From positions 186,001-250,000 of the forward strand of contig CAJTEW010000001.1 of NCBI GenBank assembly GCA_910575605.1: DNA of 64,000 nucleotides. Reading direction: 5' to 3'. A model generated the notes under the pieces. That model made no database searches, was not told where the DNA came from, and was given only the letters and a program-made list of their open reading frames with translations. A program made the position numbers and the translations under genes. This document shows positions 1 to 64,000 of the stretch, piece by piece. This DNA is from Lachnospiraceae bacterium. Its GTDB lineage: Bacteria > Bacillota > Clostridia > Lachnospirales > Lachnospiraceae. Within the stretch, counting starts at the first letter, position 1. Every line of letters begins with the position of its first letter.

Positions 1-167
1 CTGCGTGCAGTAATTTCTATTATCTTCCCCATTTTTAATTTTCCTGTTACTGCGCACTTTGTCCACAGTAACTGTTTCCTTTCTATATGCTGGCTTTTCT
101 TTCTATTTTATGTTAAAATAAACAAAGATTCAATATATTTTTCCGAATATAAAGGAGGTTTTTCACA

Positions 168-1955
168 ATGAATGTAGCAGAAAGGGTTGCAAAACTCCGC
201 TCATTGATGAGCAAAAAAAACATCGACGCTTACGTCGTGCCAACTGCGGATTTCCACCAGAGCGAATATGTAGGGGAGCATTTCAAGGCGCGGAAATTCA
301 TCACCGGCTTTTCCGGTTCCTACGGCACTGCCGTTATCACCATGGACGACGGAGGCTTATGGACCGACGGAAGATATTTTTTCCAGGCGGAAAATGAACT
401 TAAGGGAAGCGGAATACACCTGATGAAAATGTTTGTGGGAGATACCCCCTCCATCCCGGAATATTTACTGGCAAATCTTCCGGAAGGGGGCGCCGTAGCC
501 TTTGACGGCCGGGTGCTTTCCGTAGACGAGGGAAAGGAGTTCGAAGCTGTCCTTTGTACAAAAAATATTAAAATTGATTATGAGCAAGACTTCATCGATG
601 CCATTTGGGAGGAGCGTCCGCCTCTCTCGGAAAAGCCGGCGTTTTTCTTAGAAGAAAAATATTCCGGTGAAAGCACTGCATCAAAGCTTGCCCGCGTACG
701 TAAAGCTATGGAAGAGTACGGTGCGGATATTCATGTTATCGCATCCCTGGACGACATCTGCTGGCTGCTAAACGTAAGGGGCGACGATATCGAATTCTTC
801 CCTCTTCTTCTCTCCTATGCCGTTGTCACTACAGATTCCGTTAAGCTCTATATAGATGAGAAAAAACTTGATGAACGCATCCATGAGGAACTAAAGAAAA
901 ACAATGTACATATCCGCCCATACAATGCTATTTATGAAGACATTAAGGGCTTAAGTCCAGACAAAACTGCTCTTATTGATCCCATGATGATGAACTATGC
1001 TCTCTATAAAAGCATTCCATGCCAGATCACAGAAGCAGCGAATCCTACCATTCTCATGAAGGCAATGAAAAATCCGATAGAGCTTGAAAATATTAGAAAA
1101 GCGCATATTAAGGACGGTATTGCCGTCACAAAATTTATGTACTGGATAAAAACGCGCTACGACAAAGAAACCATCACGGAATTAAGCTCCGCAGATAAGC
1201 TTACATCTCTTAGAGCTTCACAGGACGGGTATATCCGGGACAGCTTTGAGCCTTTATGCGCATTTGCAGACCATGCGGCTATGATGCACTACTCTCCTTC
1301 TGTGGAATCAGATGTGCAGCTGACTTCCGGCGCCTTTTTCTTAAATGATACCGGCGGCGGATATTTCGAGGGCTCCACTGATATTACAAGAACCTTTGTA
1401 TTAGGCTCTGTAGATAACCAGATGAAAAAATACTTTACCGCTGTAGTCCGCGCCATGATGCGCCTCTCCCGGGCAAAATTTCTCTATGGCTGCTACGGTT
1501 ATAATCTTGATGTTCTGGCGAGAGGCCCTATCTGGGACTTAGCCCTTGACTATCAGTGCGGCACCGGCCACGGCGTAGGATATCTGGGGAATATTCATGA
1601 GTCTCCTTCCGGCTTTCGGTGGTATGTTGTTCCAAGCAAGAACGAACACCACAGGCTGGAGGAAGGTATGGTCATCACCGACGAGCCAGGCATCTATGAG
1701 GACGGCAAATTCGGCATCCGGATTGAAAATGAATTCGTTGTAAAGAAAGGCGTTCAGAATAAATATGGACAGTTTATGCATTTCGAAACCATAACCTTTG
1801 CTCCTATCGACCTGGATGGAATCGAACCAGAAGAGATGAGCAGGGACGAAAGGGAATGGCTCAATTCCTATCATAAGGATGTGTATGAAAAAATTGGCCC
1901 CCATCTTACAGAAGAAGAAAGAAAATGGCTTAAGGAATATACGCGGGAAATATAA
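168..1955 (+). CDS. pepP: Xaa-Pro aminopeptidase (M24B, three-domain type)
   Basis: Cytosolic metallopeptidase that removes an N-terminal residue preceding proline. The 595 residues match the long three-domain form (two creatinase-like N-terminal domains plus a pita-bread catalytic domain) rather than the roughly 360-residue bacterial form. Dinuclear metal ligands are visible: two aspartates in NDTGGGYFEGSTDITRTF, histidine in GTGHGVGYLGNIHES, glutamates in TDEPGIYEDG and RIENEF. The C-terminal FETITFAPID segment is typical of the long form. The start follows AAAGGAGG by a normal spacing. It is monocistronic and ends at a strong hairpin terminator shared with the convergent leuA-type gene. 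Confidence 0.93.
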   Translation: MNVAERVAKLRSLMSKKNIDAYVVPTADFHQSEYVGEHFKARKFITGFSGSYGTAVITMDDGGLWTDGRYFFQAENELKGSGIHLMKMFVGDTPSIPEYLLANLPEGGAVAFDGRVLSVDEGKEFEAVLCTKNIKIDYEQDFIDAIWEERPPLSEKPAFFLEEKYSGESTASKLARVRKAMEEYGADIHVIASLDDICWLLNVRGDDIEFFPLLLSYAVVTTDSVKLYIDEKKLDERIHEELKKNNVHIRPYNAIYEDIKGLSPDKTALIDPMMMNYALYKSIPCQITEAANPTILMKAMKNPIELENIRKAHIKDGIAVTKFMYWIKTRYDKETITELSSADKLTSLRASQDGYIRDSFEPLCAFADHAAMMHYSPSVESDVQLTSGAFFLNDTGGGYFEGSTDITRTFVLGSVDNQMKKYFTAVVRAMMRLSRAKFLYGCYGYNLDVLARGPIWDLALDYQCGTGHGVGYLGNIHESPSGFRWYVVPSKNEHHRLEEGMVITDEPGIYEDGKFGIRIENEFVVKKGVQNKYGQFMHFETITFAPIDLDGIEPEEMSRDEREWLNSYHKDVYEKIGPHLTEEERKWLKEYTREI

Positions 1956-1990
1956 CTCCTATGATTACCCATAAGGTATTCGTAAATTAT

Positions 1991-2038
1991 AAAAAACCTG
2001 GCATGCGGCTGATACATAAGCCTTACGCCAGGTTTTTT
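1991..2038. terminator. Bidirectional rho-independent terminator
   Basis: A perfect 12-base inverted repeat, AAAAAACCTGGC and GCCAGGTTTTTT, ends in a T-run on both strands. It lies between the convergent pepP and leuA-AraC genes and can terminate both. Confidence 0.9.
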
Positions 2039-2055
2039 AAGCCTTACAGGTATGA

Positions 2056-4083
2056 TTACTTCTGATTTCTAAACTGCATCGGTGTCATATCATATGCCTT
2101 CTTAAACAGCCGGTTAAAATGCTCCACATTCTGATATCCTACAGTAAGAGCTATATTTTCCACCGTCATGCTGCTGCTTTTAAGAAGAGCTCTCGCCTTT
2201 TTCATCCGTATCTTCTTTACCAGATCTCCGAATGTCATGCCCGACTTTTCCTTAATATATTTGGAAATATACGGCTTCGACAGGAAGAAATGCTCTGCCA
2301 GGTCGTCTAACGTAATATCAATATAATTTGCCTGAATATAATTCATAATCTCAATCATCCGCTCGTCCTTACATCCGTCTGCGCTGCCAATTTCCTCAAT
2401 TTTATTTACGGCAACAATCAGAGCTTCAATGGAAGACTTGATAATATCTGCGTCAATGCCGACGCCCCAGAAAGTTCTTCCTTTGCAGACGATTCCCACA
2501 TAGGACGCAGCCTTTGCAGATGATCCTTTAGAAAGAGTATGCTCCTCATAGTATCTCAGCTCATAGCTGATATTAAAATACTGTTTGATAGCATTGCTTA
2601 CTGCATCCAGACGTCCGTTTCCAATCGCGGTAATTACCCGGCTGTCGCCTCCATGATTAATCGTCGCCTCTGCAGTAATTCCGTCAATCTGTTTGAAATG
2701 GCATTCATCAATATGAAATACTGGCTTCGTATTAATATAATTATCAGAGAATATCTGGTATACCCACTCTGGATTCAGCTCCTTGTGGGCCTTGTCGGAT
2801 ACATCCTTTACAAGATAGCCGACCTCTTCTCTCATCTCCTGGGGCAGATTCATACCGTGGCTCTGTTTTAAGATATAATTTACGCCGCCCTTTCCAGACT
2901 GGCTGTTGATACGGATAACGTCAGAGTCATACTTTCTTCCCACATCCTGGGGATCAATGGGAAGATAGGGAACCGTCCACGTACCACACTGTTTTTCTTC
3001 CCTCCAGTTCATACCCTTTGCAATCGCATCCTGATGGGAACCGGAAAAAGCGGTAAACACCAGATCCCCGCCATAAGGCTGCCGCTCGTACACATGCATC
3101 CTGGTAAGCCTTTCATATGTTTCCCGGATTTGAGACATATTGGAAAAATCAAGCCCTGGGTCTACCCCGTGGGAATACATATTCATACCAAGAGTAATGA
3201 TATCCACATTCCCGGTCCGCTCTCCGTTTCCAAACAATGTACCCTCAATCCGGTCCGCTCCTGCAAGAATCCCAAGCTCCGCCGTTGCTACGCCGCAGCC
3301 TCTGTCATTATGGGGATGCAGGCAGAGAATCACATTTTCCCGGTAATTAAGATGCTTATGTACATACTCCAGCTGGCTTGCAAATACATGAGGCATGGCA
3401 TTTTCCACGGTTGTAGGAATATTAATAATTGCCTTATTATCCGCCGCTGGCTTCCACACGTCGAGCACCGCATTGCATACCTCCACAGCATAGTCGACCT
3501 CCGTCCCTGGAAAACTCTCCGGGCTGTACTGGAAAGTAAAATTTCCTTCCGTCTCAGACGCAAGCTTAAGAAGAAGCTGCGCACCGTCAACCGCAATTTT
3601 TTTAATCTGCTCCTTACTCTTCTTAAATACCTGCTCCCTCTGAGCAACCGAGGTAGAATTATACAGATGCACCACTGCATGAGGCGCTCCCTTTACTGCC
3701 TCAAAGGTTTTCTTAATAATATGCTCCCTTGCCTGCGTAAGCACCTGCACCGTCACATCCTCCGGTATCATATCCTTCTCAATCAGTGTACGCATAAACT
3801 GATACTCTGTCTCAGACGCTGCCGGAAAACCAACCTCAATCTCCTTAAATCCTATCTTCACAAGCATCTGGAAGAATTCCAGCTTCTCTTCTAAACTCAT
3901 AGGCTCAATCAGCGCCTGATTACCGTCTCTTAGATCAACACTACACCAGATTGGCGGCTTATCTATGTAATCCTTTCTCGCCCAGTCATATGTCACCTCC
4001 GGTGGCATAAAATAAGTTCTTTCATATTTTTGACAATTTTTCATGCTATCAACCAACCTCTTCCATAAATTAAAATCAATCAA
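2056..4083 (-). CDS. leuA: 2-isopropylmalate synthase with C-terminal AraC-type HTH domain
   Basis: Residues about 1-560 form a complete type 2 2-isopropylmalate synthase, which condenses 2-ketoisovalerate with acetyl-CoA in leucine synthesis. The HMGL catalytic motif SVDLRDGNQAL, the metal-binding LCLHPHNDRGCG and GNGERTGNVD, and a LeuA allosteric-type domain (about 440-560) are present. Residues about 575-675 are an AraC/XylS DNA-binding domain with two helix-turn-helix units (TLDDLAEHFFLSKPYISKYI and TVENIALTVGYQNVEHFNR) ending in the typical MTPMQFRNQK. The fusion is one uninterrupted frame with no stop or restart. A 15-base palindrome lies just upstream of the start. Leucine-responsive autoregulation is an attractive inference but is not shown by the sequence. 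Confidence 0.9.
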   Translation of the reverse strand: MIDFNLWKRLVDSMKNCQKYERTYFMPPEVTYDWARKDYIDKPPIWCSVDLRDGNQALIEPMSLEEKLEFFQMLVKIGFKEIEVGFPAASETEYQFMRTLIEKDMIPEDVTVQVLTQAREHIIKKTFEAVKGAPHAVVHLYNSTSVAQREQVFKKSKEQIKKIAVDGAQLLLKLASETEGNFTFQYSPESFPGTEVDYAVEVCNAVLDVWKPAADNKAIINIPTTVENAMPHVFASQLEYVHKHLNYRENVILCLHPHNDRGCGVATAELGILAGADRIEGTLFGNGERTGNVDIITLGMNMYSHGVDPGLDFSNMSQIRETYERLTRMHVYERQPYGGDLVFTAFSGSHQDAIAKGMNWREEKQCGTWTVPYLPIDPQDVGRKYDSDVIRINSQSGKGGVNYILKQSHGMNLPQEMREEVGYLVKDVSDKAHKELNPEWVYQIFSDNYINTKPVFHIDECHFKQIDGITAEATINHGGDSRVITAIGNGRLDAVSNAIKQYFNISYELRYYEEHTLSKGSSAKAASYVGIVCKGRTFWGVGIDADIIKSSIEALIVAVNKIEEIGSADGCKDERMIEIMNYIQANYIDITLDDLAEHFFLSKPYISKYIKEKSGMTFGDLVKKIRMKKARALLKSSSMTVENIALTVGYQNVEHFNRLFKKAYDMTPMQFRNQK

Positions 4084-4090
4084 ATTTGTT

Positions 4091-4105
4091 GTCTTATTTT
4101 AAGAC
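4091..4105. promoter_or_regulatory. Palindrome upstream of leuA-AraC
   Basis: The sequence GTCTTA-TTT-TAAGAC is a perfect 6+6 inverted repeat 8 bases before the leuA start codon, in the presumed 5' untranslated region. It could be an operator, possibly for the AraC-type domain encoded by the gene itself. It is too short to be a terminator and has no T-run. Confidence 0.4.
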
Positions 4106-4238
4106 TGTACTTATATTAGCATATGTCTAAAGAAAATGGAAGGGGCAAAATTAATCATTTTTCTTGATATATATTAATATGGAAAATTTGGCTGGATGCG
4201 TTCTATTGAAGGGAAAAGCCTCCGTTAATAATCTTTGT

Positions 4239-5774
4239 TCAGTTTGCCGGAAGCGATCTCTTCTTCGTTATAGTCACCTTCTCCTCATAGCACGTAAACA
4301 TTTCGTCTGCTTTCTCCCTCTCCATCTTCGGTGTAACAAGACTCACTGCCGGAACAATAATAAGTCCAGCTATCATGGCGGCTGCACCCGCGTTAATTGG
4401 AGAGGCTATATAGTGAAGGAACATATTGGAAACCGTAATACCAATGCCTACCGCAAAGCTTGCCCACACAGACGCCTTTGTCACACCCTTCCAGTAAAGA
4501 CCATACAAAAACGGTGCCAGGAATGCTCCTGCAAGCGCTCCCCAGGAGATCCCCATAAGCTGAGCGATAAAGGTAGGTGGATCAAGAGCAATTACAAGTG
4601 ACAGAACAATAAAGAATACAACCAGCACCTGCATTGTCTTTACCTGCTTTTTCTCACTCATATTCTTAATCACATTATCTTTTAGGAAATCCAGCGTCAG
4701 CGTTGAGCTAGAAGTCAAAACCAGAGAAGCCAGCGTTGACATGGACGCGGATAACACAAGTACTACAACAATGCCAATCAAAATATCCGGCAATGTAGAA
4801 AGCATATACGGCACAATACCGTCAAAAGCCATATTGCCCGCCTCATCATAAAGAGAAGGATTGTCAAACAATCTTCCAAAACCGCCAAGAAAATAGCATC
4901 CGCCGGAAATTACTACCGCGAACAAGGTAGAAATTACAGTTCCTGTATTGATAGATTTCTCATCTTTAATGGCATAAAACTTCCCTACCATCTGGGGGAG
5001 TCCCCAAGTTCCAAGAGAAGTAAGGATAACAACACCCAGAAGATTTAATGGATCCGGCCCGAAAAAGGAAGTAAAGGCTCCTGGCTGTCCCATAGTAACC
5101 GGAACATCACTTGGTATCTTTGCCATCTTACGTACAGCAGAGATAAATCCCCCCTGCCCAGAAAGAACTGCTGCTATAACCGCCACGATACCGCCCAGCA
5201 TAATAATTCCCTGAATAAAGTCATTAATAGCTGTTGCCATATAACCGCCTAAGATAACATAAATCGCAGTAAATACCGCCATTCCGATTACACAGTATGT
5301 ATAAGGGATGTTAAACGCCATCCCAAACAATCTTGACAAGCCATTATATACAGATGCCGTATAAGGTACAAGGAAAACAAATACGATTGCAGATGCCGCA
5401 GTCTTAATAGCCCTGCTCTCATATCTTGAACCGAAAAAATCAGGCATAGTCTTTGAATTCAGGTGCTGTGTCATAACCTTGGTGCGCCTTCCAAGTACCA
5501 CCCAGGCCATCAGGCTGCCAATAACTGCATTCCCAATACCAATCCATGTGCCTGCAAGTCCGTATTTCCATCCGAACTGTCCGGCATATCCTACAAATAC
5601 AACTGCTGAAAAGTAAGATGTACCATAGGCAAAGGCTGTAAGCCACGGTCCTACTGAACGGCCCCCTAACACATATCCGTCTACACTTGCAGTATGCTTT
5701 CTGGCATAGAGGCCTACGTACACCATTACCGCAAAGAATACCACCAGCAATACCGATTTGATTAACATAAACAT
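4239..5774 (-). CDS. Sodium:solute symporter (SSS family)
   Basis: Inner-membrane symporter of 511 residues with about 13 hydrophobic segments, the usual size and topology for the PutP/PanF/SglT superfamily. Family marks include the N-terminal YVLGGRSVGPWLTAFAYGTS (SSS entry motif) and the central GGYMATAINDFIQGIIML segment. The protein ends in a short charged tail. The substrate (proline, pantothenate, other organic acid) cannot be assigned from sequence alone. It lies upstream of leuA-AraC in the same direction with a 155-base gap, so co-regulation is possible. Its own upstream region carries three 15-base tandem repeats. Confidence 0.85.
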   Translation of the reverse strand: MFMLIKSVLLVVFFAVMVYVGLYARKHTASVDGYVLGGRSVGPWLTAFAYGTSYFSAVVFVGYAGQFGWKYGLAGTWIGIGNAVIGSLMAWVVLGRRTKVMTQHLNSKTMPDFFGSRYESRAIKTAASAIVFVFLVPYTASVYNGLSRLFGMAFNIPYTYCVIGMAVFTAIYVILGGYMATAINDFIQGIIMLGGIVAVIAAVLSGQGGFISAVRKMAKIPSDVPVTMGQPGAFTSFFGPDPLNLLGVVILTSLGTWGLPQMVGKFYAIKDEKSINTGTVISTLFAVVISGGCYFLGGFGRLFDNPSLYDEAGNMAFDGIVPYMLSTLPDILIGIVVVLVLSASMSTLASLVLTSSSTLTLDFLKDNVIKNMSEKKQVKTMQVLVVFFIVLSLVIALDPPTFIAQLMGISWGALAGAFLAPFLYGLYWKGVTKASVWASFAVGIGITVSNMFLHYIASPINAGAAAMIAGLIIVPAVSLVTPKMEREKADEMFTCYEEKVTITKKRSLPAN

Positions 5775-5798
5775 CCCTCATCTTTCTCTTAATATTTC

Positions 5799-5843
5799 AC
5801 TTTAGACCGCTACACTTTAAACCGTTGCGCTTTAAAGTAATAA
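5799..5843. repeat. Three 15-base tandem repeats upstream of symporter
   Basis: Three adjacent 15-base units begin at 5799, 5814 and 5829: CACTTTAGACCGCTA, CACTTTAAACCGTTG and the more divergent CGCTTTAAAGTAATA. They lie 25-70 bases upstream of the symporter start, where a promoter or operator array would be expected. The period is 15 bases, so successive sites are not on the same helical face. Confidence 0.5.
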
Positions 5844-5897
5844 AGTAGTCCTCAAACAGAATACCATATGATGAGAAATTTGTAAAGAATATTCTTT

Positions 5898-5940
5898 GAG
5901 GCTGTTAATATATGAATAATTTCCATACATTAACAGCCTC
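5898..5940. terminator. Hairpin downstream of mgsA
   Basis: A perfect 12-base stem, GAGGCTGTTAAT and ATTAACAGCCTC, with a loop of about 19 bases lies 26 bases after the mgsA stop. It is placed as an mgsA terminator but has no good T-run, so termination efficiency is uncertain. Confidence 0.45.
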
Positions 5941-5965
5941 ATGTTACTTGCTGCCGCTTGCAGCA

Positions 5966-6439
5966 TTACTTCATCTTTTCCACTCGTTCCCGCACAGTCT
6001 TGTTAAAATTCTGTACCCTTCTGCTGTAGCTTTCCGTCATATACTTGGAGTTCAGCATAAAATCCGCTGTAGCAAGATTATTCGCAATCGGAATGTCATA
6101 CACAACTGCAATCCTAAGAAGAGCTTTCACATCCGGATCATGAGGCTGTGCCTCTAACGGATCCCAAAGAAAGATCATAAAATCAATCTGTCCCTCCACA
6201 ATCTTAGCGCCAATCTGCTGGTCACCGCCCAGCGGTCCGCTGTTATAGCCCTTTACCGGAAGCCCGGTCTTTTCCGCAATTAGTCTGGCTGTCGTGCCGG
6301 TCCCGCACAGGAAATGGCTCTTTAAAATCTCCTTATTCCTATCACACCAGTCCACCAGTTCCTTCTTCTTCCCGTCATGGGCTACCAGCGCAATGTGCTT
6401 TGCCTTCTCAATCTCAAATGTCACATAATTATCACTCAT
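5966..6439 (-). CDS. mgsA: Methylglyoxal synthase
   Basis: Converts dihydroxyacetone phosphate to methylglyoxal and phosphate, a bypass of lower glycolysis when phosphate is short or sugar phosphate accumulates. The 157 residues match the family length. Phosphate-binding and catalytic signatures are intact: GTTARLI, GPLGGDQQIG with the catalytic aspartate, and FLWDPLEAQPHDPDVKALLR. The gene starts at the ATG of MSDNYVTF. It lies downstream of the beta-helix gene in the same direction. Confidence 0.95.
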   Translation of the reverse strand: MSDNYVTFEIEKAKHIALVAHDGKKKELVDWCDRNKEILKSHFLCGTGTTARLIAEKTGLPVKGYNSGPLGGDQQIGAKIVEGQIDFMIFLWDPLEAQPHDPDVKALLRIAVVYDIPIANNLATADFMLNSKYMTESYSRRVQNFNKTVRERVEKMK

Positions 6440-6493
6440 ATTTTATACCTCCTGTTACATATGATTCTTCCATCCTCTTTATGAAAAGATATT

Positions 6494-7165
6494 TCAATCG
6501 TCTATCTTCTCCACAACCTCACCCTGCCTTTTATAGATACTACCTGCGGGCACAAACCCGCGCACAGAGGAAAGAGGATAAATATTCGTATGACTTCCCA
6601 CAACACTTCCCGGATTCAGAACTGTGCCGCAGCCGACTTCTACCTCATCGCCTAACATGGCGCCAAATTTCTTCATCCCTGTCTCAATATTTCCCTCCCG
6701 TGTCTTTACAACCACCAGCTTTTTGTCAGATTTTACATTTGAGGTAATGGAGCCGGCGCCCATATGAGCCTTATAACCCAGAATGGAATCTCCTACATAA
6801 TTGTAATGGGGAACCTGCACTTTGTTAAATAAAATCACATTCTTAAGCTCCGTGGAATTCCCTACTACTGCACCCTCTCCTACAATCGCGTTGCCTCTAA
6901 TAAATGCACACTGTCTTACCTCCGCATTTTTCCCGATAATGGCCGGACCGTTAATGTAGGCAGACTCAAAAACCTTTGCAGATTTTGCAATCCATACATT
7001 CGTTCCTCTCTTCTCATATTCCTCCTCTGGAAGCGTCTCCCCAAGCTTTATAATAAACTCGCTGATCTTTGGGAGTACCTCCCATGGATAGGTCACTCCC
7101 TCAAAAATATCCTTTGCAATAGTTTCATTTAAAGTATATAACTCCTTAACCATTAATTCCTTCAT
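6494..7165 (-). CDS. Left-handed beta-helix (hexapeptide-repeat) protein, GlmU C-domain-like
   Basis: A 223-residue protein with an N-terminal helical segment (about 1-55) followed by hexapeptide repeats such as AIIGKNAEVRQCAFIRGNAI and AIVGEGAVVGNSTELKNVIL. This is the parallel beta-helix found in sugar acyltransferases and in the C-terminal half of GlmU. The repeat series GAGSITSN resembles the acetyl-CoA-binding part of GlmU. The uridyltransferase domain of GlmU is absent, so it is a stand-alone acyltransferase-like or sugar-nucleotide-binding protein. The substrate is not predictable. It lies 17 bases after topB. Confidence 0.75.
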   Translation of the reverse strand: MKELMVKELYTLNETIAKDIFEGVTYPWEVLPKISEFIIKLGETLPEEEYEKRGTNVWIAKSAKVFESAYINGPAIIGKNAEVRQCAFIRGNAIVGEGAVVGNSTELKNVILFNKVQVPHYNYVGDSILGYKAHMGAGSITSNVKSDKKLVVVKTREGNIETGMKKFGAMLGDEVEVGCGTVLNPGSVVGSHTNIYPLSSVRGFVPAGSIYKRQGEVVEKIDD

Positions 7166-7182
7166 AAACGAAATAAACCTCC

Positions 7183-9216
7183 TTATTTTTTCTGCTTCCG
7201 GCCTTCTGCCGATGTTCTGCCCGTTTTGTAAAACTGCGCTGCGCGGTCATAGCAGGCCTTAAGCTTTCGTTGATTTGCAAGACCCTTTACACCTTCTGTC
7301 CTTGTGGCAATAAACTTACTAAGCTTCACCATATACTCCTCCGGAGTAATCTCTCCGTCCGCCACATAAGTAAGCCCTTTTTCCCAGCTCGCTGTAAGCT
7401 CCGGATTTAAAAGTGATTTTATGGAATTATCCACAACATCATATATCATTTCACCCAGCATTGCAGGGGTAACAACCTGTGTTTTTTTATTCAAGACCAG
7501 ATACTTATTGTTAAAAAGTTTTTTCAAAATCTCGCCCCTGGTAGCACTGGTGCCAATACCGCTTCCCTTAATCTGTGCTCTAAGTTCCTCGTCCTCAATA
7601 AGCTGTCCGGCATTTTCCATAGCAAGAATCAGTGATCCGGAGTTATATCGCTTAGGCGGTGAGGTTTTCCCTTCCTTAATCTCGACAGACTGTACCGGAA
7701 GAACCATCCCCTTTTTCAAAGTCTGTATCTTCTCAAAAAAAGCCTTGTCAGTATCTCTCTCCGAAGAGACCTCGCTTCCGCCAGAGTCCGCCTTTTTTCC
7801 CGGTACACCCATAACCTTGAGATAGCCTTCCTCTACCAGTACCTTAAAATTTGCGAAAAATGATTCTGTCCTTATTTTTGTTGTAACCGCTGCCTTCTGA
7901 TAGATGGCAGGTGGGTAAAAGATACTTAAAAATCTTCTTAAAATCACATCATAGACCGACCTCGATACGCCTGGAAGGCTTTCCAGCACATGCAGTCCCT
8001 GTCCTGTAGGGATAATCGCATAATGATCCGTAATCTGCTTATCATTAACATATCTTGTTTTTCCGATTCCCTTGTGGCTTGCGAAGCTTATAATTTCTTT
8101 CAAATACGGCACTGCCGGATCATATTTCATAAGTCCGTTTAAATTTTTGTGTATCTCCTTTGCCACTGCCTGGGACAAAACTCTTGCATCTGTTCTCGGA
8201 TAGGTCACAAGCTTTTTCTCATACAGCTCCTGTACAATGCGCAGAGTCTCGTCTGGGCTGATTTTGAAACGTTTGGAGCATTCATTCTGAAGCTCGGCCA
8301 GATTGAATAATAAAGGTGGATTTTTCTTCTCCTTTTTCTTCTCCACTGATTCCACCACACAGGTTACCGGTGTCTCCTCATTTAAAAACCGGATTAGTTC
8401 CTCTGCCTTTTCCTCCTGTTTAAATCCATTTTCCTTATATAGATCAAAGGATTCAAACCACTTGGAGCCCTTCACGGCCCTCCACTCGCTTTCAAAGGTC
8501 TGCCCCTTTTCTCCGGAATGGCTTAATACTCTGTAAAAAGGTGTTTCCACAAACTCCCTGATTTCCCTCTCTCTGCGCACCACCATGCCAAGTACACAGG
8601 TCATAACGCGCCCTACGGAAATGACTGAATATTTTGTCCCAAGATACCCTGAAATACTGTTTCCATATTTCAAGGTAAGAAGCCTTGAAAAATTAATTCC
8701 CATCAGGTAATCTTCCTTTGCCCTAAGGTACGCTGACGCACAGAGATTGTCATATTCCTTTAAATCCTTTGCTTCCTTAATTCCCCGTAATATTTCCTCC
8801 TCAGTCTGGGAATCAATCCAGACTCTTCTTCTTTCCTTTCCGTGCACTCCTGCCTGCTGCTCTACAAGGCGGTAAATATATTCTCCTTCCCGTCCAGAGT
8901 CCGTACACACATAGATGGTATCTACATCTTTTCTTGTGAGAAGCCCTGCCACAATCCGGTACTGCTTTGCCACCGCCGGAATTACCTCATATTTGAATTC
9001 CTGTGGAATAAACGGCAGTGTCTCAAGGCTCCACCTTTTCAAAGAGGCGTCGTATTCCTCAGGATAGCTCATGGTAACAAGATGCCCTACGCACCATGTT
9101 ACAATCGCATCCTCTGACTCCAGATACCCGTCCTTACGGCTTGTGTGAAGCCGGAGTGCCTTTGCAAATTCCTGGGCCACACTTGGCTTCTCTGCAATAT
9201 AGAGTGATTTCCCCAT
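7183..9216 (-). CDS. topB: DNA topoisomerase III
   Basis: Type IA topoisomerase of 677 residues that passes single strands to relax negative supercoils and decatenate DNA. It opens with a TOPRIM domain (LYIAEKPSVAQEFAKAL, then CTDSGREGEYIYR with the acidic metal ligands). The active-site tyrosine lies in VTYPRTDARVLSQAV, and SSERDTDKAF through GIGTSATRGEILKKLF covers the conserved central domain. No C-terminal zinc fingers are visible. The start at MGKSLYIAEK is preceded by AGGAGATAG. It is 11 bases after ppk1 and probably co-transcribed with it. Confidence 0.93.
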   Translation of the reverse strand: MGKSLYIAEKPSVAQEFAKALRLHTSRKDGYLESEDAIVTWCVGHLVTMSYPEEYDASLKRWSLETLPFIPQEFKYEVIPAVAKQYRIVAGLLTRKDVDTIYVCTDSGREGEYIYRLVEQQAGVHGKERRRVWIDSQTEEEILRGIKEAKDLKEYDNLCASAYLRAKEDYLMGINFSRLLTLKYGNSISGYLGTKYSVISVGRVMTCVLGMVVRREREIREFVETPFYRVLSHSGEKGQTFESEWRAVKGSKWFESFDLYKENGFKQEEKAEELIRFLNEETPVTCVVESVEKKKEKKNPPLLFNLAELQNECSKRFKISPDETLRIVQELYEKKLVTYPRTDARVLSQAVAKEIHKNLNGLMKYDPAVPYLKEIISFASHKGIGKTRYVNDKQITDHYAIIPTGQGLHVLESLPGVSRSVYDVILRRFLSIFYPPAIYQKAAVTTKIRTESFFANFKVLVEEGYLKVMGVPGKKADSGGSEVSSERDTDKAFFEKIQTLKKGMVLPVQSVEIKEGKTSPPKRYNSGSLILAMENAGQLIEDEELRAQIKGSGIGTSATRGEILKKLFNNKYLVLNKKTQVVTPAMLGEMIYDVVDNSIKSLLNPELTASWEKGLTYVADGEITPEEYMVKLSKFIATRTEGVKGLANQRKLKACYDRAAQFYKTGRTSAEGRKQKK

Positions 9217-9227
9217 AAATTTTTTCT

Positions 9228-11381
9228 CTATCTCCTGTCTGTCTGTTTACGAAGCCTGCTCCCAAGTCCCTTAAGCTCTTTAAAACCCTTAAGCCCTCTA
9301 AGCTTCTTAAGAATATTTTTATCCTGTGCCGGCATTTCTGGTTTCGCATGGACTGCTTGCTCCATAAATGCCGCCTGCGAATCAATAAATGGCTCTTTTT
9401 GTTCCTTCTTTCTTGTTTTTCCACTACTTAAAAGCACTCTTGCCTTCACATTATCACTAAGCATAATACGCAGATAATGATTAATCTGTTTCTTAATATT
9501 TTCGTCAAATACTGGAGCTGCCACCTCTACCCTCTTTTCAGTATTTCTTGTCATCATATCCGCCGATCCAATATAAATTTTCTGATCTGCTCCTGTTCCA
9601 AAACTAAAAATACGGGCGTGTTCCAGATATCTTCCTACAATACTTGTCACCCGCACATTATCCGTATACCCAGCCTTGCCTGGAAGCAGACAGCAGATGC
9701 CTCTGACAATCAAGTCTATCTTCACGCCTGCCATAGATGCCTCTGAAACCTTCCTGATAAAATCCACATCAGTCAGGGAATTCATCTTCATGATAATTCG
9801 CCCGTTAGTTCCCTTTCTTATCTCCTCGTCCATAAGATAAAGAACCTTCTGTTTTAATCCTGCAGGCGCCACAATAAGCTGGTCATAGCTGCCTGAAATA
9901 TTGCCGATAGACATATTTTTAAAGAACTCAGATGCATCCCTTCCGATAGACGCATCTGCTGTCATTAGGGAAAGATCTGTGTACATCGCCGCCGTCTTTT
10001 CATTATAATTTCCTGTACCTATCTGAGTGATATACTGAATCTCATTTCGATTTCTGTATGTAATCAGGCAGATTTTTGAATGAACCTTATACCCTTCAAA
10101 GCCGTAAATTACCCGGCAGCCCGCTTCCTCAAGACGCTCCGACCAGTCAATGTTATTCTGCTCATCAAACCTTGCACGAAGCTCAATAAGGACTGTAACC
10201 TCTTTCCCGTTTTCCGCTGCTGCACAAAGATACTCTACCAGTCTTGCCTTTTTTGCCAGACGGTAAATCGTAATTTTGATGGTCATAACATTAGGGTCTG
10301 TAGAGGCCTCCTTAATAAGCCTTAAGAAGGGATTCATGCTTTCATAAGGGTAGAAAAGCAGTAAATCCTTTCTTTTAATCTGCTTCATCATATTCCCCTC
10401 CTGCACACGAGGAGAGTTCTGAGGTGAAAACGGCGTATATGTAAGGGAGCGCTTCATGGATTCCGGAAGCTCCCCACTGATGGCAAACATATATGCCAGC
10501 TTCATAGGCGTCTTTGTCCTGAAAATCTGATTCGGCTTTATCTTAAAACGTTCACAGAAATATTTTTCATTTTCCGGTGACAGCTTCTCGGATATCTCCA
10601 GACGGACAACAGACATTTTCCGCCGCTTGTGCAGTGTCTGCTGCATCAGATAACGAAAATCATCATTGACCTCCAGCGCCTCGTCATCAGGCGCCACATC
10701 TGCATTTCTCGTCACGCAGATTGAATTGGCCTCGGAAACCTCATACTGGGAAAATACAAGGTCTAAAAATTCCACAATTACTTTCTCCATACGGATATAG
10801 CGGATATCATGCCCCGGCAGATATAAAACCTCTGACACAAACTGGGGCACTGGTACAATGCCGAACATAGTCTTATCTTTCAATTTCAGTGTAGCTGTCA
10901 CATAGATTTCCTTGTTGAGAAGATGAGGAAACGGATGGTTTGCATCCACAATCTGGGGAGAAAGCACCGGAAGAATCTGGTCCTTAAAATATTTTTTTAC
11001 ATACTTCTTCTCCTGCTGCTCAAGCTCCTTAAAATCGAGCCCACAGACCCCGTAAGGATGAAGCTGCTTTTTAATCTCAGCATAAGTTTTATCCCTCTCC
11101 TTATAAAGGGGAGATACCTCCGCAAAAATCTGCTCAAGCTGATCGTGGGGCGTCATCCCTGAGCGGGCGTCCCTTGTATTTGCGTCCGTATGGGCCATGT
11201 CAAAGAGGCTGCCTACACGAATCATAAAAAACTCGTCCAGATTGCTTGTAAATATAGCAACAAACTTCATACGCTCCAGAAGCGGCACAGACGGATCCTG
11301 CGCCTCCTCTAAAACCCTGTGATTAAATTTCAGCCAGGATAATTCCCTGTTCTGCGTATAATTTAAGATATTCATATCCAT
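9228..11381 (-). CDS. ppk1: Polyphosphate kinase 1
   Basis: Membrane-associated enzyme that polymerises ATP gamma-phosphate into polyphosphate. The 717 residues comprise the N-terminal domain (YTQNRELSWLKFNHRVLEEA), the PHP-like head domain and two phospholipase-D-like catalytic domains. Catalytic histidines are visible in YKVHSKICLITYR and YLEHARIFSFG, and GTGNYNEKTAAMYTDLSLMT is intact. The last 40 residues are basic and low-complexity (LKKLRGLKGFKELKGLG), beyond the usual end of the family. It lies between asd and topB in one direction with short gaps. Confidence 0.95.
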   Translation of the reverse strand: MDMNILNYTQNRELSWLKFNHRVLEEAQDPSVPLLERMKFVAIFTSNLDEFFMIRVGSLFDMAHTDANTRDARSGMTPHDQLEQIFAEVSPLYKERDKTYAEIKKQLHPYGVCGLDFKELEQQEKKYVKKYFKDQILPVLSPQIVDANHPFPHLLNKEIYVTATLKLKDKTMFGIVPVPQFVSEVLYLPGHDIRYIRMEKVIVEFLDLVFSQYEVSEANSICVTRNADVAPDDEALEVNDDFRYLMQQTLHKRRKMSVVRLEISEKLSPENEKYFCERFKIKPNQIFRTKTPMKLAYMFAISGELPESMKRSLTYTPFSPQNSPRVQEGNMMKQIKRKDLLLFYPYESMNPFLRLIKEASTDPNVMTIKITIYRLAKKARLVEYLCAAAENGKEVTVLIELRARFDEQNNIDWSERLEEAGCRVIYGFEGYKVHSKICLITYRNRNEIQYITQIGTGNYNEKTAAMYTDLSLMTADASIGRDASEFFKNMSIGNISGSYDQLIVAPAGLKQKVLYLMDEEIRKGTNGRIIMKMNSLTDVDFIRKVSEASMAGVKIDLIVRGICCLLPGKAGYTDNVRVTSIVGRYLEHARIFSFGTGADQKIYIGSADMMTRNTEKRVEVAAPVFDENIKKQINHYLRIMLSDNVKARVLLSSGKTRKKEQKEPFIDSQAAFMEQAVHAKPEMPAQDKNILKKLRGLKGFKELKGLGSRLRKQTDRR

Positions 11382-11405
11382 CCTTCTTACCTCATCTTAT
11401 ATCCT

Positions 11406-12491
11406 TTACTTTGCCTGAATATATCCCTTTGCTGTAAGAGCCTCTGCACAGAGAACTGCGCCGCCTGCCGCGCCCCGAACAGTATTGTGGGACAGGCCGA
11501 TAAATTTGTAATCAAACATTGTATCCTGGCGGAGACGTCCTATAGAAATCCCCATACCATTTTCATAATTTACATCTAGGCTTACCTGAGGACGGTTATC
11601 CTCCTCAAGATACTGGATAAACTGCTTCGGCGCACTGGGGAGACCCTCTTTTTGGGGGAATCCCCTGTAGCTTACAAGCTTCTCAATCAGCTCTTCCTTA
11701 GACGGCTTCTTTTCAAAGTTGATAAATACTGCCGCTGTATGCCCGTCAAGCACCGGCACCCGGATACACTGGCATGTAATCTTTGGGAAGGCTGCCTTTA
11801 CAATCTGTCCGCACTCTACATGCCCTAATACGCGCAGGGGCTCCTGCTCACTCTTTTCCTCCTCGCCGCCAATATACGGAATAATATTCTCCACCATCTC
11901 CGGCCAGTCCTTAAATGTCTTCCCAGCTCCTGAAATAGCCTGATAGGTTGTAGCCACAACCTCCTTTGGGCCAAACTCCCTCCACGCTGCAAGACACGGC
12001 GCATAACTCTGAATAGAACAGTTAGGCTTTACTGCAATAAATCCCTTCTTCGTCCCAAGGCGCTTTTTCTGATCTTTAATCACCTCAAAATGTTCCGAGT
12101 TAATCTCCGGTATAACCATAGGCACATCCGGCGTCCATCTATGAGCGCTGTTATTTGATACGACCGGCGTCTCTGTTCTCGCATAAGCCTCCTCAATTGC
12201 ACGGATCTCGTCCTTCGACATATCAACTGCACTAAAAACAAAGTCTACAGAAGAAGCTGCCTTCTCCACCTCATTTACATCAGAAACGACCAGCTTTTTT
12301 ACCCCCTCCGGCATAGGTTTTTTCATCTTCCAGCGCTCTCCCACAGCCTCCTCATAAGTCTTTCCAGCTGACCGGGGGCTTGCCGCGGCTGTCACAACCT
12401 CAAACCACGGATGATCTTCAAGCAGAGAGATAAATCGCTGTCCCACCATTCCTGTTGCACCTAAAATTCCTACTCTTAATTTCTTATCCAT
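11406..12491 (-). CDS. asd: Aspartate-semialdehyde dehydrogenase
   Basis: NADPH-dependent reduction of aspartyl phosphate to the semialdehyde, the branch point to lysine, diaminopimelate, threonine and methionine. The 361 residues and sequence features fit the archaeal/fungal-type enzyme rather than the E. coli type. The Rossmann start is RVGILGATGMVGQRF, and the catalytic cysteine is in VKPNCSIQSYAPC. HTAAVFINFEKKPS and a C-terminal GLSHNTVRGAAGGAV complete the domain. It is followed 24 bases later by ppk1 and preceded by argH at 34 bases. Confidence 0.95.
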   Translation of the reverse strand: MDKKLRVGILGATGMVGQRFISLLEDHPWFEVVTAAASPRSAGKTYEEAVGERWKMKKPMPEGVKKLVVSDVNEVEKAASSVDFVFSAVDMSKDEIRAIEEAYARTETPVVSNNSAHRWTPDVPMVIPEINSEHFEVIKDQKKRLGTKKGFIAVKPNCSIQSYAPCLAAWREFGPKEVVATTYQAISGAGKTFKDWPEMVENIIPYIGGEEEKSEQEPLRVLGHVECGQIVKAAFPKITCQCIRVPVLDGHTAAVFINFEKKPSKEELIEKLVSYRGFPQKEGLPSAPKQFIQYLEEDNRPQVSLDVNYENGMGISIGRLRQDTMFDYKFIGLSHNTVRGAAGGAVLCAEALTAKGYIQAK

Positions 12492-12525
12492 GTTCTATCC
12501 ATCTCCTTTTCTTTCTCTTATTTTA

Positions 12526-13905
12526 TCAATATTCTTCCATATATCTTCTGTATACAAGCAGCGCCTCTTTCATAGACAAAAGTCCCGGAGCACCTGTTGT
12601 AATCCGCCTGTCAACACAGTTCTTAAGCTTTATAGCTTCAAAGATATCTTCTTTAAATACTGGTGATATCTTCTGATATTCTGAAAGGGGAAGGTCATCA
12701 AGGGCGGTTCCTCTTTCCATGCAAAGAAGGACAAGCTGCCCCACAATCCCATGGGCATCTCTAAACGGTACACCGTGATTTACCAGATAATCCGCCGCAT
12801 CTGTGGCATTCGTAAAGCCCTGCTTCGCACTTGCCTCCATCCTGTCTTTTTTAAACTGCATACTGCGAAGCATGCCTTCAAACAGTGTCAGGCATCCTTT
12901 CACATTATCTATAGCATCAAAGGCCCACTCCTTATCCTCCTGCATATCCTTATTATATGCAAGGGGAAGTCCTTTCATAGTCGTAAGGAGGGCATTTAAC
13001 GCACCGTAAACCCGCCCTGTCTTTCCTCTTACAAGCTCTGCAATGTCAGGATTCTTCTTCTGGGGCATAATACTGCTCCCTGTACTGAAAGCATCATCGA
13101 TTTCCACAAACTGGTATTCATTGGAATTCCAGATAATAATCTCCTCTGAAAATCTGCTTAAATGCATCATAATAATAGAGAGGGCAGACAGAAGTTCTAA
13201 AAGGTAATCTCTGTCCGACACCCCGTCAATACTGTTAAAAGTAGGTCCGTCAAAGCCAAGAAGCTTCGCCGTATACTCCCTGTCAAGGGGATAGGTGGTT
13301 CCTGCAAGGGCTCCTGAGCCAAGAGGACAGGTATTCATTCTTTTGTAAATGTCCAAAAGTCTCTCATGATCTCGTCTGAACATCTCAAAATAAGCGCCCA
13401 TATGGTGTGCAAGAGTTATAGGTTGTGCTTTCTGAAGATGGGTAAAGCCCGGCATATATGTATCCAGGTTATCCTCCATAATACCAATCACTGCATATAA
13501 AAGATTCTTTAATATATTATCAAGTATCAGTATTTCATCCCTGATGTACATCTTCATATCCAGAGCCACCTGATCGTTCCTGCTTCTTCCTGTGTGAAGT
13601 TTCTTGCCTGTTGAACCAATTCTGTCAATCAGCGTCGCTTCCACAAAGCTGTGTATATCTTCATACTGGTCTGTAATCTTAAGACGTCCCTGCGTGACAT
13701 CATCTAAAATGCCGGTCAGTCCTGTTATAATCTTTTCCTTCTCTATATCATTCAAAATGCCCTGTTTTGCCAGCATCATCACGTGGGCAATGCTTCCCTT
13801 GATATCTTGGGCATAAAACCTTTTGTCAAACGCTATGGACGCATTAAATTTGTATACTAGCTGGTCCGTCTCTTTTGTAAAACGGCCTCCCCATAACTGT
13901 GCCAT
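12526..13905 (-). CDS. argH: Argininosuccinate lyase
   Basis: Splits argininosuccinate into arginine and fumarate, the last step of arginine synthesis. The protein has the superfamily signature SSIMPQKKNPDIAEL and the N-terminal MAQLWGGRFTKETDQ expected of ArgH. The start at 13905 is chosen over an in-frame ATG 33 bases upstream because it gives the family N-terminus and is preceded by AAGGAGAAGG. The resulting 459 residues match the family. The neighbouring gene upstream is queH and downstream is asd, an amino-acid cluster by proximity. Confidence 0.95.
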   Translation of the reverse strand: MAQLWGGRFTKETDQLVYKFNASIAFDKRFYAQDIKGSIAHVMMLAKQGILNDIEKEKIITGLTGILDDVTQGRLKITDQYEDIHSFVEATLIDRIGSTGKKLHTGRSRNDQVALDMKMYIRDEILILDNILKNLLYAVIGIMEDNLDTYMPGFTHLQKAQPITLAHHMGAYFEMFRRDHERLLDIYKRMNTCPLGSGALAGTTYPLDREYTAKLLGFDGPTFNSIDGVSDRDYLLELLSALSIIMMHLSRFSEEIIIWNSNEYQFVEIDDAFSTGSSIMPQKKNPDIAELVRGKTGRVYGALNALLTTMKGLPLAYNKDMQEDKEWAFDAIDNVKGCLTLFEGMLRSMQFKKDRMEASAKQGFTNATDAADYLVNHGVPFRDAHGIVGQLVLLCMERGTALDDLPLSEYQKISPVFKEDIFEAIKLKNCVDRRITTGAPGLLSMKEALLVYRRYMEEY

Positions 13906-13982
13906 AACCTTCTCCTTCCTTTTTTGAAAATTCGACATTTATTTTATCATATTTTTTTTAAAAATGGAATATCCGTTACTCT

Positions 13983-14591
13983 CTATTTCCTATCACGTCT
14001 GGAATACTCGCAGCCGCAGTAATCCTGGCGGTAAAGTCCGAATTCCTTTGACAGTTCAATGGAGCGTTTATACCCGTTCTTCTTCTTAAAATCCGACTGA
14101 AGATAAGTAACCGCATACTCCTCTGCAAGCCTTATTCCAATCTCGTTTAACTGGTCCGCATTTTTAAGAGGGCTTATACTTAGCGTAGTCGTATAGTAGT
14201 CAAACTCTCCTTCTTTTGCCAGAATTGCTGCCTCTCTTAAGCGGAGCTCATAGCATTTGAGGCACCTCTCCCCGCCTTCCTTTAAGTGCTCCATTCCCTC
14301 TGCAATTTCATTAAAAGCATCTCTATCATAATTCCCTGCAATAAAGGAAACTGGATGCTTTACCTTCATATCTCCAATCAGCATTTGCTGCTCTAGTATA
14401 CGCTTCGTATACTCACTCTCAGGAAATACATTCGGATTATAGTAAAACACAGTGATCTCAAAATACTCCCCCAGGTATTCCAGTACATAACTGCTGCAGG
14501 GTGCGCAGCAGCTATGAAGCAGAAGTCTGGGAACTCTTTCTTCCTTCTTAAGCCTCTCAAGCAGCTTATCCAACTCCTTCTGGTAATTCAT
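13983..14591 (-). CDS. queH: Epoxyqueuosine reductase QueH
   Basis: Reduces epoxyqueuosine to queuosine in tRNA wobble positions, a cobalamin-independent replacement for QueG. The 202-residue protein carries the diagnostic cysteine sets: LLLHSCCAPCSSYVLEYL near residue 30, GGERCLKCYELRL in the middle and YRQDYCGCEYSRR at the C-terminus. These supply iron-sulfur and iron ligands. The gene is transcribed away from the disrupted ABC ATPase, and the 135-base gap between them serves as a divergent promoter region. Confidence 0.93.
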   Translation of the reverse strand: MNYQKELDKLLERLKKEERVPRLLLHSCCAPCSSYVLEYLGEYFEITVFYYNPNVFPESEYTKRILEQQMLIGDMKVKHPVSFIAGNYDRDAFNEIAEGMEHLKEGGERCLKCYELRLREAAILAKEGEFDYYTTTLSISPLKNADQLNEIGIRLAEEYAVTYLQSDFKKKNGYKRSIELSKEFGLYRQDYCGCEYSRRDRK

Positions 14592-14726
14592 GGCCTTCTT
14601 TCTCCTTAAAGTATACTCTTTTGCAATTATAACTTTTCCTCATGCGTATGACAAGAGTGAATCTGTCACAAACCTGTGATTTCTACATAATATAGGATAT
14701 ATGTAAACTTTTACCGGAGGTTTTCT

Positions 14727-14866
14727 ATGGAGCAAGTATTAGAACTTAAGAATATCCATTACGCCTATCACAACCTCGAAGGGGAAACCCCTGCACTTAG
14801 AGGCATCTCCTTTGCCCTCGCAAAAGGAGAATTTGTCGCTATTGTAGGTCCTTCTGGGTGCGGCAA
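14727..14866 (+). pseudogene. 5' part of ABC importer ATPase gene, interrupted by E1
   Basis: Encodes the first 46 residues of a nitrate/sulfonate/thiamine-precursor-type ABC ATPase, from MEQVLELKNIHYAYHN to the P-loop GPSGCG. Frame then runs into element E1 and stops. The rest of the gene begins at 39494. Joining 14727-14866 to 39494-40121 gives one open frame of 255 residues in which the P-loop reads GPSGCGKSTLL. A ribosome binding site, CCGGAGG, precedes the start. The importer is inactive while E1 is inserted, because the Walker lysine is lost. Confidence 0.93.
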
Positions 14867-14891
14867 TGCGATGTGTCCGCAGCGGAAACAA
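14845..14891. other. Left attachment junction of E1 (attL)
   Basis: The ATPase sequence ends in CGGCAA (14861-14866), and the same hexamer is present at the right junction (39488-39493). Inside the element, 12 bases from the AA core, lies GCAGCGGAAACAA (14879-14891). It is repeated in inverted orientation as GCAGTGGAAACAA exactly 12 bases inside the right junction. Core placement at AA (14865-14866) is the only one that makes the two arms equidistant. This is the half-site arrangement expected for a large serine recombinase. Confidence 0.85.
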
Positions 14892-14898
14892 TTCTTTC

Positions 14899-14943
14899 GG
14901 CAGCCACTGATTTTGCTCCGCTTTCTTCCCATCAATGGCTGCC
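14899..14943. terminator. Hairpin over the recombinase stop codon
   Basis: GGCAGCCACTGAT and ATCAATGGCTGCC form a near-perfect 13-base stem with a 19-base loop, covering the stop codon of the E1 recombinase and lying next to the attachment arm. There is no T-run. It may limit read-through out of the element or protect the recombinase mRNA end. Confidence 0.4.
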
Positions 14944-16572
14944 ATAGATAAAAATATGGGCTTGTTCTCCATCCCAGACAACCTTGTCGAGAATCATACG
15001 CAGATACTCTCTTTTTTCAGGTACAGACAGCGTGTCAAACAGCTTGCGAAAAGAAGATAGCTGCTCCATTAAAAATTCCAGTTGTTCTTTATCTCCTTGC
15101 ACACTTCTTCCATCCTCTCCTATATCGGTCCTCTCTTTTTCCAATGCTGTACATTCCTCATTCAGCTTTAATATCTGTTTTTCTATCTGGCTGATAAATT
15201 CCTCGTTTCCCCCTGATTTTCCAAGCGCACAAATCAGATTTTGTACTTCTTTCTTACGGCTCCTGATTTCCTGATCTAAAATGTCAACGGTTGATATTTT
15301 ATCTTCTTTCGTTTCACTGACTCGCTCTATCGCTTTTTCTAACATTTTATGGATATTGGAATTTTCCTCTGAATATCGCAAAACCTCCCTACAGACCAAC
15401 TCATCCAATGTATTGCCCTGCACGTTTGACACAGAACATTTCTCGCCATGAGTCAAATCCTTATAAGGACAAAGATAAGAAAATTTCCTGTCTCCCTGTT
15501 CTGTTACTTGTTCGGAAGAATAATATTTTGGACGCATTACATGTCCGCAGGAGCAATATAAAATCCCTGATAAAAGAGAAACTTTATTCTGAGGTTTGTG
15601 CCACATATCTCCTCTGGAACGATTTCTCTCAAGAATATTTTGCACTTTTACAAATTCTTTCCCTGTTACAATCCCTTTATGTCTTCCTAACGCAATAATC
15701 CATTTTTCCGGTGAATTATCCTTTCCTTTATATTCGGTAGAAGATGTCTTCGCATAGGAAATCATACCTCTGCTCCCATCTGCTTCCTCTTCATCCATAC
15801 AAACCTGACATCCAAGGTTCCAAAAGTATGTATACGACTCCTGATCTGCCATACAATACACTGGATTCGTTAAAATATCCCGTATAGCAGTTGTTGAATA
15901 TTCTTTTCCGCGTTTTGTGCGGATATCGTGATTCAAAAAATATTTCACAATTCCGATTAACGATTGTTTTTCTAAATATTCACGAAAAATAAAACGGACA
16001 ATTTTCATCTCCTCTTCATCAACTACAAGCCGAAAACTCTTTTTATTCCTGCCATTTATAGATACCTTCTCCTCCGCTTCTGCCGTAAACCCAAGAGGTG
16101 TATTCCCTCCCAGCCATCTGCCTTTTCTGGCAAGCATGATCATATTATCCCTGACGCGCTCTGCAATCTGCTCTCGTTCCATTTGAGCCAATACTCCGGC
16201 AAAGTACAGCATTGCTTTGCCGATCGGTGTAGATGTATCAAACCGTTCCTTGATACTAATAAACAACACATTCAACTTATTTAATGTCTCTACCAGATTT
16301 GCCAAATCTGCAATATTTCTTCCTAATCTATCCAGTTTATAGCATACCAGATAATCACAATTTCCTTTTTTGATTTCTCCCATCATTTTCTGAAACTGCG
16401 GACGATTGGTATTTTTCCCGGAATAGCCTTCATCTTCGTATTCTATAATCTCTGCATTTTCTGATTCAGGGATATTGTATCTTATATAATCTTTACACAT
16501 AGAAATCTGATTTTCTACACTTTCACCTCTGCCTGTCCATTTCGATTTTCTGCTATAAATAAATATTCTCAT
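14932..16572 (-). CDS. Large serine recombinase of E1
   Basis: Site-specific integrase/excisionase of 546 residues. It has an N-terminal resolvase domain with the nucleophilic serine in IYSRKSKW, and the conserved DRLGRN and GVLAQMEREQIAERVR region. A recombinase domain follows, then a zinc ribbon (YCSCGHVMRPKYY paired with LCPYKD and EKCS, about residues 350-400) and a coiled-coil C-terminal tail. The start is placed at the second ATG (16572) because the upstream AAAGGAGA lies too close to the first. Its position immediately inside the left junction makes it the integrase of this element. Confidence 0.95.
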   Translation of the reverse strand: MRIFIYSRKSKWTGRGESVENQISMCKDYIRYNIPESENAEIIEYEDEGYSGKNTNRPQFQKMMGEIKKGNCDYLVCYKLDRLGRNIADLANLVETLNKLNVLFISIKERFDTSTPIGKAMLYFAGVLAQMEREQIAERVRDNMIMLARKGRWLGGNTPLGFTAEAEEKVSINGRNKKSFRLVVDEEEMKIVRFIFREYLEKQSLIGIVKYFLNHDIRTKRGKEYSTTAIRDILTNPVYCMADQESYTYFWNLGCQVCMDEEEADGSRGMISYAKTSSTEYKGKDNSPEKWIIALGRHKGIVTGKEFVKVQNILERNRSRGDMWHKPQNKVSLLSGILYCSCGHVMRPKYYSSEQVTEQGDRKFSYLCPYKDLTHGEKCSVSNVQGNTLDELVCREVLRYSEENSNIHKMLEKAIERVSETKEDKISTVDILDQEIRSRKKEVQNLICALGKSGGNEEFISQIEKQILKLNEECTALEKERTDIGEDGRSVQGDKEQLEFLMEQLSSFRKLFDTLSVPEKREYLRMILDKVVWDGEQAHIFIYGSH

Positions 16573-16662
16573 GTCCCGCATTCTCCTTTACAGCTTCACA
16601 GATTGAAGAAAACAGGCAAGAGTCCTCTCCTGCCTGTACAACTATATACAAATGGTCTTATA

Positions 16663-18024
16663 TTATTCGCTTTTTCTATCAAATACAATTCTCCCCATAA
16701 GATAAATTGGAATTGTAATTATTTTACCGGCACATCCCCCATAAGTATCTCCCTTCAAATAATAAACATAAGATACCTTTCCATCCTGAAGCATTTGCAT
16801 AGCCGTCTTACCCTGGTTCTTGCCAGCTTTTACCTCAATCGCATAATTCATATAATTCGTTCTGCTGTTTACAAAAAAATCCAGCTCGCCATTTTTATAA
16901 GAAGCAAACATTGGCGTATTTCCTGCTATTACCATCGCCTCCGCTTGTTTTTTCAAATACAAATACACGAAATTTTCATTCACGATTCCCTCTATATCAC
17001 TTGGAAGTGCGCCCGCTATATTTAAAAAATAGAGAGCTACGCCCACATCACAGAAATAGAAACGACAATTGGGAGTGACATTTAAAATATTGCCTTCGTT
17101 TACTTTTCCGCAATAGCCAATAATATGCGAGCGGTAAAACCATGCAATCGCATGATGAATACTCGTTTTTGTAACCCGGTTTGTATCCTCATGAAACACA
17201 ATCTTTGACAGCTCCTTAACAAGATCAGAAGAACCTTTTTTTTCCTTTAACATAAGTTGTGCAATTGCAGGCAGCAACTGTTCCAAAAGGTTCATTTGCA
17301 GGATATCATCAAAATATCGCTCCGATTCCTGCACAAAAATATGGATAATCCCTCCGATTTCTTTTTGCGCCTCCTGTATACTGCCTGTTTCAAGATACTT
17401 TTTTACAACTGCCGGATATCCTCCGATTTGACAATATATCTTATAGAAGTCTCTTAGTTCCTCATATTCTTCCGGCTTGCTTTTTCCATACAAGTCCAGC
17501 TTGTTATAAACTTCTCTCTTCCCCGCCGCTTCTAAAAATTCTTCAAAGGACAATGTATTCAACGTCAATGTGTCCAAATCTCCCGCAGGCAGAAAATACC
17601 CTTTTTCTATTACTTTTCCCAAGTAACTGCCTGTAACTATGAAATGTGCCTGAAATTCTCTTGCAAACTGTCTAATCAACGAAAAGACCTGGGATGATTC
17701 TTGTATTTCATCTATGAATATGATTGTTTCTTCAGTATCTGCAAAACTTCTGTCAAACAACTCTAACGCCTTATGGATTGGCTTTTCTACTCTTTCCTCT
17801 CCTGGTTTCCATTGTTCCGCCGCAGCAAGACAAGTCAGAAAATCTCTTCCTGTTGTCTGTGCCATATTAATATAGATGCAGTTCTTATAATTTTCCCTTG
17901 CAAACTTTGAGATAATATATGTTTTTCCTACCTGCCTTGCTCCTTCTACTTCCAAAACTTTTCCAGAATGATCTTCTTTCCAGTCTAACAGTTTTTCGTA
18001 AATATCTCTTTTTAAATCCTTCAT
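16663..18024 (-). CDS. AAA-family ATPase with DUF4143 domain
   Basis: A 453-residue ATPase of the AAA_14 type: Walker A in EGARQVGKTYIISKFA (about residue 30), Walker B in TIIFIDEIQESSQ (about 105), and a sensor-like FIVTGSYLG. The C-terminal half has the DUF4143 layout, including the conserved CDVGVALYFLN region and a nuclease-like AIEVKAGKNQGKTA. Such proteins are common in gut Firmicutes and in mobile elements. The cellular role is not established. It sits alone between the recombinase and a 336-base gap. Confidence 0.85.
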   Translation of the reverse strand: MKDLKRDIYEKLLDWKEDHSGKVLEVEGARQVGKTYIISKFARENYKNCIYINMAQTTGRDFLTCLAAAEQWKPGEERVEKPIHKALELFDRSFADTEETIIFIDEIQESSQVFSLIRQFAREFQAHFIVTGSYLGKVIEKGYFLPAGDLDTLTLNTLSFEEFLEAAGKREVYNKLDLYGKSKPEEYEELRDFYKIYCQIGGYPAVVKKYLETGSIQEAQKEIGGIIHIFVQESERYFDDILQMNLLEQLLPAIAQLMLKEKKGSSDLVKELSKIVFHEDTNRVTKTSIHHAIAWFYRSHIIGYCGKVNEGNILNVTPNCRFYFCDVGVALYFLNIAGALPSDIEGIVNENFVYLYLKKQAEAMVIAGNTPMFASYKNGELDFFVNSRTNYMNYAIEVKAGKNQGKTAMQMLQDGKVSYVYYLKGDTYGGCAGKIITIPIYLMGRIVFDRKSE

Positions 18025-18360
18025 ATTCTGCCTCTCTCTAATTTTTGTTCATAGTAACATACAAAAATCTACTTAAAATTGCCTTCGACAATGAACTACT
18101 CCTCTCTTTCATCAATTTATCCAGCTCACATATAAACTCTTCTTCTGTTTTTATTTTACCATACCTCTGCCGTAAAATGTAGTGTTTAAGGAACCTTTTC
18201 TTTTAACATTCCTACATAAAATCTATAATCGCACGACAAGTCTACTCTCTCTTAAAAGATCATGAATCGCGGCATGCCTGAAGAGATATCTCTTTAGAGA
18301 GGCCTTAATTTCCTTTCATTTCCAGTCTCTCTAAAGATTTATTCCCCTTAAAACAACATT
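18025..18360. other. Non-coding gap in E1
   Basis: 336 bases without a convincing gene. The only structure seen is a 10-base inverted repeat, CTTTAGAGAG (18292-18301) and CTCTCTAAAG (18327-18336), with a loop of about 25 bases and no T-run. The promoter for the AAA ATPase gene presumably lies at the low-coordinate side. Confidence 0.5.
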
Positions 18361-18471
18361 TTAAAGAGTCCGTACTAAAATACTATGTATCCACTCAATC
18401 AGTGTTGTTTTAAATACAAGTAATAGCAGAATCAACGTCAGCAGAACTATACTAAGCTTTGTTTTATTCAA
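18361..18471 (-). CDS. Putative 36-residue single-span membrane peptide
   Basis: A short frame starting at TTG overlaps the end of the DUF5688 gene by 8 bases and encodes one hydrophobic helix (SIVLLTLILLLLVF) with a charged N-terminus (LNKTK) and a short C-terminal tail. A strong GGGGAGGG lies about 9 bases upstream of the TTG. No family is recognised. Translational coupling to DUF5688 is likely if it is real. Confidence 0.45.
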   Translation of the reverse strand: MNKTKLSIVLLTLILLLLVFKTTLIEWIHSILVRTL

Positions 18472-19363
18472 GCAAATCACCCTCCCCTGCTATTCTAATT
18501 TCCCCTTCCCCCCTGTCATAATAATAAACAGAATCCGACAATACCTCTTCCTCTTCTATGACATCAGAATTACTATTAATATCTCTGACAATCGCTTTCA
18601 ATCCCTCCACACAGATTCCTTTCTCATCACAAATAAGCAGAACCTCATGCACCGAACTTGGCAGTATAAAAAGATTACACCTCTTCTCATCTGCAAATTT
18701 TTTCAGCATGCCCACCCGCAGCATTGCCCTGGCCCCTTGTATCCGGTTTTTTGTAGAAAAGATATATACATCAATCCCCATTGGCATTACCTCCACTAGC
18801 TCCGCAGGAAACAGAGACGTCATATCCGTTATGGAAAATTCTTCTTTTCTAAGATTATCCATTGCCGTCCGGTAAAGTTCCTCTGTATCAATCCCCCATG
18901 TCTCTGTCTGCGTCCATGAAACCTGGGCTGCTATTTCTCCCTCTTTCTCATTCAGCAGTACAACAAATATTATTGCCAGATCCAATACCTTCTTATATGG
19001 CCTGTCTTTCAGATATTCCTCATTTCCCTCCATCCTGACCAGCCGGATTCTAACATAAGGCTTCACCTGTTCCCAGCCAAACCCATTCCAGTCCGCTAAC
19101 ACATCGTCTCTCCTCTTATAGATCTCCAATACTGTATTTTTACTCTCTTCTATATTTCCAGTGCAGGCATACGTCTTCAAAAGACTGTCTATATAAATGA
19201 TCGGCCTTGTTTTCTCTCCTTTCGTCTGCAGTACCAGCGCCTCTTTCTTTACATTATTATTCTTAACTATTTCCGTATAATAAACAGACACATTCTCTCC
19301 TAACTGTTCCTGGACTTTATCTTTTAAAGATTCTTTATATTTTTTATAATCCACTTTCTCCAC
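18464..19363 (-). CDS. DUF5688 family protein
   Basis: A 299-residue cytoplasmic protein of a family that occurs mainly in mobile elements of Lachnospiraceae. The N-terminal part (KDKVQEQLGENVSVYYTEIV) and the PIIYIDSLLKTYACTG segment are typical. The C-terminal half contains FILPSSVHEVLLICDE, the most conserved stretch of the family. No enzymatic motif is visible and the function is unknown. It follows the 100-residue gene by 5 bases and is probably co-transcribed with it. Confidence 0.75.
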   Translation of the reverse strand: MEKVDYKKYKESLKDKVQEQLGENVSVYYTEIVKNNNVKKEALVLQTKGEKTRPIIYIDSLLKTYACTGNIEESKNTVLEIYKRRDDVLADWNGFGWEQVKPYVRIRLVRMEGNEEYLKDRPYKKVLDLAIIFVVLLNEKEGEIAAQVSWTQTETWGIDTEELYRTAMDNLRKEEFSITDMTSLFPAELVEVMPMGIDVYIFSTKNRIQGARAMLRVGMLKKFADEKRCNLFILPSSVHEVLLICDEKGICVEGLKAIVRDINSNSDVIEEEEVLSDSVYYYDRGEGEIRIAGEGDLLE

Positions 19364-19368
19364 CTCCC

Positions 19369-19671
19369 CTACGACAGCATGTTACAGAGAAGCTGGGCAG
19401 TAAAATGCACTCCCGAAATGAATCCCTCTCTCTGACCAATTACAGCTCCCTTACATATTAAATCTGCCAGGGACGTTTTCGTCATATGCTCTATATCCGC
19501 TCCCTCAAGCAAAAGAAGTAATCTCTCATTCATTGCCTCATCCGCGCTCCCTGATGTTTCGCTCATGGGAACAAATACCTTATCATAAATTCTTCCTATT
19601 ATCATATCTCCTGTCCTTTCTGTATCTTCTATATTTTCTGCAGTTCCTTCCTCACATTTTTCTGATTTCAT
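19369..19671 (-). CDS. Small conserved-type protein of E1, function unknown
   Basis: A 100-residue acidic protein with an N-terminal low-complexity stretch rich in glutamate (about 1-22) and a helical C-terminal half (NERLLLLLEGADIEHMTKTS). No known domain is recognised. It lies immediately upstream of the DUF5688 gene. Confidence 0.6.
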   Translation of the reverse strand: MKSEKCEEGTAENIEDTERTGDMIIGRIYDKVFVPMSETSGSADEAMNERLLLLLEGADIEHMTKTSLADLICKGAVIGQREGFISGVHFTAQLLCNMLS

Positions 19672-19756
19672 TTTCCCTGCTCTGTTTGATTATCTTCCAT
19701 ATCTTATAGTCCTCCTGCTATCTTCTCTGTATGCTTACCGGCTCTCCCACTATGGA

Positions 19757-20617
19757 CTATGCGGCTTTTGTCTTTGTCTTTTTCAGTCCTTGAAGGGCTT
19801 TTTCATAAATCTCCGGCGTCATATCCTCCAGCCGTTCTATTTGATATCTCTCCATAACCGCCTCGATCGTCACCCCGGTACGGTCAAGTTCTTCCTCCAG
19901 AACTTTTCTTTGTGTCTCCGCCATATCTTTTGTTTCGGTTTTCTTTTTTGCTTCCCGTTTCTTCTGCGGCTCCGCCTCCTGCTTTAATTCAAATACCTTA
20001 TTTCTCTTTCCGTTTAAAATAACAAGACTGTTAATTTCCCGCTCTTCATTATAAGAAATGGAATCTACTGAAAAACGGTCTGTCGTGATGTACCGATCCC
20101 CCTTCTGCTGGATACTGGCAATTCCTGCAGATATCCAGATAAATGGGGCGGTATAAAGCTCCCTTCCAAGCCCCCAATTAAAACAGGCGCGTTTAAAGGA
20201 ATCTGAAGCCTGCCCCTTTTCCTTCTCCGAATAGCTAGTGGTCCCTACATCCTGTTTGGCAATCCATTGGCGTTTTTCCTCATCCCATATTTCCACCGTA
20301 CAATACAGATTCCCGTCAATGCTCTGATGGGTTCTCCTCCAGCCGAAGGGAGTAAAGGTTTCATCTAAAATCTTCTGGTCTACGCGGGCGTCCTTAAATA
20401 ATAAAAGGCTCAATCCTTTTTCATTTACCACCCCTACCCTGCACTCAATTTCATCTGCGCGCAACAGCCGGAGCATTGGCTGTCCTCTGACGGGTGATTC
20501 AACATCCTTACCATGAATGCCTCCCTTTTCCTGCTCTTCTCCTCTCTTATTCTGTTCCTGCAAATCTTTTTCTTTTATGCTTCCTGCCTTCTTTGCTAAT
20601 TCCTGTTTTGCTGTCAT
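19757..20617 (-). CDS. Rad52/Rad22-like single-strand annealing protein
   Basis: A 286-residue protein whose core (about residues 50-215) has the Rad52-like layout seen in phage and mobile-element annealing proteins. Its marks are GWRRTHQSIDGNLYCTVEIW, then the conserved GQASDSFKRACFNWGLGREL and YTAPFIWI. The N-terminus and residues about 215-245 are charged linkers, and the C-terminus ends in a short helical domain. It probably anneals single-stranded DNA for recombination or repair. A YqaJ exonuclease gene lies 720 bases upstream in the same direction, giving the exonuclease-plus-annealer pairing typical of Red/RecET-type systems. Confidence 0.75.
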   Translation of the reverse strand: MTAKQELAKKAGSIKEKDLQEQNKRGEEQEKGGIHGKDVESPVRGQPMLRLLRADEIECRVGVVNEKGLSLLLFKDARVDQKILDETFTPFGWRRTHQSIDGNLYCTVEIWDEEKRQWIAKQDVGTTSYSEKEKGQASDSFKRACFNWGLGRELYTAPFIWISAGIASIQQKGDRYITTDRFSVDSISYNEEREINSLVILNGKRNKVFELKQEAEPQKKREAKKKTETKDMAETQRKVLEEELDRTGVTIEAVMERYQIERLEDMTPEIYEKALQGLKKTKTKAA

Positions 20618-20676
20618 CTTCTCCTCCCAATAAAATAAGGAGAGGCTTTTAACCTCTCCCTTGTTCCTGTATCTTG

Positions 20677-21003
20677 CTATTCTTCTGTCTCTTTGATACC
20701 GAAAAGGACTCTCATATAGTCCTGCTTCTCATTTAAAATCCTGATAATAAGTATGCAGTTTCCTTCTATTCTGCAAAAGATATAATTATGCCTGCAAAAC
20801 AGACTGCGGTAATCTGTCAAAACCCCTGTTGTTTTTACAAGCTCGGTTCCCATATAGGGAAACACTGCAAGATTCCTGACTGTCTTTGTAATCTCCCTTA
20901 AAACTTTTGCGGCGGTTTCCTTACTGCCACAAGTATCCAAAATCGAATACTTTACATTCTGCAGATCCTCTTTCGCCTTTGGCGTATATTTCAGTTCCAT
21001 CAT
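20677..21003 (-). CDS. RelE/ParE-family toxin
   Basis: A 108-residue basic protein with the RelE/ParE fold marks: YTPKAKEDLQNVKYSIL at the N-terminus, the central PYMGTELVKTTG, and RSLFCRHNYIFCRI near the C-terminus. Such toxins act on ribosome-bound mRNA or on gyrase; this sequence does not settle which. It overlaps the upstream antitoxin gene by an ATGA, the usual coupling for this module. Confidence 0.88.
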   Translation of the reverse strand: MMELKYTPKAKEDLQNVKYSILDTCGSKETAAKVLREITKTVRNLAVFPYMGTELVKTTGVLTDYRSLFCRHNYIFCRIEGNCILIIRILNEKQDYMRVLFGIKETEE

Positions 21004-21272
21004 ATCCCCAATTCAGCCTCTACTTCATCTGCAGACAGAAAACCTCCCTCTCTTGCAGAGTTTTCTCCTTCTTCCAGCTTGGACATTAAAGTCAACATTG
21101 CTTTCATACGGTCGTACTCCGCCATATTTAAAATAACATATTCGCCCCGTCCATTCTTGGTTAGAAATACTGGAGAACCATCTGCAGCCTCTTTTAAAAC
21201 TTCTGTATAATTTCTTAAGTCTGAAATAGGTTTAATATTCGGCATAAACAATCGTTCCTTTCCTTTTCCCAT
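21000..21272 (-). CDS. Phd/YefM-family antitoxin
   Basis: A 90-residue protein beginning with the Phd/YefM DNA-binding part (PISDLRNYTEVLKEAADGSP, then VFLTKNGRGEYVILNMAEYD) and ending in a flexible acidic toxin-binding tail. The likely start is the ATG of MPNIKPISD at 21245 or the upstream ATG at 21272. It pairs with the overlapping RelE/ParE toxin and probably autorepresses the pair. The module may stabilise E1 in the host. Confidence 0.88.
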   Translation of the reverse strand: MGKGKERLFMPNIKPISDLRNYTEVLKEAADGSPVFLTKNGRGEYVILNMAEYDRMKAMLTLMSKLEEGENSAREGGFLSADEVEAELGI

Positions 21273-21335
21273 AGCATACCACCTTTTGCAGAAAATAACA
21301 ATGTAAATCTACATGCAAATTTATCAGCAAAATTT

Positions 21336-22262
21336 TTACGCTGCCTTTATCGTAAACCTCCTGAAATTCAACGTCTTCCGATACTGCTCATACACCTCCG
21401 GTCGTTCCTCCCTAAGCCTCTTTTCATCTATCCTTTGACTGCTCACAGACTTCCAGGATACCCGGTAGTTTTCATTTTCCGCTGTCTCCGCCTCTCCAAG
21501 ATACAGCTTTAGCTCCTGTTCAATCTGTTTCTTTTCCGTAGTCATTTCCTCCAAAAGAAGTTCCAGTTCCTGACGGCGGTCTAATTTTTCATCAAAGCCC
21601 GTAAGCGGTTTCGTCTCTTTCATGGACTTCTGAAAATACCCGGAGATTACCTTATCCGCAAGCTCCGAACCGTCCGGCTTCGGCAGTATTCTTTTTAAAA
21701 CGTGGTTCTCCCAAAAGTTCTGTTCAATTCGCTGGAGATCAGAAATCGCTTCCTCATCCCGCTCTATCCGATAGTATTTAAACTCCCTGCCATAGATAAC
21801 GACCGCGATATACCATGCGTCTGCATTACAGACAGACATATAGTGATAGCACTGTATCTGATAGGAAATGGGAATCTTTCCGTCCTTCCATTTATCTGCC
21901 AGGTAGGGGCTTGCGGTTTTACATTCCAGCCCGGCATTCTCCCCTACAATCATCCGGTCAACATCCGCAAGCATAAACGGATACTTCTCATCATAATACA
22001 TAAAGTTGGCTCTTCTTACTTTCTTTCCGGTTGCTTCCGTAAATCTTCTTGCCACATAGTCCTCAAGTTCCCTTCCCTGGCGCATTGCCTCGTTATCAAT
22101 CTCCTCTATGATATCGGTAGTCTTATCCTCGTAAACCTGCATAGCTGTGCGGTAAGGATTTAACCCACAAACCGCCCCGGCGTCAGAACCGCCGATTCCC
22201 CGCTTCCGGTACATAAGCCATTTCTCTTTCTCCAGTCCTTTCGTAGCCGTTAATTTTTTCAT
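21336..22262 (-). CDS. YqaJ-family viral recombinase (lambda-type exonuclease)
   Basis: A 308-residue PD-(D/E)XK nuclease of the YqaJ family, which degrades one strand of duplex DNA to expose single strands for annealing. N-terminal IGGSDAGAVCGLNPYRTAMQ, the central FMLADVDRMIV, and AGLECKTASPYLADKW (catalytic E-x-K) are intact. The C-terminus has a coiled-coil stretch and a short basic domain. It overlaps the downstream 117-residue gene start region by 4 bases and is the natural partner of the Rad52-like protein. Confidence 0.88.
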   Translation of the reverse strand: MKKLTATKGLEKEKWLMYRKRGIGGSDAGAVCGLNPYRTAMQVYEDKTTDIIEEIDNEAMRQGRELEDYVARRFTEATGKKVRRANFMYYDEKYPFMLADVDRMIVGENAGLECKTASPYLADKWKDGKIPISYQIQCYHYMSVCNADAWYIAVVIYGREFKYYRIERDEEAISDLQRIEQNFWENHVLKRILPKPDGSELADKVISGYFQKSMKETKPLTGFDEKLDRRQELELLLEEMTTEKKQIEQELKLYLGEAETAENENYRVSWKSVSSQRIDEKRLREERPEVYEQYRKTLNFRRFTIKAA

Positions 22263-22612
22263 GCCGCGTTTCCTTTCTCCTTTGATTTCTTTTCCCCGTA
22301 ATGTTCGAGAATCTTTGCCAGCTCTTCATTCAGACAACACATGATATCCTCCATATGGACATCTTCATATGACAGCCACCGCTCATAAAGAAACATCAGA
22401 ATACCCGGAAAGGTAATCCCTGCCTGTAACGCTTCCTTCGACATGCAGGTACTCGTTTCTATGAGAAGTTCATAAATACAGATAACAGTGTCAATCTGAT
22501 AAGCCGCCTGAAAAATATCTTTCTTTTTCATCTTAAGGATTCGGAACTTAAAGAGCTTTAACTCTCCGCTGATTTTCCAGCAGAATATTTTTTCCAGCCG
22601 CTTTCTGTTCAT
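22259..22612 (-). CDS. Hypothetical protein between DUF932 and YqaJ genes
   Basis: A 117-residue helical protein (DIFQAAYQIDTVICIYELLI in the middle, ILEHYGEKKSKEKG at the C-terminus). No family is recognised. It lies 16 bases after the DUF932 gene and overlaps yqaJ by ATGA, so it belongs to the recombination operon. The first 28 residues are basic and may be extra if translation starts at a later methionine (MKKKDIFQ). Confidence 0.6.
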   Translation of the reverse strand: MNRKRLEKIFCWKISGELKLFKFRILKMKKKDIFQAAYQIDTVICIYELLIETSTCMSKEALQAGITFPGILMFLYERWLSYEDVHMEDIMCCLNEELAKILEHYGEKKSKEKGNAA

Positions 22613-22628
22613 TCTGTTCCACCCTCCT

Positions 22629-23561
22629 CTACGCGGCGCTTACTAATTGATAAGCCCGGTCGATGAGCGGATTTCCTTCTACGGTTCTTGCAAAAAGATT
22701 CTCCTTATAATTTGCAGTCTTTCTAAGCGGCTCCGCATGAGTGGCAAAGTCACTGACTGCATTGATAAAGCGGTATGCGTTTCTTCCTACATCCTGTAAA
22801 TCCGGCGCGTCAAAATAGCGGATTTTCATATCCTCCTGAAGGCGGCGGATATTTTTCTTCTGCTGGGGCGTTGCGTTTTCCTCCACAGGCAGGAGCAGTT
22901 CCATATATTCCATGACCTTCTTATCCGGCAAAGTGATAGCGCGGAGGCGTTCAAACTCCTTTCCCAGACTGTCCATATAATTTTCTGCCATAAACAGCGT
23001 ATCCCTTGCCTCTTCCAGCTTGTTCTGTATGTTCCCGGTATGGATCATAGACCAGGAACGCTTTGCATTAGAAAGTGCAAGGTTCAATGTGTTCTGACAC
23101 ACAACGCGGATGGGCGTTAAAGCTACTTTAATTGCCCCTGAACCATCGTGGGTATTGGAAAAGATTAAATAGGGGCTGATTCTCTCCCCGGAAATGATGT
23201 ACTCATGGGGCATATGTGCAAGAAGCCATACCCGCCTGCCTCCCTGCAGGCTTCCGGCTGTCTCGTACCGCACGCCCTCCCCTAAAAGCTCGTCAGTAAA
23301 AGCAAAGGCTTCCTGATTCTGAATCACTTTGTAACGGTCTGTCACAACCCCCAATGCCTTTCTGTCCGTATCCCGGATATTTGCCTTATATCCCTCAATG
23401 ACCTCTTCTTTCTCTGTATAAATTGGCTCCTGCAGCACCTTCCAGTCCAAGCCTGCCTGAATCAGCGCGTCGGCAGAACTCGGAGCCTCCTGTACACGCA
23501 CTCCCAAGCCATGCCAGGGTTTCTCCCTTACATAAAACATACTCTCTACATTTGCTGCCAT
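22629..23561 (-). CDS. DUF932 phage/plasmid-like protein
   Basis: A 310-residue protein of the DUF932 family, carried by phages, plasmids and integrative elements near recombination genes. The N-terminal VREKPWHGLGVRVQEAPSSA and the central YLIFSNTHDGSGAIKVALTP with RVVCQNTLNLAL are the family hallmarks. Function is not established. The start is placed at 23561 (MAANVESMFY), which has AAAGGAG at a good distance, rather than two codons earlier. It leads the DUF932, 117-residue, YqaJ gene series. Confidence 0.85.
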   Translation of the reverse strand: MAANVESMFYVREKPWHGLGVRVQEAPSSADALIQAGLDWKVLQEPIYTEKEEVIEGYKANIRDTDRKALGVVTDRYKVIQNQEAFAFTDELLGEGVRYETAGSLQGGRRVWLLAHMPHEYIISGERISPYLIFSNTHDGSGAIKVALTPIRVVCQNTLNLALSNAKRSWSMIHTGNIQNKLEEARDTLFMAENYMDSLGKEFERLRAITLPDKKVMEYMELLLPVEENATPQQKKNIRRLQEDMKIRYFDAPDLQDVGRNAYRFINAVSDFATHAEPLRKTANYKENLFARTVEGNPLIDRAYQLVSAA

Positions 23562-23718
23562 AATCAATTTCTCCTTTCAGAATTTGTATTTTCGACTTCT
23601 TTTTTTGCCGGGTTTTGGTTAATTTCGTGATACAATTTTAAGGTGCTTTTTTTCTTTAACCAGTCCCGGCAGATTCCCCTTACCCTGCAATAACCATACC
23701 TGATAGCGTTATTCTTTG

Positions 23719-23793
23719 TTATTCACTTGCCAAAACCGCCATCAGTTTAAGCCCGCAGATAATCAGAATCGCGGTAATTTCTACACCTTTCAT
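23719..23793 (-). CDS. Putative 24-residue hydrophobic peptide
   Basis: A short frame with an ATG start and a very strong AAAGGAGGAG 9 bases upstream encodes MKGVEITAILIICGLKLM and six more residues. The peptide is one amphipathic or membrane-spanning helix. It lies between the terminator of the YARHG gene and the DUF932 gene, in the same direction as both. The size, hydrophobicity and ribosome binding site suggest a real small membrane peptide, possibly a leader for the DUF932 operon or a type I toxin-like peptide. Confidence 0.5.
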   Translation of the reverse strand: MKGVEITAILIICGLKLMAVLASE

Positions 23794-23900
23794 TGTGCTT
23801 GCTCCTCCTTTCTTAAACCCTCAAAATGATTTGTCCGATCGCTTTACCTATGTACTTTACAGTAATAATAATCTCCCAGATACACTTTTCCCCCTTTCTG

Positions 23901-23936
23901 AAAAAAATAACAGCAGGAAGACGGATGCCTCCTGCC
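23901..23936 (-). terminator. Terminator of the YARHG gene
   Basis: On the minus strand GCAGGA, an 11-base loop and TCCTGC are followed by TGTTATTTTTTT. It lies about 100 bases after the stop of the YARHG lipoprotein gene and closes the operon that begins near 30 kb. Confidence 0.75.
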
Positions 23937-24039
23937 GCTACAATTATTAGTTTCACGACTATAATATGTAATTGAACTTCTTTGATTTTACTTAATTCTA
24001 CTTTTACTATTTACAACTAGACAGGTGCTTTTCCAGTTC

Positions 24040-25545
24040 CTACTCATACAACTCATACCACCCATCTAATTCTCCGTATCCGGATGTGCTTCCTATATTA
24101 ATGCTTCCATTTGTAAATGTCCTAAGATAATATTCTTCTCCATCAATGGTCAGAAATGTAAGCCATTCTTTTAAATCGTCTTTATAATCTTCATACCTGG
24201 CAGAAATAGAATAATTAAAATAATCATCTTCTATATTCCCACCCCAGCAATATCTTATTGTATCATAAGATTCAAACACCATCAGCGGCTGAGAATCCTG
24301 CAGATGAAACGAATGACCTACTAAAAAACTATATGCCTCGTTTACTGCCTCCTGTTCTGCAAGCTCTTCTTCGCTCGGTCCATTTATTTCATCTTCAATT
24401 CTTTTAATCAGTTCTACGTTCTTTTTCTCAAAATCATTAAAAACTGATTCTGAATCAAATTCATTCCACACAGTCGTCCCTTCATACCATGATGTATTTT
24501 CAAAATGCTGTCTTAATGTCTCATCTTCAAATATGTAACCATGTCTTGCAAAAATCTCATTCCGTCCGATTAGCATTTCCTCTGCTTCCACACTTCTTAC
24601 TTCATCTTCAGACAGGTATTTTTTATCACTATCCGCGAAAACATATTCCTCCTGCATTTTCTCTGTGAGTTCTTTATTGGACATTCGTGTCATTTCAACC
24701 GTTTCATCCGCCATACTGTAATCCAGCGTCAACCCTAAAAGCATTTCATCATTAGGTTCATATTCCTTATCAATTTGTTTAAGATAATACGGCGCTTCAC
24801 TGGATTTTGGGTAATTAATTGTAAATTTCACCGGCTTACTGTCATCTTTGCCTTGTAATTCAAAATACAACCTTGTATTATCTAAAATTACCGCATTACT
24901 ACTCAAAATTTCAGCATTATTCATAGTACATTTCACGTTACATTCCTTGGTTTTTTTATCTATGTCATTTATATGAAACTGATACGTATCTCCAAACTTG
25001 AAAGTTACTTCATATATACCTTCCCAATCATTATTGGTAATTTCTTTTACTGGTATCTGTCTGCATACACCGGTTACTCCTTCCAAGCTGCTCCAGTATT
25101 CTCTGTTCATATAATTATATAAATCATATTTTTCCGCAAATACAGTAAGAATTTTTGTCGCTCCATCTACCCCCTTATACATTTCTGCCAAATAGGAAAA
25201 ATAATCTTCCTTTAATTTATACGCATCTTTTGCATTCTCCATATAAGCAACATAATCAGCGGCTAATTCTCCAAATTCAGTATCTGAAAATTCTTTGTCT
25301 CGATACCCCTTAATGACTTCCCATTCTGCCAAAATACATTCATTTGTTCTTGTTATTTCTTCCAAGCTGCTATCTGTTTCTTTCCGCGGAATCTCATCGC
25401 TCTTTTCCCATCTAGCAATCAATCCCTTAGATAAATCCTTTAAAAATTCCTCATTTGTAACCTTGGTGCTTCCACACCCACTAACCATTCCAATCATGAA
25501 ACATATTCCGCATAAAATAACAGCCAAATCTTTCCATTTTTTCAT
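24040..25545 (-). CDS. YARHG-domain lipoprotein
   Basis: A 501-residue surface lipoprotein: charged start, hydrophobic signal, and lipobox MVSGCGS with the lipidated cysteine at about residue 24. The body has mixed secondary structure. Residues about 305-385 form a YARHG domain (EEMLIGRNEIFARHGYIFED and a following TSWYEG), a probable extracellular binding module common in Firmicutes. The last 100 residues repeat a WXG-rich beta pattern. It is the final gene before a terminator and lies downstream of three or four unfamiliar genes in the same direction. Confidence 0.8.
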   Translation of the reverse strand: MKKWKDLAVILCGICFMIGMVSGCGSTKVTNEEFLKDLSKGLIARWEKSDEIPRKETDSSLEEITRTNECILAEWEVIKGYRDKEFSDTEFGELAADYVAYMENAKDAYKLKEDYFSYLAEMYKGVDGATKILTVFAEKYDLYNYMNREYWSSLEGVTGVCRQIPVKEITNNDWEGIYEVTFKFGDTYQFHINDIDKKTKECNVKCTMNNAEILSSNAVILDNTRLYFELQGKDDSKPVKFTINYPKSSEAPYYLKQIDKEYEPNDEMLLGLTLDYSMADETVEMTRMSNKELTEKMQEEYVFADSDKKYLSEDEVRSVEAEEMLIGRNEIFARHGYIFEDETLRQHFENTSWYEGTTVWNEFDSESVFNDFEKKNVELIKRIEDEINGPSEEELAEQEAVNEAYSFLVGHSFHLQDSQPLMVFESYDTIRYCWGGNIEDDYFNYSISARYEDYKDDLKEWLTFLTIDGEEYYLRTFTNGSINIGSTSGYGELDGWYELYE

Positions 25546-25654
25546 TTGTTTCTCTTTCCTTCTCCTAAAACTTCATATATTTTATATCCTGCGGCCTTTT
25601 CTGTCCCTTTCACACATACTAATCTGCTTATGAGAGCCACTATGGACACCACGA

Positions 25655-26314
25655 CTAACTATCTGCAGAAATTTCTCTGATAAGTCGTATTCCATCCTTA
25701 AATCCAAGACTATACGCTGCTTTTGCATATAGAATTTCCTGACTGTTATGAGCAGAAAATGCTTCATCCACGATCCGCCACTGCTTGCGGGTAAGTCCCG
25801 CCTGTTTTATCTCCTGAATCTTTCGATCTGCTTCTCTTCTCTTTTTCTGGTATACCTCATCTTTTTCTGCTGCTTCTTCTAATGCATTGTCTATTCTTCT
25901 AAATATTAATTCTTCCATTTCCTTCGTAACATTCTCATTATCAAATTTCTGTTTAATATCCTTTTTAAGATTCCCCAAAATTTCATCAACATTTTCTACA
26001 GAATTTGACTCTGAAGTTTCAATAGCTACTGTTTCTTTCATTTTTTCTTCTTTCTCATCACTCACCTTTTCATCTTCTTCAACGTCTTCTGGCGTTGGCA
26101 TTACTATACACTTAGCCGGAAATTCTTGAACATCTTCTTCATCAGAGTAATAAGCAGAAAGCTTTTCAAGCGCTTCTGCTATTTTTTCTCTTCTACGCTC
26201 AAATACAAACTCTGGAGTTATCGGAGCTAAAATATAACTCACTTCCGCAGATAATGTTCCAAGATCAGCTCTAATGTTGAATAATAAAGAATCCATAAAT
26301 GTTCCAAAACTCAT
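25655..26314 (-). CDS. Acidic coiled-coil protein, function unknown
   Basis: A 219-residue soluble protein with a short ordered N-terminus, a long acidic, glutamate-rich middle (about 75-165), and a basic helical C-terminus (TRKQWRIVDEAFSAHNSQEI followed by YSLGFKDGIRLIRE). The closing GFxxGxxLxxE pattern resembles the end of several small clostridial helical proteins. No catalytic motif is seen. It lies 156 bases after the glycine-rich membrane gene and 109 before the YARHG gene, so operon membership is likely but not certain. Confidence 0.6.
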   Translation of the reverse strand: MSFGTFMDSLLFNIRADLGTLSAEVSYILAPITPEFVFERRREKIAEALEKLSAYYSDEEDVQEFPAKCIVMPTPEDVEEDEKVSDEKEEKMKETVAIETSESNSVENVDEILGNLKKDIKQKFDNENVTKEMEELIFRRIDNALEEAAEKDEVYQKKRREADRKIQEIKQAGLTRKQWRIVDEAFSAHNSQEILYAKAAYSLGFKDGIRLIREISADS

Positions 26315-26470
26315 AATAATTACCTCTTCTTTCTTTTTTTATTTGTAGCTTTATTCACAGATATAGTATACAGTCATATATCCATCCTTTTACTAGTATG
26401 ACTTACACTGTACCCAACATCTCCTATACTAAAAGCTTTGATAATTACTAACCGCTGAAAGTTATTTTTC

Positions 26471-27502
26471 TTAAGCAATATCCTCCAATACATGTTCTGC
26501 ATTATTTATAGATTCTGTTACTAAATCTTTATTAATTTTGTTTAGCTCATCTTGATTTTTAGATTGCTCAACAAGCTTCACCTGACACATTTTGTAAAGC
26601 AGCCCAACTAATAATATTGCATTTTGTGTCGCTAGCTTTTCTTCTTTAGTAAAATCGTTCCAATTCAACTTCTGTTGATTATTCACTATCTCAGAAACTT
26701 GACAATAGTAGTCCTGATATTTTCTTTGTACCTGTTTCATAGCCCCCCTGTATCTATCTGCAATATTTTTTAGCTGTCCCAAATAAGAATCTATCTTATT
26801 CATCGTCTTTTCTGCCTTTTTCATCTCACTCCATGCTTTATCAGCTTGTGTAGACAGCTTACTTCCCGTTGCATTAAATATTGCCCCTCCAACAAGCAAT
26901 CCTACCCCTAATGTTGCCGCACCAAGCACCACACTTCCTAACTGCATCCCACCAGCAAGAAGGGCGGTACCTTTAGCTCCGCCTCCAAGTGCTGCCAAAG
27001 TCGCATTCGTAGCCGCCGCTCCGCTTAATGTTGAAATTGCTGTTCCTGTAGATGCCGTCCCCAATGCCATCACCGCTGAGGTAGTTGCACCTGACGCTGC
27101 AAATCCGCCTGCAGTACCAAGCGCAGCACCGCCCAAACCGCCTAGAAGGGCACCTGCCCCTATGGAAACCTGTTTTAAATCCTCTCCTTCATATTCAGGT
27201 ATTTCAATGCCATCCTTACTATATTTTTTAAACTGCGGTCTATTTTGTATCTTTTCAATTGTATCAGAAAATTCTTCAAAACTTTTTAATATATTAAGTT
27301 CCAATTTGCCAAGTTCATCCATTGCCTTATTTGTATTTTCACTCCGCCTCTCAAATCTTTCAATATTTTCCTGATGACGCTCTTCTGCTTCTTGCAATGT
27401 ATTCTTCGCCTCTTTTATGTTTGCTGCTCCTTCAATACCTTTTTTTACTCCAGTAATACCTGCTATTGCAGCACCTACTCCCAAAATTAATGGTAATGGC
27501 AT
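26471..27502 (-). CDS. Glycine-zipper membrane protein with coiled coils
   Basis: A 343-residue protein with three parts. An N-terminal coiled coil (about 20-90, with LQEAEERHQENIERFERRSE) leads into a glycine/alanine-rich hydrophobic centre (about 110-215). That centre contains stacked small-residue motifs such as GALLGGLGGAALGTAGG and GVGLLVGGAIF. A second coiled coil forms the C-terminal third. The centre looks like a glycine-zipper membrane insertion region, as in pore or membrane-remodelling proteins, but no named family is recognised. It follows the YkgJ-like gene by 4 bases, indicating coupled translation. Confidence 0.65.
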   Translation of the reverse strand: MPLPLILGVGAAIAGITGVKKGIEGAANIKEAKNTLQEAEERHQENIERFERRSENTNKAMDELGKLELNILKSFEEFSDTIEKIQNRPQFKKYSKDGIEIPEYEGEDLKQVSIGAGALLGGLGGAALGTAGGFAASGATTSAVMALGTASTGTAISTLSGAAATNATLAALGGGAKGTALLAGGMQLGSVVLGAATLGVGLLVGGAIFNATGSKLSTQADKAWSEMKKAEKTMNKIDSYLGQLKNIADRYRGAMKQVQRKYQDYYCQVSEIVNNQQKLNWNDFTKEEKLATQNAILLVGLLYKMCQVKLVEQSKNQDELNKINKDLVTESINNAEHVLEDIA

Positions 27503-27506
27503 AATT

Positions 27507-27758
27507 TTAACCCTCCGTATTTCTTAATTTTTTACACATTTCCTTATTTAGTCTATAATATTCGTCTCTTGATAATTGATTTTTAAAATACAATTCATAA
27601 CATTCATCTACTCTGCAAAGAATTGGTCTGTCTTTATAAATCGAACAATCATTTCCAATCAGATACTTACAAGTTCCATCCCCCCTATCCAGTTTAGCAT
27701 AAACATCAGATTTATCTAAATTCCTACAACAACAGCCACATTTCTCACATAAAAACAT
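27507..27758 (-). CDS. YkgJ-type cysteine-cluster protein
   Basis: An 83-residue protein rich in cysteine: CEKCGCCCRNLDKSD at the N-terminus, GTCKYLIGNDCSIYKDRP, and LCRVDEC. This is the zinc- or iron-chelating cysteine cluster of the YkgJ/UPF0153 group, in a shortened form. The exact activity is unknown. Its ATG overlaps the stop of the upstream 430-residue gene by one base (TAATG), so the two are translated together. Confidence 0.8.
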   Translation of the reverse strand: MFLCEKCGCCCRNLDKSDVYAKLDRGDGTCKYLIGNDCSIYKDRPILCRVDECYELYFKNQLSRDEYYRLNKEMCKKLRNTEG

Positions 27759-29050
27759 TACTCAAACACCAGTGTACTTTCCTTATTACTCATAAATTCA
27801 TCAAAATCTCCTTTCCAAGGCTTATTAAACCCAAAATCTTCATATACATCCAGAAGCTTAATTGCAAGTTCTTCATCTGATGTTACTGTTGCAAACATAT
27901 TGACTATTCTATTATATTTTTCTGTTTCCTGCTTAAATAATGAGATATCAATTGTCTCCAATTCATACAGATAAGACAATAATGCTTCATTAATTCTTTT
28001 ATAGGATTCAATAACACATTGAAACACATCCTGTATTCCAACTCTAATAAATACTTCTTTTAATACTAGAATTGCAAATCTAAACCATGCAATGATATTT
28101 AACCTCATAAAAAATACCAGCGCATTTCCTCCTGACATTATTCCCGCCTCAACTCCATCCATTACGCATAACGTCCCATTTCCTATAAGAAGCATAACAC
28201 GAAGATCTGCATGCTTTCTTGTTGGCACACAATCCTTTACTGGCATCCCATACTGGAAATGTCGCCTTAATGACCATATTAAACGGATAGACAAATCCAT
28301 TATCACAATCGGAATCGCCTGCGCTACACCAAATCGAAAATCATAACCTTCCTTAAAAGCCCTAACAGCTATTGTTGCCAAATTCTGCTTATCTTTTCCT
28401 ACATTAAATTTCCCAAAATTGCAGAGACCGAACAATTCATAAAAAGGTATTACTATTCCACTTCCTCTTCCAATTGCTCCCGATGAACCCGCCACATCAG
28501 ACATTAAATGTCCGAACCAATTCACAATGCCACAAAATAACTTTGCAACAAAATTTCCACCCTGTAATTCGGATGTACTAGAATTTATCATAATAATTTC
28601 TCCTCCATCCAAAAAAGCAGCCGTATTTGTAAACTGATTTAAAATAGAAAAAAATAAACCTATTGGGTCTGGAGAGTGGGCAAGCGATTTCATATGATGA
28701 TCTCTTGCAGACATTGAAAATATATTTCCCACATCTGCTGTATGTCGTTGGTCATAGTTCACTCTGAAATTTCTCTCTAAAAATCCTATTGCACTTTTAA
28801 CATTATTACTCTTTGTTTCTGCAGGTTTCCATCCCATTTTTTTAGAAAAGGAAATAACTATATTGTCAATTTGCTTATCTGTCCAATTTCCTAAAGTACT
28901 ATTCCCCGGAGCACCTACCAAAAAAATATCTATTATTCCCCCAATTGCCCCACAGCCTACTGCTGCAATATAATCATATTTATCGCATTTATCATATTTT
29001 TGCAGCATTTCACGATTTTCTTTACTATCAGCTATTAACTGTGTATACAT
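27758..29050 (-). CDS. Polytopic membrane protein with histidine/aspartate motifs, family not recognised
   Basis: A 430-residue protein with several hydrophobic segments (CGAIGGIIDIFLVGAPG, the 290-345 region) and long conserved-looking loops. It contains ARDHHMKSLAHSPDPIGLFF and, further on, GIVNWFGHLMSDVAGSSG. The pairing of an HH...HS segment in a membrane context with a downstream GHxxSD resembles the metal-site spacing of YdjM/DUF457-type membrane hydrolases; this is inference only. It is the first structural gene downstream of the WYL regulator (51-base gap) and is coupled to the YkgJ-type gene. Confidence 0.6.
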   Translation of the reverse strand: MYTQLIADSKENREMLQKYDKCDKYDYIAAVGCGAIGGIIDIFLVGAPGNSTLGNWTDKQIDNIVISFSKKMGWKPAETKSNNVKSAIGFLERNFRVNYDQRHTADVGNIFSMSARDHHMKSLAHSPDPIGLFFSILNQFTNTAAFLDGGEIIMINSSTSELQGGNFVAKLFCGIVNWFGHLMSDVAGSSGAIGRGSGIVIPFYELFGLCNFGKFNVGKDKQNLATIAVRAFKEGYDFRFGVAQAIPIVIMDLSIRLIWSLRRHFQYGMPVKDCVPTRKHADLRVMLLIGNGTLCVMDGVEAGIMSGGNALVFFMRLNIIAWFRFAILVLKEVFIRVGIQDVFQCVIESYKRINEALLSYLYELETIDISLFKQETEKYNRIVNMFATVTSDEELAIKLLDVYEDFGFNKPWKGDFDEFMSNKESTLVFE

Positions 29051-29101
29051 TTATATTCCTCTTTCCATAGCTCAACATTAGTTCCCTTATAATAGAAATT
29101 C

Positions 29102-30046
29102 TTATATATTTACGATATCCCCCTGACTTCTCATCCACATATCCACCCCATCCCCAAATACTTCTGCCTGTATCACAACTCCTTTCTCATCCTCCTGTAC
29201 TATCTGCGCCGTAGGCAGCCTGTCCAAAATAAAATCTACAGATTTCCCCGTATATCTAAACCGAATCTTGCGGAGCTTTCCTCCATACATAAATTGTATC
29301 CGTTTACGAAACTCCCCTTCTTCAAACCGGTCTCTGTATGGTACTGAAAAATGCTCTTGCAGTACCCGCACTTCTTCCAATCGGTCTATCCGGTAGATGG
29401 TAGGAAACGGGTCATCCGGGTTCTGGAACGCTTTCTCCTTATCAATATCATCAATATAGGCAGTCAGATAAAAATAAAATTCCGAAAACATCACTCCAAC
29501 AGGTTTTATTTTTCTTATCACCTCTTCCCTGTCCTTCATCTTCCTGTATCGGATCTCCAAATATCTTTTTTCCTTAATTGACCGTTCCAAAACCCAAATA
29601 TTGTTCAACAGTTTTTTATGATGGTTCAATTCCACATAATGATACAACTCATTTCTTATACATTCTTTTACAAAATGCTGTTCTTCTTCGTCATACCTCC
29701 CAAGCAGTTTGTAAATCACCGGAAACATTTCATCTTTTACAAGCGCCCGGCTTTCCAGCAGAATCTTACAGACTGACAGCAATTCTTCTGGTTCCAAATC
29801 ATTCTTTATCTTTGTCTCCAGCCGATATCCTCCCGTCTTTCTGTCAAACGTAATGGTTTGTATCTCTGCCCTTTCATTACTCTGATTCTGCAGAAAACAC
29901 TGTATATCCGCTATATCCCGCTGAATTGTTCTTTGGGCAACATCATATTTCAGGCTTTCTTCTTCTTTGTATATGACCTTACCCTGTAACAGTCTGGAAT
30001 AAATGGATAATACCCTCTCTGCTTTTGCATCTGTCGGCTTTCCCAT
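29102..30046 (-). CDS. WYL-domain transcriptional regulator
   Basis: A 314-residue regulator with an N-terminal winged helix-turn-helix (DAKAERVLSIYSRLLQGKVI and YDVAQRTIQRDIADIQCFL), a central WYL domain (YLEIRYRKMKDREEVIRKIK, VGVMFSEFYFYLTAY) and a C-terminal WCX-type extension. WYL proteins sense nucleic-acid or nucleotide ligands and often repress defence operons. It is divergent from the XRE gene at 30240, across a 193-base region with several palindromes, and probably controls itself and the operon below it. Confidence 0.88.
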   Translation of the reverse strand: MGKPTDAKAERVLSIYSRLLQGKVIYKEEESLKYDVAQRTIQRDIADIQCFLQNQSNERAEIQTITFDRKTGGYRLETKIKNDLEPEELLSVCKILLESRALVKDEMFPVIYKLLGRYDEEEQHFVKECIRNELYHYVELNHHKKLLNNIWVLERSIKEKRYLEIRYRKMKDREEVIRKIKPVGVMFSEFYFYLTAYIDDIDKEKAFQNPDDPFPTIYRIDRLEEVRVLQEHFSVPYRDRFEEGEFRKRIQFMYGGKLRKIRFRYTGKSVDFILDRLPTAQIVQEDEKGVVIQAEVFGDGVDMWMRSQGDIVNI

Positions 30047-30239
30047 TTCGCTTTATCCCTCCTTTTCTTCCATTATAACTATCTGCTTGGACACATAATG
30101 TCTTTTAAATACAAAAAATAATTTTTTTCTATGACATAATTTGTCCCTCAAATCCATAAAATGTCTTGTAATAAGACAACTCATTTCAATTCATAGTATA
30201 CCATTATAAATGTCTTATTACAAGACAAGGAGGCGAAAT
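30047..30239. promoter_or_regulatory. Divergent control region with four palindromic sites
   Basis: Two operator types are visible. Near the WYL gene lie GGACACATAATGTC (30089-30102) and TGACATAATTTGTCC (30132-30146), inverted copies of one another. Near the XRE gene lie TGTCTTGTAATAAGACA (30162-30178) and TGTCTTATTACAAGACA (30211-30227), each a 6+6 inverted repeat, the second being the reverse complement of the first. The last touches the AAGGAGG of the XRE gene. This suggests two repressors with separate sites in one intergenic region. Confidence 0.7.
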
Positions 30240-30476
30240 ATGGCGCGTATTATCGACAGTACACAAAAAAATATGGTTGGGAAAAAAATAAAGCAGTTAA
30301 GGAAGGAAAAACATTTAAGCCAGCAAGAGCTTTCAATCAAACTTGAAACTATGGCTATCTATATTTGCCGCGGCTCCATATCCCGTATTGAAGACCAGAG
30401 CCGCACTGTAACTGACATTGAGTTATACGGGTTATCACAGGTTCTTTCTGTCCCGGTTCAGGACTTATTTAACTAA
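30240..30476 (+). CDS. XRE-family HTH regulator
   Basis: A 78-residue single-domain regulator (VGKKIKQLRKEKHLSQQELS helix-turn-helix, then RGSISRIEDQSRTVTDIELY). The start at the ATG of MARIID is chosen because AAGGAGG lies 7 bases upstream; a longer frame begins upstream of that site. Two 17-base palindromes flank its promoter, so it is likely autoregulated. It is divergent from the WYL regulator. Confidence 0.85.
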   Translation: MARIIDSTQKNMVGKKIKQLRKEKHLSQQELSIKLETMAIYICRGSISRIEDQSRTVTDIELYGLSQVLSVPVQDLFN

Positions 30477-30538
30477 ATTTCAGTCTCATTACATTTCCTC
30501 CACTCAAACATCCTAATAAAACAGGAGGTTACAAAATC

Positions 30539-30736
30539 ATGTTAGAGGAATATGACTGCATTTTAACACCAGAAGAGGTAAGTGAAATCTTACGGATTGG
30601 AATGAACCGTACTTACACGCTGTTAAATCAAAATCAAATTAAAGCTTTCCGCGAAGGACGTATTTGGAAAATTCCTAAAATTTCAGTTATTGAATATATC
30701 ACACAAAGAAGAAACTCTACATCTGGCAGCCCCTAG
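30539..30736 (+). CDS. Excisionase-like HTH protein
   Basis: A 65-residue protein with a MerR/excisionase-type helix-turn-helix (LTPEEVSEILRIGMNRTYTL and REGRIWKIPKISVIEYI). Such proteins bend DNA at attachment sites or act as small regulators in integrative elements. It lies 62 bases after the XRE gene in the same direction, preceded by AGGAGG. A role as recombination directionality factor for the E1 recombinase is possible, but it is distant from the recombinase gene in the integrated form. Confidence 0.8.
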   Translation: MLEEYDCILTPEEVSEILRIGMNRTYTLLNQNQIKAFREGRIWKIPKISVIEYITQRRNSTSGSP

Positions 30737-30746
30737 CAGCTGCCAG
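30723..30746. terminator. Hairpin between convergent genes
   Basis: CTGGCAGC and GCTGCCAG form an 8-base stem with an 8-base loop over the end of the excisionase-like gene and 12 bases from the end of the relaxase gene. There is no clear T-run on either strand. Confidence 0.4.
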
Positions 30747-30757
30747 AACATGAATCT

Positions 30758-31318
30758 TTAACCATATATAAACGGGTCTTTATTTTGGTACAGGAATGTA
30801 CTTGGAACATTTCCATATTTCAGCCTTCCTGTTTCATCATAATATGTGACCGGCACAAGTGCGATATGATAATCTTTCAGTTCATCAGCCAACCATATTA
30901 AAAGTCTCTTAAACTCTGAAGGACTCTTATGATATTTTTTCCCGTCTATTACACTGACCGTATTGATTACCAAATGGATATGATAATGCGTATCATGTAA
31001 ATGAATCCCCCATACAGGCTGAAATTCAATAAACAGTCCAGCAAGGATATAAGCACATGTTTTAATTATTCCCAGTGGAACATCTTTTTCATAACAGAAT
31101 GTATCAAAGCTTAAAACATAATGCTCCAATAAATTTCCACCCGTTTTACCAAAATAATTTTTATAGTAATTCATCTGCGCCCAAAAGATTTCACCATCTC
31201 CTGGAATAAATCCGGGATAATTCCCCCAGCCATATGCACCTCTCCTTATATAATTTAACAAATTTATTGCTGCTTCCTGTGTCTCATATTTTTCGTTTAC
31301 CTGTTTAAAAATTGCCAT
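30758..31318 (-). CDS. Compact relaxase (mobilization nuclease)
   Basis: A 186-residue HUH-type relaxase. The three-histidine metal motif is visible in HDTHYHIHLVINTVSV, and the nearby YILAGLFIEFQPVWGIHL and ending PFIYG fit the small Clostridia mobilization relaxases. It lacks the long C-terminal domain of typical MOBP relaxases. It would nick E1 at oriT and lead the strand into a helper conjugation channel. It overlaps the end of the mobC-like gene by 22 bases. Confidence 0.75.
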   Translation of the reverse strand: MAIFKQVNEKYETQEAAINLLNYIRRGAYGWGNYPGFIPGDGEIFWAQMNYYKNYFGKTGGNLLEHYVLSFDTFCYEKDVPLGIIKTCAYILAGLFIEFQPVWGIHLHDTHYHIHLVINTVSVIDGKKYHKSPSEFKRLLIWLADELKDYHIALVPVTYYDETGRLKYGNVPSTFLYQNKDPFIYG

Positions 31319-31578
31319 TCTTTCCCTACCTCTGCAATTAATTTATCGACAAGCACTGCCGCCTCATTATCAACTGTTGCTTTCAGATCCATTACTAGAC
31401 CATTAATGTTTTCCAAGCACTCCTTGAATTCCTTATCATATATAATTTCTTTCTCTGCTTTAAATATCTTTTGTCGTACATAAGTACTCTTAGTTATCCC
31501 ACGATTCTTACATTCCTGAATAATACATTCATTTTCTTCTGCTGTAACCCGAATCTCAATCTTTTCTTTTTTATTCAT
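31297..31578 (-). CDS. MobC-like relaxosome protein
   Basis: A 93-residue protein with a ribbon-helix-helix start (KIEIRVTAEENECIIQECKN, then GITKSTYVRQKIF) typical of MobC-type accessory factors that open the nick region. A helical C-terminus follows. It sits directly upstream of the relaxase with overlapping frames, the standard arrangement. Confidence 0.75.
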   Translation of the reverse strand: MNKKEKIEIRVTAEENECIIQECKNRGITKSTYVRQKIFKAEKEIIYDKEFKECLENINGLVMDLKATVDNEAAVLVDKLIAEVGKEWQFLNR

Positions 31579-31817
31579 TTTTTACCTCACTTTCTGCAAT
31601 TTGTCAGCATTTAGCCAGGATAGCATTTGTCGTACATAACATTCTCAGACATTATGCAGACTCTGCAATCCTTATTTAACTGTTAACCTTTTTGTCATAC
31701 ATTACAAAATTCGTTAATAAATCTGCTCTGTCATATCTTCCCATAAAAAAGCAACCCCATCATGGCTGTTTACAAAAGAATCTTCTGTCCGCTTTTTATC
31801 CTTCCTCCATAACATAC
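31579..31817. other. Probable oriT-bearing spacer upstream of mobC
   Basis: A non-coding stretch upstream of the mobC-relaxase pair, where oriT of small mobilizable elements usually lies. It contains the short palindrome GCAGACTCTGC (31656-31666) with extended pairing TTGCAGA/TCTGCATAA on the minus strand. No known nic consensus was recognised, so the assignment rests on position only. Confidence 0.35.
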
Positions 31818-31853
31818 AAAAAATAAAGCAGAGGTGCCCATTATGGACACCTC
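31818..31853 (-). terminator. Terminator in E1
   Basis: On the minus strand GAGGTG-TCC-ATAA-GGG-CACCTC forms a long stem followed by TGCTTTATTTTTT. It lies just after the decayed Rpn remnant and isolates the mobC promoter region from genes upstream. Confidence 0.7.
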
Positions 31854-31871
31854 CTACCCTCTGATAACAAA

Positions 31872-32212
31872 CTATATATCGAATATTTTTCTTACATTCC
31901 GAACTTCTCCTACTGTACAGCCAACCTCCTGTGCAATCTGCTCGTCTGTCATATTACTCTGCCGTTTTACGGTTTGAAAAATTTCCCCGACAAAATCATT
32001 CCCTGTTGCAGCGCCTCCTGCCGCTTCACCTGCATATCTTCCTCATAACTATACTCTGCTATCAACATGTTCGTAACCCTACTGCCCTTACGCTTCAGAT
32101 AATCCGCTAAAATCCCCTGTTAAATACAGTCATTAATTGCCCTCTTAATGGAATCCTCTTCTCCTGAATATTTCTTTACTGTACCTATAAGCTGGAAGTT
32201 TACTTTCACAAA
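31872..32212 (-). pseudogene. Remnant of Rpn/PD-(D/E)XK transposase-type nuclease
   Basis: The minus strand keeps the C-terminal part of a recombination-promoting nuclease: YSGEEDSIKRAINDCI, an in-frame stop, then GILADYLKRKGSRV and AEYSYEEDMQVKRQEALQQG. After a frameshift, QIAQEVGCTVGEVRNV closes in a normal stop. The catalytic N-terminal half is missing. Family identification rests on the conserved EYSYEED-QVKREEA pattern. Confidence 0.65.
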
Positions 32213-32213
32213 A

Positions 32214-32552
32214 TCATGGTTTATAAAGATTATAGCCATGTTCTCTGTGATATGCCGGTCCTTGTGGCTTTAACCCCGCCCACTCCCTATCACTTTTCAC
32301 TTTATCAAATAACCTTAATAAATTCTGAAACTCAATACGCGCAGCATTATCGTACTTTGGATTACAAAACTTTTGGCGTACAATTTCTCTTTCCATTTCC
32401 CATTCTTTATCCGTTAATTTTTTTATCCATTCTAAACTATACTTTGAAAGTTCTTTATTTGAAAAACCTTTGTATACCCCAAATACACCTACTACTAAGC
32501 CACTTAAACCCATAATAAATTTGTTGATTTTGCCCATAAGAAATTTCTCCAC
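32214..32552 (-). CDS. Small membrane-anchored protein, unknown
   Basis: A 112-residue protein with one N-terminal hydrophobic helix (FIMGLSGLVVGVFGVYKGF) and a charged soluble domain (NAARIEFQNLLRLFDKVKSD, ending REHGYNLYKP). No family is recognised. It follows the 229-residue gene by 14 bases and probably forms a two-gene unit with it. Confidence 0.6.
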   Translation of the reverse strand: MEKFLMGKINKFIMGLSGLVVGVFGVYKGFSNKELSKYSLEWIKKLTDKEWEMEREIVRQKFCNPKYDNAARIEFQNLLRLFDKVKSDREWAGLKPQGPAYHREHGYNLYKP

Positions 32553-32566
32553 AACTTCCGATTTGT

Positions 32567-33256
32567 TTATATCTTTCCATCCTCAACAAGTTTCTCTTTC
32601 AATTGGTTAATAAATGGTCGCATTCTACGGTATGCCCGTTTACTTAAATCCAATTCGTAATTGATACCTTTTCTTTGCTCCGCAATAATATGAATACCGT
32701 TTCTGTATGAGTATATTTCAATTATTTCAGATGGCAAATCCACTTCTCTTCCATCAGCATTAACAAATTTATGGATTAGCCCTAAACTTTCTGCTGTTTT
32801 ACATTTATCATCAAACCTAACTTGTGATTTTTCCTTTCTCTTTCTATCGTAATAAAATGGTACAATTACTTTATCGTTATGCAATAACACATTCTGCAAT
32901 ATGGTTTGCTTGTTTTTGGGAATTGATATTTTTACTGGTATAACATGGTGCATTAGAGTATCAAATTCAGTAGTATTTGAATAATATGTACTTAATACAT
33001 TTTCTATTACAGCTTCATAAATTGACGCATAAGCAAGTATTTGGTTACGTACCTCAAACAACAAATTTTCATCAGCAGCTTCTATTCCTTCGTAAAGTTT
33101 ATATGCAAACCTGATTGCTTTAAACTCTGCTATAATACGATTCTTTAACTCTATATCCCGAATAAAACAAAACTCATTTTCATACCATGAATTTGTTGCT
33201 AGATGTTTGGTACAATATAATTCTATTTCATTCTTAAGTTCTTCTGAAAAAGCCAT
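32567..33256 (-). CDS. Helical protein with HEPN-like features, unknown
   Basis: A 229-residue protein. The N-terminal half is helical (ELYCTKHLATNSWYENEFCF, LLFEVRNQILAYASIYEAVI), with a C-terminal EIYSYRNGIHIIAEQRKG. An RN..H motif in a helix is typical of HEPN RNases, although the canonical R-X4-6-H spacing is short by one residue here. No close family is recognised. Together with the membrane-anchored 112-residue partner it could be an RNase-type toxin or defence pair. Confidence 0.5.
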   Translation of the reverse strand: MAFSEELKNEIELYCTKHLATNSWYENEFCFIRDIELKNRIIAEFKAIRFAYKLYEGIEAADENLLFEVRNQILAYASIYEAVIENVLSTYYSNTTEFDTLMHHVIPVKISIPKNKQTILQNVLLHNDKVIVPFYYDRKRKEKSQVRFDDKCKTAESLGLIHKFVNADGREVDLPSEIIEIYSYRNGIHIIAEQRKGINYELDLSKRAYRRMRPFINQLKEKLVEDGKI

Positions 33257-33383
33257 TTATTTATTCTCCATTCTACAACTCCCGATTTGCCGTCTCATCT
33301 TCATAGAAAAGGTCAGCAAAAGCTCTGTCCGTATGCTCCCGGTTCCCTTTCTCTATGACCATACACCTGCTTTCTTTATACTA

Positions 33384-34126
33384 TCATATATCCATTTCTG
33401 TTGCAATCATGCCATCAGCGACAGCCCGCTCTTTTCTGCCGTCTTCTTCCATTTCCGTTCTCCGATACATATCATAGATATTTCCATCTGTCACGATCCA
33501 GCCAATCCAACTGTCAATATATTTATATATTCCAGCGCAATACCTGTCCAATGAACCGGCAGTCGCATAATGACATAGATAACATTCCGTCCGCCCTAAT
33601 ATCATAAACACTGTATCCCCGCGTGCTTCCTCCAAATGTTCATTCCGCATTTCATCATACATCTCTGTCGGTATCTTTAGAAACCTGCTCTCTGATGAGA
33701 CCAGGCCTGTATAATGTTTCCATAATCCTTTTCTTACATAATCTTCCAGTTTTCGGCGGTCATACTGTAATACAAACTTACCGGATAAATGCTTTTTATC
33801 AAGCTTTCTTTTTATCCGAGTCCACAAAGAAAGCTTAAACTGCAGTTCCGGTCTGCATAATACCAAATGGTAACTCTCTGAATAATAGCTCCCTATTCCC
33901 TCCTGCCTGCAGGGAAAATATATGATTTTATTAGGAAAATTGCCAGTATTGCAAACGCATATTTCATTTGACTGTATACCTCTTTACAACCGTCTATAAT
34001 AAAATGTACCCCTATACTGTCCCGGTCATCCTTCACCCACATATGTCTGATAAACGGAAACTTCAATACCTCATAAGTCCTCCCTTTTTCATTCACAAAA
34101 TATCTGTCTATTTTAATTTTTTTCAT
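33384..34126 (-). pseudogene. Third gene of the rtcB2-prfH operon, frameshifted
   Basis: Two frames, 34126-33893 and 33866-33384, read as one protein of about 247 residues if one A is added to the run at 33962-33964. The first frame has been good up to VYSQMK, and the corrected continuation is ICVCNTGNFPNKIIYFPCRQ, then YYSESYHLVLCRPELQFKLS. Without correction the first frame ends shortly after and the second has only a TTG start inside the protein. It starts 21 bases after prfH. No family is recognised. Either a true mutation or a base-calling error in a homopolymer. Confidence 0.6.
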
Positions 34127-34146
34127 TTACTCTCCAATCTTTCCTA

Positions 34147-34779
34147 TTATACTTTTCGTTTGAAGTCCATTCCCTCATACACCCTTACCGGATTTCCTCT
34201 TACAATTTTCGTATGCTCCTGCCATGCAGAATTGGTCTGCTTTTTCTTCTCCTCCAGTTCCATCTGACCTAAGATCGCATTCAGCTTACTTAACGCGTCC
34301 TTTTTATTGGCATACTGGCTCCGTTCGGACGTTGAGGTGACCGTAATTCCCGTAGGAATATGTATCAGCCTTACGCCTGTCTCCACCTTATTCACATTCT
34401 GCCCTCCCTTGCCGCCGCAATGAAACCGCTCAAAACGGATTTCATTTTCCTTATAGACCTCCTTCTCCCCGCAGCATGGTATGGAGGCATCCTTTCGGAT
34501 ATTTTCTGCCCCCGGTATTACGCTGACATCTACAAACCAGTTTTTCCTCTTATGATTCGGTCTGTAAGGGCTTCTGCAAATCCACTGAATACTTCCCTCC
34601 AGCCCGGACAAATCCTGTTCTGTCTGAAAAAGAATAGAGGTACAGCCTTCCGTCCGCTTTGCCTCATGGCTGGATATCATCTCAATATCCGGAAATTCCC
34701 TTTTCAAAGAATCATACAACTTTTTTACTGCCAGCTCGCACTCTGCCGGTCCTTGTCCTGAACTTAATTGTATTATCAT
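34147..34779 (-). CDS. prfH: Peptide chain release factor H
   Basis: A 210-residue release-factor homologue that lacks the stop-codon recognition domain. The GGQ hydrolysis motif lies in FHCGGKGGQNVNKVET, followed by the conserved HIPTGITVTSTSERSQYANK. The N-terminus (MIIQLSSGQGPAECELAVKK) is that of PrfH rather than RF2 or ArfB. Known work on E. coli pairs PrfH with RtcB2: PrfH frees the peptide from a ribosome cut in the decoding centre, and RtcB2 reseals the 16S rRNA. It follows rtcB2 by 14 bases here. Confidence 0.93.
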   Translation of the reverse strand: MIIQLSSGQGPAECELAVKKLYDSLKREFPDIEMISSHEAKRTEGCTSILFQTEQDLSGLEGSIQWICRSPYRPNHKRKNWFVDVSVIPGAENIRKDASIPCCGEKEVYKENEIRFERFHCGGKGGQNVNKVETGVRLIHIPTGITVTSTSERSQYANKKDALSKLNAILGQMELEEKKKQTNSAWQEHTKIVRGNPVRVYEGMDFKRKV

Positions 34780-34793
34780 AACTTATTTCCCTC

Positions 34794-35903
34794 TTATTCT
34801 GCCTTAAAATTATAAATCGGCTTTAGCTTTTTCCTTATTTCCACCGTATCTCCAATCTGCCCCTCTATCTCCTTCCTATTCCGGTACGCAAACGGGGCTT
34901 CATCTAACGTTTCCTTCCCGATACAGGAGCTGTAAATTCCTTTCATTTCCGTCTTAAACTGGGATACAGTATACCTTGTCTTTACCTCTTCCCGTTTCAT
35001 CCTTCGTCCCGATCCATGCGGCGCAGAGTAATTCCAGTCTGCATTTCCTTTCCCTACGCCGAGAAGAATCCCGTCGCGCATATTGATTGGAATGATCACA
35101 GGTTCCCCCTGCTTTGCGGAGATGGCACCTTTCCGCAAAATCATGTTATCTCCTATATCATCAATATAATTATGCGCAGACGATATCTGCTCCTGTATCT
35201 TCCATTTCATTCCTTTTGCCAGTTCGTCTAATATAGCGTGTCGGTTCAGCTTGGCAAACTCCTGCACTGCCTGGATATCCTGCAAGTACTCTTCCATCAG
35301 CACACCTTCCAGATAGGTCATTTCATACGGAACTGAAATCCCTCTTTTCTTTAATTCCCACTGTCCTTCCGTCAGATAATACTCCGTCACTTCTTTTCCC
35401 AGTCTCCGGCTTCCGGAATGTACGGTCGCATAGAGATTCCCGTCTTCGTCTTGATCCAGTTCGAGAAAATGATTCCCTCCGCCAAGTGTGCCAAGACTTA
35501 ATTCCGCCTTTTGTATATTTACATGCTCCACACAATGTAACTGCAGAAAATCAAACTCCTGACTAAACCGGTGCGGTTTTTTACGCACACCAAAACCACA
35601 GGGCACCTTCTCCCTGATAACCTTGTCAAGCTTCCCAAACTCTGTCTTTTTCTGCTTCAATTTTGCCAGCGTCACGCCGCACCCCACGTCGATTCCGACA
35701 ACATTCGGGAGCACTCTTTTGCCAACCGTAGAAGTAAAGCCAATCGTCCCCACCTTTCCCGGATGGACATCCGGCATAACTCGTATTGTACAACCCTTAA
35801 ATGTCTCATTGTTACAAAGCATCTGTATTTGGGCTAATGCGTAATCTTCGATTGTATCTGTGAATATTTTTGCTGATGTGTAGACCCCATTTACTGTCTT
35901 CAT
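34794..35903 (-). CDS. rtcB: RNA ligase RtcB2
   Basis: A 369-residue GTP-dependent RNA 3'-phosphate/5'-OH ligase. Metal and nucleotide-binding segments are intact: VVGIDVGCGVTLAKL, LGTLGGGNHFLELD, VHSGSRRLG, and SAPHGSGRRMKREE with the guanylylated histidine. It is shorter than classical RtcB (about 400 or more) as expected of the RtcB2 group. The start at the ATG of MKTVNGVYTS is chosen for its GAAAGGA site. Its pairing with prfH indicates ribosome decoding-centre repair, giving E1 a protective cargo against ribotoxins. Confidence 0.93.
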   Translation of the reverse strand: MKTVNGVYTSAKIFTDTIEDYALAQIQMLCNNETFKGCTIRVMPDVHPGKVGTIGFTSTVGKRVLPNVVGIDVGCGVTLAKLKQKKTEFGKLDKVIREKVPCGFGVRKKPHRFSQEFDFLQLHCVEHVNIQKAELSLGTLGGGNHFLELDQDEDGNLYATVHSGSRRLGKEVTEYYLTEGQWELKKRGISVPYEMTYLEGVLMEEYLQDIQAVQEFAKLNRHAILDELAKGMKWKIQEQISSAHNYIDDIGDNMILRKGAISAKQGEPVIIPINMRDGILLGVGKGNADWNYSAPHGSGRRMKREEVKTRYTVSQFKTEMKGIYSSCIGKETLDEAPFAYRNRKEIEGQIGDTVEIRKKLKPIYNFKAE

Positions 35904-36022
35904 ATAATCCTTTCTCTTCTTTTTGGTGCTTTCCTGCAAAAAAGGTACAAAAAAACACCCCTGAAACGCAGAGATGCGGAATGGTCTGAATAACTTCTAT
36001 AAATGGATATAGAAAATGCCTG

Positions 36023-36151
36023 TCAGTATCTGCCATTAGACGGCATAACCGTAGACTTGACAGCTCTGTCTATCCAAAACTGAATTACGGACAATCCGCT
36101 CTCTGTATTAACCTCTATGTTCCTGTTTGATGATTGATTGAAACGCCTCAT
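36023..36151 (-). CDS. Putative 42-residue peptide upstream of rtcB2
   Basis: A short frame with ATG start preceded by AAAGGAGG at 6 bases. It encodes MRRFNQSSNRNIEVNTESGL and 22 more residues ending in SNGRY. It is soluble, polar and of unknown family. It lies 120 bases upstream of rtcB2 on the same strand. The very good ribosome binding site is the main support; it may be a leader peptide for the operon. Confidence 0.5.
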   Translation of the reverse strand: MRRFNQSSNRNIEVNTESGLSVIQFWIDRAVKSTVMPSNGRY

Positions 36152-36217
36152 GATTGTCCTCCTTTCAGTGTAAATAAATGATTTCTGATTCCAAATCTAA
36201 GTATACAATCCTGACAG

Positions 36218-36406
36218 TCACTTGTCAATAAGCTTCTTTTTTATTTGCTCTTTCAAATAATTGCGTTCATATTCATTAGGATTAAACTTTTCTATTAAAG
36301 TGGCCATTTTGTCCACACAAAATTCTTCCACCTGTCTCTGCTTCTCCGCATCCATTTCTGTCGGAGTATGTAAAACAACTTTTATTTTTTGCTTCCTTTT
36401 TGCCAT
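36218..36406 (-). CDS. Small basic protein, unknown
   Basis: A 62-residue basic protein (AKRKQKIKVVLHTPTEMDAE at the N-terminus, then a helical ERNYLKEQIKKKLIDK end). The start is placed at the second ATG (36406), which gives a compact protein; the frame extends 7 codons upstream. No family is recognised. Spacing to the 42-residue peptide is 66 bases. Confidence 0.55.
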   Translation of the reverse strand: MAKRKQKIKVVLHTPTEMDAEKQRQVEEFCVDKMATLIEKFNPNEYERNYLKEQIKKKLIDK

Positions 36407-36574
36407 AACAACCTGCTTTCCCGACAAGAAGACTCATCTATTTTTATGAACTTTCTATCATTTCTATTCTTTATGAGGTTGTTATAAAAACTATAAATAA
36501 TTATTTTTCAAATTCTTTCTATATACAAAAACAAACACTAACGCTGGCATAATAATTTTTACTATCCTTACTAT

Positions 36575-36757
36575 CCGCGGTTACAAAATCCCTGTGAATG
36601 CGGAAAATCCATCAACCATTTCAAAGACAGTTTCTGTGTTACCAAGCACAAGACGTCGTATGAGAGAACGCTCCATGCTAATCTATTGCTCGCCAGAATA
36701 ACCCAGTTGATTACCATAATGGTTATGGATAAAATCGATACACACCAAATTATGTAA
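36575..36757 (+). pseudogene. Possible decayed transposase end
   Basis: A 60-codon frame without a start encodes NPCECGKSINHFKDSF and KTSYERTLHANLLLARITQL, then ends in a stop. The RTLHANLLLARI segment has the feel of the C-terminus of a DDE transposase, but no family is claimed. It lies alone in the 525-base gap between the small basic protein gene and the 612-residue gene; the rest of that gap is AT-rich and non-coding. Confidence 0.25.
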
Positions 36758-36823
36758 TTTTTATTCTATATTGTTTCACAAATCTAACAGTCTCCTTCAC
36801 ATTATAAAAATATTATATTTTTA

Positions 36824-36915
36824 AGTACATTAATATTTTTAGTACATTAAATATTTGACATATTTTTTAAATTAGTACATAATAAATTAAACAATTTTCA
36901 TAAATAGTACACAGA
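36824..36915 (+). promoter_or_regulatory. Promoter with four AGTACA repeats
   Basis: A consensus TTGACA (36855-36860), 17 bases, then CATAAT (36878-36883) precede the 612-residue gene. Direct repeats AGTACATTAA at 36824 and 36841, AGTACATAAT at 36874 overlapping the -10 box, and AGTACACAGA at 36906 surround it. The arrangement suits repressor operators or replication iterons. AAAGGAG stands before the ATG at 36932. Confidence 0.7.
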
Positions 36916-36931
36916 CAAAGGAGAAAATTTT

Positions 36932-38770
36932 ATGTTAGAATATGAATCTTTACCTCAGAGAGCCCCTATATCCCCCACTTTAACTGCTGAAGGATTAAAA
37001 AATATGTATAAAAATTTTTCTAAAAGTGCTAATTTTGAAAAGCAGCTATTTAAAAAAATCAATTCACTAATTGACGCTCAAAATAGTTACTGTTCCATTA
37101 CCCAAAAAAAGCTACCACCTTTTTTTGATTTAAGATTTTTTGTTCAACATTTTTGGCTCCATAATGACCAATTATATTATGGCAAAATAAAAATCAATGA
37201 TGTAAAAACATTATTTCTTTCAACTGGTGCTGCCCATACTCCTGATTATCAAGCAGAAACGACAATATTGCACATTCTGACACAACTGCTTCAAGAACTT
37301 ACTACCTCATTAGATTCAGCTGTCAACTATTATCACACTTACTATACACAAGAACCTTCTCCAATTTTTTCTGATATATACAAATACTTCAAAATATATT
37401 TAGGGGAGCTTTTCTACTTTGGCCCCTCTATTGCTTCCTCTAACGCCATTGTTCCTTTTTGTTTTTCTTCAAATAATTGGGAATATTTTTTTACTGATAT
37501 AATTGAACATCCGGTTCCACCAAAAACATTCGCCACCAAACTCTTTAAGCTGATTAAAAAGCAGCTTTTAGTCTCTGACGGTGATTTTCGGATACAACAT
37601 GCTCCTGCCCCTACATCTTATTATTTACCTTATTTTGAAACAACTCAAAAAATTATATCATTGAATTATAATACTCAACTTCAAGAGTTTGGCATCTCAT
37701 TTGTGACTATTCCCAGTATAGATAAAAAACTCCTTTGGAGCCGCAGCTATCATCTTCCATGCCCTACACCCATTTCAGAAAAACTAACCAATGTTTTATA
37801 CCATCTGACAAATGGTAATTTTCAATTGTTAAATAAACTCGCAATACTTTTTGCCAATGTTATATGCCCCGAAGTCCTGAGTAAGTGTTTATTTGTAATA
37901 TCTGGGCCTCCTAAAATTAAGGAAGTATTAACATTCCTTTTATTAGAACAAATAACCGATACTTCTGCCAAAGAGTATTCTTTAAAAAGTTTAACCTCCC
38001 CAAAAATTATATGTGAATTGGCCTCGTTAGTATTTAGTAAATCTAATGCAATTATCCTTTCTGATTGTACTCCGGTCCACACAGATGAGAAGATTGCTGT
38101 TATTAAAAAATTAATAAAAGGAACGTCCATATCCACCAAAGATAAAATGTTCGGGAAAATAACTTTAAAAAATACTTCCCCTATTATTTGTTTTCCCAGA
38201 ACTCACGAGGAACTTGTTTCTCTTACCAACACATATCCGACAATGGTGCTTGATTTTTCAAAAACGGAGGTTTGCAAAGAGCTAACTTATTTAGAAAACC
38301 AGTCTTGGCTACAATTAACTTTTCCGCTCTATGGACTGAAATTAATTGCAGATTCCAAAAACGGAAAACCACTGCCCAGAACCAAACAAATTGCACCTAA
38401 AATTAATCATGATTGGATTATTAGTAAATTCCTCGCTTATTGCTGCACCACGCCAAGTAACCAACACGTATATGCTGACGAACTCTACGAGGCCTATATC
38501 CTATTTTTTTCCTCACACTTTGGAAGTTCTCCATTAAAAAGGCTTCAATTCGTAAAGCGGCTGAAAACAAGCGGGAAATACGAATATAAGCGTCCGCACA
38601 CCAGTTCAAATCTTCCGAATAAATACGCCTTTACAAATTTGGCTTTAAAAGAGGATTATGTATCCATAATATGTTCTCTTTCCTCTCCTGAACTTTCATT
38701 GGAAGAGACTGCTCTTTATAAAAAACTTAAAGAGTTTGATTCACTCATTCCAATAGAGATGTTTTATTAA
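36932..38770 (+). CDS. P4/D5-type helicase-like protein with degenerate Walker A
   Basis: A 612-residue protein. Its C-terminal half follows the layout of phage P4-type primase-helicases: a hydrophobic strand into SGPPKIKEVLTFLL where Walker A belongs, then AIILSDCTPV, KKLIKGTSISTKDKMFGKIT and an arginine-finger-like ICFPRTHEELVS. The usual C-terminal winged domain follows (VYADELYEAYILFFSSHF, FVKRLKTSGKYEYKR). The Walker A lacks the GKS/T, so ATP hydrolysis is doubtful. The N-terminal 300 residues are unfamiliar. Probably a replication-derived protein, now with a structural or regulatory job. Confidence 0.5.
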   Translation: MLEYESLPQRAPISPTLTAEGLKNMYKNFSKSANFEKQLFKKINSLIDAQNSYCSITQKKLPPFFDLRFFVQHFWLHNDQLYYGKIKINDVKTLFLSTGAAHTPDYQAETTILHILTQLLQELTTSLDSAVNYYHTYYTQEPSPIFSDIYKYFKIYLGELFYFGPSIASSNAIVPFCFSSNNWEYFFTDIIEHPVPPKTFATKLFKLIKKQLLVSDGDFRIQHAPAPTSYYLPYFETTQKIISLNYNTQLQEFGISFVTIPSIDKKLLWSRSYHLPCPTPISEKLTNVLYHLTNGNFQLLNKLAILFANVICPEVLSKCLFVISGPPKIKEVLTFLLLEQITDTSAKEYSLKSLTSPKIICELASLVFSKSNAIILSDCTPVHTDEKIAVIKKLIKGTSISTKDKMFGKITLKNTSPIICFPRTHEELVSLTNTYPTMVLDFSKTEVCKELTYLENQSWLQLTFPLYGLKLIADSKNGKPLPRTKQIAPKINHDWIISKFLAYCCTTPSNQHVYADELYEAYILFFSSHFGSSPLKRLQFVKRLKTSGKYEYKRPHTSSNLPNKYAFTNLALKEDYVSIICSLSSPELSLEETALYKKLKEFDSLIPIEMFY

Positions 38771-38870
38771 TGCCGAAATTAAAAAGCCGTCAGAAGTTTT
38801 TCCCCGTTACTATCAACGCTGCTGTCAAGCTCATATTTTATTCATTTCATTCTACACTATCCACGCGCAA

Positions 38871-38911
38871 AAAAACCGCAATCCTCGATATTTCAAGGGT
38901 TACGGTCTTTT
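38871..38911. terminator. Terminator between convergent genes in E1
   Basis: ACCGCAATCCT and AGGGTTACGGT pair over 11 bases with one mismatch and one G-T pair, loop of 10. The minus strand continues into TTTTTTT and the plus strand into CTTTT. It can terminate both the 612-residue gene and the right-end HTH gene. Confidence 0.75.
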
Positions 38912-38996
38912 GCCTGCGGATAGCAAGGCTCGAACCTGCACGTCATAAACGCCAGTTCCTATGTTTAGCGGCATCTTCATTTTACCGCAAACTTTT

Positions 38997-39476
38997 TCAC
39001 AATCCAAATGTATGTTCTATTTTCTTTAACTTATGATAAGCTTCCTCTGAAATCTTCATTTTTCCAACTTCATAGCATTTATAAGATGACAGTGGTACAT
39101 TTAAAATTTCTACAAACTGTCTCTGTGTCATACCATTATTCTCTCGAATCCTCTTCAGATATTCACATACATTCGTAGTATCTACAAATCTATGATATTC
39201 ATTACAAAAATAATATTCTTCTACACCAAAATATAACGCCATTTTTTTCAACAACTGTATATTCATATGCGCCTCCGGTATCTTTGCATTCGCATAAGAA
39301 AAAATAGTATCTCTGGAACACCCTATCGCTGCTCCCAATTTAGGTTGCGACAACTTTTCTTTCTTCATAAAATATTTAATTCGTGTTGAAATACTTCTAT
39401 TTCTATATTCTTCGTCTTCGAACATACCATCGAACACTCTGCTGGATTTGGTTAATACCGCCCCATTTGTTTCCAC
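38997..39476 (-). CDS. Two-HTH XRE-type regulator at the right end of E1
   Basis: A protein of up to 159 residues with two helix-turn-helix units: KKEKLSQPKLGAAIGCSRDT (about 38-60) and NNGMTQRQFVEILNVPLSSY (about 113-135). The longest frame starts at a GTG inside the attachment arm and has no ribosome binding site; an ATG at 39425 (MFEDEEYR) would give 142 residues. In the circular element the gene lies just downstream of the recombinase, so integration separates it from that read-through. It may govern excision or entry genes. Confidence 0.75.
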   Translation of the reverse strand: METNGAVLTKSSRVFDGMFEDEEYRNRSISTRIKYFMKKEKLSQPKLGAAIGCSRDTIFSYANAKIPEAHMNIQLLKKMALYFGVEEYYFCNEYHRFVDTTNVCEYLKRIRENNGMTQRQFVEILNVPLSSYKCYEVGKMKISEEAYHKLKKIEHTFGL

Positions 39477-39515
39477 TGCTATACCATCGGCAAATCGACC
39501 CTTCTTTCCATAATC
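39465..39515. other. Right attachment junction of E1 (attR)
   Basis: Reading inward from the AA core (39492-39493), GCCGATGGTATA is followed by GCAGTGGAAACAA (39467-39479 on the minus strand). This matches the left arm at 12 of 13 bases at the same 12-base distance. Outside the core the ATPase gene resumes in frame at the lysine codon. Confidence 0.85.
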
Positions 39516-40121
39516 GCAGGACTTCTCGTTCCGGAAAAGGGACTGATTAAAATTAATGGGAAATACTTACGCGAAAGTACAACAAATGTTGGCTACATGC
39601 TCCAGCATGATGAATTATTCGAATGGAGAACCGTCTACAACAATGTAATACTCGGATTAGAGGTACAGCATATGCTTACCGCAAGAACACGTGAAAAAGC
39701 CCATGAACTTCTTGATTTCTATGGTCTTAAGCAGTTTGAGCATGCACGCCCCTCTGAACTCTCCGGAGGCATGCGCCAAAGGGCAGCCCTCATCCGCACA
39801 CTGGTCCTTGATCCGGATCTTCTGCTTCTTGATGAGCCATTTTCTGCACTTGATTACCAGACGCGCCTAAATGTAGGCGACGATATCGGGCAGATTATAC
39901 GACGGGAAAAAAAGGCGGCGCTTCTCGTTACACATGACTTGTCAGAAGCCATTTCCCTTGCCGACAGGGTCATTATTCTTTCCGGCCGGCCCGCAGAGAT
40001 AAAGCAGACCATACCTCTAATCTTTGACCTTGAAGAAGACACCCCGTTAGCCAGACGAAATGCACCTGAATTCAAAACCTATTTTAATTTAATATGGAAG
40101 GAGCTGAACATAGATGAGTGA
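39494..40121 (+). pseudogene. 3' part of ABC importer ATPase gene
   Basis: Continues the gene begun at 14727. It encodes the rest of the P-loop (KSTLLSIIAG once joined), a Q-loop in YMLQHDELFEW, the signature LSGGMRQRAALIRTL, Walker B LDPDLLLLDEPFSALD and the switch VTHDLSEAIS. All are intact, so only the insertion has inactivated it. It overlaps the permease gene by ATGAGTGA, typical of an ATPase-permease operon. Related systems import nitrate, sulfonates, taurine or thiamine precursors; no binding-protein gene is present in the window. Confidence 0.93.
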
Positions 40122-40805
40122 CCTTTCAAAGGAACAGCAGAAATATCTTCTCTGCCTGAAAAAACATAAACGAATTGTCCGTGTCTCCCGGATTCTAATT
40201 CTCCTAAGCTTCCTGTTTCTCTGGGAATTTACGGCAAATGTAGGAATCATTGATTCCTTTATCTTCAGTAGTCCGTCAAAAATTGCCTTGTGCTTCTGGG
40301 GCATGGTACTGGATAAGAGTATCTTCCTCCATATAGGAATTACTCTGTACGAAACCATTATCAGTTTCTTCCTTGTAATTGCCATCAGTGTGCTGGTGGC
40401 AGTTGCCCTGTGGTTCAGCGTCAAGCTCTCAGAAATACTGGATCCTTATCTGGTTGTATTAAACAGCCTTCCGAAATCCGCGCTTGCGCCTCTCCTTATC
40501 GTATGGCTCGGCGCCACAAAAACAACGATTATTGTGGCCGGAATGTCCGTCGCGGTGTTCGGAAGCATCTTAAGCCTTTACACCAGCTTTATTACTGTAG
40601 ACCCTGGGAAAGTAAAGCTTATTTACACCCTTCAGGGAAAAAAATACCAAGCACTTACCAAGGTAGTACTTCCAAGCTCTGTACCTGCCATTATCAGCAA
40701 TATGAAAGTTAACATAGGTCTCTGCCTCGTGGGCGTAATTATCGGGGAATTTCTCGCCGCAAGAGACGGACTTGGATATCTGATTATATATTCCAGCCAG
40801 GTATT
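40114..40805 (+). pseudogene. 5' part of ABC importer permease gene, interrupted by E2
   Basis: Encodes residues 1-230 of a BPD-type permease, including GITLYETIISFFLVIAISVL and the EAA-like loop SSVPAIISNMKVNIGLCLVG, up to YLIIYSSQV. The frame then leaves the gene at E2 and continues meaninglessly to 40929. The missing end lies at 47952-48057. Joining the two gives 265 residues with the last transmembrane helix restored. The start is coupled to the ATPase and has AAGGAG upstream. Confidence 0.92.
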
Positions 40806-40828
40806 CAGCCGTGAGGGCATTATGATAC
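40804..40828. other. Left attachment junction of E2 (attL)
   Basis: The permease phenylalanine codon is cut after TT (40804-40805). Inside the element, after CAGCCGTGAGGG, lies CATTATGATAC (40818-40828). The right junction has CATTCTGATAC in inverted orientation, also 12 bases inside its TT core. Confidence 0.85.
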
Positions 40829-40880
40829 TGTGTAATATCATATACTTAAAGATATTTATAATTCCTCATCTAACAAACAG

Positions 40881-42605
40881 TCATTCTAATATTTCCCATA
40901 CCCCTTTTCCCCCGCTTCCGCGAAACTGAATCCTCCCCTCTTTTTTCAGTGCCCTTATCCTGTAATTGACTCCCGACAGGCTGATTCCCAATTCCTCTGC
41001 AATCCTTCTGGCCGTCATCTGGGGATTCTCACGCATCATGTCAACAATTCTTTCCCGTTCTTCCTTCTTTTTCTTCCTGTAATTAAACAGCTTCCCATAT
41101 TCCGCCTTTATGCAGTTTAACTCACACACGATCTCCATATATTCAGGATAAATGAATATCTTCTCTACCTCATCCATCATTGCCATAGCAACTGCTCTTT
41201 CAAAAATATTCTTCGTCTCAAATACACGTTCAATACAAAAAAACCTCTTTTCTATTACTCCCTCCTCTTTCTTATTTCCTAACCTATCTATTTTTTTTCG
41301 TATCTCTAAAACCTCTTCTTCCAGCCCTTTTTGTTTTCTCTGATAAACTTCGTCAGAAATAACCCCCTCCAATAACTTCTCTACCAGTAGATTCATCTGA
41401 CACAGAAGCTTTTCCTCCTTCTCATGTTCCCTTAAAAGCTCTGTCTGATAGTCTGTTTCTTTCAGAACACTTTCCAGCATCTCTGTCATATCACTGATAA
41501 TCTGTTCTCTGTCTGGCTGATAGCTTTTCGCATAAATATGCTTTAACAGTCCATACAATGCCTCTTCCTCAAGATGAACATTCCCGCACGTCTCTCCCTC
41601 AAGATACCTGCTGCATTTCCATTCATAAATAGTCTCCCCATCCCTGTACCGCTTTCTTGTCCTCCTATAATAAGGGCTTTTACATAACCCACAGAAAAGT
41701 TTTCCGCTTAAATAGGATTTTCCCTTATAGCGCCCCCTTTTTTCACTTTCTGTCCTTCCTGCCTTTTCTGACCTCTTCTCAATCTCACAGTTAGCCGCCT
41801 CCCACAACTCCTCCGACACAATTGGCGGAACCTTATTTTCGTATATAAACTGCTCCTCCTTAGGAACCTTCCTTATTTTTTTCGATTCAAAATCATAGTG
41901 TAATCTATTCATTACTGCTGTTCCTTTATTAATTGGATTATGAATCATCCGTAGAATTGCAGAATCCGAAAACGGCTTCCCATTTCTTCCTACAATTCCT
42001 TCCTTTTTGAGAATAGCTGAAATTCTGCGGCTCCCAAATCCAGCGGCACACAGCTCGTACATACGTCTTTTAATTTTTGCCTCCTCTTCAACCACCTCCA
42101 CACTTTTATCCGGCAGTTTCCGATATCCGTAAGTATTTGATGTCAAAATCACGGGACCGTTATTTTTCTGTCTGTTTCGGTGGGCATTGTTTATTTTTTT
42201 ACTCAGCTCCCGGCTGTACTCCTCTGCCAGAATCGCCTTAATTCCAGTAATCAGGGCATCGTCTGTTGTATAATATTTCCGTTCAATATAGATATAAAGC
42301 TTTTTCTGCCCACGCAGCAGACGGTCTATAAAAAGATACCAGTCCTTCGTGTTCCGCATTAACCTGTCCTGAGACTTAATTACAATAATATCAAACTTAT
42401 CACTTGCCAGATCCTCATACAGACGCTTATATTCATTTCTACCCTTTGTCGTAGTCCCAGAACGGCTTTCTACATATATGTCAGTAAGCAGCCACCCATT
42501 TTCACGCACACACATCCTGCCCTCTTCCACCTGTTTTTTCAGGGCATCCTTCTGGCTTTCCTCTTCCGTACTGCAGCGGGCATAAATAACCGCACGGACA
42601 GTCAT
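40881..42605 (-). CDS. Large serine recombinase of E2 with C-terminal winged helix
   Basis: A 574-residue recombinase. The resolvase domain starts TVRAVIYARCSTEEESQKD with the nucleophile in YARCST, and keeps KSQDRLMRN and EEYSRELSKKI. A recombinase domain, a zinc ribbon (LFCGLCKSPYYRRT with KCSRYLEGETCGN) and a coiled coil follow. The last 60 residues form a separate winged helix-turn-helix (ENPQMTARRIAEELGISLSG, VNYRIRALKKEGRIQFRG), unusual for this class. It lies at the left end of E2 and overlaps its upstream 55-residue partner by ATGA. Confidence 0.93.
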   Translation of the reverse strand: MTVRAVIYARCSTEEESQKDALKKQVEEGRMCVRENGWLLTDIYVESRSGTTTKGRNEYKRLYEDLASDKFDIIVIKSQDRLMRNTKDWYLFIDRLLRGQKKLYIYIERKYYTTDDALITGIKAILAEEYSRELSKKINNAHRNRQKNNGPVILTSNTYGYRKLPDKSVEVVEEEAKIKRRMYELCAAGFGSRRISAILKKEGIVGRNGKPFSDSAILRMIHNPINKGTAVMNRLHYDFESKKIRKVPKEEQFIYENKVPPIVSEELWEAANCEIEKRSEKAGRTESEKRGRYKGKSYLSGKLFCGLCKSPYYRRTRKRYRDGETIYEWKCSRYLEGETCGNVHLEEEALYGLLKHIYAKSYQPDREQIISDMTEMLESVLKETDYQTELLREHEKEEKLLCQMNLLVEKLLEGVISDEVYQRKQKGLEEEVLEIRKKIDRLGNKKEEGVIEKRFFCIERVFETKNIFERAVAMAMMDEVEKIFIYPEYMEIVCELNCIKAEYGKLFNYRKKKKEERERIVDMMRENPQMTARRIAEELGISLSGVNYRIRALKKEGRIQFRGSGGKGVWEILE

Positions 42606-42769
42606 ACATCTTCATCCCTTCGGATAAACTGTGTAAGGCAGAATTTCTCCTCCGGGCTTACAAGACCTTCCTGTAATAAAAGCTCTGCTAATTTCATCAT
42701 AATTTTTTTGTCCCGTTTTATCATCTGCCGGCTGGCCTCTGCCAATTTAAGCTTAGATGTGTCAGGCAT
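42602..42769 (-). CDS. 55-residue helical protein coupled to the E2 recombinase
   Basis: Short frame starting MPDTSKLKLAEASRQMIKRD and ending TQFIRRDEDV. Its stop overlaps the recombinase ATG (ATGA). GGGGGAA precedes its start. It is basic and helical and has no recognised domain. Position and coupling suggest a small recombinase partner, possibly controlling direction of recombination. Confidence 0.6.
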   Translation of the reverse strand: MPDTSKLKLAEASRQMIKRDKKIMMKLAELLLQEGLVSPEEKFCLTQFIRRDEDV

Positions 42770-42857
42770 AGCTTCCCCCACAACATATATCTTAATAAAA
42801 ATATATGCACTTTAAGAAGCAGTATATGACCATATATCCCCCGCTGCTTTTGACTAT

Positions 42858-42891
42858 AAAAACGCCTCTGGCATAAACTCTGCCAAAGGCG
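42858..42891 (-). terminator. Terminator of the DUF3798 importer operon
   Basis: CGCCTCTGGCA and TGCCAAAGGCG form an 11-base stem with one mismatch and a 7-base loop. On the minus strand it is followed by TTTTTATAG. It lies 20 bases after the DUF3798 gene. Confidence 0.85.
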
Positions 42892-42911
42892 CGTCACCTA
42901 GTATTTACTTT

Positions 42912-44096
42912 CTAATAATAAATGTCCTCAAGTATCAGCATATAATAATGGTCAAGCCCTTCTCCTGCAATCTGGAAATCAGCAGCAACCGGCATGTGTT
43001 CTTTTGAAAACTTATCCAAAAATTCTTTACTTAACACATCCTTTGGCTCTAATCCTTCATCATGCATATATTTTGCCAGCTCAACCTTGAGCTCAGGAAT
43101 ATAAACAGAGGACGGCATCGCCCATCCGGAAAGACGTCCGGTCATGTCTGCCTCCTTTGCCTTTTCTGTAATCATATCATTAATCTTACTGTAATCTCCT
43201 AAATCATCTTCTGTAATCTCCAGATTAAGAACAGTCGGATATGCCTGTGTAGGTGTCGGACAGCACTGCTCTGCAACCGTAAATTTCAGTTTAAAAGCCT
43301 CATCTAAAATCACGTCATACATAGGACAGTTTGTTCCAAAGATATTCGTATCTGGTCCATACTTTTCAATCTGTCTCGGAATATCCTCTCTTAGAAACTG
43401 AAGCATAGCTGCTGTTCCATTTCCTGTCTGCGGGTCTGGTGTGGTTACTTCCACAAATTCCATGTCAAGCTCCTCACAGGTCTTCTTCATCATGTCTCTG
43501 CGCTCTGCCTTACTTGCAGCTGCCATATGTGTCGGGAAGGAATAGTGGATGAAGGTCTTTGCTCCCATTTCATGCGCTTTTGTAGGAATGGTCACGCCTC
43601 TTCTTACCCAGTCCGTAGTAATTGCAATATCCACATACTCGTTAAGAAGCTTCGGGTCATCATTACAGGTTACGATAGAAACAATGTCCGGTCTCTTTTC
43701 ACGAATTGTCTGAAATGCAGGTACAATACCTTCCATTCCATTATCAAACAAAATATACTTCATTTCCGGATCATCTGCAAGACTTGTAACTACGGAAATA
43801 CAGCCCTCCTTATTGGTTGCAAAATCCTCAGGAAGAGTTTTATGTACTACCAGATCAGGATACTTTTTAACCATCTCCTCCGCCCCGCGGAACTCATCCT
43901 CGCTGACAGTAAGAGTCGGAGTTACGATACCGATTTTGTAAGCCTCATCATTTGTCTCTTCTCCTTCCTCTTTACTATCCTCTTGTGTCTTCTGTTCGCC
44001 CGTCTCCTTCGGCTCTGCATCATTCTTTGCACATCCCGCAGCCAGTGATACTGCCATCACTGTTACAAGAAGCATACTAAATAACCTTTTTTTCAT
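42912..44096 (-). CDS. DUF3798 substrate-binding lipoprotein
   Basis: A 394-residue lipoprotein: signal peptide with lipobox SLAAGCAKN, an acidic linker, then a two-lobed periplasmic-binding-like domain. Family marks are YKIGIVTPTLTVSEDEFRGA, the ADDPEMKYILFDNGMEGIVP segment, AKTFIHYSFPTHMAAASKAE and CCPTPTQAYPTVL. The DUF3798 group resembles sugar/nucleoside-type ABC binding proteins but its ligand is unknown. It is the last gene of a four-gene operon and probably delivers substrate to the two permeases upstream. Confidence 0.88.
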   Translation of the reverse strand: MKKRLFSMLLVTVMAVSLAAGCAKNDAEPKETGEQKTQEDSKEEGEETNDEAYKIGIVTPTLTVSEDEFRGAEEMVKKYPDLVVHKTLPEDFATNKEGCISVVTSLADDPEMKYILFDNGMEGIVPAFQTIREKRPDIVSIVTCNDDPKLLNEYVDIAITTDWVRRGVTIPTKAHEMGAKTFIHYSFPTHMAAASKAERRDMMKKTCEELDMEFVEVTTPDPQTGNGTAAMLQFLREDIPRQIEKYGPDTNIFGTNCPMYDVILDEAFKLKFTVAEQCCPTPTQAYPTVLNLEITEDDLGDYSKINDMITEKAKEADMTGRLSGWAMPSSVYIPELKVELAKYMHDEGLEPKDVLSKEFLDKFSKEHMPVAADFQIAGEGLDHYYMLILEDIYY

Positions 44097-44127
44097 TCGT
44101 TTCTCCTCTCTACTTTTTGGTTATTAT

Positions 44128-45192
44128 TTATTTTAAGGTTTCCCTTAAAATCCTTTCTTTTTCCATTTTCTCCTTCCTCAGATTCATGATGATTGCAATT
44201 ACAATTACACCATAAGCCAGGAAAGAACGGAAATATTCACCCACTGAAGGGTTATTAAACAAATTTTGTCCTGCCATAGGTGATGTAATAAAAAGCGCAT
44301 GAAACAAGATCACCCCGACAAAACAATTTCTCATTCTTGCCTCCTTAATCGAAGCGCCGCCCACTAAAATAGCCGCCGCTGCAAATGTATCCAGCCCCAG
44401 ATGCCCTGTATACACATTAATTGTTCCAAAATCACCGATAAGTATAATCTGGCTCATAGCAGCAAACACTGTGGAAATAATGATACAGATACTGCGTACT
44501 CTGTTACTCTTGATTCCCAGCGTATTTGCATGACTCAAGTTACTCCCTACCGCTTTTGCCAGAACCCCTATCTTTGCTCTTTGCAGATAAAATAAGATCA
44601 GGCTGAATACAAGAATAATTAATACTGGAAACAGCGTATATGTTTTCCCTTCAAATTTGAAAGGCAGAATTTTCTCGAACACTTCACTGATATTTTTCGC
44701 GTCCAGCATACTTCTGACCCCTATTCCCCGTTCAAGAAGAATATCGGTATTTAACGGATGAATAACTGTACCGTAAGCAACCATGAAAATAAACTGGTAA
44801 ATAACAGAGCTTAACTGCCCTATCATAATGGAAACGATCATTTCGTTTCCCCGGGCTTTATTAAGAAGCAGGGCAACTAGAAAACCAAACATCACGGAAA
44901 GCATTGCGCTTACTCCTACAACAAACAACAGCGCTAAAATTCCCGTCAAATTTAAATCCAGTGCAAATACCACTGCCATCTGCGCTGAAATAGCGCCTAC
45001 AATAATGGCAAAATTAATCCCCATGCCGCATGTCACCGGCAGGATTAACGCTAATGTAAAAAGCATATTCCGTATAAATCTGGTGTACACCTCCGCCGAC
45101 AAATAATTCAGGCTCATTTCTGAATAATAAAAGGCTATGACGGTTAATAGAAAAATCGCAATCGGCACAATGTTATTTTTCACGAACTTCAT
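44128..45192 (-). CDS. ABC importer permease (RbsC-like), second subunit
   Basis: A 354-residue inner-membrane permease of the branched-chain/ribose permease class, with about 9-10 hydrophobic segments and the motif KAVGSNLSHANTLGIKSNRV and AAAILVGGASIKEARMRNC. The start is set at the ATG of MKFVKNNIVP, which has GAAAGGA; the open frame runs further upstream into the preceding gene. It overlaps the first permease gene by about 20 bases and precedes the DUF3798 gene by 31. Confidence 0.88.
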   Translation of the reverse strand: MKFVKNNIVPIAIFLLTVIAFYYSEMSLNYLSAEVYTRFIRNMLFTLALILPVTCGMGINFAIIVGAISAQMAVVFALDLNLTGILALLFVVGVSAMLSVMFGFLVALLLNKARGNEMIVSIMIGQLSSVIYQFIFMVAYGTVIHPLNTDILLERGIGVRSMLDAKNISEVFEKILPFKFEGKTYTLFPVLIILVFSLILFYLQRAKIGVLAKAVGSNLSHANTLGIKSNRVRSICIIISTVFAAMSQIILIGDFGTINVYTGHLGLDTFAAAAILVGGASIKEARMRNCFVGVILFHALFITSPMAGQNLFNNPSVGEYFRSFLAYGVIVIAIIMNLRKEKMEKERILRETLK

Positions 45193-46216
45193 GTCTTTTG
45201 TCCTTTCTTTCAAAAATAAATGCATACAAAATAATTCCACTGGTAACAATTGTACGCAAAATCTCCGCCATCTCCGGAATAAGCAGCGCATTGGCCACCG
45301 GAATAGACAAAAGATATGTAGTCTGATAAAGAAATGTTCCGGCTAACGCATTTACCACTGTTGCTTTCTTCTTTCCTGCGCCCCCTATCACAATTGCCGA
45401 AACAGCCGGAAAACTCATCATAAACGGTCCGTCATACAGATGTAGAATTCCATAGCTCTGGGAATATACCACAACTCCGAAGGCTGCAAGAACTGTTGAC
45501 ATCACAATCCCTATAGTCCTATATTTGTTAACAGAAATACCGGAAATCTGTACAAACCTTTCGTTTTCCGCAATCGCTGAAAAGACCATTCCTGTCCTTG
45601 TCTTTGAAAAAGCCCACAAAAGAATACCTGTTCCCCACAAAAACAGCAAAAGTCCTAACGGAATTACCAGCTTTCCAATCTTTATCTGCCACAAGTTATC
45701 AAGAACCTGTCCAAAATAAATATCCAGATTGACTTTCGGCCTAAGTCCCTGCCCCCCAATGGGATAAAGCATCTGTCTGTTTGTCACAGGTACAAATGTA
45801 TAAAAAATATTCATGATTGGTATAAAGGAATATCCTACAAATGTTCCCACAATTTCTTCATTCATTTTCAACTGGTTTAAAATCTTTGCATAAAAAAAGC
45901 CCAAAACTGCAGCAATGAGACTTCCTGCTGCTATAGAGCTAAAAAAGCCTGTCCATGATGTAAACCGAAGGTTTACGGCAAACACCATGCCCAAAAGACC
46001 GGCAGAAAGTCCCACTGCCATTCCAAAGTTTCTTCCAGCCCCAACATTTATCATTGGTATCAATGACAACACTATCACACCGTTCATGGCCCATTTAATC
46101 AATGCATCGTTAATGATATCTGCCAGATTCATGTCAATCATAACCGTTACTATTAAAAGGACCAGCATATAAACAGCCATAATAAGCTGCGGAGGATTTA
46201 TCTTCTTATTTTTCAT
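45173..46216 (-). CDS. ABC importer permease (RbsC-like), first subunit
   Basis: A 347-residue permease paralogous to its neighbour, with the same fold: GRNFGMAVGLSAGLLGMVFA, FSAIAENERFVQISGISVNK and SAIVIGGAGKKKATVVNALA. The two permeases probably form the heterodimeric channel of the importer. Its gene overlaps the ATPase end by 11 bases. Confidence 0.88.
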   Translation of the reverse strand: MKNKKINPPQLIMAVYMLVLLIVTVMIDMNLADIINDALIKWAMNGVIVLSLIPMINVGAGRNFGMAVGLSAGLLGMVFAVNLRFTSWTGFFSSIAAGSLIAAVLGFFYAKILNQLKMNEEIVGTFVGYSFIPIMNIFYTFVPVTNRQMLYPIGGQGLRPKVNLDIYFGQVLDNLWQIKIGKLVIPLGLLLFLWGTGILLWAFSKTRTGMVFSAIAENERFVQISGISVNKYRTIGIVMSTVLAAFGVVVYSQSYGILHLYDGPFMMSFPAVSAIVIGGAGKKKATVVNALAGTFLYQTTYLLSIPVANALLIPEMAEILRTIVTSGIILYAFIFERKDKRHEVREK

Positions 46217-47747
46217 CTGCCGTTCTCCCGTAAAGTGAAAGCATAATTTCCTCTGGCTCTATATTGCCTTCAAATATCTTAAAAACCTGTCCCTGATACA
46301 TTACAATCACTCTGTCACAGATTCTTATAAGCTCTTCAATCTCCCCTGACGTAATGACTATTGTTGTACCATTTTTTTGATTCATCTCCAGAAGCCATTT
46401 CAAAATCAATTCCTTCGAATAAATATCAATTCCTCTTGTCGGCTCTCCCACAAAAAGAAGCTTTGGGCCAAAGGTAATGGCACGGCTGATGCACACCTTC
46501 TGCTGGTTTCCTCCACTTAACTCCCTAAGCTTCTGCTCCGGGCCAGAGCAAAGAATATTTAATTCCTCAATCATTTTTTCCGAATATTCTTTTATAACCT
46601 TCTTTTGAAGAAAAGAAAGGGGCAGAAGCTTTGGCATACTCATAAACTCCGGATGCTTGTGCTCTGTTCCAAAAATAATATTTTTCCATATAGGACTCTC
46701 CAAAAATAAACTTGTACCGGAGCGGTCCTCCGACAAGTAATAAATCCCTTGCTTAATCAGTTCCGGATTATCTCCCTTCTTCAGCTCCTCTCCACAGAAT
46801 CTCACCTGATAATCTCCCGCCTTTAGTCCGAAAAGCCCCTCAGAAAACTGCTCCTGGCCCTGTCCTGCAAGGCCGGTAATTCCCACAACCTCTCCTTCGT
46901 AGATATTCAGTCTCCTGTCTGTCCCGTTCGTCCTGTCATAGCTTAATAGTACTTCCCTGCTTAAAGCTTTCTTTTTTCGCTCTGCCTTCACAATCTCACG
47001 TCCAACCATATCATCAGCAAAACGGCTGACAGAAAACTCTGATTTTTCATATGTAGAAACCAGTTCTCCGTCCCGGAGTACTGCCACCACATCACATATC
47101 TCCATAACCTCCTCCAGCCTGTGTGAAATGAAAATAACAGCAATTCCTCTTGCCGCAATCTCACGGATACACTCAAGAAGACGTTTTGTCTCTGTGATAT
47201 TTAAGGAGCTGGTCGGTTCATCTAAAATCAGCAGACGGATACTCTCATTATCCAATTCTCTTGCCAGCTCTACAAACTGCTTCTGATTCAAAGTAAGTCC
47301 GTCTATCATTCTGTCCAGTGCAATCTGCGCTCCGATCATCTCTAATACTTTCTCTGCCTCTGCTTTATCCTTTTTATAGTCTACATAGGAAAATTCCGGA
47401 AGGAAAGTACCTTTCCCTTTTATATTTTCTCTGTTTATCTTTATGTTACGGGTTACGCTTAAGCCTGAAAACAGTGCGAGCTCCTGATGCACCATAGCAA
47501 TCCCATGAGCTGTAGACTGACTGTGGTTTTTTATAGAGACTGACGTTCCGTCAATCAAAATGTCTCCCTCGTATCCCCCCGTCTCTGCAATCAGAGCTTT
47601 TCCGTTCAGTATATTCATAAAGGTGCTCTTTCCCGAACCATTAGCACCAATTACTCCATACACTTCTCCATCCTTTATCTTCAGATTAATGTTCTTTAGT
47701 ACATAATTTCCATCAAACTGCTTTGACAGGTTTCTTACCTCCAGCAT
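46206..47747 (-). CDS. ABC importer ATPase with two nucleotide-binding domains (RbsA/MglA-like)
   Basis: A 513-residue cytoplasmic ATPase. The first domain has Walker A GVIGANGSGKSTFMNIL, Walker B LLILDEPTSSLN and ISHRLEEV. The second has the degenerate P-loop typical of this class (GITGLAGQGQEQFSEGL), signature ELSGGNQQKVCISRA and FVGEPTRGID. This layout is that of sugar/nucleoside importers. It is the first gene of the operon; its promoter lies within the 200 bases between 47748 and the E2 right junction. Confidence 0.92.
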   Translation of the reverse strand: MLEVRNLSKQFDGNYVLKNINLKIKDGEVYGVIGANGSGKSTFMNILNGKALIAETGGYEGDILIDGTSVSIKNHSQSTAHGIAMVHQELALFSGLSVTRNIKINRENIKGKGTFLPEFSYVDYKKDKAEAEKVLEMIGAQIALDRMIDGLTLNQKQFVELARELDNESIRLLILDEPTSSLNITETKRLLECIREIAARGIAVIFISHRLEEVMEICDVVAVLRDGELVSTYEKSEFSVSRFADDMVGREIVKAERKKKALSREVLLSYDRTNGTDRRLNIYEGEVVGITGLAGQGQEQFSEGLFGLKAGDYQVRFCGEELKKGDNPELIKQGIYYLSEDRSGTSLFLESPIWKNIIFGTEHKHPEFMSMPKLLPLSFLQKKVIKEYSEKMIEELNILCSGPEQKLRELSGGNQQKVCISRAITFGPKLLFVGEPTRGIDIYSKELILKWLLEMNQKNGTTIVITSGEIEELIRICDRVIVMYQGQVFKIFEGNIEPEEIMLSLYGRTADEK

Positions 47748-47926
47748 AATATCCCCCGATTACTCCAGTATATGTTCCGAATCGAACCTTTCCGATAAAA
47801 TCATCTGATTTTCACCAAATATTTATTATTATATCATGATGGCATTACAGCACACAAATTCATATTTTTTATAAATATAATTATTTATTTAATGTATCTA
47901 TAATTTATCTGCCAAAATATCATATT

Positions 47927-47951
47927 GTATCAGAATGTCTCTCCGCCTCTT
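47927..47951. other. Right attachment junction of E2 (attR)
   Basis: Reading inward from TT (47950-47951), GAGGCGGAGAGA is followed by CATTCTGATAC on the minus strand (47927-47937), the inverted mate of the left arm (10 of 11 bases). Outside the core, permease coding resumes in frame with T AAA ATG. Confidence 0.85.
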
Positions 47952-48057
47952 TAAAATGGATTGGCTCCTTATGAGTATCGTCCTCCTGTGCATAATGGCC
48001 ACGCTTCTCTACTCCCTTATTAACCTTTTAGAAAAATGGTGTCTGCGCCGTTTTTAG
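47952..48057 (+). pseudogene. 3' end of ABC importer permease gene
   Basis: Encodes the final transmembrane helix and tail of the permease begun at 40114: KMDWLLMSIVLLCIMATLLY then SLINLLEKWCLRRF and a stop. Related permeases have exactly this kind of ending after the SSQVF segment. It is read as an ATG-started 40-codon frame from 47935, but the first five codons belong to E2. Confidence 0.9.
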
Positions 48058-48068
48058 TCTGTAAAGAC

Positions 48069-48100
48069 AAAAACAGGAGATGCTTAAAACGCACCTCCTG
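48069..48100 (-). terminator. Terminator of the trkH-trkA operon
   Basis: CAGGAGATGC and GCACCTCCTG pair over 10 bases with one mismatch. The minus strand continues with TTTTTGTC. It also faces the end of the permease gene, 12 bases beyond its stop. Confidence 0.8.
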
Positions 48101-48151
48101 GCTACATATCCCCATTGTTTCCCAGTCTGCTTCATAGTAGGCTGCCGGCAC

Positions 48152-48793
48152 CTATATTCTTTCCAGTGCCTTATCCGCACCGATAAGCATTAATATCATC
48201 TCCTCCCGAAGGGGTACATTCGGGTCTGGGGTTATTTCTACATGCTCTCCTTCTTTAATTCCAGCCACATTTACCTCATAATTTTTTCTTACATCCAGCT
48301 CTTTTAATGTCTTCCCCACCCATTTTTTCGGCACCAGAGTCTCCACAATACTATACTCCGGCGACAGTGCAATCCAGTCTGCAAAATTTGCAGATACCAG
48401 ATTCTTGGCAATCTTTTTCCCCATCTCCTTCTCCGGAAACACAACTGCATCTGCCCCCACCTTTCTTAAAACCTGGGCATACCGCTCATCATGAGCCTTA
48501 CAGAGAATATAAGGAATCCCCATCTCTTTTCCTGCCAAAGCAGCCAGAATACTTCCCTCTAAGTTTTCCGAAGAGGCTACGATAAGCCCATCATAGTTTT
48601 TAGAGCCCAGTGAGCTTAAAAGCTCCGGGTTTCCAATATCAGCCTGCATAGCATACGTAACCTGATCCGCAATATCATTTACCCGATCCATATCCTGATC
48701 CACTGCCACCACATCACATCCAAGCTTCTGCAGTGTAACCGCAACACTTGCTCCAAAGCTTCCAAGCCCAAGTACAACAAACTGTTTTTTCAT
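48152..48793 (-). CDS. trkA: Potassium uptake regulatory protein TrkA/KtrA
   Basis: A 213-residue cytoplasmic gating subunit: RCK N-terminal Rossmann domain (FVVLGLGSFGASVAVTLQKL and VVAVDQDMDRVNDIAD) and a C-terminal TrkA_C domain (EYSIVETLVPKKWVGKTLKE onward). Single-RCK length fits KtrA/KtrC. It binds nucleotides and opens the TrkH/KtrB channel, whose gene lies 17 bases upstream. Confidence 0.93.
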   Translation of the reverse strand: MKKQFVVLGLGSFGASVAVTLQKLGCDVVAVDQDMDRVNDIADQVTYAMQADIGNPELLSSLGSKNYDGLIVASSENLEGSILAALAGKEMGIPYILCKAHDERYAQVLRKVGADAVVFPEKEMGKKIAKNLVSANFADWIALSPEYSIVETLVPKKWVGKTLKELDVRKNYEVNVAGIKEGEHVEITPDPNVPLREEMILMLIGADKALERI

Positions 48794-48810
48794 TTCACAT
48801 TCCTCCTTAT

Positions 48811-50196
48811 TTATCCAACCATAATCTGTTCCTTTGGAAGGCTGCGTATCTTATCCCTTGGATGTGTTTTTCCCGCAAAGGTAAGCACAAGCGTCAGAGG
48901 CCCCAGCCTCCCAATATACATCATAACCATTAAGACTACCTGACTAGCTCTTTGTAAATGTGGGGTCAGATCTGCCGTAAGCCCTACTGTTCCCACTGCC
49001 GACGCTGTCTCATAAATAACATTTACAAAGGACACACTATCCGGCTCAATAAAGAGGACTAAAAGGGTCCCGGTAATAAACGCGGTAAAGGCTACCATCA
49101 CAACGCAAAAACCTGTACGGAAATTTGCCACTGATATCCTCCTTCCCATGCATTCTGTATCACTGCCCCCTCTTACAAAGGTAAGGCAGGCAAGAAACAG
49201 CATGGCAAAAGTGGTTGTCTTCACTCCTCCCGCCGTTCCGCCAGGAGAGCCTCCAATAAACATCAAGATTGCACAGAACAGCTTCGACTCCTCATGCAGC
49301 GCACTCTGGGAAACCGTATAAAATCCCGCTGTTCTCGTTGTCACTGACTGAAACAAAGACGCTAAGGCCTTCTGTCCCACACTCATATTCCCTATCGTAT
49401 CTGGATTATGAAATTCACAGAAAAATATAAAAACTGTCCCGGAAACAATAAGTACCAAGGTCATAATAACAGCCAGCTTTGAGTGAAGCTTAAGCCTCGT
49501 AAACCACCACCGCCCCGGCACCTCCCTGTGGATAAGCCTCCTTACATTATCTATAATATCAAACCATACGGAAAAGCCGATACCACTCACAATAATTAAG
49601 AGAATCGTTGTAAAATTAATCACCGGATTCACCGCGTACCCGGCAAGGCTGTTCTCACCAAGAATGTCGATTCCTGCATTACAAAATGCGGAAACTGCAT
49701 GAAAAACCGAATACCAGATGCCTCTCAAAAGCCCATATTCAGGAACAAACTGAAATGCATACAGCATGGCTCCTGATGCCTCCACCAAAAGTGTGCCCAC
49801 GATTACCTTTCTTACCATTCTCACAATACCGCCAAGCTGTCCGGTTCCGTAAGTCTCTTCTAGTACCACTCTTTCCCGGACTGTAATTTTTCTGCGAAGC
49901 AAAAAGAAAAATATAGCTGCGCAGGCAATCACCCCTAATCCGCCTATCTGTATCAGCAAAAGCAGTATTATTTTTCCAAATAATGTAAACTGCGAAGCCG
50001 GAGTAATAGTTACTAATCCAGTCACGCATACTGCTGAAACAGACGTAAACAATGCATCTATAAAATCAATAGGATAAGTATTACTGAGCGGAAGGTACAA
50101 AAGCACCCCGCCGGAAAATATAATACCTATGAAACCTGCTGCAGTAATGCGCAGCGTATTCCATCTGACACTTTTTTTCTTTTCTTTCACCTGCAC
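48811..50196 (-). CDS. trkH: Potassium transporter TrkH/KtrB family
   Basis: A 461-residue membrane protein with four M1-P-M2 repeats. Selectivity-filter segments are visible: TSVSAVCVTGLVTI (repeat 1), HAVSAFCNAGIDI (2), QSVTTRTAGFYTV (3) and TASAVGTVGLTADL (4). The size and single RCK partner gene fit the Ktr type. It heads the two-gene operon. Confidence 0.93.
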   Translation of the reverse strand: MQVKEKKKSVRWNTLRITAAGFIGIIFSGGVLLYLPLSNTYPIDFIDALFTSVSAVCVTGLVTITPASQFTLFGKIILLLLIQIGGLGVIACAAIFFFLLRRKITVRERVVLEETYGTGQLGGIVRMVRKVIVGTLLVEASGAMLYAFQFVPEYGLLRGIWYSVFHAVSAFCNAGIDILGENSLAGYAVNPVINFTTILLIIVSGIGFSVWFDIIDNVRRLIHREVPGRWWFTRLKLHSKLAVIMTLVLIVSGTVFIFFCEFHNPDTIGNMSVGQKALASLFQSVTTRTAGFYTVSQSALHEESKLFCAILMFIGGSPGGTAGGVKTTTFAMLFLACLTFVRGGSDTECMGRRISVANFRTGFCVVMVAFTAFITGTLLVLFIEPDSVSFVNVIYETASAVGTVGLTADLTPHLQRASQVVLMVMMYIGRLGPLTLVLTFAGKTHPRDKIRSLPKEQIMVG

Positions 50197-50234
50197 CCTT
50201 CTCCTTAACCTAAAATAAATCTTCTAAAAAACTC

Positions 50235-50262
50235 TTGCAAATTTTCCAAAATCCGCTATAAT
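50235..50262 (+). promoter_or_regulatory. Promoter of tRNA-Thr
   Basis: TTGCAA, a 16-base spacer and TATAAT stand 30 bases before the tRNA. It is near consensus. Confidence 0.8.
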
Positions 50263-50291
50263 ATTATTTGTGGCTTACACAGCCTGTATAT

Positions 50292-50364
50292 GCTGGAATA
50301 GCTCAGTCGGTAGAGCACTTCACTCGTAATGAAGGGGTCGTCGGTTCAAGTCCGATTTCCAGCT
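50292..50364 (+). tRNA. tRNA-Thr (anticodon CGT)
   Basis: Complete cloverleaf. Acceptor arms GCTGGAA and TTCCAGC, D-arm AGCTCAGTCGGTAGAGC, anticodon stem-loop CTTCACTCGTAATGAAG with CGT, and T-arm GTCGGTTCAAGTCCGAT. CCA is not encoded. It is followed 4 bases later by a terminator and is not disrupted by any element. Confidence 0.95.
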
Positions 50365-50367
50365 TAT

Positions 50368-50399
50368 AAAAAATCCAGTGGATTTCCGCTGGATTTTTT
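50368..50399. terminator. Terminator of tRNA-Thr
   Basis: AAAAAATCCAG and CTGGATTTTTT, a perfect 11-base stem with a 10-base loop and T-runs on both strands. It serves the tRNA and the convergent DUF4250 operon. Confidence 0.9.
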
Positions 50400-50417
50400 A
50401 TTGGCTTTTTCTATACT

Positions 50418-50594
50418 TTAAACAAACTGGTTTCCAGCCTCATCATATTCATAATCAATCTCGCCTAAAAGCTTCACCAGCCAGCCCTTTTCTGCTCCAA
50501 GCTCCTCACACAGCTCCTCCAGCGAATGATATTCATCCCGAAGCTTTGTATTTACAAAGCTTAAAAGAATGACAGGATCCTTTGGAAGTTCCAT
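50418..50594 (-). CDS. DUF4250 protein
   Basis: A 58-residue conserved protein of clostridia and relatives: MELPKDPVILLSFVNTKLRD then EELCEELGAEKGWLVKLLGE. The start at 50594 overlaps the folate gene stop (TAATG), so the two are coupled; a longer frame upstream is an artefact. It may bind DNA, since the middle looks like a helix-turn-helix, but its function is unknown. Confidence 0.85.
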   Translation of the reverse strand: MELPKDPVILLSFVNTKLRDEYHSLEELCEELGAEKGWLVKLLGEIDYEYDEAGNQFV

Positions 50595-51172
50595 TACAAA
50601 ATCCTCCTTTCCGTTATCAAAAGCTCTGGTTTTACGTCTGTCTCCTCTGTCTCTATCTCCTCTACTATCTGACACTCGAATGCAACTGCAATCGTATGTA
50701 TATAAAATTCTGTATAGCAGGCAAGATATCTATCATAATATCCTCCGCCGTACCCAACACGGTTTCTTTTTCTGTCAAAAGCTACACCCGGCATAATCAT
50801 AAGCACATTTCCACATAAAGCTTCATCTTTTTTCTCTCCTGCCTCCGGCGCCTGAGGCTCTGGTATTCCAAATGCTCCTTCTTTCAGCTCCTCAAAAGAA
50901 AAAATCCGGTAAAAGCTCATGTCATCACCCGTTACTGCCGGTACATAAACCTTTTTTCTAAGCTCCCATGCACGCTCTATAATTCCCCTGGTTCCGGCCT
51001 CGCCTTTAAAGTCCACATAACAGTACAAAGCATCTGCCTCAAGAAACCATGTATGGCCTGTTACTGCTTTCATAATTTGGTCTGTCCCGGTTTTCCATTC
51101 TTCTCTGCTCTTTTGGTTTCGCACCTCTAAAATATGCTTTCTAATTTCCTTTTTTCTTTCCAAATTTCTCAC
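50594..51172 (-). CDS. 5-formyltetrahydrofolate cyclo-ligase
   Basis: A 192-residue ATP-dependent enzyme that converts 5-formyl-THF to methenyl-THF. The N-terminal KKEIRKHILEVRNQKSREEW, the ALYCYVDFKGEAGTRGIIER block and the substrate-binding DRKRNRVGYGGGYYDRYLA are diagnostic. It overlaps the DUF896 gene slightly at its start and is coupled to DUF4250 at its end. Confidence 0.95.
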   Translation of the reverse strand: MRNLERKKEIRKHILEVRNQKSREEWKTGTDQIMKAVTGHTWFLEADALYCYVDFKGEAGTRGIIERAWELRKKVYVPAVTGDDMSFYRIFSFEELKEGAFGIPEPQAPEAGEKKDEALCGNVLMIMPGVAFDRKRNRVGYGGGYYDRYLACYTEFYIHTIAVAFECQIVEEIETEETDVKPELLITERRIL

Positions 51173-51362
51173 CCAGATCTGTGATGCTTCCGTCTGCTTC
51201 TATAATTGAAATATTATCAAGCTGGCTTTTTAAATTGCGCCTGAAGGAATCAATATATTCCCTTCGTAAAATCTGCTGCTCCTTGAGCTCATCCTCTGTT
51301 AGTCCCTCTGCCTTTGATTTATGATATAATTCATTAATACGGGCAATTCTTTTTTCATCCAT
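51141..51362 (-). CDS. DUF896 (YnzC-type) protein
   Basis: A 73-residue soluble helical protein: RIARINELYHKSKAEGLTED and LRREYIDSFRRNLKSQLDNI are the family core. The start is set at the ATG of MDEKRIARIN (51362), six codons inside the open frame, as in homologues. It leads a three-gene operon with the folate enzyme and DUF4250. Confidence 0.9.
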   Translation of the reverse strand: MDEKRIARINELYHKSKAEGLTEDELKEQQILRREYIDSFRRNLKSQLDNISIIEADGSITDLGEKFGKKKGN

Positions 51363-51499
51363 CTTCTTTTCCCCCTTCATGCTCTATTTATCTTACACTA
51401 TCTCTTCCCTTACGTCTACGATTAAATACACGGAAATAAAACATTTGTATAAATAAATGGAAATCTGCCAATACTTGTACTAAAAAAGGAGTTGTCCTT

Positions 51500-51877
51500 A
51501 TGAAAAATAAATATGCAATCGGATTCATTGTTCTTTCCGTCACTGCTATTCTTATCATTACATGTGCCTACCAGCTCAGTTACTACAGGGCAAAGGAACG
51601 CGCCCAAGAGGCACGGATAAAAACTGAAAAAGAGCCTGCCATGGAACCGGAAGAGACTATTCCAACTGAAGGCGGAGCACTAAAAGAGGACTGCTATTAC
51701 CTCATGGAAGTTAATGGATATATTGTCGTATATCTTAGTGACAAAAAGACACCTTATGAATATACAGACATTCTTTTTGATGAGCTTCCTGAAAAATTGC
51801 GGGAAGAAATCCGAAATGGAAAATATATTGAAGATACAAAAGCCCTTTATGGCTTTCTGGAAAATTACTCCAGTTAA
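51500..51877 (+). CDS. BofC-C-domain membrane-anchored protein
   Basis: A 125-residue protein with an N-terminal membrane anchor (GFIVLSVTAILIITCAYQL), an acidic linker and a C-terminal domain (YYLMEVNGYIVVYLSDKKTP, then DELPEKLREEIRNGKYIEDT) that matches the C-terminal domain of sporulation factor BofC. In Bacillus, BofC restrains sigma-K processing. In clostridia these short relatives are of unknown role. AAGGAG precedes the start. It is convergent with the spoVB-type gene. Confidence 0.75.
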   Translation: MKNKYAIGFIVLSVTAILIITCAYQLSYYRAKERAQEARIKTEKEPAMEPEETIPTEGGALKEDCYYLMEVNGYIVVYLSDKKTPYEYTDILFDELPEKLREEIRNGKYIEDTKALYGFLENYSS

Positions 51878-51905
51878 AAAGACAAGGAGAGGACATCTGC
51901 CTCTC

Positions 51906-53564
51906 CTATCGAAATAATCCTGCCTTTTTGCATATTCTTACGAGCACGGCTCCCTTTGGCATCTCATAAAGCTCGTTTTCATTTATTCCCCCAAGAAGCA
52001 CCAGTGAAACAGCATAGACAGCTACAGCAACAGGAAGCGCTATCAGTGTTGCTATCTGTGTGCCTGCAAAAAGCTCAAAGAACAGATGCACCAGAAGCGC
52101 CATAACTCCCATAATGACTGATGCAATAGAAGGGATGATAAAGGTTTTCCTCTGCTCCTGTACATATCCAATCTGCATCCGCAAAGAATGTGCATTCAGC
52201 ATGCTTGTGGAACCGGAAAATACAATTCTGCTGAGCACTACCGCATAAATTCCCCATCGGAACACTACAAGCATAATAAACAGAGATATTGCATATAACA
52301 CAACTGATATAGCCGCATTTTTTACCGGAGCCATCATATTGTCAAGTCCCTGCAGCACTGCATTTGTAACAGTAGACAGGCAGTAAAATACAACAGACAG
52401 TGCGCCCAGCTGCAGCATCAGCCCTCCCACCTCATTATTCTGTGTAAAGAATAAAAGATCAAGAATTGGCTCTGCCAGCACAATAAAACCCGCAGCACAG
52501 GGAATGGCTATCATCATATTAAACCTTGTTACCAACTGAATTTTACTATGTACCTGCTTTCTGCTTCCAGTCTGGGCTGCCGTAACAATGGCCGGAATCA
52601 GCGAAGCACCCAGGGAATAGGCAATGGCAATAGGGACATTTACAAGTGTATCATATTTTCCGTTCAAAATACCCAGAAGAGCTGCATATTCACTTTCCTT
52701 AATGCCCTGGACTGACATAATTTTTGCAAACATAGCGTTATCAATAATTCCACATAGATTATATACTGTAGAGCTTAAAATAACCGGCGCAATCGTAATC
52801 AAAAGTATTTTAAATATTCTCTTATATTTCTCCCGCCTGTGCCCCCTGTCTCTGCGCATTCTGCGCCGTAAAAGCCTTTTATATCCCGCAAACACGGCAA
52901 ACAGAAAAAGAAGCGCTGACAATGCTCCAATTACCGTGCCAAGCGTTCCCCCGGCTGCGGCATAGGCAGCGCCGTAGGACTCATTCCCTCTTGTTTTTGC
53001 CACATCAGATCCAACCTTAAACAGCATGTAAGCGCCTAAAATACTGACCCCTGCATTTACAACCTGCTCCAGGACCTGTGAAACAGCGGTGGGAATCATA
53101 GAACCATTTCCCTGGAAAAACCCCCGCAGCACTCCTAAAACCGCCACTATAAGAATACAGGGAGCTAATACCCGCAGGGCATATGAGCTGAACTTCATTG
53201 CCATAATATTATCAGCTATAAAATCTGCTCCCAAAAAAATAGCTGCACCTACAATGCCGCTTACAAAAACGGCAAAGGTCATGGCTCCTCTGAATACCTT
53301 ATATGAATTTTTATATTCTCCCTTTGCCACCCGTGCTGACACCAGCTTGGACACAGCAAGCGGAAGGCTGTAGGAGGTCAGGGTAAGGGCAATCGAATAA
53401 ATCTGGAATGCCACACCATAATATCCCATTCCCTTGTCACCAAGTATATTTACAAGCGGAACCCTGTACGCGGCTCCGATAAGCTTCGTAATTACTCCTG
53501 CTACAGCAAGAATGGAACCCTGCACAAGAAAATTCTTATCCTTCTGCTTTCTTTTACCAGCCAT
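51906..53564 (-). CDS. SpoVB-type oligosaccharide/lipid flippase (MOP superfamily)
   Basis: A 552-residue membrane protein with about 14 helices. The opening NFLVQGSILAVAGVITKLIG and GYYGVAFQIYSIALTLTSYS and the later SLPLAVSKLVSARVAKGEY are typical of the SpoVB/MurJ-like clade in Firmicutes. These transport lipid-linked cell-wall precursors during growth or cortex formation. Whether it serves sporulation or vegetative wall is not decided. It follows ybeY by 13 bases, in the same direction. Confidence 0.85.
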   Translation of the reverse strand: MAGKRKQKDKNFLVQGSILAVAGVITKLIGAAYRVPLVNILGDKGMGYYGVAFQIYSIALTLTSYSLPLAVSKLVSARVAKGEYKNSYKVFRGAMTFAVFVSGIVGAAIFLGADFIADNIMAMKFSSYALRVLAPCILIVAVLGVLRGFFQGNGSMIPTAVSQVLEQVVNAGVSILGAYMLFKVGSDVAKTRGNESYGAAYAAAGGTLGTVIGALSALLFLFAVFAGYKRLLRRRMRRDRGHRREKYKRIFKILLITIAPVILSSTVYNLCGIIDNAMFAKIMSVQGIKESEYAALLGILNGKYDTLVNVPIAIAYSLGASLIPAIVTAAQTGSRKQVHSKIQLVTRFNMMIAIPCAAGFIVLAEPILDLLFFTQNNEVGGLMLQLGALSVVFYCLSTVTNAVLQGLDNMMAPVKNAAISVVLYAISLFIMLVVFRWGIYAVVLSRIVFSGSTSMLNAHSLRMQIGYVQEQRKTFIIPSIASVIMGVMALLVHLFFELFAGTQIATLIALPVAVAVYAVSLVLLGGINENELYEMPKGAVLVRICKKAGLFR

Positions 53565-53577
53565 ACTTTACTCCATC

Positions 53578-54069
53578 TTATCGTAATATGTTAAGCCTTT
53601 CTAATATTCTCTTTTGTAAATCCTCCATATGGAGTCTTTCTTCATCCTCCATATGGTCGTATCCACATAAGTGTAACACGGAATGTGTAATTAGGAAAGC
53701 GAATTCCCGTTCTTTCGTATGCCCGTATTCTTCCGCCTGACAAAGAACCTTCTCCTTGGAAACTACAATATCCCCCAAAAGAAGCTCTCCTGTTTCCGGA
53801 TCAAAATACGAGGCCTCCTCAGGAAAGGAAAAGTCTCCCGGCCTCTCATACTCAATCATTGGAAAAGACAGCACGTCTGTGGCACGGTCGATCTGCCGGA
53901 ATTCCTGGTTCATGCTCTGTATCTCCTCATTCATAGTAAGAAGCAGATTAAGCTGCGCCTCATAGGGACATTTCACATAATCAAGTGCTGCCTCTATCGT
54001 CTCTTTTGCCAGCTTTTTACAGTCAAAAGGGAGTGCAAGATCTCCCTCCTCCTCAAAATAAAGTGTCAT
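53578..54069 (-). CDS. ybeY: Endoribonuclease YbeY
   Basis: A 163-residue metal-dependent RNase for 16S rRNA 3'-end maturation and ribosome quality control. The zinc site is HSVLHLCGYDHMEDEE (H-x3-H-x5-H), and EIQSMNQEFRQIDRATDVLS is conserved. It overlaps the end of phoH by ATGA. Confidence 0.95.
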   Translation of the reverse strand: MTLYFEEEGDLALPFDCKKLAKETIEAALDYVKCPYEAQLNLLLTMNEEIQSMNQEFRQIDRATDVLSFPMIEYERPGDFSFPEEASYFDPETGELLLGDIVVSKEKVLCQAEEYGHTKEREFAFLITHSVLHLCGYDHMEDEERLHMEDLQKRILERLNILR

Positions 54070-55052
54070 GATTTTCTCCTTCTGCCCCTGCTCTTTGGCT
54101 TACTCTCATACTCCTCATATGCTTTTACAATCTTCTGCACCAGCGGATGGCGCACAACATCCTTACTGGAGAGCCGGCAGACGGTAATATCTTCAATATT
54201 CTTCACCACATTGACGGCCACGTCAAGGCCGGAGCTCTGCCCCTTCGCCAGATCTTTCTGTGTTGCATCCCCTGTAATGACCACCTTTGATCCAAACCCG
54301 ATTCTTGTAAGAAACATCTTCATCTGCGCCGGCGTCGTATTCTGGGCCTCGTCAAGAATAATAAACGCATTGTCAAGGGTCCTCCCTCTCATATAGGCAA
54401 GAGGTGCCACCTCGATAAGTCCCCGCTCCGAATTTTTAAGAAAGCTTTCTGCACCCATGATCTGATACAGGGCATCATAAAGAGGCCTCAGATACGGGTC
54501 AATTTTACTTTGTAAATCCCCCGGAAGAAAGCCCAGCTTCTCTCCAGCTTCAATAGCGGGCCTTGTAAGGATAATGCGGCCCACTTCATTATTTTTAAAA
54601 GCTGTGATGGCCATTGCCATTGCCAGATAGGTCTTTCCTGTTCCTGCTGGTCCAAGGCCGAATACAATCATATCCTTACGTATGGCGTCCACATATTTTT
54701 TCTGTCCGAAGGTTTTCGGTTTGATAGGCTTCCCCTGGAGCGTATGGCAGATAATATCCTTATCAATCTCTAGCACATCTTCGCCGCTGTCCTCCATGAC
54801 AAGAGACAGTATATAATTTACATTCTGCTCCTGTATCGTATTTCCACGCTTAGAAAGCTCGGTGAGCTTTGTAAGTACACTTTTAGCCCGCTCTGCCCAC
54901 AGAGCGTCGCCTATAATTTTCACATTTTCACCTCTGGCAATTAAGGTGACATGAAGTGTTCTTTCTATCTTTTTCGCAAATACATCGAACTGTCCGAAAA
55001 CATTGGCTTCATGTTCCGCTGGTATCTCAAGTACTGCTTCCATTAACCCCAT
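54066..55052 (-). CDS. phoH: PhoH family ATPase
   Basis: A 328-residue protein with a KH-like N-terminal part and an SF1-like ATPase: Walker A VFGLGPAGTGKTYLAMAMA, Walker B NAFIILDEAQNTT, then RIGFGSKVVITGDATQKDLA. It acts near the ribosome or RNA together with YbeY. The start at 55052 (MGLMEAVLEIP) is preferred, with AGGAG upstream inside the end of yqfD; earlier ATGs lie within that gene. Confidence 0.95.
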   Translation of the reverse strand: MGLMEAVLEIPAEHEANVFGQFDVFAKKIERTLHVTLIARGENVKIIGDALWAERAKSVLTKLTELSKRGNTIQEQNVNYILSLVMEDSGEDVLEIDKDIICHTLQGKPIKPKTFGQKKYVDAIRKDMIVFGLGPAGTGKTYLAMAMAITAFKNNEVGRIILTRPAIEAGEKLGFLPGDLQSKIDPYLRPLYDALYQIMGAESFLKNSERGLIEVAPLAYMRGRTLDNAFIILDEAQNTTPAQMKMFLTRIGFGSKVVITGDATQKDLAKGQSSGLDVAVNVVKNIEDITVCRLSSKDVVRHPLVQKIVKAYEEYESKPKSRGRRRKS

Positions 55053-55056
55053 TTTG

Positions 55057-56346
55057 TTATTCTCCTGCCTGTTCATTCTCGTCTGCCGGCGCCGTAATCT
55101 CAATAGGCTGTGACGGCTGTTTTGTTCCCACCGGCATGATTACTGTTAGAGTCCCTTTTGCCTCTGCTTCTTTGGACCCTGTGTATATTTTAACATCATT
55201 CCCAATAATTTCTACCCCCTTTTTTTCCAAATCCTCACAATATTGCAAGAATCTATTGCTTAAGATACTCTGAAGCTCCTCTTTTTCGCGCTTTTTTTCA
55301 TAAATCGTGTAAGGAACTGCCCGTTTTTCCCCAAAGAATACAGGGAGATAAAAGTTATCGAAGAGCTTAAGCCTCTTTTCGCTTGAGTATTGTTCAAAGT
55401 GCTCATACTTATTTTTTACTTCCCCAAAACAAATGCGCCATCCCCATGCCCTTAAGTAATACTCACGCTTTTCTACCGGCTCCCCGCCTTTTCGTTCATT
55501 CACAATCCTTTTCTTGTCCTCATAAATAATGCTTTCCTTATCTGAGTAGGAAATCGTAGTCTGCCCCAGAATATCCGCGTCCGATTCCTGCGGCTGATAG
55601 CTGATGGTTTCGCCGGCGTCGTTATTTACCGGAACCTGTCCCGACACAAGGATATCGCCGGTTTTAATTTCGGTTCCTTCTGCAATCTGGGGAATCCCTT
55701 TTCTTGTAATAATTTTGGTGACAACACAGTCTCTGTCCGCAACAATATCCGTTGGCTGAATTTCCTTGTCCTGCTCCTCTTTCTTTTCTGTCTCCTTTAT
55801 AACATCCTGGTTTTCCTTTATCTGGATGATCAGCTTCGTTCCCTCCACAGATGCGGACACCCAGATAATATCGTCATATTCCTTCCTGATATCCTTCACA
55901 ATGCGTCCGCAGTCTACCTCGGAGATCCGCATACCGTTTACAACTTCCTTTTCCTCTAAAAACTCCAGAAGCGTCTCGTCCGTTCTTGTAAAATTTCCCC
56001 GGATATCAATGCTCCAGATAAATTTCGATAACGTAAATATTAAAACAAAAAAAAGACCTGCTCCTACAAAAAAAAGCTTCCTTTTGCGATACCTGTACAG
56101 AAAAAAAGGAAGTCCCGCTCTTTCTGCAATGACAACCCTCACTCCTGTTTTTCGCACAATGGGCCTGATTTTACCAAATCCCCGGATACTGATATTCATT
56201 TCGTAGGCATTTCCACAGGGGCGCATATTCCAGAGCCGGATTCCCCTGTGGCGGCACGCATTTAAAAACCGTTCTGCCGAATATCCGGTGACACGAATGA
56301 GGAGATACCCCCGGATATATTGAAGAATCTTAAAAATCATCTTCAA
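55057..56346 (-). CDS. yqfD: Sporulation protein YqfD
   Basis: A 429-residue membrane-anchored protein with an N-terminal DNA-binding-like region (GYSAERFLNACRHRGIRLWN), one membrane helix (LFFVGAGLFFVLIFTLSKFI) and a large extracytoplasmic part with a POTRA-like and a barrel-sandwich segment (TRKGIPQIAEGTEIKTGDIL). YqfD is needed for spore formation in Bacillus and is conserved next to yqfC and phoH, as here. Confidence 0.93.
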   Translation of the reverse strand: MKMIFKILQYIRGYLLIRVTGYSAERFLNACRHRGIRLWNMRPCGNAYEMNISIRGFGKIRPIVRKTGVRVVIAERAGLPFFLYRYRKRKLFFVGAGLFFVLIFTLSKFIWSIDIRGNFTRTDETLLEFLEEKEVVNGMRISEVDCGRIVKDIRKEYDDIIWVSASVEGTKLIIQIKENQDVIKETEKKEEQDKEIQPTDIVADRDCVVTKIITRKGIPQIAEGTEIKTGDILVSGQVPVNNDAGETISYQPQESDADILGQTTISYSDKESIIYEDKKRIVNERKGGEPVEKREYYLRAWGWRICFGEVKNKYEHFEQYSSEKRLKLFDNFYLPVFFGEKRAVPYTIYEKKREKEELQSILSNRFLQYCEDLEKKGVEIIGNDVKIYTGSKEAEAKGTLTVIMPVGTKQPSQPIEITAPADENEQAGE

Positions 56347-56356
56347 ATGCTCCCTT

Positions 56357-56641
56357 CTATTGCTGATATTCTATTGCTTCTATCTGTCCGGTAAGCTTCA
56401 TATCATCATTGGTATAATAATCCACCCGAAGGTTCTTTCCTGTAATGCGTATCTGTCCGATTTTTGTCTGAATCCGTATGAGCACGTCTGTATATTCGAT
56501 AATCCCACGATAATTTTCTATATTCATTTCTGTCCGCCCAAGAACTGTGACGACAGGCTGCCCCATCACCACATCCTTGGGTAACTCATAAGTATCTGCA
56601 ATTCTTTTTTTTAATGGATGCTCCCGCGTTCTGGTTTTCAT
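56357..56641 (-). CDS. yqfC: Sporulation protein YqfC
   Basis: A 94-residue sporulation protein (ELPKDVVMGQPVVTVLGRTE, then NIENYRGIIEYTDVLIRIQT). The start at 56641 (MKTRTREHP) gives family length. A GTG at 56701 has a GGTGGAT site and would add 20 residues; the choice is not settled. It lies 10 bases upstream of yqfD. Confidence 0.88.
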   Translation of the reverse strand: MKTRTREHPLKKRIADTYELPKDVVMGQPVVTVLGRTEMNIENYRGIIEYTDVLIRIQTKIGQIRITGKNLRVDYYTNDDMKLTGQIEAIEYQQ

Positions 56642-56715
56642 ATGAAAGCGCCAATCATAGAGTTTACCTAAATCTATGAACCTGGGCGGATAAATATGCA
56701 CACAAACGATCCACC

Positions 56716-58044
56716 TTAAAGGCCTTTCCTCTTAAGCCCGCTTACCAGGTCCACATAGAACTCCCGCACATCAAATCCTTTAAAATTCTCCCGGTTCAAA
56801 TCTATCATGTCCCCATGGGAAATCCCCCTTTTTCCTTCTGTCGTAAGAAAGATGTAGTCCTCTCCCCACGGAAAGGAACTCTCCGCTACCAGCCCATCGT
56901 TAGGGCCGTCAAAATACAGGACAAGATGATGCGAAAAATTAAGAGGAAACCTCCCGCCGGAAGCAGTATTCAGCTTTGAGCCTACGCTCTGGTAATAGAT
57001 GCCAGGCACATCCTTTACAGAAGCATTTCGGTTCTCACATGCAGACGCGGTAAGATCTGTAACTGCCGCGAGAAAATCCGGATTTTCATCCCCTGCTTTT
57101 TTAAGAGCCCTATTGTAAGTGTCTGCCACCGTATCCTTCACTGCCTGAGGTATTTTATGAAGCAGATAATCTGCAAACACACAGCCTCTGTGGGGCGTAT
57201 TTATCGTTGTAAGAGACGCTGTAAAAGGCGCTGCCCCAAGTTTGCTTAAGGCATACCGGCAGTCTAAGCCTCCTTTGGAATGGGCGATAATATTCACCTT
57301 GCCGCAGCCCGTTTCCTCCACAATTTCACGTATACGCGCCGTAAGCTCCTTAGCGCTTGTCTTCACCGAAGCGGCGGACTGGTGGTTCCCGTAATAAACT
57401 ACGGCGCCGTGGGCTTCAAGTTCCCTGGGGATTCTTCCCCAGTAATTAAAATATTTATAATCCCTGAAAAATACGCCGTGTACCATAAGAAGCGGATAGT
57501 TTGTCTGACATCGCTTTTCTTCGCTTATCTCCTGCGCCTTTATTATTTTTTCACTTTCAAACCGGCTCTCCTCCAGGGAAATACGGATAAGCTTCATGAG
57601 CACAAGCAGATTCGCCACCGGAATCCAGCCGCATATAATTCCAATTATCCGCCATTTTATGCCAATCTGAGCTGAAGTCGTATATATCCGCACAATCCCG
57701 CCCCAAAAAACAATTCCCTCTACAACAATCACACAGATAAGGTCCGAAAGCCATCTGCCAAAGTTTCCGGAGAAAAGGTCCGGGAATCGCAATAAAAGCC
57801 ACAGCATTGACGCTGATACAGAAAGCAGAAAATAGATTAGAAGCTCACAGCCGTCCGCACAGACGCGGTAACGCCGTTTTGGAAGCTTTCGGTTTGCTTT
57901 TGATGGAACAAAATTCAGTCCTATAAAAAAAAGAATACAAAAGCGCCATATCCATAAGCCTCCTGTAACGCTTTGTATGAAAAAAGGGTAATTTGCCGTA
58001 ATAAATACGATTCCTCCACAAATGATACGCCTTACCGCCGTCAT
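56716..58044 (-). CDS. Membrane-anchored alpha/beta hydrolase (lipase-like)
   Basis: A 442-residue protein. The N-terminal 165 residues hold about four or five hydrophobic helices. The rest is an alpha/beta hydrolase with LLMVHGVFFRDYKYFNYWGR (oxyanion region), nucleophile elbow in VNIIAHSKGGLDCRYALS, the NTPHRG segment and a GPNDGLVAESSFPWGED acid region. It resembles triacylglycerol lipases/esterases. The catalytic histidine is probably in KRGISHGDMIDLN. It lies between the MutS-like and yqfC genes in the same direction. Confidence 0.8.
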   Translation of the reverse strand: MTAVRRIICGGIVFITANYPFFIQSVTGGLWIWRFCILFFIGLNFVPSKANRKLPKRRYRVCADGCELLIYFLLSVSASMLWLLLRFPDLFSGNFGRWLSDLICVIVVEGIVFWGGIVRIYTTSAQIGIKWRIIGIICGWIPVANLLVLMKLIRISLEESRFESEKIIKAQEISEEKRCQTNYPLLMVHGVFFRDYKYFNYWGRIPRELEAHGAVVYYGNHQSAASVKTSAKELTARIREIVEETGCGKVNIIAHSKGGLDCRYALSKLGAAPFTASLTTINTPHRGCVFADYLLHKIPQAVKDTVADTYNRALKKAGDENPDFLAAVTDLTASACENRNASVKDVPGIYYQSVGSKLNTASGGRFPLNFSHHLVLYFDGPNDGLVAESSFPWGEDYIFLTTEGKRGISHGDMIDLNRENFKGFDVREFYVDLVSGLKRKGL

Positions 58045-58097
58045 TTCTTAAGCTCCTCCTTTTCCTCCCTGCTTACCTGAAGAGACTCCCGGATTTT

Positions 58098-59777
58098 CTA
58101 GATTGCCTTATTAACGGACTTGCATCTCCTTTCCGCTTCCTGCACAATCTCCTCCGGAAATCCCATTGTTTTAAGAAGACACAGCGCGTTTCTTGTCTTA
58201 CTGATTCCCCTGTGAAGCTTATAGTCAAACAGCACGTCGCCATCTGCCACGTTTTCGCAGAAGTGGTAATTTTCAAAATTTTCCGAAAGCGCTTCTGCAA
58301 GTTCCAGATCATGCGTCGCCGTCATTAGAATGCAGTTTCTTTTATTGAGATACGAAAGAACCGAAAGAGACGCTCCAATACGCTCCGCCGTATTCGTTCC
58401 CCGCAGGATTTCATCAATCCCGCAGAATACCGGGTGTTCGCCCATACTTCTTTCTAACATTCTCTTCAGATACCGGATCTCCCTGATATAGTAGCTCTCC
58501 CCTGACAGCACATCGTCACGTACTGCCATGGAGGTAAGAACTAAAATATTCGGCATGTTTATTTTCCTTGCCATACAGGTGTGGATGCTTTGCCCCAGAA
58601 TCAGATTCACTGCCACTGCTTTGATAAAAGTAGATTTCCCGGACGCATTGGAACCCGTAAGCACTATATTTCGACGAAGCCTGAAATCGTTTGGCACTGC
58701 ATGCGCAAGTAATGGATGATAAATTCGTTCTGCCTCAAGTATCCGCTCCGATGTAAACTCCGGCACACAGTAAAAATCGAGACTTTTTCTGAAAGAAGCT
58801 ATGGAAATACACGCATCTATCTCGCCGACAAATCGGTAAAGCCCCAAAAAACTCGTATTTTTTTGAAGCAGAAGGCGGACAGTCCTGTCGTACAGAATAA
58901 AATCCCACATAAACGCCCCTGTCAGATAATCCCCCGCTAATGCAATCATATCTCCCGACATCCTGACTTGCTTTTTCTGTTCCAAAAACAGAACCATGCG
59001 GGAAATATCCTTCAGACTTTTAAGGCGCTCTGTCACCTTTCGCGCCTCTTCCCGCCCCATTGCCTCCTGGCAAAATGGGAAAATAGTGTTTGCCGTCTTC
59101 ACGGTTCGTACGATGCCATAGAGCGCCTCCATTTGTATTTCATATTTTGTCTTACAGAAAGCATATACTGTAAGATTGATTAAAAATTGAATGCCTGCAA
59201 GAGTTACAAGCAGCGTACTTTTCGTTAAAACAGCGCACAAAACCATAATTATCAGCGAACATAATAGTAATTTACATAATAAAAGAAAAGGAATCTTCTG
59301 GAATTCCAGCTGCTCCATATATTCCGGAAGATAGTAATTCACCGGATCTTTTCTAAGACTGTATAAAAGAAGCAAAGACTTCTCCCTCTCCTTCAGATGC
59401 CGGTCAAAATACTGTATTTTCTTCTCCCTCTGCAAAAGGAGTTCCCTATCTTTGGGAAGATGATGCAGCCACCCATAGAGGAGCTGCTCTCCTGCACAGG
59501 ACACAGTCCCATTCATCCGCTGGAAAACCCGGTCCATCTCCAGATCCTCCCATGTGATCTCATCCACCAGCTCGTCCGCCGGGAAATCCTTTTTTGTCAG
59601 ATTATAGTAGATGGCCGCGTTTTTATAATCTGGCACCTGACTTTTCATGTCTGGCTTCTGTCCGTAGGAGGCGCGGATCTTATTGCGCAGATTCTGCCGG
59701 AAGCTTTTCACCTCGCAGACCCAGCCAAAAGCAAAAAGGATAATTATGACAATGACCATGATGACAGCGAACTGCAT
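58098..59777 (-). CDS. MutS-family ATPase with membrane segment
   Basis: A 559-residue protein. The N-terminus and residues about 170-220 are hydrophobic (LLLCSLIIMVLCAVLTKSTL). The C-terminal third is a MutS ABC ATPase: Walker A VLTGSNASGKSTFIKAVAVN, the LVLTSMAVRDDVLSGESYYI block, Walker B VFCGIDEILRGTNTAERIGA and MTATHDLELA. Mismatch-binding and connector domains are absent. This membrane-bound group is not the repair MutS; function unknown. Confidence 0.85.
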   Translation of the reverse strand: MQFAVIMVIVIIILFAFGWVCEVKSFRQNLRNKIRASYGQKPDMKSQVPDYKNAAIYYNLTKKDFPADELVDEITWEDLEMDRVFQRMNGTVSCAGEQLLYGWLHHLPKDRELLLQREKKIQYFDRHLKEREKSLLLLYSLRKDPVNYYLPEYMEQLEFQKIPFLLLCKLLLCSLIIMVLCAVLTKSTLLVTLAGIQFLINLTVYAFCKTKYEIQMEALYGIVRTVKTANTIFPFCQEAMGREEARKVTERLKSLKDISRMVLFLEQKKQVRMSGDMIALAGDYLTGAFMWDFILYDRTVRLLLQKNTSFLGLYRFVGEIDACISIASFRKSLDFYCVPEFTSERILEAERIYHPLLAHAVPNDFRLRRNIVLTGSNASGKSTFIKAVAVNLILGQSIHTCMARKINMPNILVLTSMAVRDDVLSGESYYIREIRYLKRMLERSMGEHPVFCGIDEILRGTNTAERIGASLSVLSYLNKRNCILMTATHDLELAEALSENFENYHFCENVADGDVLFDYKLHRGISKTRNALCLLKTMGFPEEIVQEAERRCKSVNKAI

Positions 59778-59823
59778 AAACTGATACCCCCTGAATCCTT
59801 TCTGGACAATTCAAAGCTTTTCT

Positions 59824-60441
59824 TTAAAAACATACCAGTTCTCTCATTTCTTCAAAATTCCCCCGAAACACCGCTCCATTGATTCCAACCTTTTTCGCCG
59901 CCTCCACATTCTGCGGCAAATCATCCATGAAAAAACATTCTTCCGCCTTTAAATCATACGTTTCAAGCAGATGCCTGTAGATACGGATATCCGGCTTTAC
60001 AATGTGAATGTCGCAGGAAACTACGATCCCGTCAAAATAGTCTAAAGGCATAAATCCCGGAAAGTAGTCATAAAAGGAACTGCTTGCATTCGATAACACA
60101 AAGAGTTTATAGCCCCTCTCCTTCACATAACTTAAGAAGTCCCTCGCCCCCGGAACCTCTTTCATGCACATGGTCCATTCAAGCGCACATCTCATAAGCG
60201 CCTTATGAAGCCTTTCCGGAACCCGTTTGCTTACTCCGTCAAACCGCTCTGCGTCCGTAAGAAGCCCCAGGTCTCCTTCCACCCATTCCGGTCCCTTAAA
60301 AAGCTCTCTTTTTATAATTTCCCTGTCCGCTTCCTTCTCTACGAAACACTGTAAGCATACATCGGGATTATAGCTCAGCAGAACGTTGCCCATGTCAAAT
60401 ATGATATTCTTTATCAAACCATCTCTCCTTAACCACTTCAT
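59824..60441 (-). CDS. HAD-IA hydrolase
   Basis: A 205-residue haloacid-dehalogenase-type hydrolase: motif 1 IIFDMGNVLLSY (the second nucleophile-region aspartate replaced by asparagine, as in the YihX-type group), motif 2 FVLSNASSS, motif 3 lysine in IVKPDIRIYRHLL and motif 4 FFMDDLPQNVEAAKKVG. Probably a small-molecule phosphatase. It overlaps the DUF3784 gene by ATGA. Confidence 0.88.
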   Translation of the reverse strand: MKWLRRDGLIKNIIFDMGNVLLSYNPDVCLQCFVEKEADREIIKRELFKGPEWVEGDLGLLTDAERFDGVSKRVPERLHKALMRCALEWTMCMKEVPGARDFLSYVKERGYKLFVLSNASSSFYDYFPGFMPLDYFDGIVVSCDIHIVKPDIRIYRHLLETYDLKAEECFFMDDLPQNVEAAKKVGINGAVFRGNFEEMRELVCF

Positions 60442-60755
60442 TTTATCCCATATTTCTGTTCTATTTTACTCTGCCACCACACGGAGATGCCGACGCCTGC
60501 GGTGCAGATAAATGAGAATATAAGAATAGAAAAAGAAGGCGCATACGCTTCCGCTATTCCGCCGGCAAAAAGCACTGCCGACGAAACACACCACATCTTC
60601 CCCACTTCCCTGTTGTAGGCGGTAATATCCGACACCTCGTCCGGCAAAACTTTTGTGAAAAGTGACAGCCGTACAGGTTTCCTGCTTTTCCTTATACATA
60701 GGCCGGCAATAAAAAATAGTGCTGCGGCAGTCCACATAATTACAAGATACTTCAT
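60438..60755 (-). CDS. DUF3784 membrane protein
   Basis: A 105-residue protein with three hydrophobic helices (LVIMWTAAALFFIAGLC, WCVSSAVLFAGGIAEAYA, SILIFSFICTAGVGISVWW) and the soluble motif DITAYNREVGKMW typical of DUF3784. Function unknown. It is coupled to the HAD gene and follows the flotillin gene by 19 bases. Confidence 0.75.
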   Translation of the reverse strand: MKYLVIMWTAAALFFIAGLCIRKSRKPVRLSLFTKVLPDEVSDITAYNREVGKMWCVSSAVLFAGGIAEAYAPSFSILIFSFICTAGVGISVWWQSKIEQKYGIK

Positions 60756-60774
60756 ACTTTCCGCCTCCTCTTAA

Positions 60775-62418
60775 CTAATCTTCCATTTCACTTTCGTCCG
60801 CCATTTCAGACATCGGTTCTGCGGCACTGACGGTATCTTCTCCATTTACGCCGGATGCAAGCCGCATACCGAGAAAGCCGGATAATACAGACTGCAGATC
60901 TACTCCCGTAGATTCCTTCAGCCCATCTGTCACCTGTGTAAGCGTTCCCACGATATCCTTTACAAGCTTGGAGCTATTGCCGTCGCCATACATGGTGATT
61001 TTATCTACCTTAGAAAGCGGCTCCGCAATATTACGCGCAATCTCCGGCATCGCTTTAAAGTACATTTCCAGAATCGCGGCCTCGCCCATCTGCTTCATAG
61101 CCTCCGCCTTTTTCTCAATACCTTCTGCCTCTGCAAGGGCTTTCGCCTTAATAGCCTCCGCCTCTGCAAGTCCTTTGCTTCGAATACCTTCCGCTTCCTG
61201 CTCCATGGCAAACTTCTGCGCCTCAGCAGTCGCCTTTAAAGCCTCCGCCTCCTTCTCACGCTCGAATTTCTCAGCCTCCGCATTTTTCTGCCGTTCAAAT
61301 AATTTTGCTTCCGAATTTCTCTGCACCTCGTAAAGGTTTGCGTCAGATTCCTGCTGCTTTGCGTACTTTTCCGCATCCGCCTGCTTCTTTACTGTCGCTT
61401 CCAAGCTTCTCTCCGTAAGCTCTACTTCCTTTTCCTTTAATATGATGGCCTTTTCCTGTTTCGCAAGGTTTGCGTCCGCAGTTGTAATTTCCACCGTCTT
61501 ACGCTCCGATTCCTTCTGTATCTGGTATGCCGCGTCTGCAATGGCCTTCTTTGTATCCGCATCCTTTTGAAGCTCTGCTTTACGAATTTCCAGTTCATTT
61601 TCCTTCTGGGCGATCAAAGTTGCCGCGCTGATTTCTGCTTCTTTTGATTCCCTTGTAGCCTCCGCCTGTACAACCGCCTTTTCCTTCTGGGCCCGCGCTC
61701 TGGCGTTGGCAATCTCAAGCTCGGAACTTACCTGGGCGTCGTTTGCCTCCTTCTTGGCAATGGCCTGGGCCCGTGCGATTTCCTTCTCGCTCTCTGCTCT
61801 TGAAATCGCCGCGTTTTTCTGGATTTTAACAATATTGTCTACACCAAGATTTTCAATTACCCCGTTGCCGTCCACAAAATTCTGCACATTAAAACTCACA
61901 ATGTCGAGTCCCATTGCCGCAAGATCCGGCTCTGCGTTTTCTTTGACAAGCGTTGCAAATTTCTGACGGTCAGACACCATTTCTTCCAGATTCATCTTAC
62001 CTACGATTTCACGCATGTTTCCTTCCAGCACTTCTCTGGATACCTGCGCAATATACTCTACCGGCTTATTCAGAAAATTCTGTGCCGCAAGCCCGAGACG
62101 CTCCTCATTATCACTGATTTTCACATTTACAGCCGCATCCACACGAATATTAATGTAATCTGCGGTAGGCACCGCACTGGAAGTCTTCACGTCAATCGGA
62201 ATCAGCTGGAGATTCAGCTCGTCTTTCTTCTCCAGAAAGGGGATCTTAATACCCGCCTTACCGATAAGCACCTTCGGCTTTTTCCTCAAACCGGAAATTA
62301 TATATGCCGTATCCGGTGAAGCCTTTACATACCCCGTCGCCAGAATTAAAATCACCAAAAGCACTATTAGCGCAATCGGAATCAAAGTCCCAGCCAAACC
62401 CAAAATATAATCCAACAT
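60775..62418 (-). CDS. Flotillin
   Basis: A 547-residue membrane scaffold: N-terminal helix (IALIVLLVILILATGYV), SPFH/band-7 domain (about 35-200), long alanine/glutamate-rich coiled coil (about 210-450, with repeats such as KAEAQKFAMEQEAEGIRSKG) and a C-terminal tail. The start at 62418 is chosen for AAGGAGG. It organises membrane microdomains in bacteria. Downstream are DUF3784 and HAD genes. No NfeD partner is seen. Confidence 0.93.
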   Translation of the reverse strand: MLDYILGLAGTLIPIALIVLLVILILATGYVKASPDTAYIISGLRKKPKVLIGKAGIKIPFLEKKDELNLQLIPIDVKTSSAVPTADYINIRVDAAVNVKISDNEERLGLAAQNFLNKPVEYIAQVSREVLEGNMREIVGKMNLEEMVSDRQKFATLVKENAEPDLAAMGLDIVSFNVQNFVDGNGVIENLGVDNIVKIQKNAAISRAESEKEIARAQAIAKKEANDAQVSSELEIANARARAQKEKAVVQAEATRESKEAEISAATLIAQKENELEIRKAELQKDADTKKAIADAAYQIQKESERKTVEITTADANLAKQEKAIILKEKEVELTERSLEATVKKQADAEKYAKQQESDANLYEVQRNSEAKLFERQKNAEAEKFEREKEAEALKATAEAQKFAMEQEAEGIRSKGLAEAEAIKAKALAEAEGIEKKAEAMKQMGEAAILEMYFKAMPEIARNIAEPLSKVDKITMYGDGNSSKLVKDIVGTLTQVTDGLKESTGVDLQSVLSGFLGMRLASGVNGEDTVSAAEPMSEMADESEMED

Positions 62419-62494
62419 CTTTCGTTCCCTCCTTGCCATTTCTTTAACGATATTATACTATATTTATAAAAAAATGGAAAGAAATAAATATGAA

Positions 62495-63202
62495 TTACTG
62501 GTAGACGGATGCCCGTTTAGCCGCACAGGTCATATATTGTATAAGCTCTTCATCTCCTTCACAATGCTCTCTTAAAAATACTTCTGCCTCATGCTTTGAT
62601 TTCCTACGCAAAAAATACATAAATAAAATTTCACACAGATTTTCAACCATATCCTCATATTCGTTCTCATATTCTGACAGTACCTCCCTCACTGTCTCTT
62701 CCTTTATTCTCCCCAAAAACCTCTGTTCCATATGAATACATTTCAGATATTCATATACCTTATCTACGCCGCGGCTTTCTGATAAGTCCTTAAGAACTGG
62801 ATAATCCAGCGTAAGTATCTCCTCCTGGGGCGCGAACCGGATGTCATACCACTTAAAGAACTCTGGCATTACTTTTATAAATGTATCATACAGACACCGA
62901 TTCCCATAATCGCAAAATTCTGGCATCATCTCATTATAAAGCCTGAGGGTTCTCTTTACATTCTGCTCCACAAGGCGGTACCCCTCCCGATATACCTCAT
63001 ATGCTGAAAGCTTATCAGATGAAAGAAGCATGTTTCCTTTGTCCCTGCGCTGTGCCTCCCGGATACAATAAAGCACTGCCTCCATAAACTGCTCTGCCCT
63101 CTCATAGGTCACAGATGTACTTTCAAAACTCGTGTATTTTTGCGCAAGTTCCGCCACAATAGGAACCAGCTCCTCCATCTCATATCCTGTATGATTTCCC
63201 AT
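62495..63202 (-). CDS. DUF6179-type protein
   Basis: A 235-residue helical cytoplasmic protein (RAEQFMEAVLYCIREAQRRD, YEVYREGYRLVEQNVKRTLR, FDYP-like TLDYPVLKDLSES). It lies 4 bases after the DUF6323-type gene and the two families are commonly adjacent in Lachnospiraceae. Function unknown. Confidence 0.65.
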   Translation of the reverse strand: MGNHTGYEMEELVPIVAELAQKYTSFESTSVTYERAEQFMEAVLYCIREAQRRDKGNMLLSSDKLSAYEVYREGYRLVEQNVKRTLRLYNEMMPEFCDYGNRCLYDTFIKVMPEFFKWYDIRFAPQEEILTLDYPVLKDLSESRGVDKVYEYLKCIHMEQRFLGRIKEETVREVLSEYENEYEDMVENLCEILFMYFLRRKSKHEAEVFLREHCEGDEELIQYMTCAAKRASVYQ

Positions 63203-63206
63203 ATTT

Positions 63207-63740
63207 TTACCTCCAGCAAAGCTCTCTTAGTGCTTCCATATAAAGTTCATAATCCCATCTGCTTACTTCATCAAATTTTTCATATTCCCCACGTCCTTCC
63301 GAAGCCTTATATCCCCGGTATCCGGCACGTACTGCCTGGGAAAACAGATTCAGGCACGTACCCTCCAGATAGTCCAAATCTCCAAAGCAGACGTCCTCGA
63401 ACTGCTTCTTCATAAAGTGTAATAACTCGTCATCGGAAATTTCATCCATCATCTCATTTTTATACAGGTAGAATATTTCCTGAAGCCGGATAATGGTATC
63501 CACATAATGGTCCTGACGCAGAAAGTCTGAATCACAAAACTCATAAATAATCCTCTCCGTTACTCCTCCTCCAAACTCTACTCTCCTTTCCTTTTGGAGC
63601 ACATCTCTCCTTTCCTGTAAGATTAGTTTTGCCTCCTCCTCATTTAAAACAAGTCCGTACTTTTCCGTTTCCTGGTTCAGCTTCAATACTCTGCCAAGCT
63701 GAGACTGCTCCTGTAACAGGGAAAGCCATTTTTCATCCAT
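63207..63740 (-). CDS. DUF6323-type protein
   Basis: A 177-residue helical protein (GLVLNEEEAKLILQERRDVL, FCDSDFLRQDHYVDTIIRLQ, DLDYLEGTCLNLFSQAVRAG). First gene of the pair, with AAAAGGAG upstream and a consensus-like promoter. Function unknown. Confidence 0.65.
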   Translation of the reverse strand: MDEKWLSLLQEQSQLGRVLKLNQETEKYGLVLNEEEAKLILQERRDVLQKERRVEFGGGVTERIIYEFCDSDFLRQDHYVDTIIRLQEIFYLYKNEMMDEISDDELLHFMKKQFEDVCFGDLDYLEGTCLNLFSQAVRAGYRGYKASEGRGEYEKFDEVSRWDYELYMEALRELCWR

Positions 63741-63779
63741 AAATGAATTCTCCTTTTCATTTATTTTTATTGGAAGCCC

Positions 63780-63840
63780 ATTATAGCATCCTGCTATACC
63801 TGGTACAAGACTTGATTTTCCGCTGTTTTTGTGGTATTAT
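63780..63840. promoter_or_regulatory. Back-to-back promoters
   Basis: Minus strand: TTGTAC (63803-63808), 17 bases, TATAAT (63780-63785), driving the DUF6323/DUF6179 pair. Plus strand: TTGATT (63812-63817), 17 bases, TATTAT (63835-63840), which points at the hairpin at 63852 with no gene beyond it on that strand. Confidence 0.65.
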
Positions 63841-63851
63841 AGATATAGAAA

Positions 63852-63883
63852 AGAGGAGCAGAATCTATAAGGTCTGCTCCTCT
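63852..63883 (-). terminator. Terminator of response-regulator gene
   Basis: AGAGGAGCAGA and TCTGCTCCTCT form a perfect 11-base stem with a 10-base loop. The minus strand continues in TTTTCT. It lies 17 bases after the partial gene at the window end. Confidence 0.8.
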
Positions 63884-63900
63884 TCTCATTGCATAAATAT

Positions 63901-64000
63901 CTACTTTAGAATTTCATACAAGGTCCTGAATAATACTCCCACATCAATCGGCTTTGCCAGATGTCCGTCCATTCCCGCTTCTAATGCCTTTTTCCTGTCC
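63901..64000 (-). CDS. C-terminal end of a response-regulator receiver protein (partial)
   Basis: Only the last 32 residues are in the window: DRKKALEAGMDGHLAKPID, then VGVLFRTLYEILK and stop. The GMDGHLAKPID motif, with the conserved lysine, is the alpha-4/beta-5 end of a receiver domain, of the type that ends hybrid histidine kinases. The gene continues beyond 64000. Confidence 0.8.
   Translation of the reverse strand, partial: DRKKALEAGMDGHLAKPIDVGVLFRTLYEILK

Follow-up and report, generated by a model that had tools for sequence, protein, structure and literature searches.

Two elements, each with its own integrase, interrupt two adjacent genes of a single ABC importer operon in a Lachnospiraceae bacterium. 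We consider it very probable that these elements, E1 and E2, are independent serine-integrase elements from two clades, each with a fixed attachment site (attB): for the E1-type clade the codons for Walker A in one ABC ATPase of Lachnospiraceae, and for the E2-type clade codon ~231 of the partner permease. Since the sites lie in neighbouring genes of one two-gene operon that is widespread, the same importer would be broken again and again, sometimes in both genes, by elements of either clade with differing cargo. The DNA analysed, hereafter the window, comprises 64,000 nt (GCA_910575605.1, contig CAJTEW010000001.1, 186,001-250,000 of the forward strand), and coordinates refer to it.

Two elements interrupt one importer operon

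The importer genes, their breaks and the neighbouring control gene are as follows.

13983..14591, minus strand: queH (PF02677), divergent neighbour, which served as a control gene
14727..14866, plus strand: importer ATPase gene, 5' part (codons 1-46 and two bases of codon 47)
14861..14866, plus strand: left copy (attL) of the E1 shared core CGGCAA, from the overlap of host matches against the empty site
14867..39487, strand not applicable: element E1 (24.6 kb), which carries genes of mobilization type and cargo of defence/RNA-repair type
39488..39493, plus strand: right copy (attR) of the E1 shared core CGGCAA, from the same overlap
39488..40121, plus strand: importer ATPase gene, 3' part (codons 46-255)
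40114..40805, plus strand: importer permease gene, 5' part (codons 1-230 and two bases of codon 231; PF00528)
40806..47949, strand not applicable: element E2, 7.1 kb
47950..48057, plus strand: importer permease gene, 3' part (codon 231 to stop)

The initial annotation had described this arrangement and suggested looking for an intact operon in related genomes. In all five same-genus relatives, both sites are uninterrupted, E1 and E2 are absent from them, and the ATPase (frames of 255-280 codons) and the permease (265 codons) are whole and adjacent. Against genome G005, the host sequence of the window matches over 14002-14866, 39488-40805 and 47950-49445, and these stretches join without loss. 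E1 and E2 both carry the marks of an inserted element, namely a very short identical core at their ends (CGGCAA for E1; TT for E2, 40804-40805 being the same as 47950-47951) and an uninterrupted site in relatives. The right junction of E1, CCAT/CGGCAAATC with the slash at the boundary, is identical in all six E1-site loci of the survey described below.

The split coordinates given earlier are correct to the base, 39494 and 47952 being the first host bases past the shared cores, and the frames joined by those coordinates (768 and 798 nt) correspond to the whole G005 genes (255 and 265 aa). The ATPase had been described as broken in the P-loop, and the E1 site indeed lies inside Walker A (GPSGCG/K). 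The ATPase 5' part, whose last six bases are duplicated at the right copy, aligns with the whole ATPases of the five same-genus genomes as far as base 14866. Compared with G005, the stop-free ATPase 3' part has two amino acid differences over 210 codons, the permease 5' part two over 230, and the permease 3' part none over the 34 codons compared. The left permease frame runs on into E2 (40114-40929, 271 aa), with 40 element-encoded residues in place of the last 34 native ones. The interruption of one importer operon by two integrase elements is thereby confirmed.

The named families nearest to the importer ATPase are of the sulfonate/taurine/nitrate type. No gene for a substrate-binding protein adjoins the importer pair in the window, where the neighbours are QueH and a TrkA-type protein (ten proteins in the wider neighbour check), and a riboswitch search of the window and three relatives, meant to give a clue to the substrate, had tRNAs as its only matches at gathering score. 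NMT1-family binding proteins are present in all six genomes of the genus and are not assignable to the importer.

Gene content of E1 and E2

The main features of the two elements, all on the minus strand, are listed by position.

14932..16581, minus strand: E1 large serine recombinase, 549 aa (PF00239, PF07508, PF13408)
16663..18024, minus strand: E1 cargo, AAA_14/DUF4143 ATPase (PADLOC candidate PDC-S01)
20677..21272, minus strand: E1 toxin-antitoxin-type pair, ParE-like at 20677-21003 (PF05016) and Phd/YefM-like at 21000-21272 (PF02604)
26471..29050, minus strand: E1 candidate defence genes, PDC-M09A-like (343 aa), an 83-aa ORF and BnzB-like (430 aa)
30758..31578, minus strand: E1 mobilization-type genes, a short relaxase of 186 aa (PF03432) and a NikA-like protein of 93 aa (PF21983)
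34147..35939, minus strand: E1 cargo, PrfH (release factor H; TIGR03072 above cut-off) and RtcB (PF01139)
38997..39476, minus strand: E1 HTH protein at the right end (PF01381)
40881..42605, minus strand: E2 large serine recombinase, 574 aa (PF00239, PF07508, PF13408)
42912..47747, minus strand: E2 cargo, a second ABC importer with a DUF3798 protein, two BPD_transp_2 permeases and an RbsA-type double ATPase

As the initial annotation had it, each element has its own large serine recombinase. Each lies just inside the left end of its element and would catalyse the insertion of that element. Both contain Resolvase, Recombinase and zinc-ribbon domains, and the two align at 22% identity across 193 residues only (E 0.001). 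The 27 ORFs of E1 scanned with Pfam include no match to conjugation-channel families. Among the candidate defence genes, PADLOC scored BnzB at E 2.2e-131 and PDC-M09A at E 3.1e-28. Megablast of E1 against plasmid and phage records gave zero matches. The five main ORFs of E2, by Pfam the integrase and four ABC-importer genes (PF12683, PF02653 twice and PF00005 in two stretches), include no relaxase or mobilization gene.

Given this cargo, E2 might be thought to swap the broken importer for its own DUF3798/RbsA-type importer. Its DUF3798 protein has one distant homologue (40%) in the five same-genus genomes, and a further E2-type element (G388) carries PTS sugar-uptake genes. Sampling of 19 proteins from ten E2-type elements nevertheless revealed different cargo on nine others: an AAA-ATPase with an AraC regulator, a GHKL kinase with a HipA-like protein, AAA_21/DUF3226, two hybrid histidine kinases, a GDSL lipase, a chemoreceptor, a D-glutamate cyclase, an FtsX-type ABC transporter with a kinase, and DUF6033; one further scanned protein turned out to belong outside its element. 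This variety makes replacement unlikely as a general rule, and we rate the idea as extremely improbable.

Related integrases share one target site

We searched a sample of 397 genomes of the family for relatives of both integrases, excluding the integrases themselves. All nine E1-type relatives with at least 44% identity adjoin an ATPase 5' piece cut at Walker A; among all 25 relatives, these nine stand beside 15 without an importer piece in their flanks and one that cuts the ATPase elsewhere. For the E2-type integrase, 19 of 25 relatives lie at permease codon ~231, four lie elsewhere (37-40% identity) and two are on contigs too short for the site to be read; every readable relative with at least 43% identity (19/19) is at codon ~231. 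Within either clade, related integrases thus share one target site. The hotspot proposed in the initial annotation is strongly supported and proves wider than envisaged, spanning two distantly related clades, two exact sites and many species. Among the 19 E2-type relatives, three call for caution: G123 was placed by a weak match, G199 is rearranged, and G325 retains a remnant next to a whole permease.

We also considered whether E2-type elements restore the 3' end of the permease as a rule. This was rejected because the tails differ, several stopping at once, and the sole exception seen is G325, in which an E2-type remnant with a decayed integrase lies next to a whole, apparently rebuilt permease. 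A phage origin of E1 and E2 is likewise unsupported, since the relatives in IMG/VR are all distant (seven for the E1 integrase at 25-41% identity, five for the E2 integrase at 35-44%) and none of the 12 has an importer piece in its flanks at the filter used.

Occupancy of the two sites across importer operons

Our survey covered 80 named loci, found by permease residues 1-230 only. Of these operons, 59 are whole, two run off the contig and 19 are interrupted, with the E2 site occupied in 16/80, the E1 site in 6/78 and both in three. On the same contigs, the control gene queH is whole in all 61 cases in view; for argH, with 54 in view, 52 are whole, one is at a contig edge and one has an apparent frameshift, with no insertion seen. 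Cargo and integrase vary between hosts at occupied sites. Cultured commensals are among the hosts, for example Schaedlerella arabinosiphila DSM 106076 with an occupied E1 site (L217) and Faecalicatena orotica NLAE-zl-C242 with an occupied E2 site (L199). The E2-type integrase is absent from the fetched flank in four of the 16 E2-site loci (L201, L212, L247 and L249), while the E1-type integrase is found in the flank of one of the six E1-site loci and, in two more cases, elsewhere in the same genome. A homologue of the E1 HTH protein (52-55% identity) occurs at the same end in four other E1-site loci (L182, L188, L189 and L198) and was not found in L212, L217, L072 (G109), L074, L256 or L025.

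So many broken operons could also mean that conditions in the gut select for losing the importer, for instance if it imports something harmful, and that such selection, rather than integrase specificity, enriches the insertions. The three double interruptions would fit this, as would the permease of G059, in which an IS-like insert of 3.9 kb, accompanied by an 11-bp direct repeat, additionally breaks the gene at codon ~147. E1 and E2 also occur together slightly more often than expected, although the excess is not significant (3 observed vs 1.2 expected, Fisher p = 0.097). Selected loss should, however, produce frameshifts, stops and deletions elsewhere as well, whereas the survey breaks fall at two exact sites, and none of the 80 permease N-parts has an in-frame stop, in a search that itself favoured good matches.

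History of the insertions

On a quick tree built from 81 permeases, with 25 of its 78 inner branches open and two contig-edge rows omitted for the E1 site, 17 E2-site rows require 15 changes and seven E1-site rows require six; starred branches alone force only three changes each in the E2-only, E1-only and both-site groups. Occupancy is scattered, and whole operons neighbour most broken ones. L188 and L189 possibly represent one inherited insertion. The median dN/dS is 0.040 in 20 interrupted rows vs 0.067 in 53 whole rows, a comparison that leaves eight of the 81 rows without a usable neighbour and is weakly powered where insertions are very recent; high values occur in three interrupted rows (L217, 0.18; L247, 0.12; L249, 0.18). 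As a group, the broken genes show no relaxed selection and no general decay. Between L182 and L188, the interior of the E1-type element shows 97-98% identity across stretches of 3.9 and 1.4 kb and its last 467 bp show 90%, against 81% for the importer genes. Because of the number of changes on the tree, the lack of general decay and an E1-type element far more alike than the importer genes beside it, the insertions look recent and repeated.

These patterns leave favoured loss of the importer, one of the earlier proposals, unsupported: broken operons are scattered beside whole sister operons, selection is not relaxed in the group, and the permease of G325 was apparently rebuilt while the integrase decayed. 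We regard it as unlikely.

The earlier proposal that the insertions act as reversible switches would have E1 and E2 kept as on/off devices, with regulated excision rebuilding ATPase and permease at need, as for the skin element in sigK. In Listeria, a phage insertion in comK acts as such a switch (active lysogeny). The structural part of this proposal stands, since both insertions are precise and excision would rebuild both genes without loss, a property generic to serine integrases. The importer pieces of the window are under strong purifying selection vs G005, and the HTH protein near attR, kept in the four other E1-site loci, could regulate excision. Positive evidence for switching was nonetheless not found: the only permease match in the assembly itself is the broken one, and the E1 circle junction does not occur there. 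The conservation by descent at the site expected of a domesticated switch is not seen for E1 or E2 in our sample; occupancy is scattered over the tree, and cargo and integrase are not constant among hosts. Two independent excisions would moreover be needed simultaneously. G118 holds a whole and an E2-type-interrupted operon copy together, but these are just 86-89% identical and therefore not two states of one locus. A switch is thus very improbable, and the observations are better explained by site-specific integration with turnover than by a switch or by favoured loss.

It is also conceivable, though we think it quite unlikely, that the two lineages converged because element or host benefits when the importer is broken and later rebuilt by excision. 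The operon would then serve as a shared gate, closed by mobile elements as they arrive and reopened as they leave, with hosts repairing it when needed, as the apparently rebuilt permease of G325 suggests.

Under the preferred reading of recurrent site-specific integration, the interrupted importer would be inactive, and interrupted lineages would probably be short-lived, since the operon would be useful over the long run.

Discussion

Our results suggest that integrase site choice alone can drive the recurrent loss of a metabolic function, since in 19 of the 80 closely orthologous operons surveyed this conserved importer of gut bacteria is interrupted at the E1 site, the E2 site or both. Together with their many natural integrases and the matching empty sites, the two sites form a ready set for studies of serine-integrase specificity and of the reasons for which distinct integrase lineages have converged on a single operon. 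They also call for caution, since a seemingly broken copy of the importer in a gut genome may reflect a recent mobile-element event and not decay.

Several known systems resemble parts of this arrangement. The skin element in sigK and the phage insertions of active lysogeny are regulated devices (PMC4430133, PMC8987985). As there, a recombinase-bearing element interrupts a gene, which its precise excision would restore; unlike there, occupancy by E1 and E2 is scattered and cargo varied. Serine-recombinase integrative and mobilizable elements (IMEs) of Firmicutes include those in rumA of streptococci (PMC5704250) and IME_Rho_tet of gut bacteria, often within MAFF2 ORFs (PMC12904643). They share site-specific insertion within a gene, very short repeats in the case of the reviewed serine-recombinase IMEs and, with E1, mobilization-type genes, whereas the target here is another and the five scanned E2 ORFs include no mobilization gene.

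The accessible parts of the literature searched contain no paper naming this double target, and the terms 'ABC transporter', 'ATP-binding' and 'ATPase' have zero occurrences in the main text of Durrant et al. 2022 (PMC10083194). That text reports distant members of the large serine recombinases with a common target gene, with a magnesium chelatase/protease gene and a prolyl isomerase site among its examples. The present elements resemble those systems in having a large serine recombinase that lacks a DUF4368 match and in the use of one conserved coding site by divergent integrases. They differ from the systems of that text in that two distantly related clades each target one of two neighbouring genes of a single importer, with recurring double occupancy.

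A gene pair split by two elements

In the 3.8-Mb draft genome that supplies the window, an importer ABC ATPase gene and its partner permease gene are each split by an element, E1 lying in the Walker A motif of the ATPase and E2 at codon 231 of the permease.

Features of the interrupted operon and of the two elements
14727-14866, and again from 39488: importer ABC ATPase gene
14867-39487: E1, 24.6 kb, with an integrase at its left end and an HTH gene at its right end; the interior holds a short relaxase with a NikA-like protein, and a ParE/Phd-type pair
26471-29050: E1 interior, candidate Bunzi-like defence operon, with genes for BnzB-like and PDC-M09A-like proteins
29102-30046: WYL-domain gene adjoining this candidate operon
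34147-35939: E1 interior, adjacent prfH and rtcB (PrfH, RtcB), mobile cargo
40114-40805, and again from 47950: partner permease gene
40806-47949: E2, 7.1 kb, with an integrase and a second ABC importer's genes, including one for a DUF3798 protein

The initial annotation had described both genes as interrupted, and a search of related genomes for the uninterrupted operon bears this out. All five same-genus relatives (G001-G005) are uninterrupted at both sites, with intact frames of 255-280 codons for the ATPase and 265 for the permease, and in the nearest, G005, the host sequence is unbroken at both without loss. The two ends of E1 have a CGGCAA core in common, those of E2 a TT and nothing more. 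Judged by sequence, the integrases belong to one broad family and stand far apart in it, with 22% identity across 193 residues (E 0.001); the draft genome as a whole has 20 matches to PF07508, the large-serine-recombinase profile. The operon is widespread, the permease being present in 207 of 397 family genomes (E <= 1e-45). No substrate-binding protein gene adjoins the pair in the window (13983-14866, 39488-48793); the binding protein must either be encoded elsewhere or be dispensable to the pair. Upstream of the pair is the divergent gene queH, both in the window and in each of the six relatives for which the neighbouring gene was scanned.

The same two sites recur

Relatives of each integrase were collected from the same 397 genomes. 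For E1 (E <= 1e-100; 25 non-self loci), all nine relatives with at least 44% identity adjoin the 5' piece of an orthologous ATPase cut at the same Walker A position, and 15 of the remaining 16 have no importer piece in about 1.5 kb of fetched flank. For E2 (E <= 1e-80; 25 non-self loci), 19 lie at permease codon ~231, counting a weak 3'-piece match in G123, a remnant beside a whole permease in G325 and a rearranged locus in G199; four (37-40% identity) lie elsewhere, in genomes with a whole permease on another contig, and two are on contigs of 3-4 kb where the site is not readable. The earlier suggestion of a hotspot is therefore upheld, as both sites recur with relatives of their own integrase (9/25 E1-type, 19/25 E2-type). 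The remaining E1-integrase relative, in G349 (L255:8876-12195), is a third, more distant serine integrase (36% identity to that of E1); its insertion interrupts this ATPase at codon ~198, which gives the operon a third attachment site. In G199 the permease pieces near the E2-type integrase have opposite orientations (L080:10251-12369), and in G177 the permease is whole and runs opposite to its ATPase (L158:5088-6737); both arrangements are possibly recombination-driven inversions or assembly errors. In G128 (L256) a contig stops at the E1 junction, ATPase codon 46, which is what an assembly break at an occupied site would look like.

A survey of 84,980 species genomes used permease residues 1-230 only as its query, so that loci were not chosen for breakage; the best 80 of 230 loci were kept as nearest orthologues, with G001-G005 included and the window's own genome left out. 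Of the 80, 59 have a whole operon. The permease is interrupted at codon 230-241 in 16 and the ATPase at codon 45/46 in six; three loci (L182, L189, L212) count in both groups, and two others run off the contig inside the ATPase. The permease junctions align on the same base, directly after CAGGTNTT in 15 loci and CAAGTATT in L211, and the ATPase junction falls between CCAT and CGGCAAATC in 6/6. Twelve of the 16 E2-site loci show an E2-type integrase in their flank, including L182, where it accompanies the displaced permease 3' end. An E1-type integrase is in view at only one of six E1-site loci, because it sits at the far end of such elements; for L189 and L198 it is present in the same genomes (G267, G371). 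As controls on the same contigs, queH is whole in 61/61 loci in view, and argH in 52 of 54, with one off the contig and one apparent frameshift. Doubly broken operons occur in five genomes (the window's own, G109, L182, L189 and L212), with both elements on one contig in G109; the excess of double breaks in the survey is not significant (3 against 1.2 expected, p = 0.097).

Apparent repeated arrival and the state of the broken genes

A quick tree of 81 permeases requires 15 changes for its 17 E2-site rows and six for its seven E1-site rows, which makes most occupied sites look like independent events. Its support is uneven: of the 78 inner branches 25 are open, and starred branches alone force three changes each for E2-only, E1-only and both. 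The element DNA of L182 and L188 is 98.4% identical in a 3.9-kb stretch and 97.1% in one of 1.4 kb, well above the 81% of their importer genes. The element would therefore have a far more recent common origin than its hosts do, which suggests that it moved horizontally into one and the same site. Identity is lower (90%) over the element's last 467 bp, which hold the HTH gene; this end may have been swapped, or may evolve on its own, apart from the cargo. L188 and L189 are closely related (98% identity in the importer, 95% in the element), so a single shared insertion is possible.

The broken genes as a group show no decay by the sequence measures applied here. None of the 80 survey permeases has an in-frame stop in its N-terminal part, and the median dN/dS, taken against the nearest whole relative, is 0.040 in the 20 interrupted rows and 0.067 in the 53 whole ones, with 8 of 81 rows omitted for want of a usable neighbour; at dS < 1.2 the values are 0.035 (9) and 0.060 (36), p = 0.14. 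Three interrupted rows (L217, L247, L249) have high values. Against G005, the window permease differs at 2 of 230 and 0 of 34 residues and the ATPase pieces at 2 of 210 and 3 of 45. The initial annotation's alternative, that loss of the importer is favoured, fares less well than the hotspot: taken together the broken genes show no decay, and in G325 (L156:3129-3926, 10365-10472) a decayed E2-type integrase lies behind a whole permease, along with a second, displaced copy of the permease 3' end (95% identity across 126 bp), which looks like an interruption later mended in place. In its favour is G059 (L154:2787-6660), where a 3.9-kb insert, probably an IS, with an 11-bp direct repeat and ends that are similar when inverted, as judged by eye, interrupts the permease a second time at codon ~147; the permease 3' end is found some 66 kb farther along, next to an E2-type integrase, and importer loss is therefore tolerated there. 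Selection for loss is conceivable, as is a regulated switch, each with little positive support.

We consider it very probable that these are two independent serine-integrase elements, each clade with its own fixed attB in the same importer operon. Each integrase clade would use one coding-sequence attB, and the two attB sites would happen to be in neighbouring genes of a widespread operon. Arriving elements would break the importer and then disappear, through loss of the lineage, excision or repair, before the genes decay. Nineteen proteins from 10 other E2-type elements are mostly unrelated to import, the exception being G388 with PTS genes; given such varied cargo, the importer carried by E2 is probably cargo, not the reason for the site.

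Comparison with known systems

Site-specific serine-integrase insertion is of a known kind, and the unusual feature here is the paired sites. The literature searched, supplements aside, contains no paper that describes a double target in this importer or in any two neighbouring genes of a single operon. Serine-recombinase IMEs that disrupt dispensable genes are reviewed in PMC5704250, and PMC3158075 and PMC12904643 give other sites for serine-recombinase elements of gut clostridia. The TT core of E2 is 2 bp long, as are the identical sequences recombined by the Tn4451 serine integrase according to PMC5704250. Many divergent serine integrases on one target gene is a pattern published in PMC10083194; the same pattern is found here, with the pairing of sites as its unusual feature.
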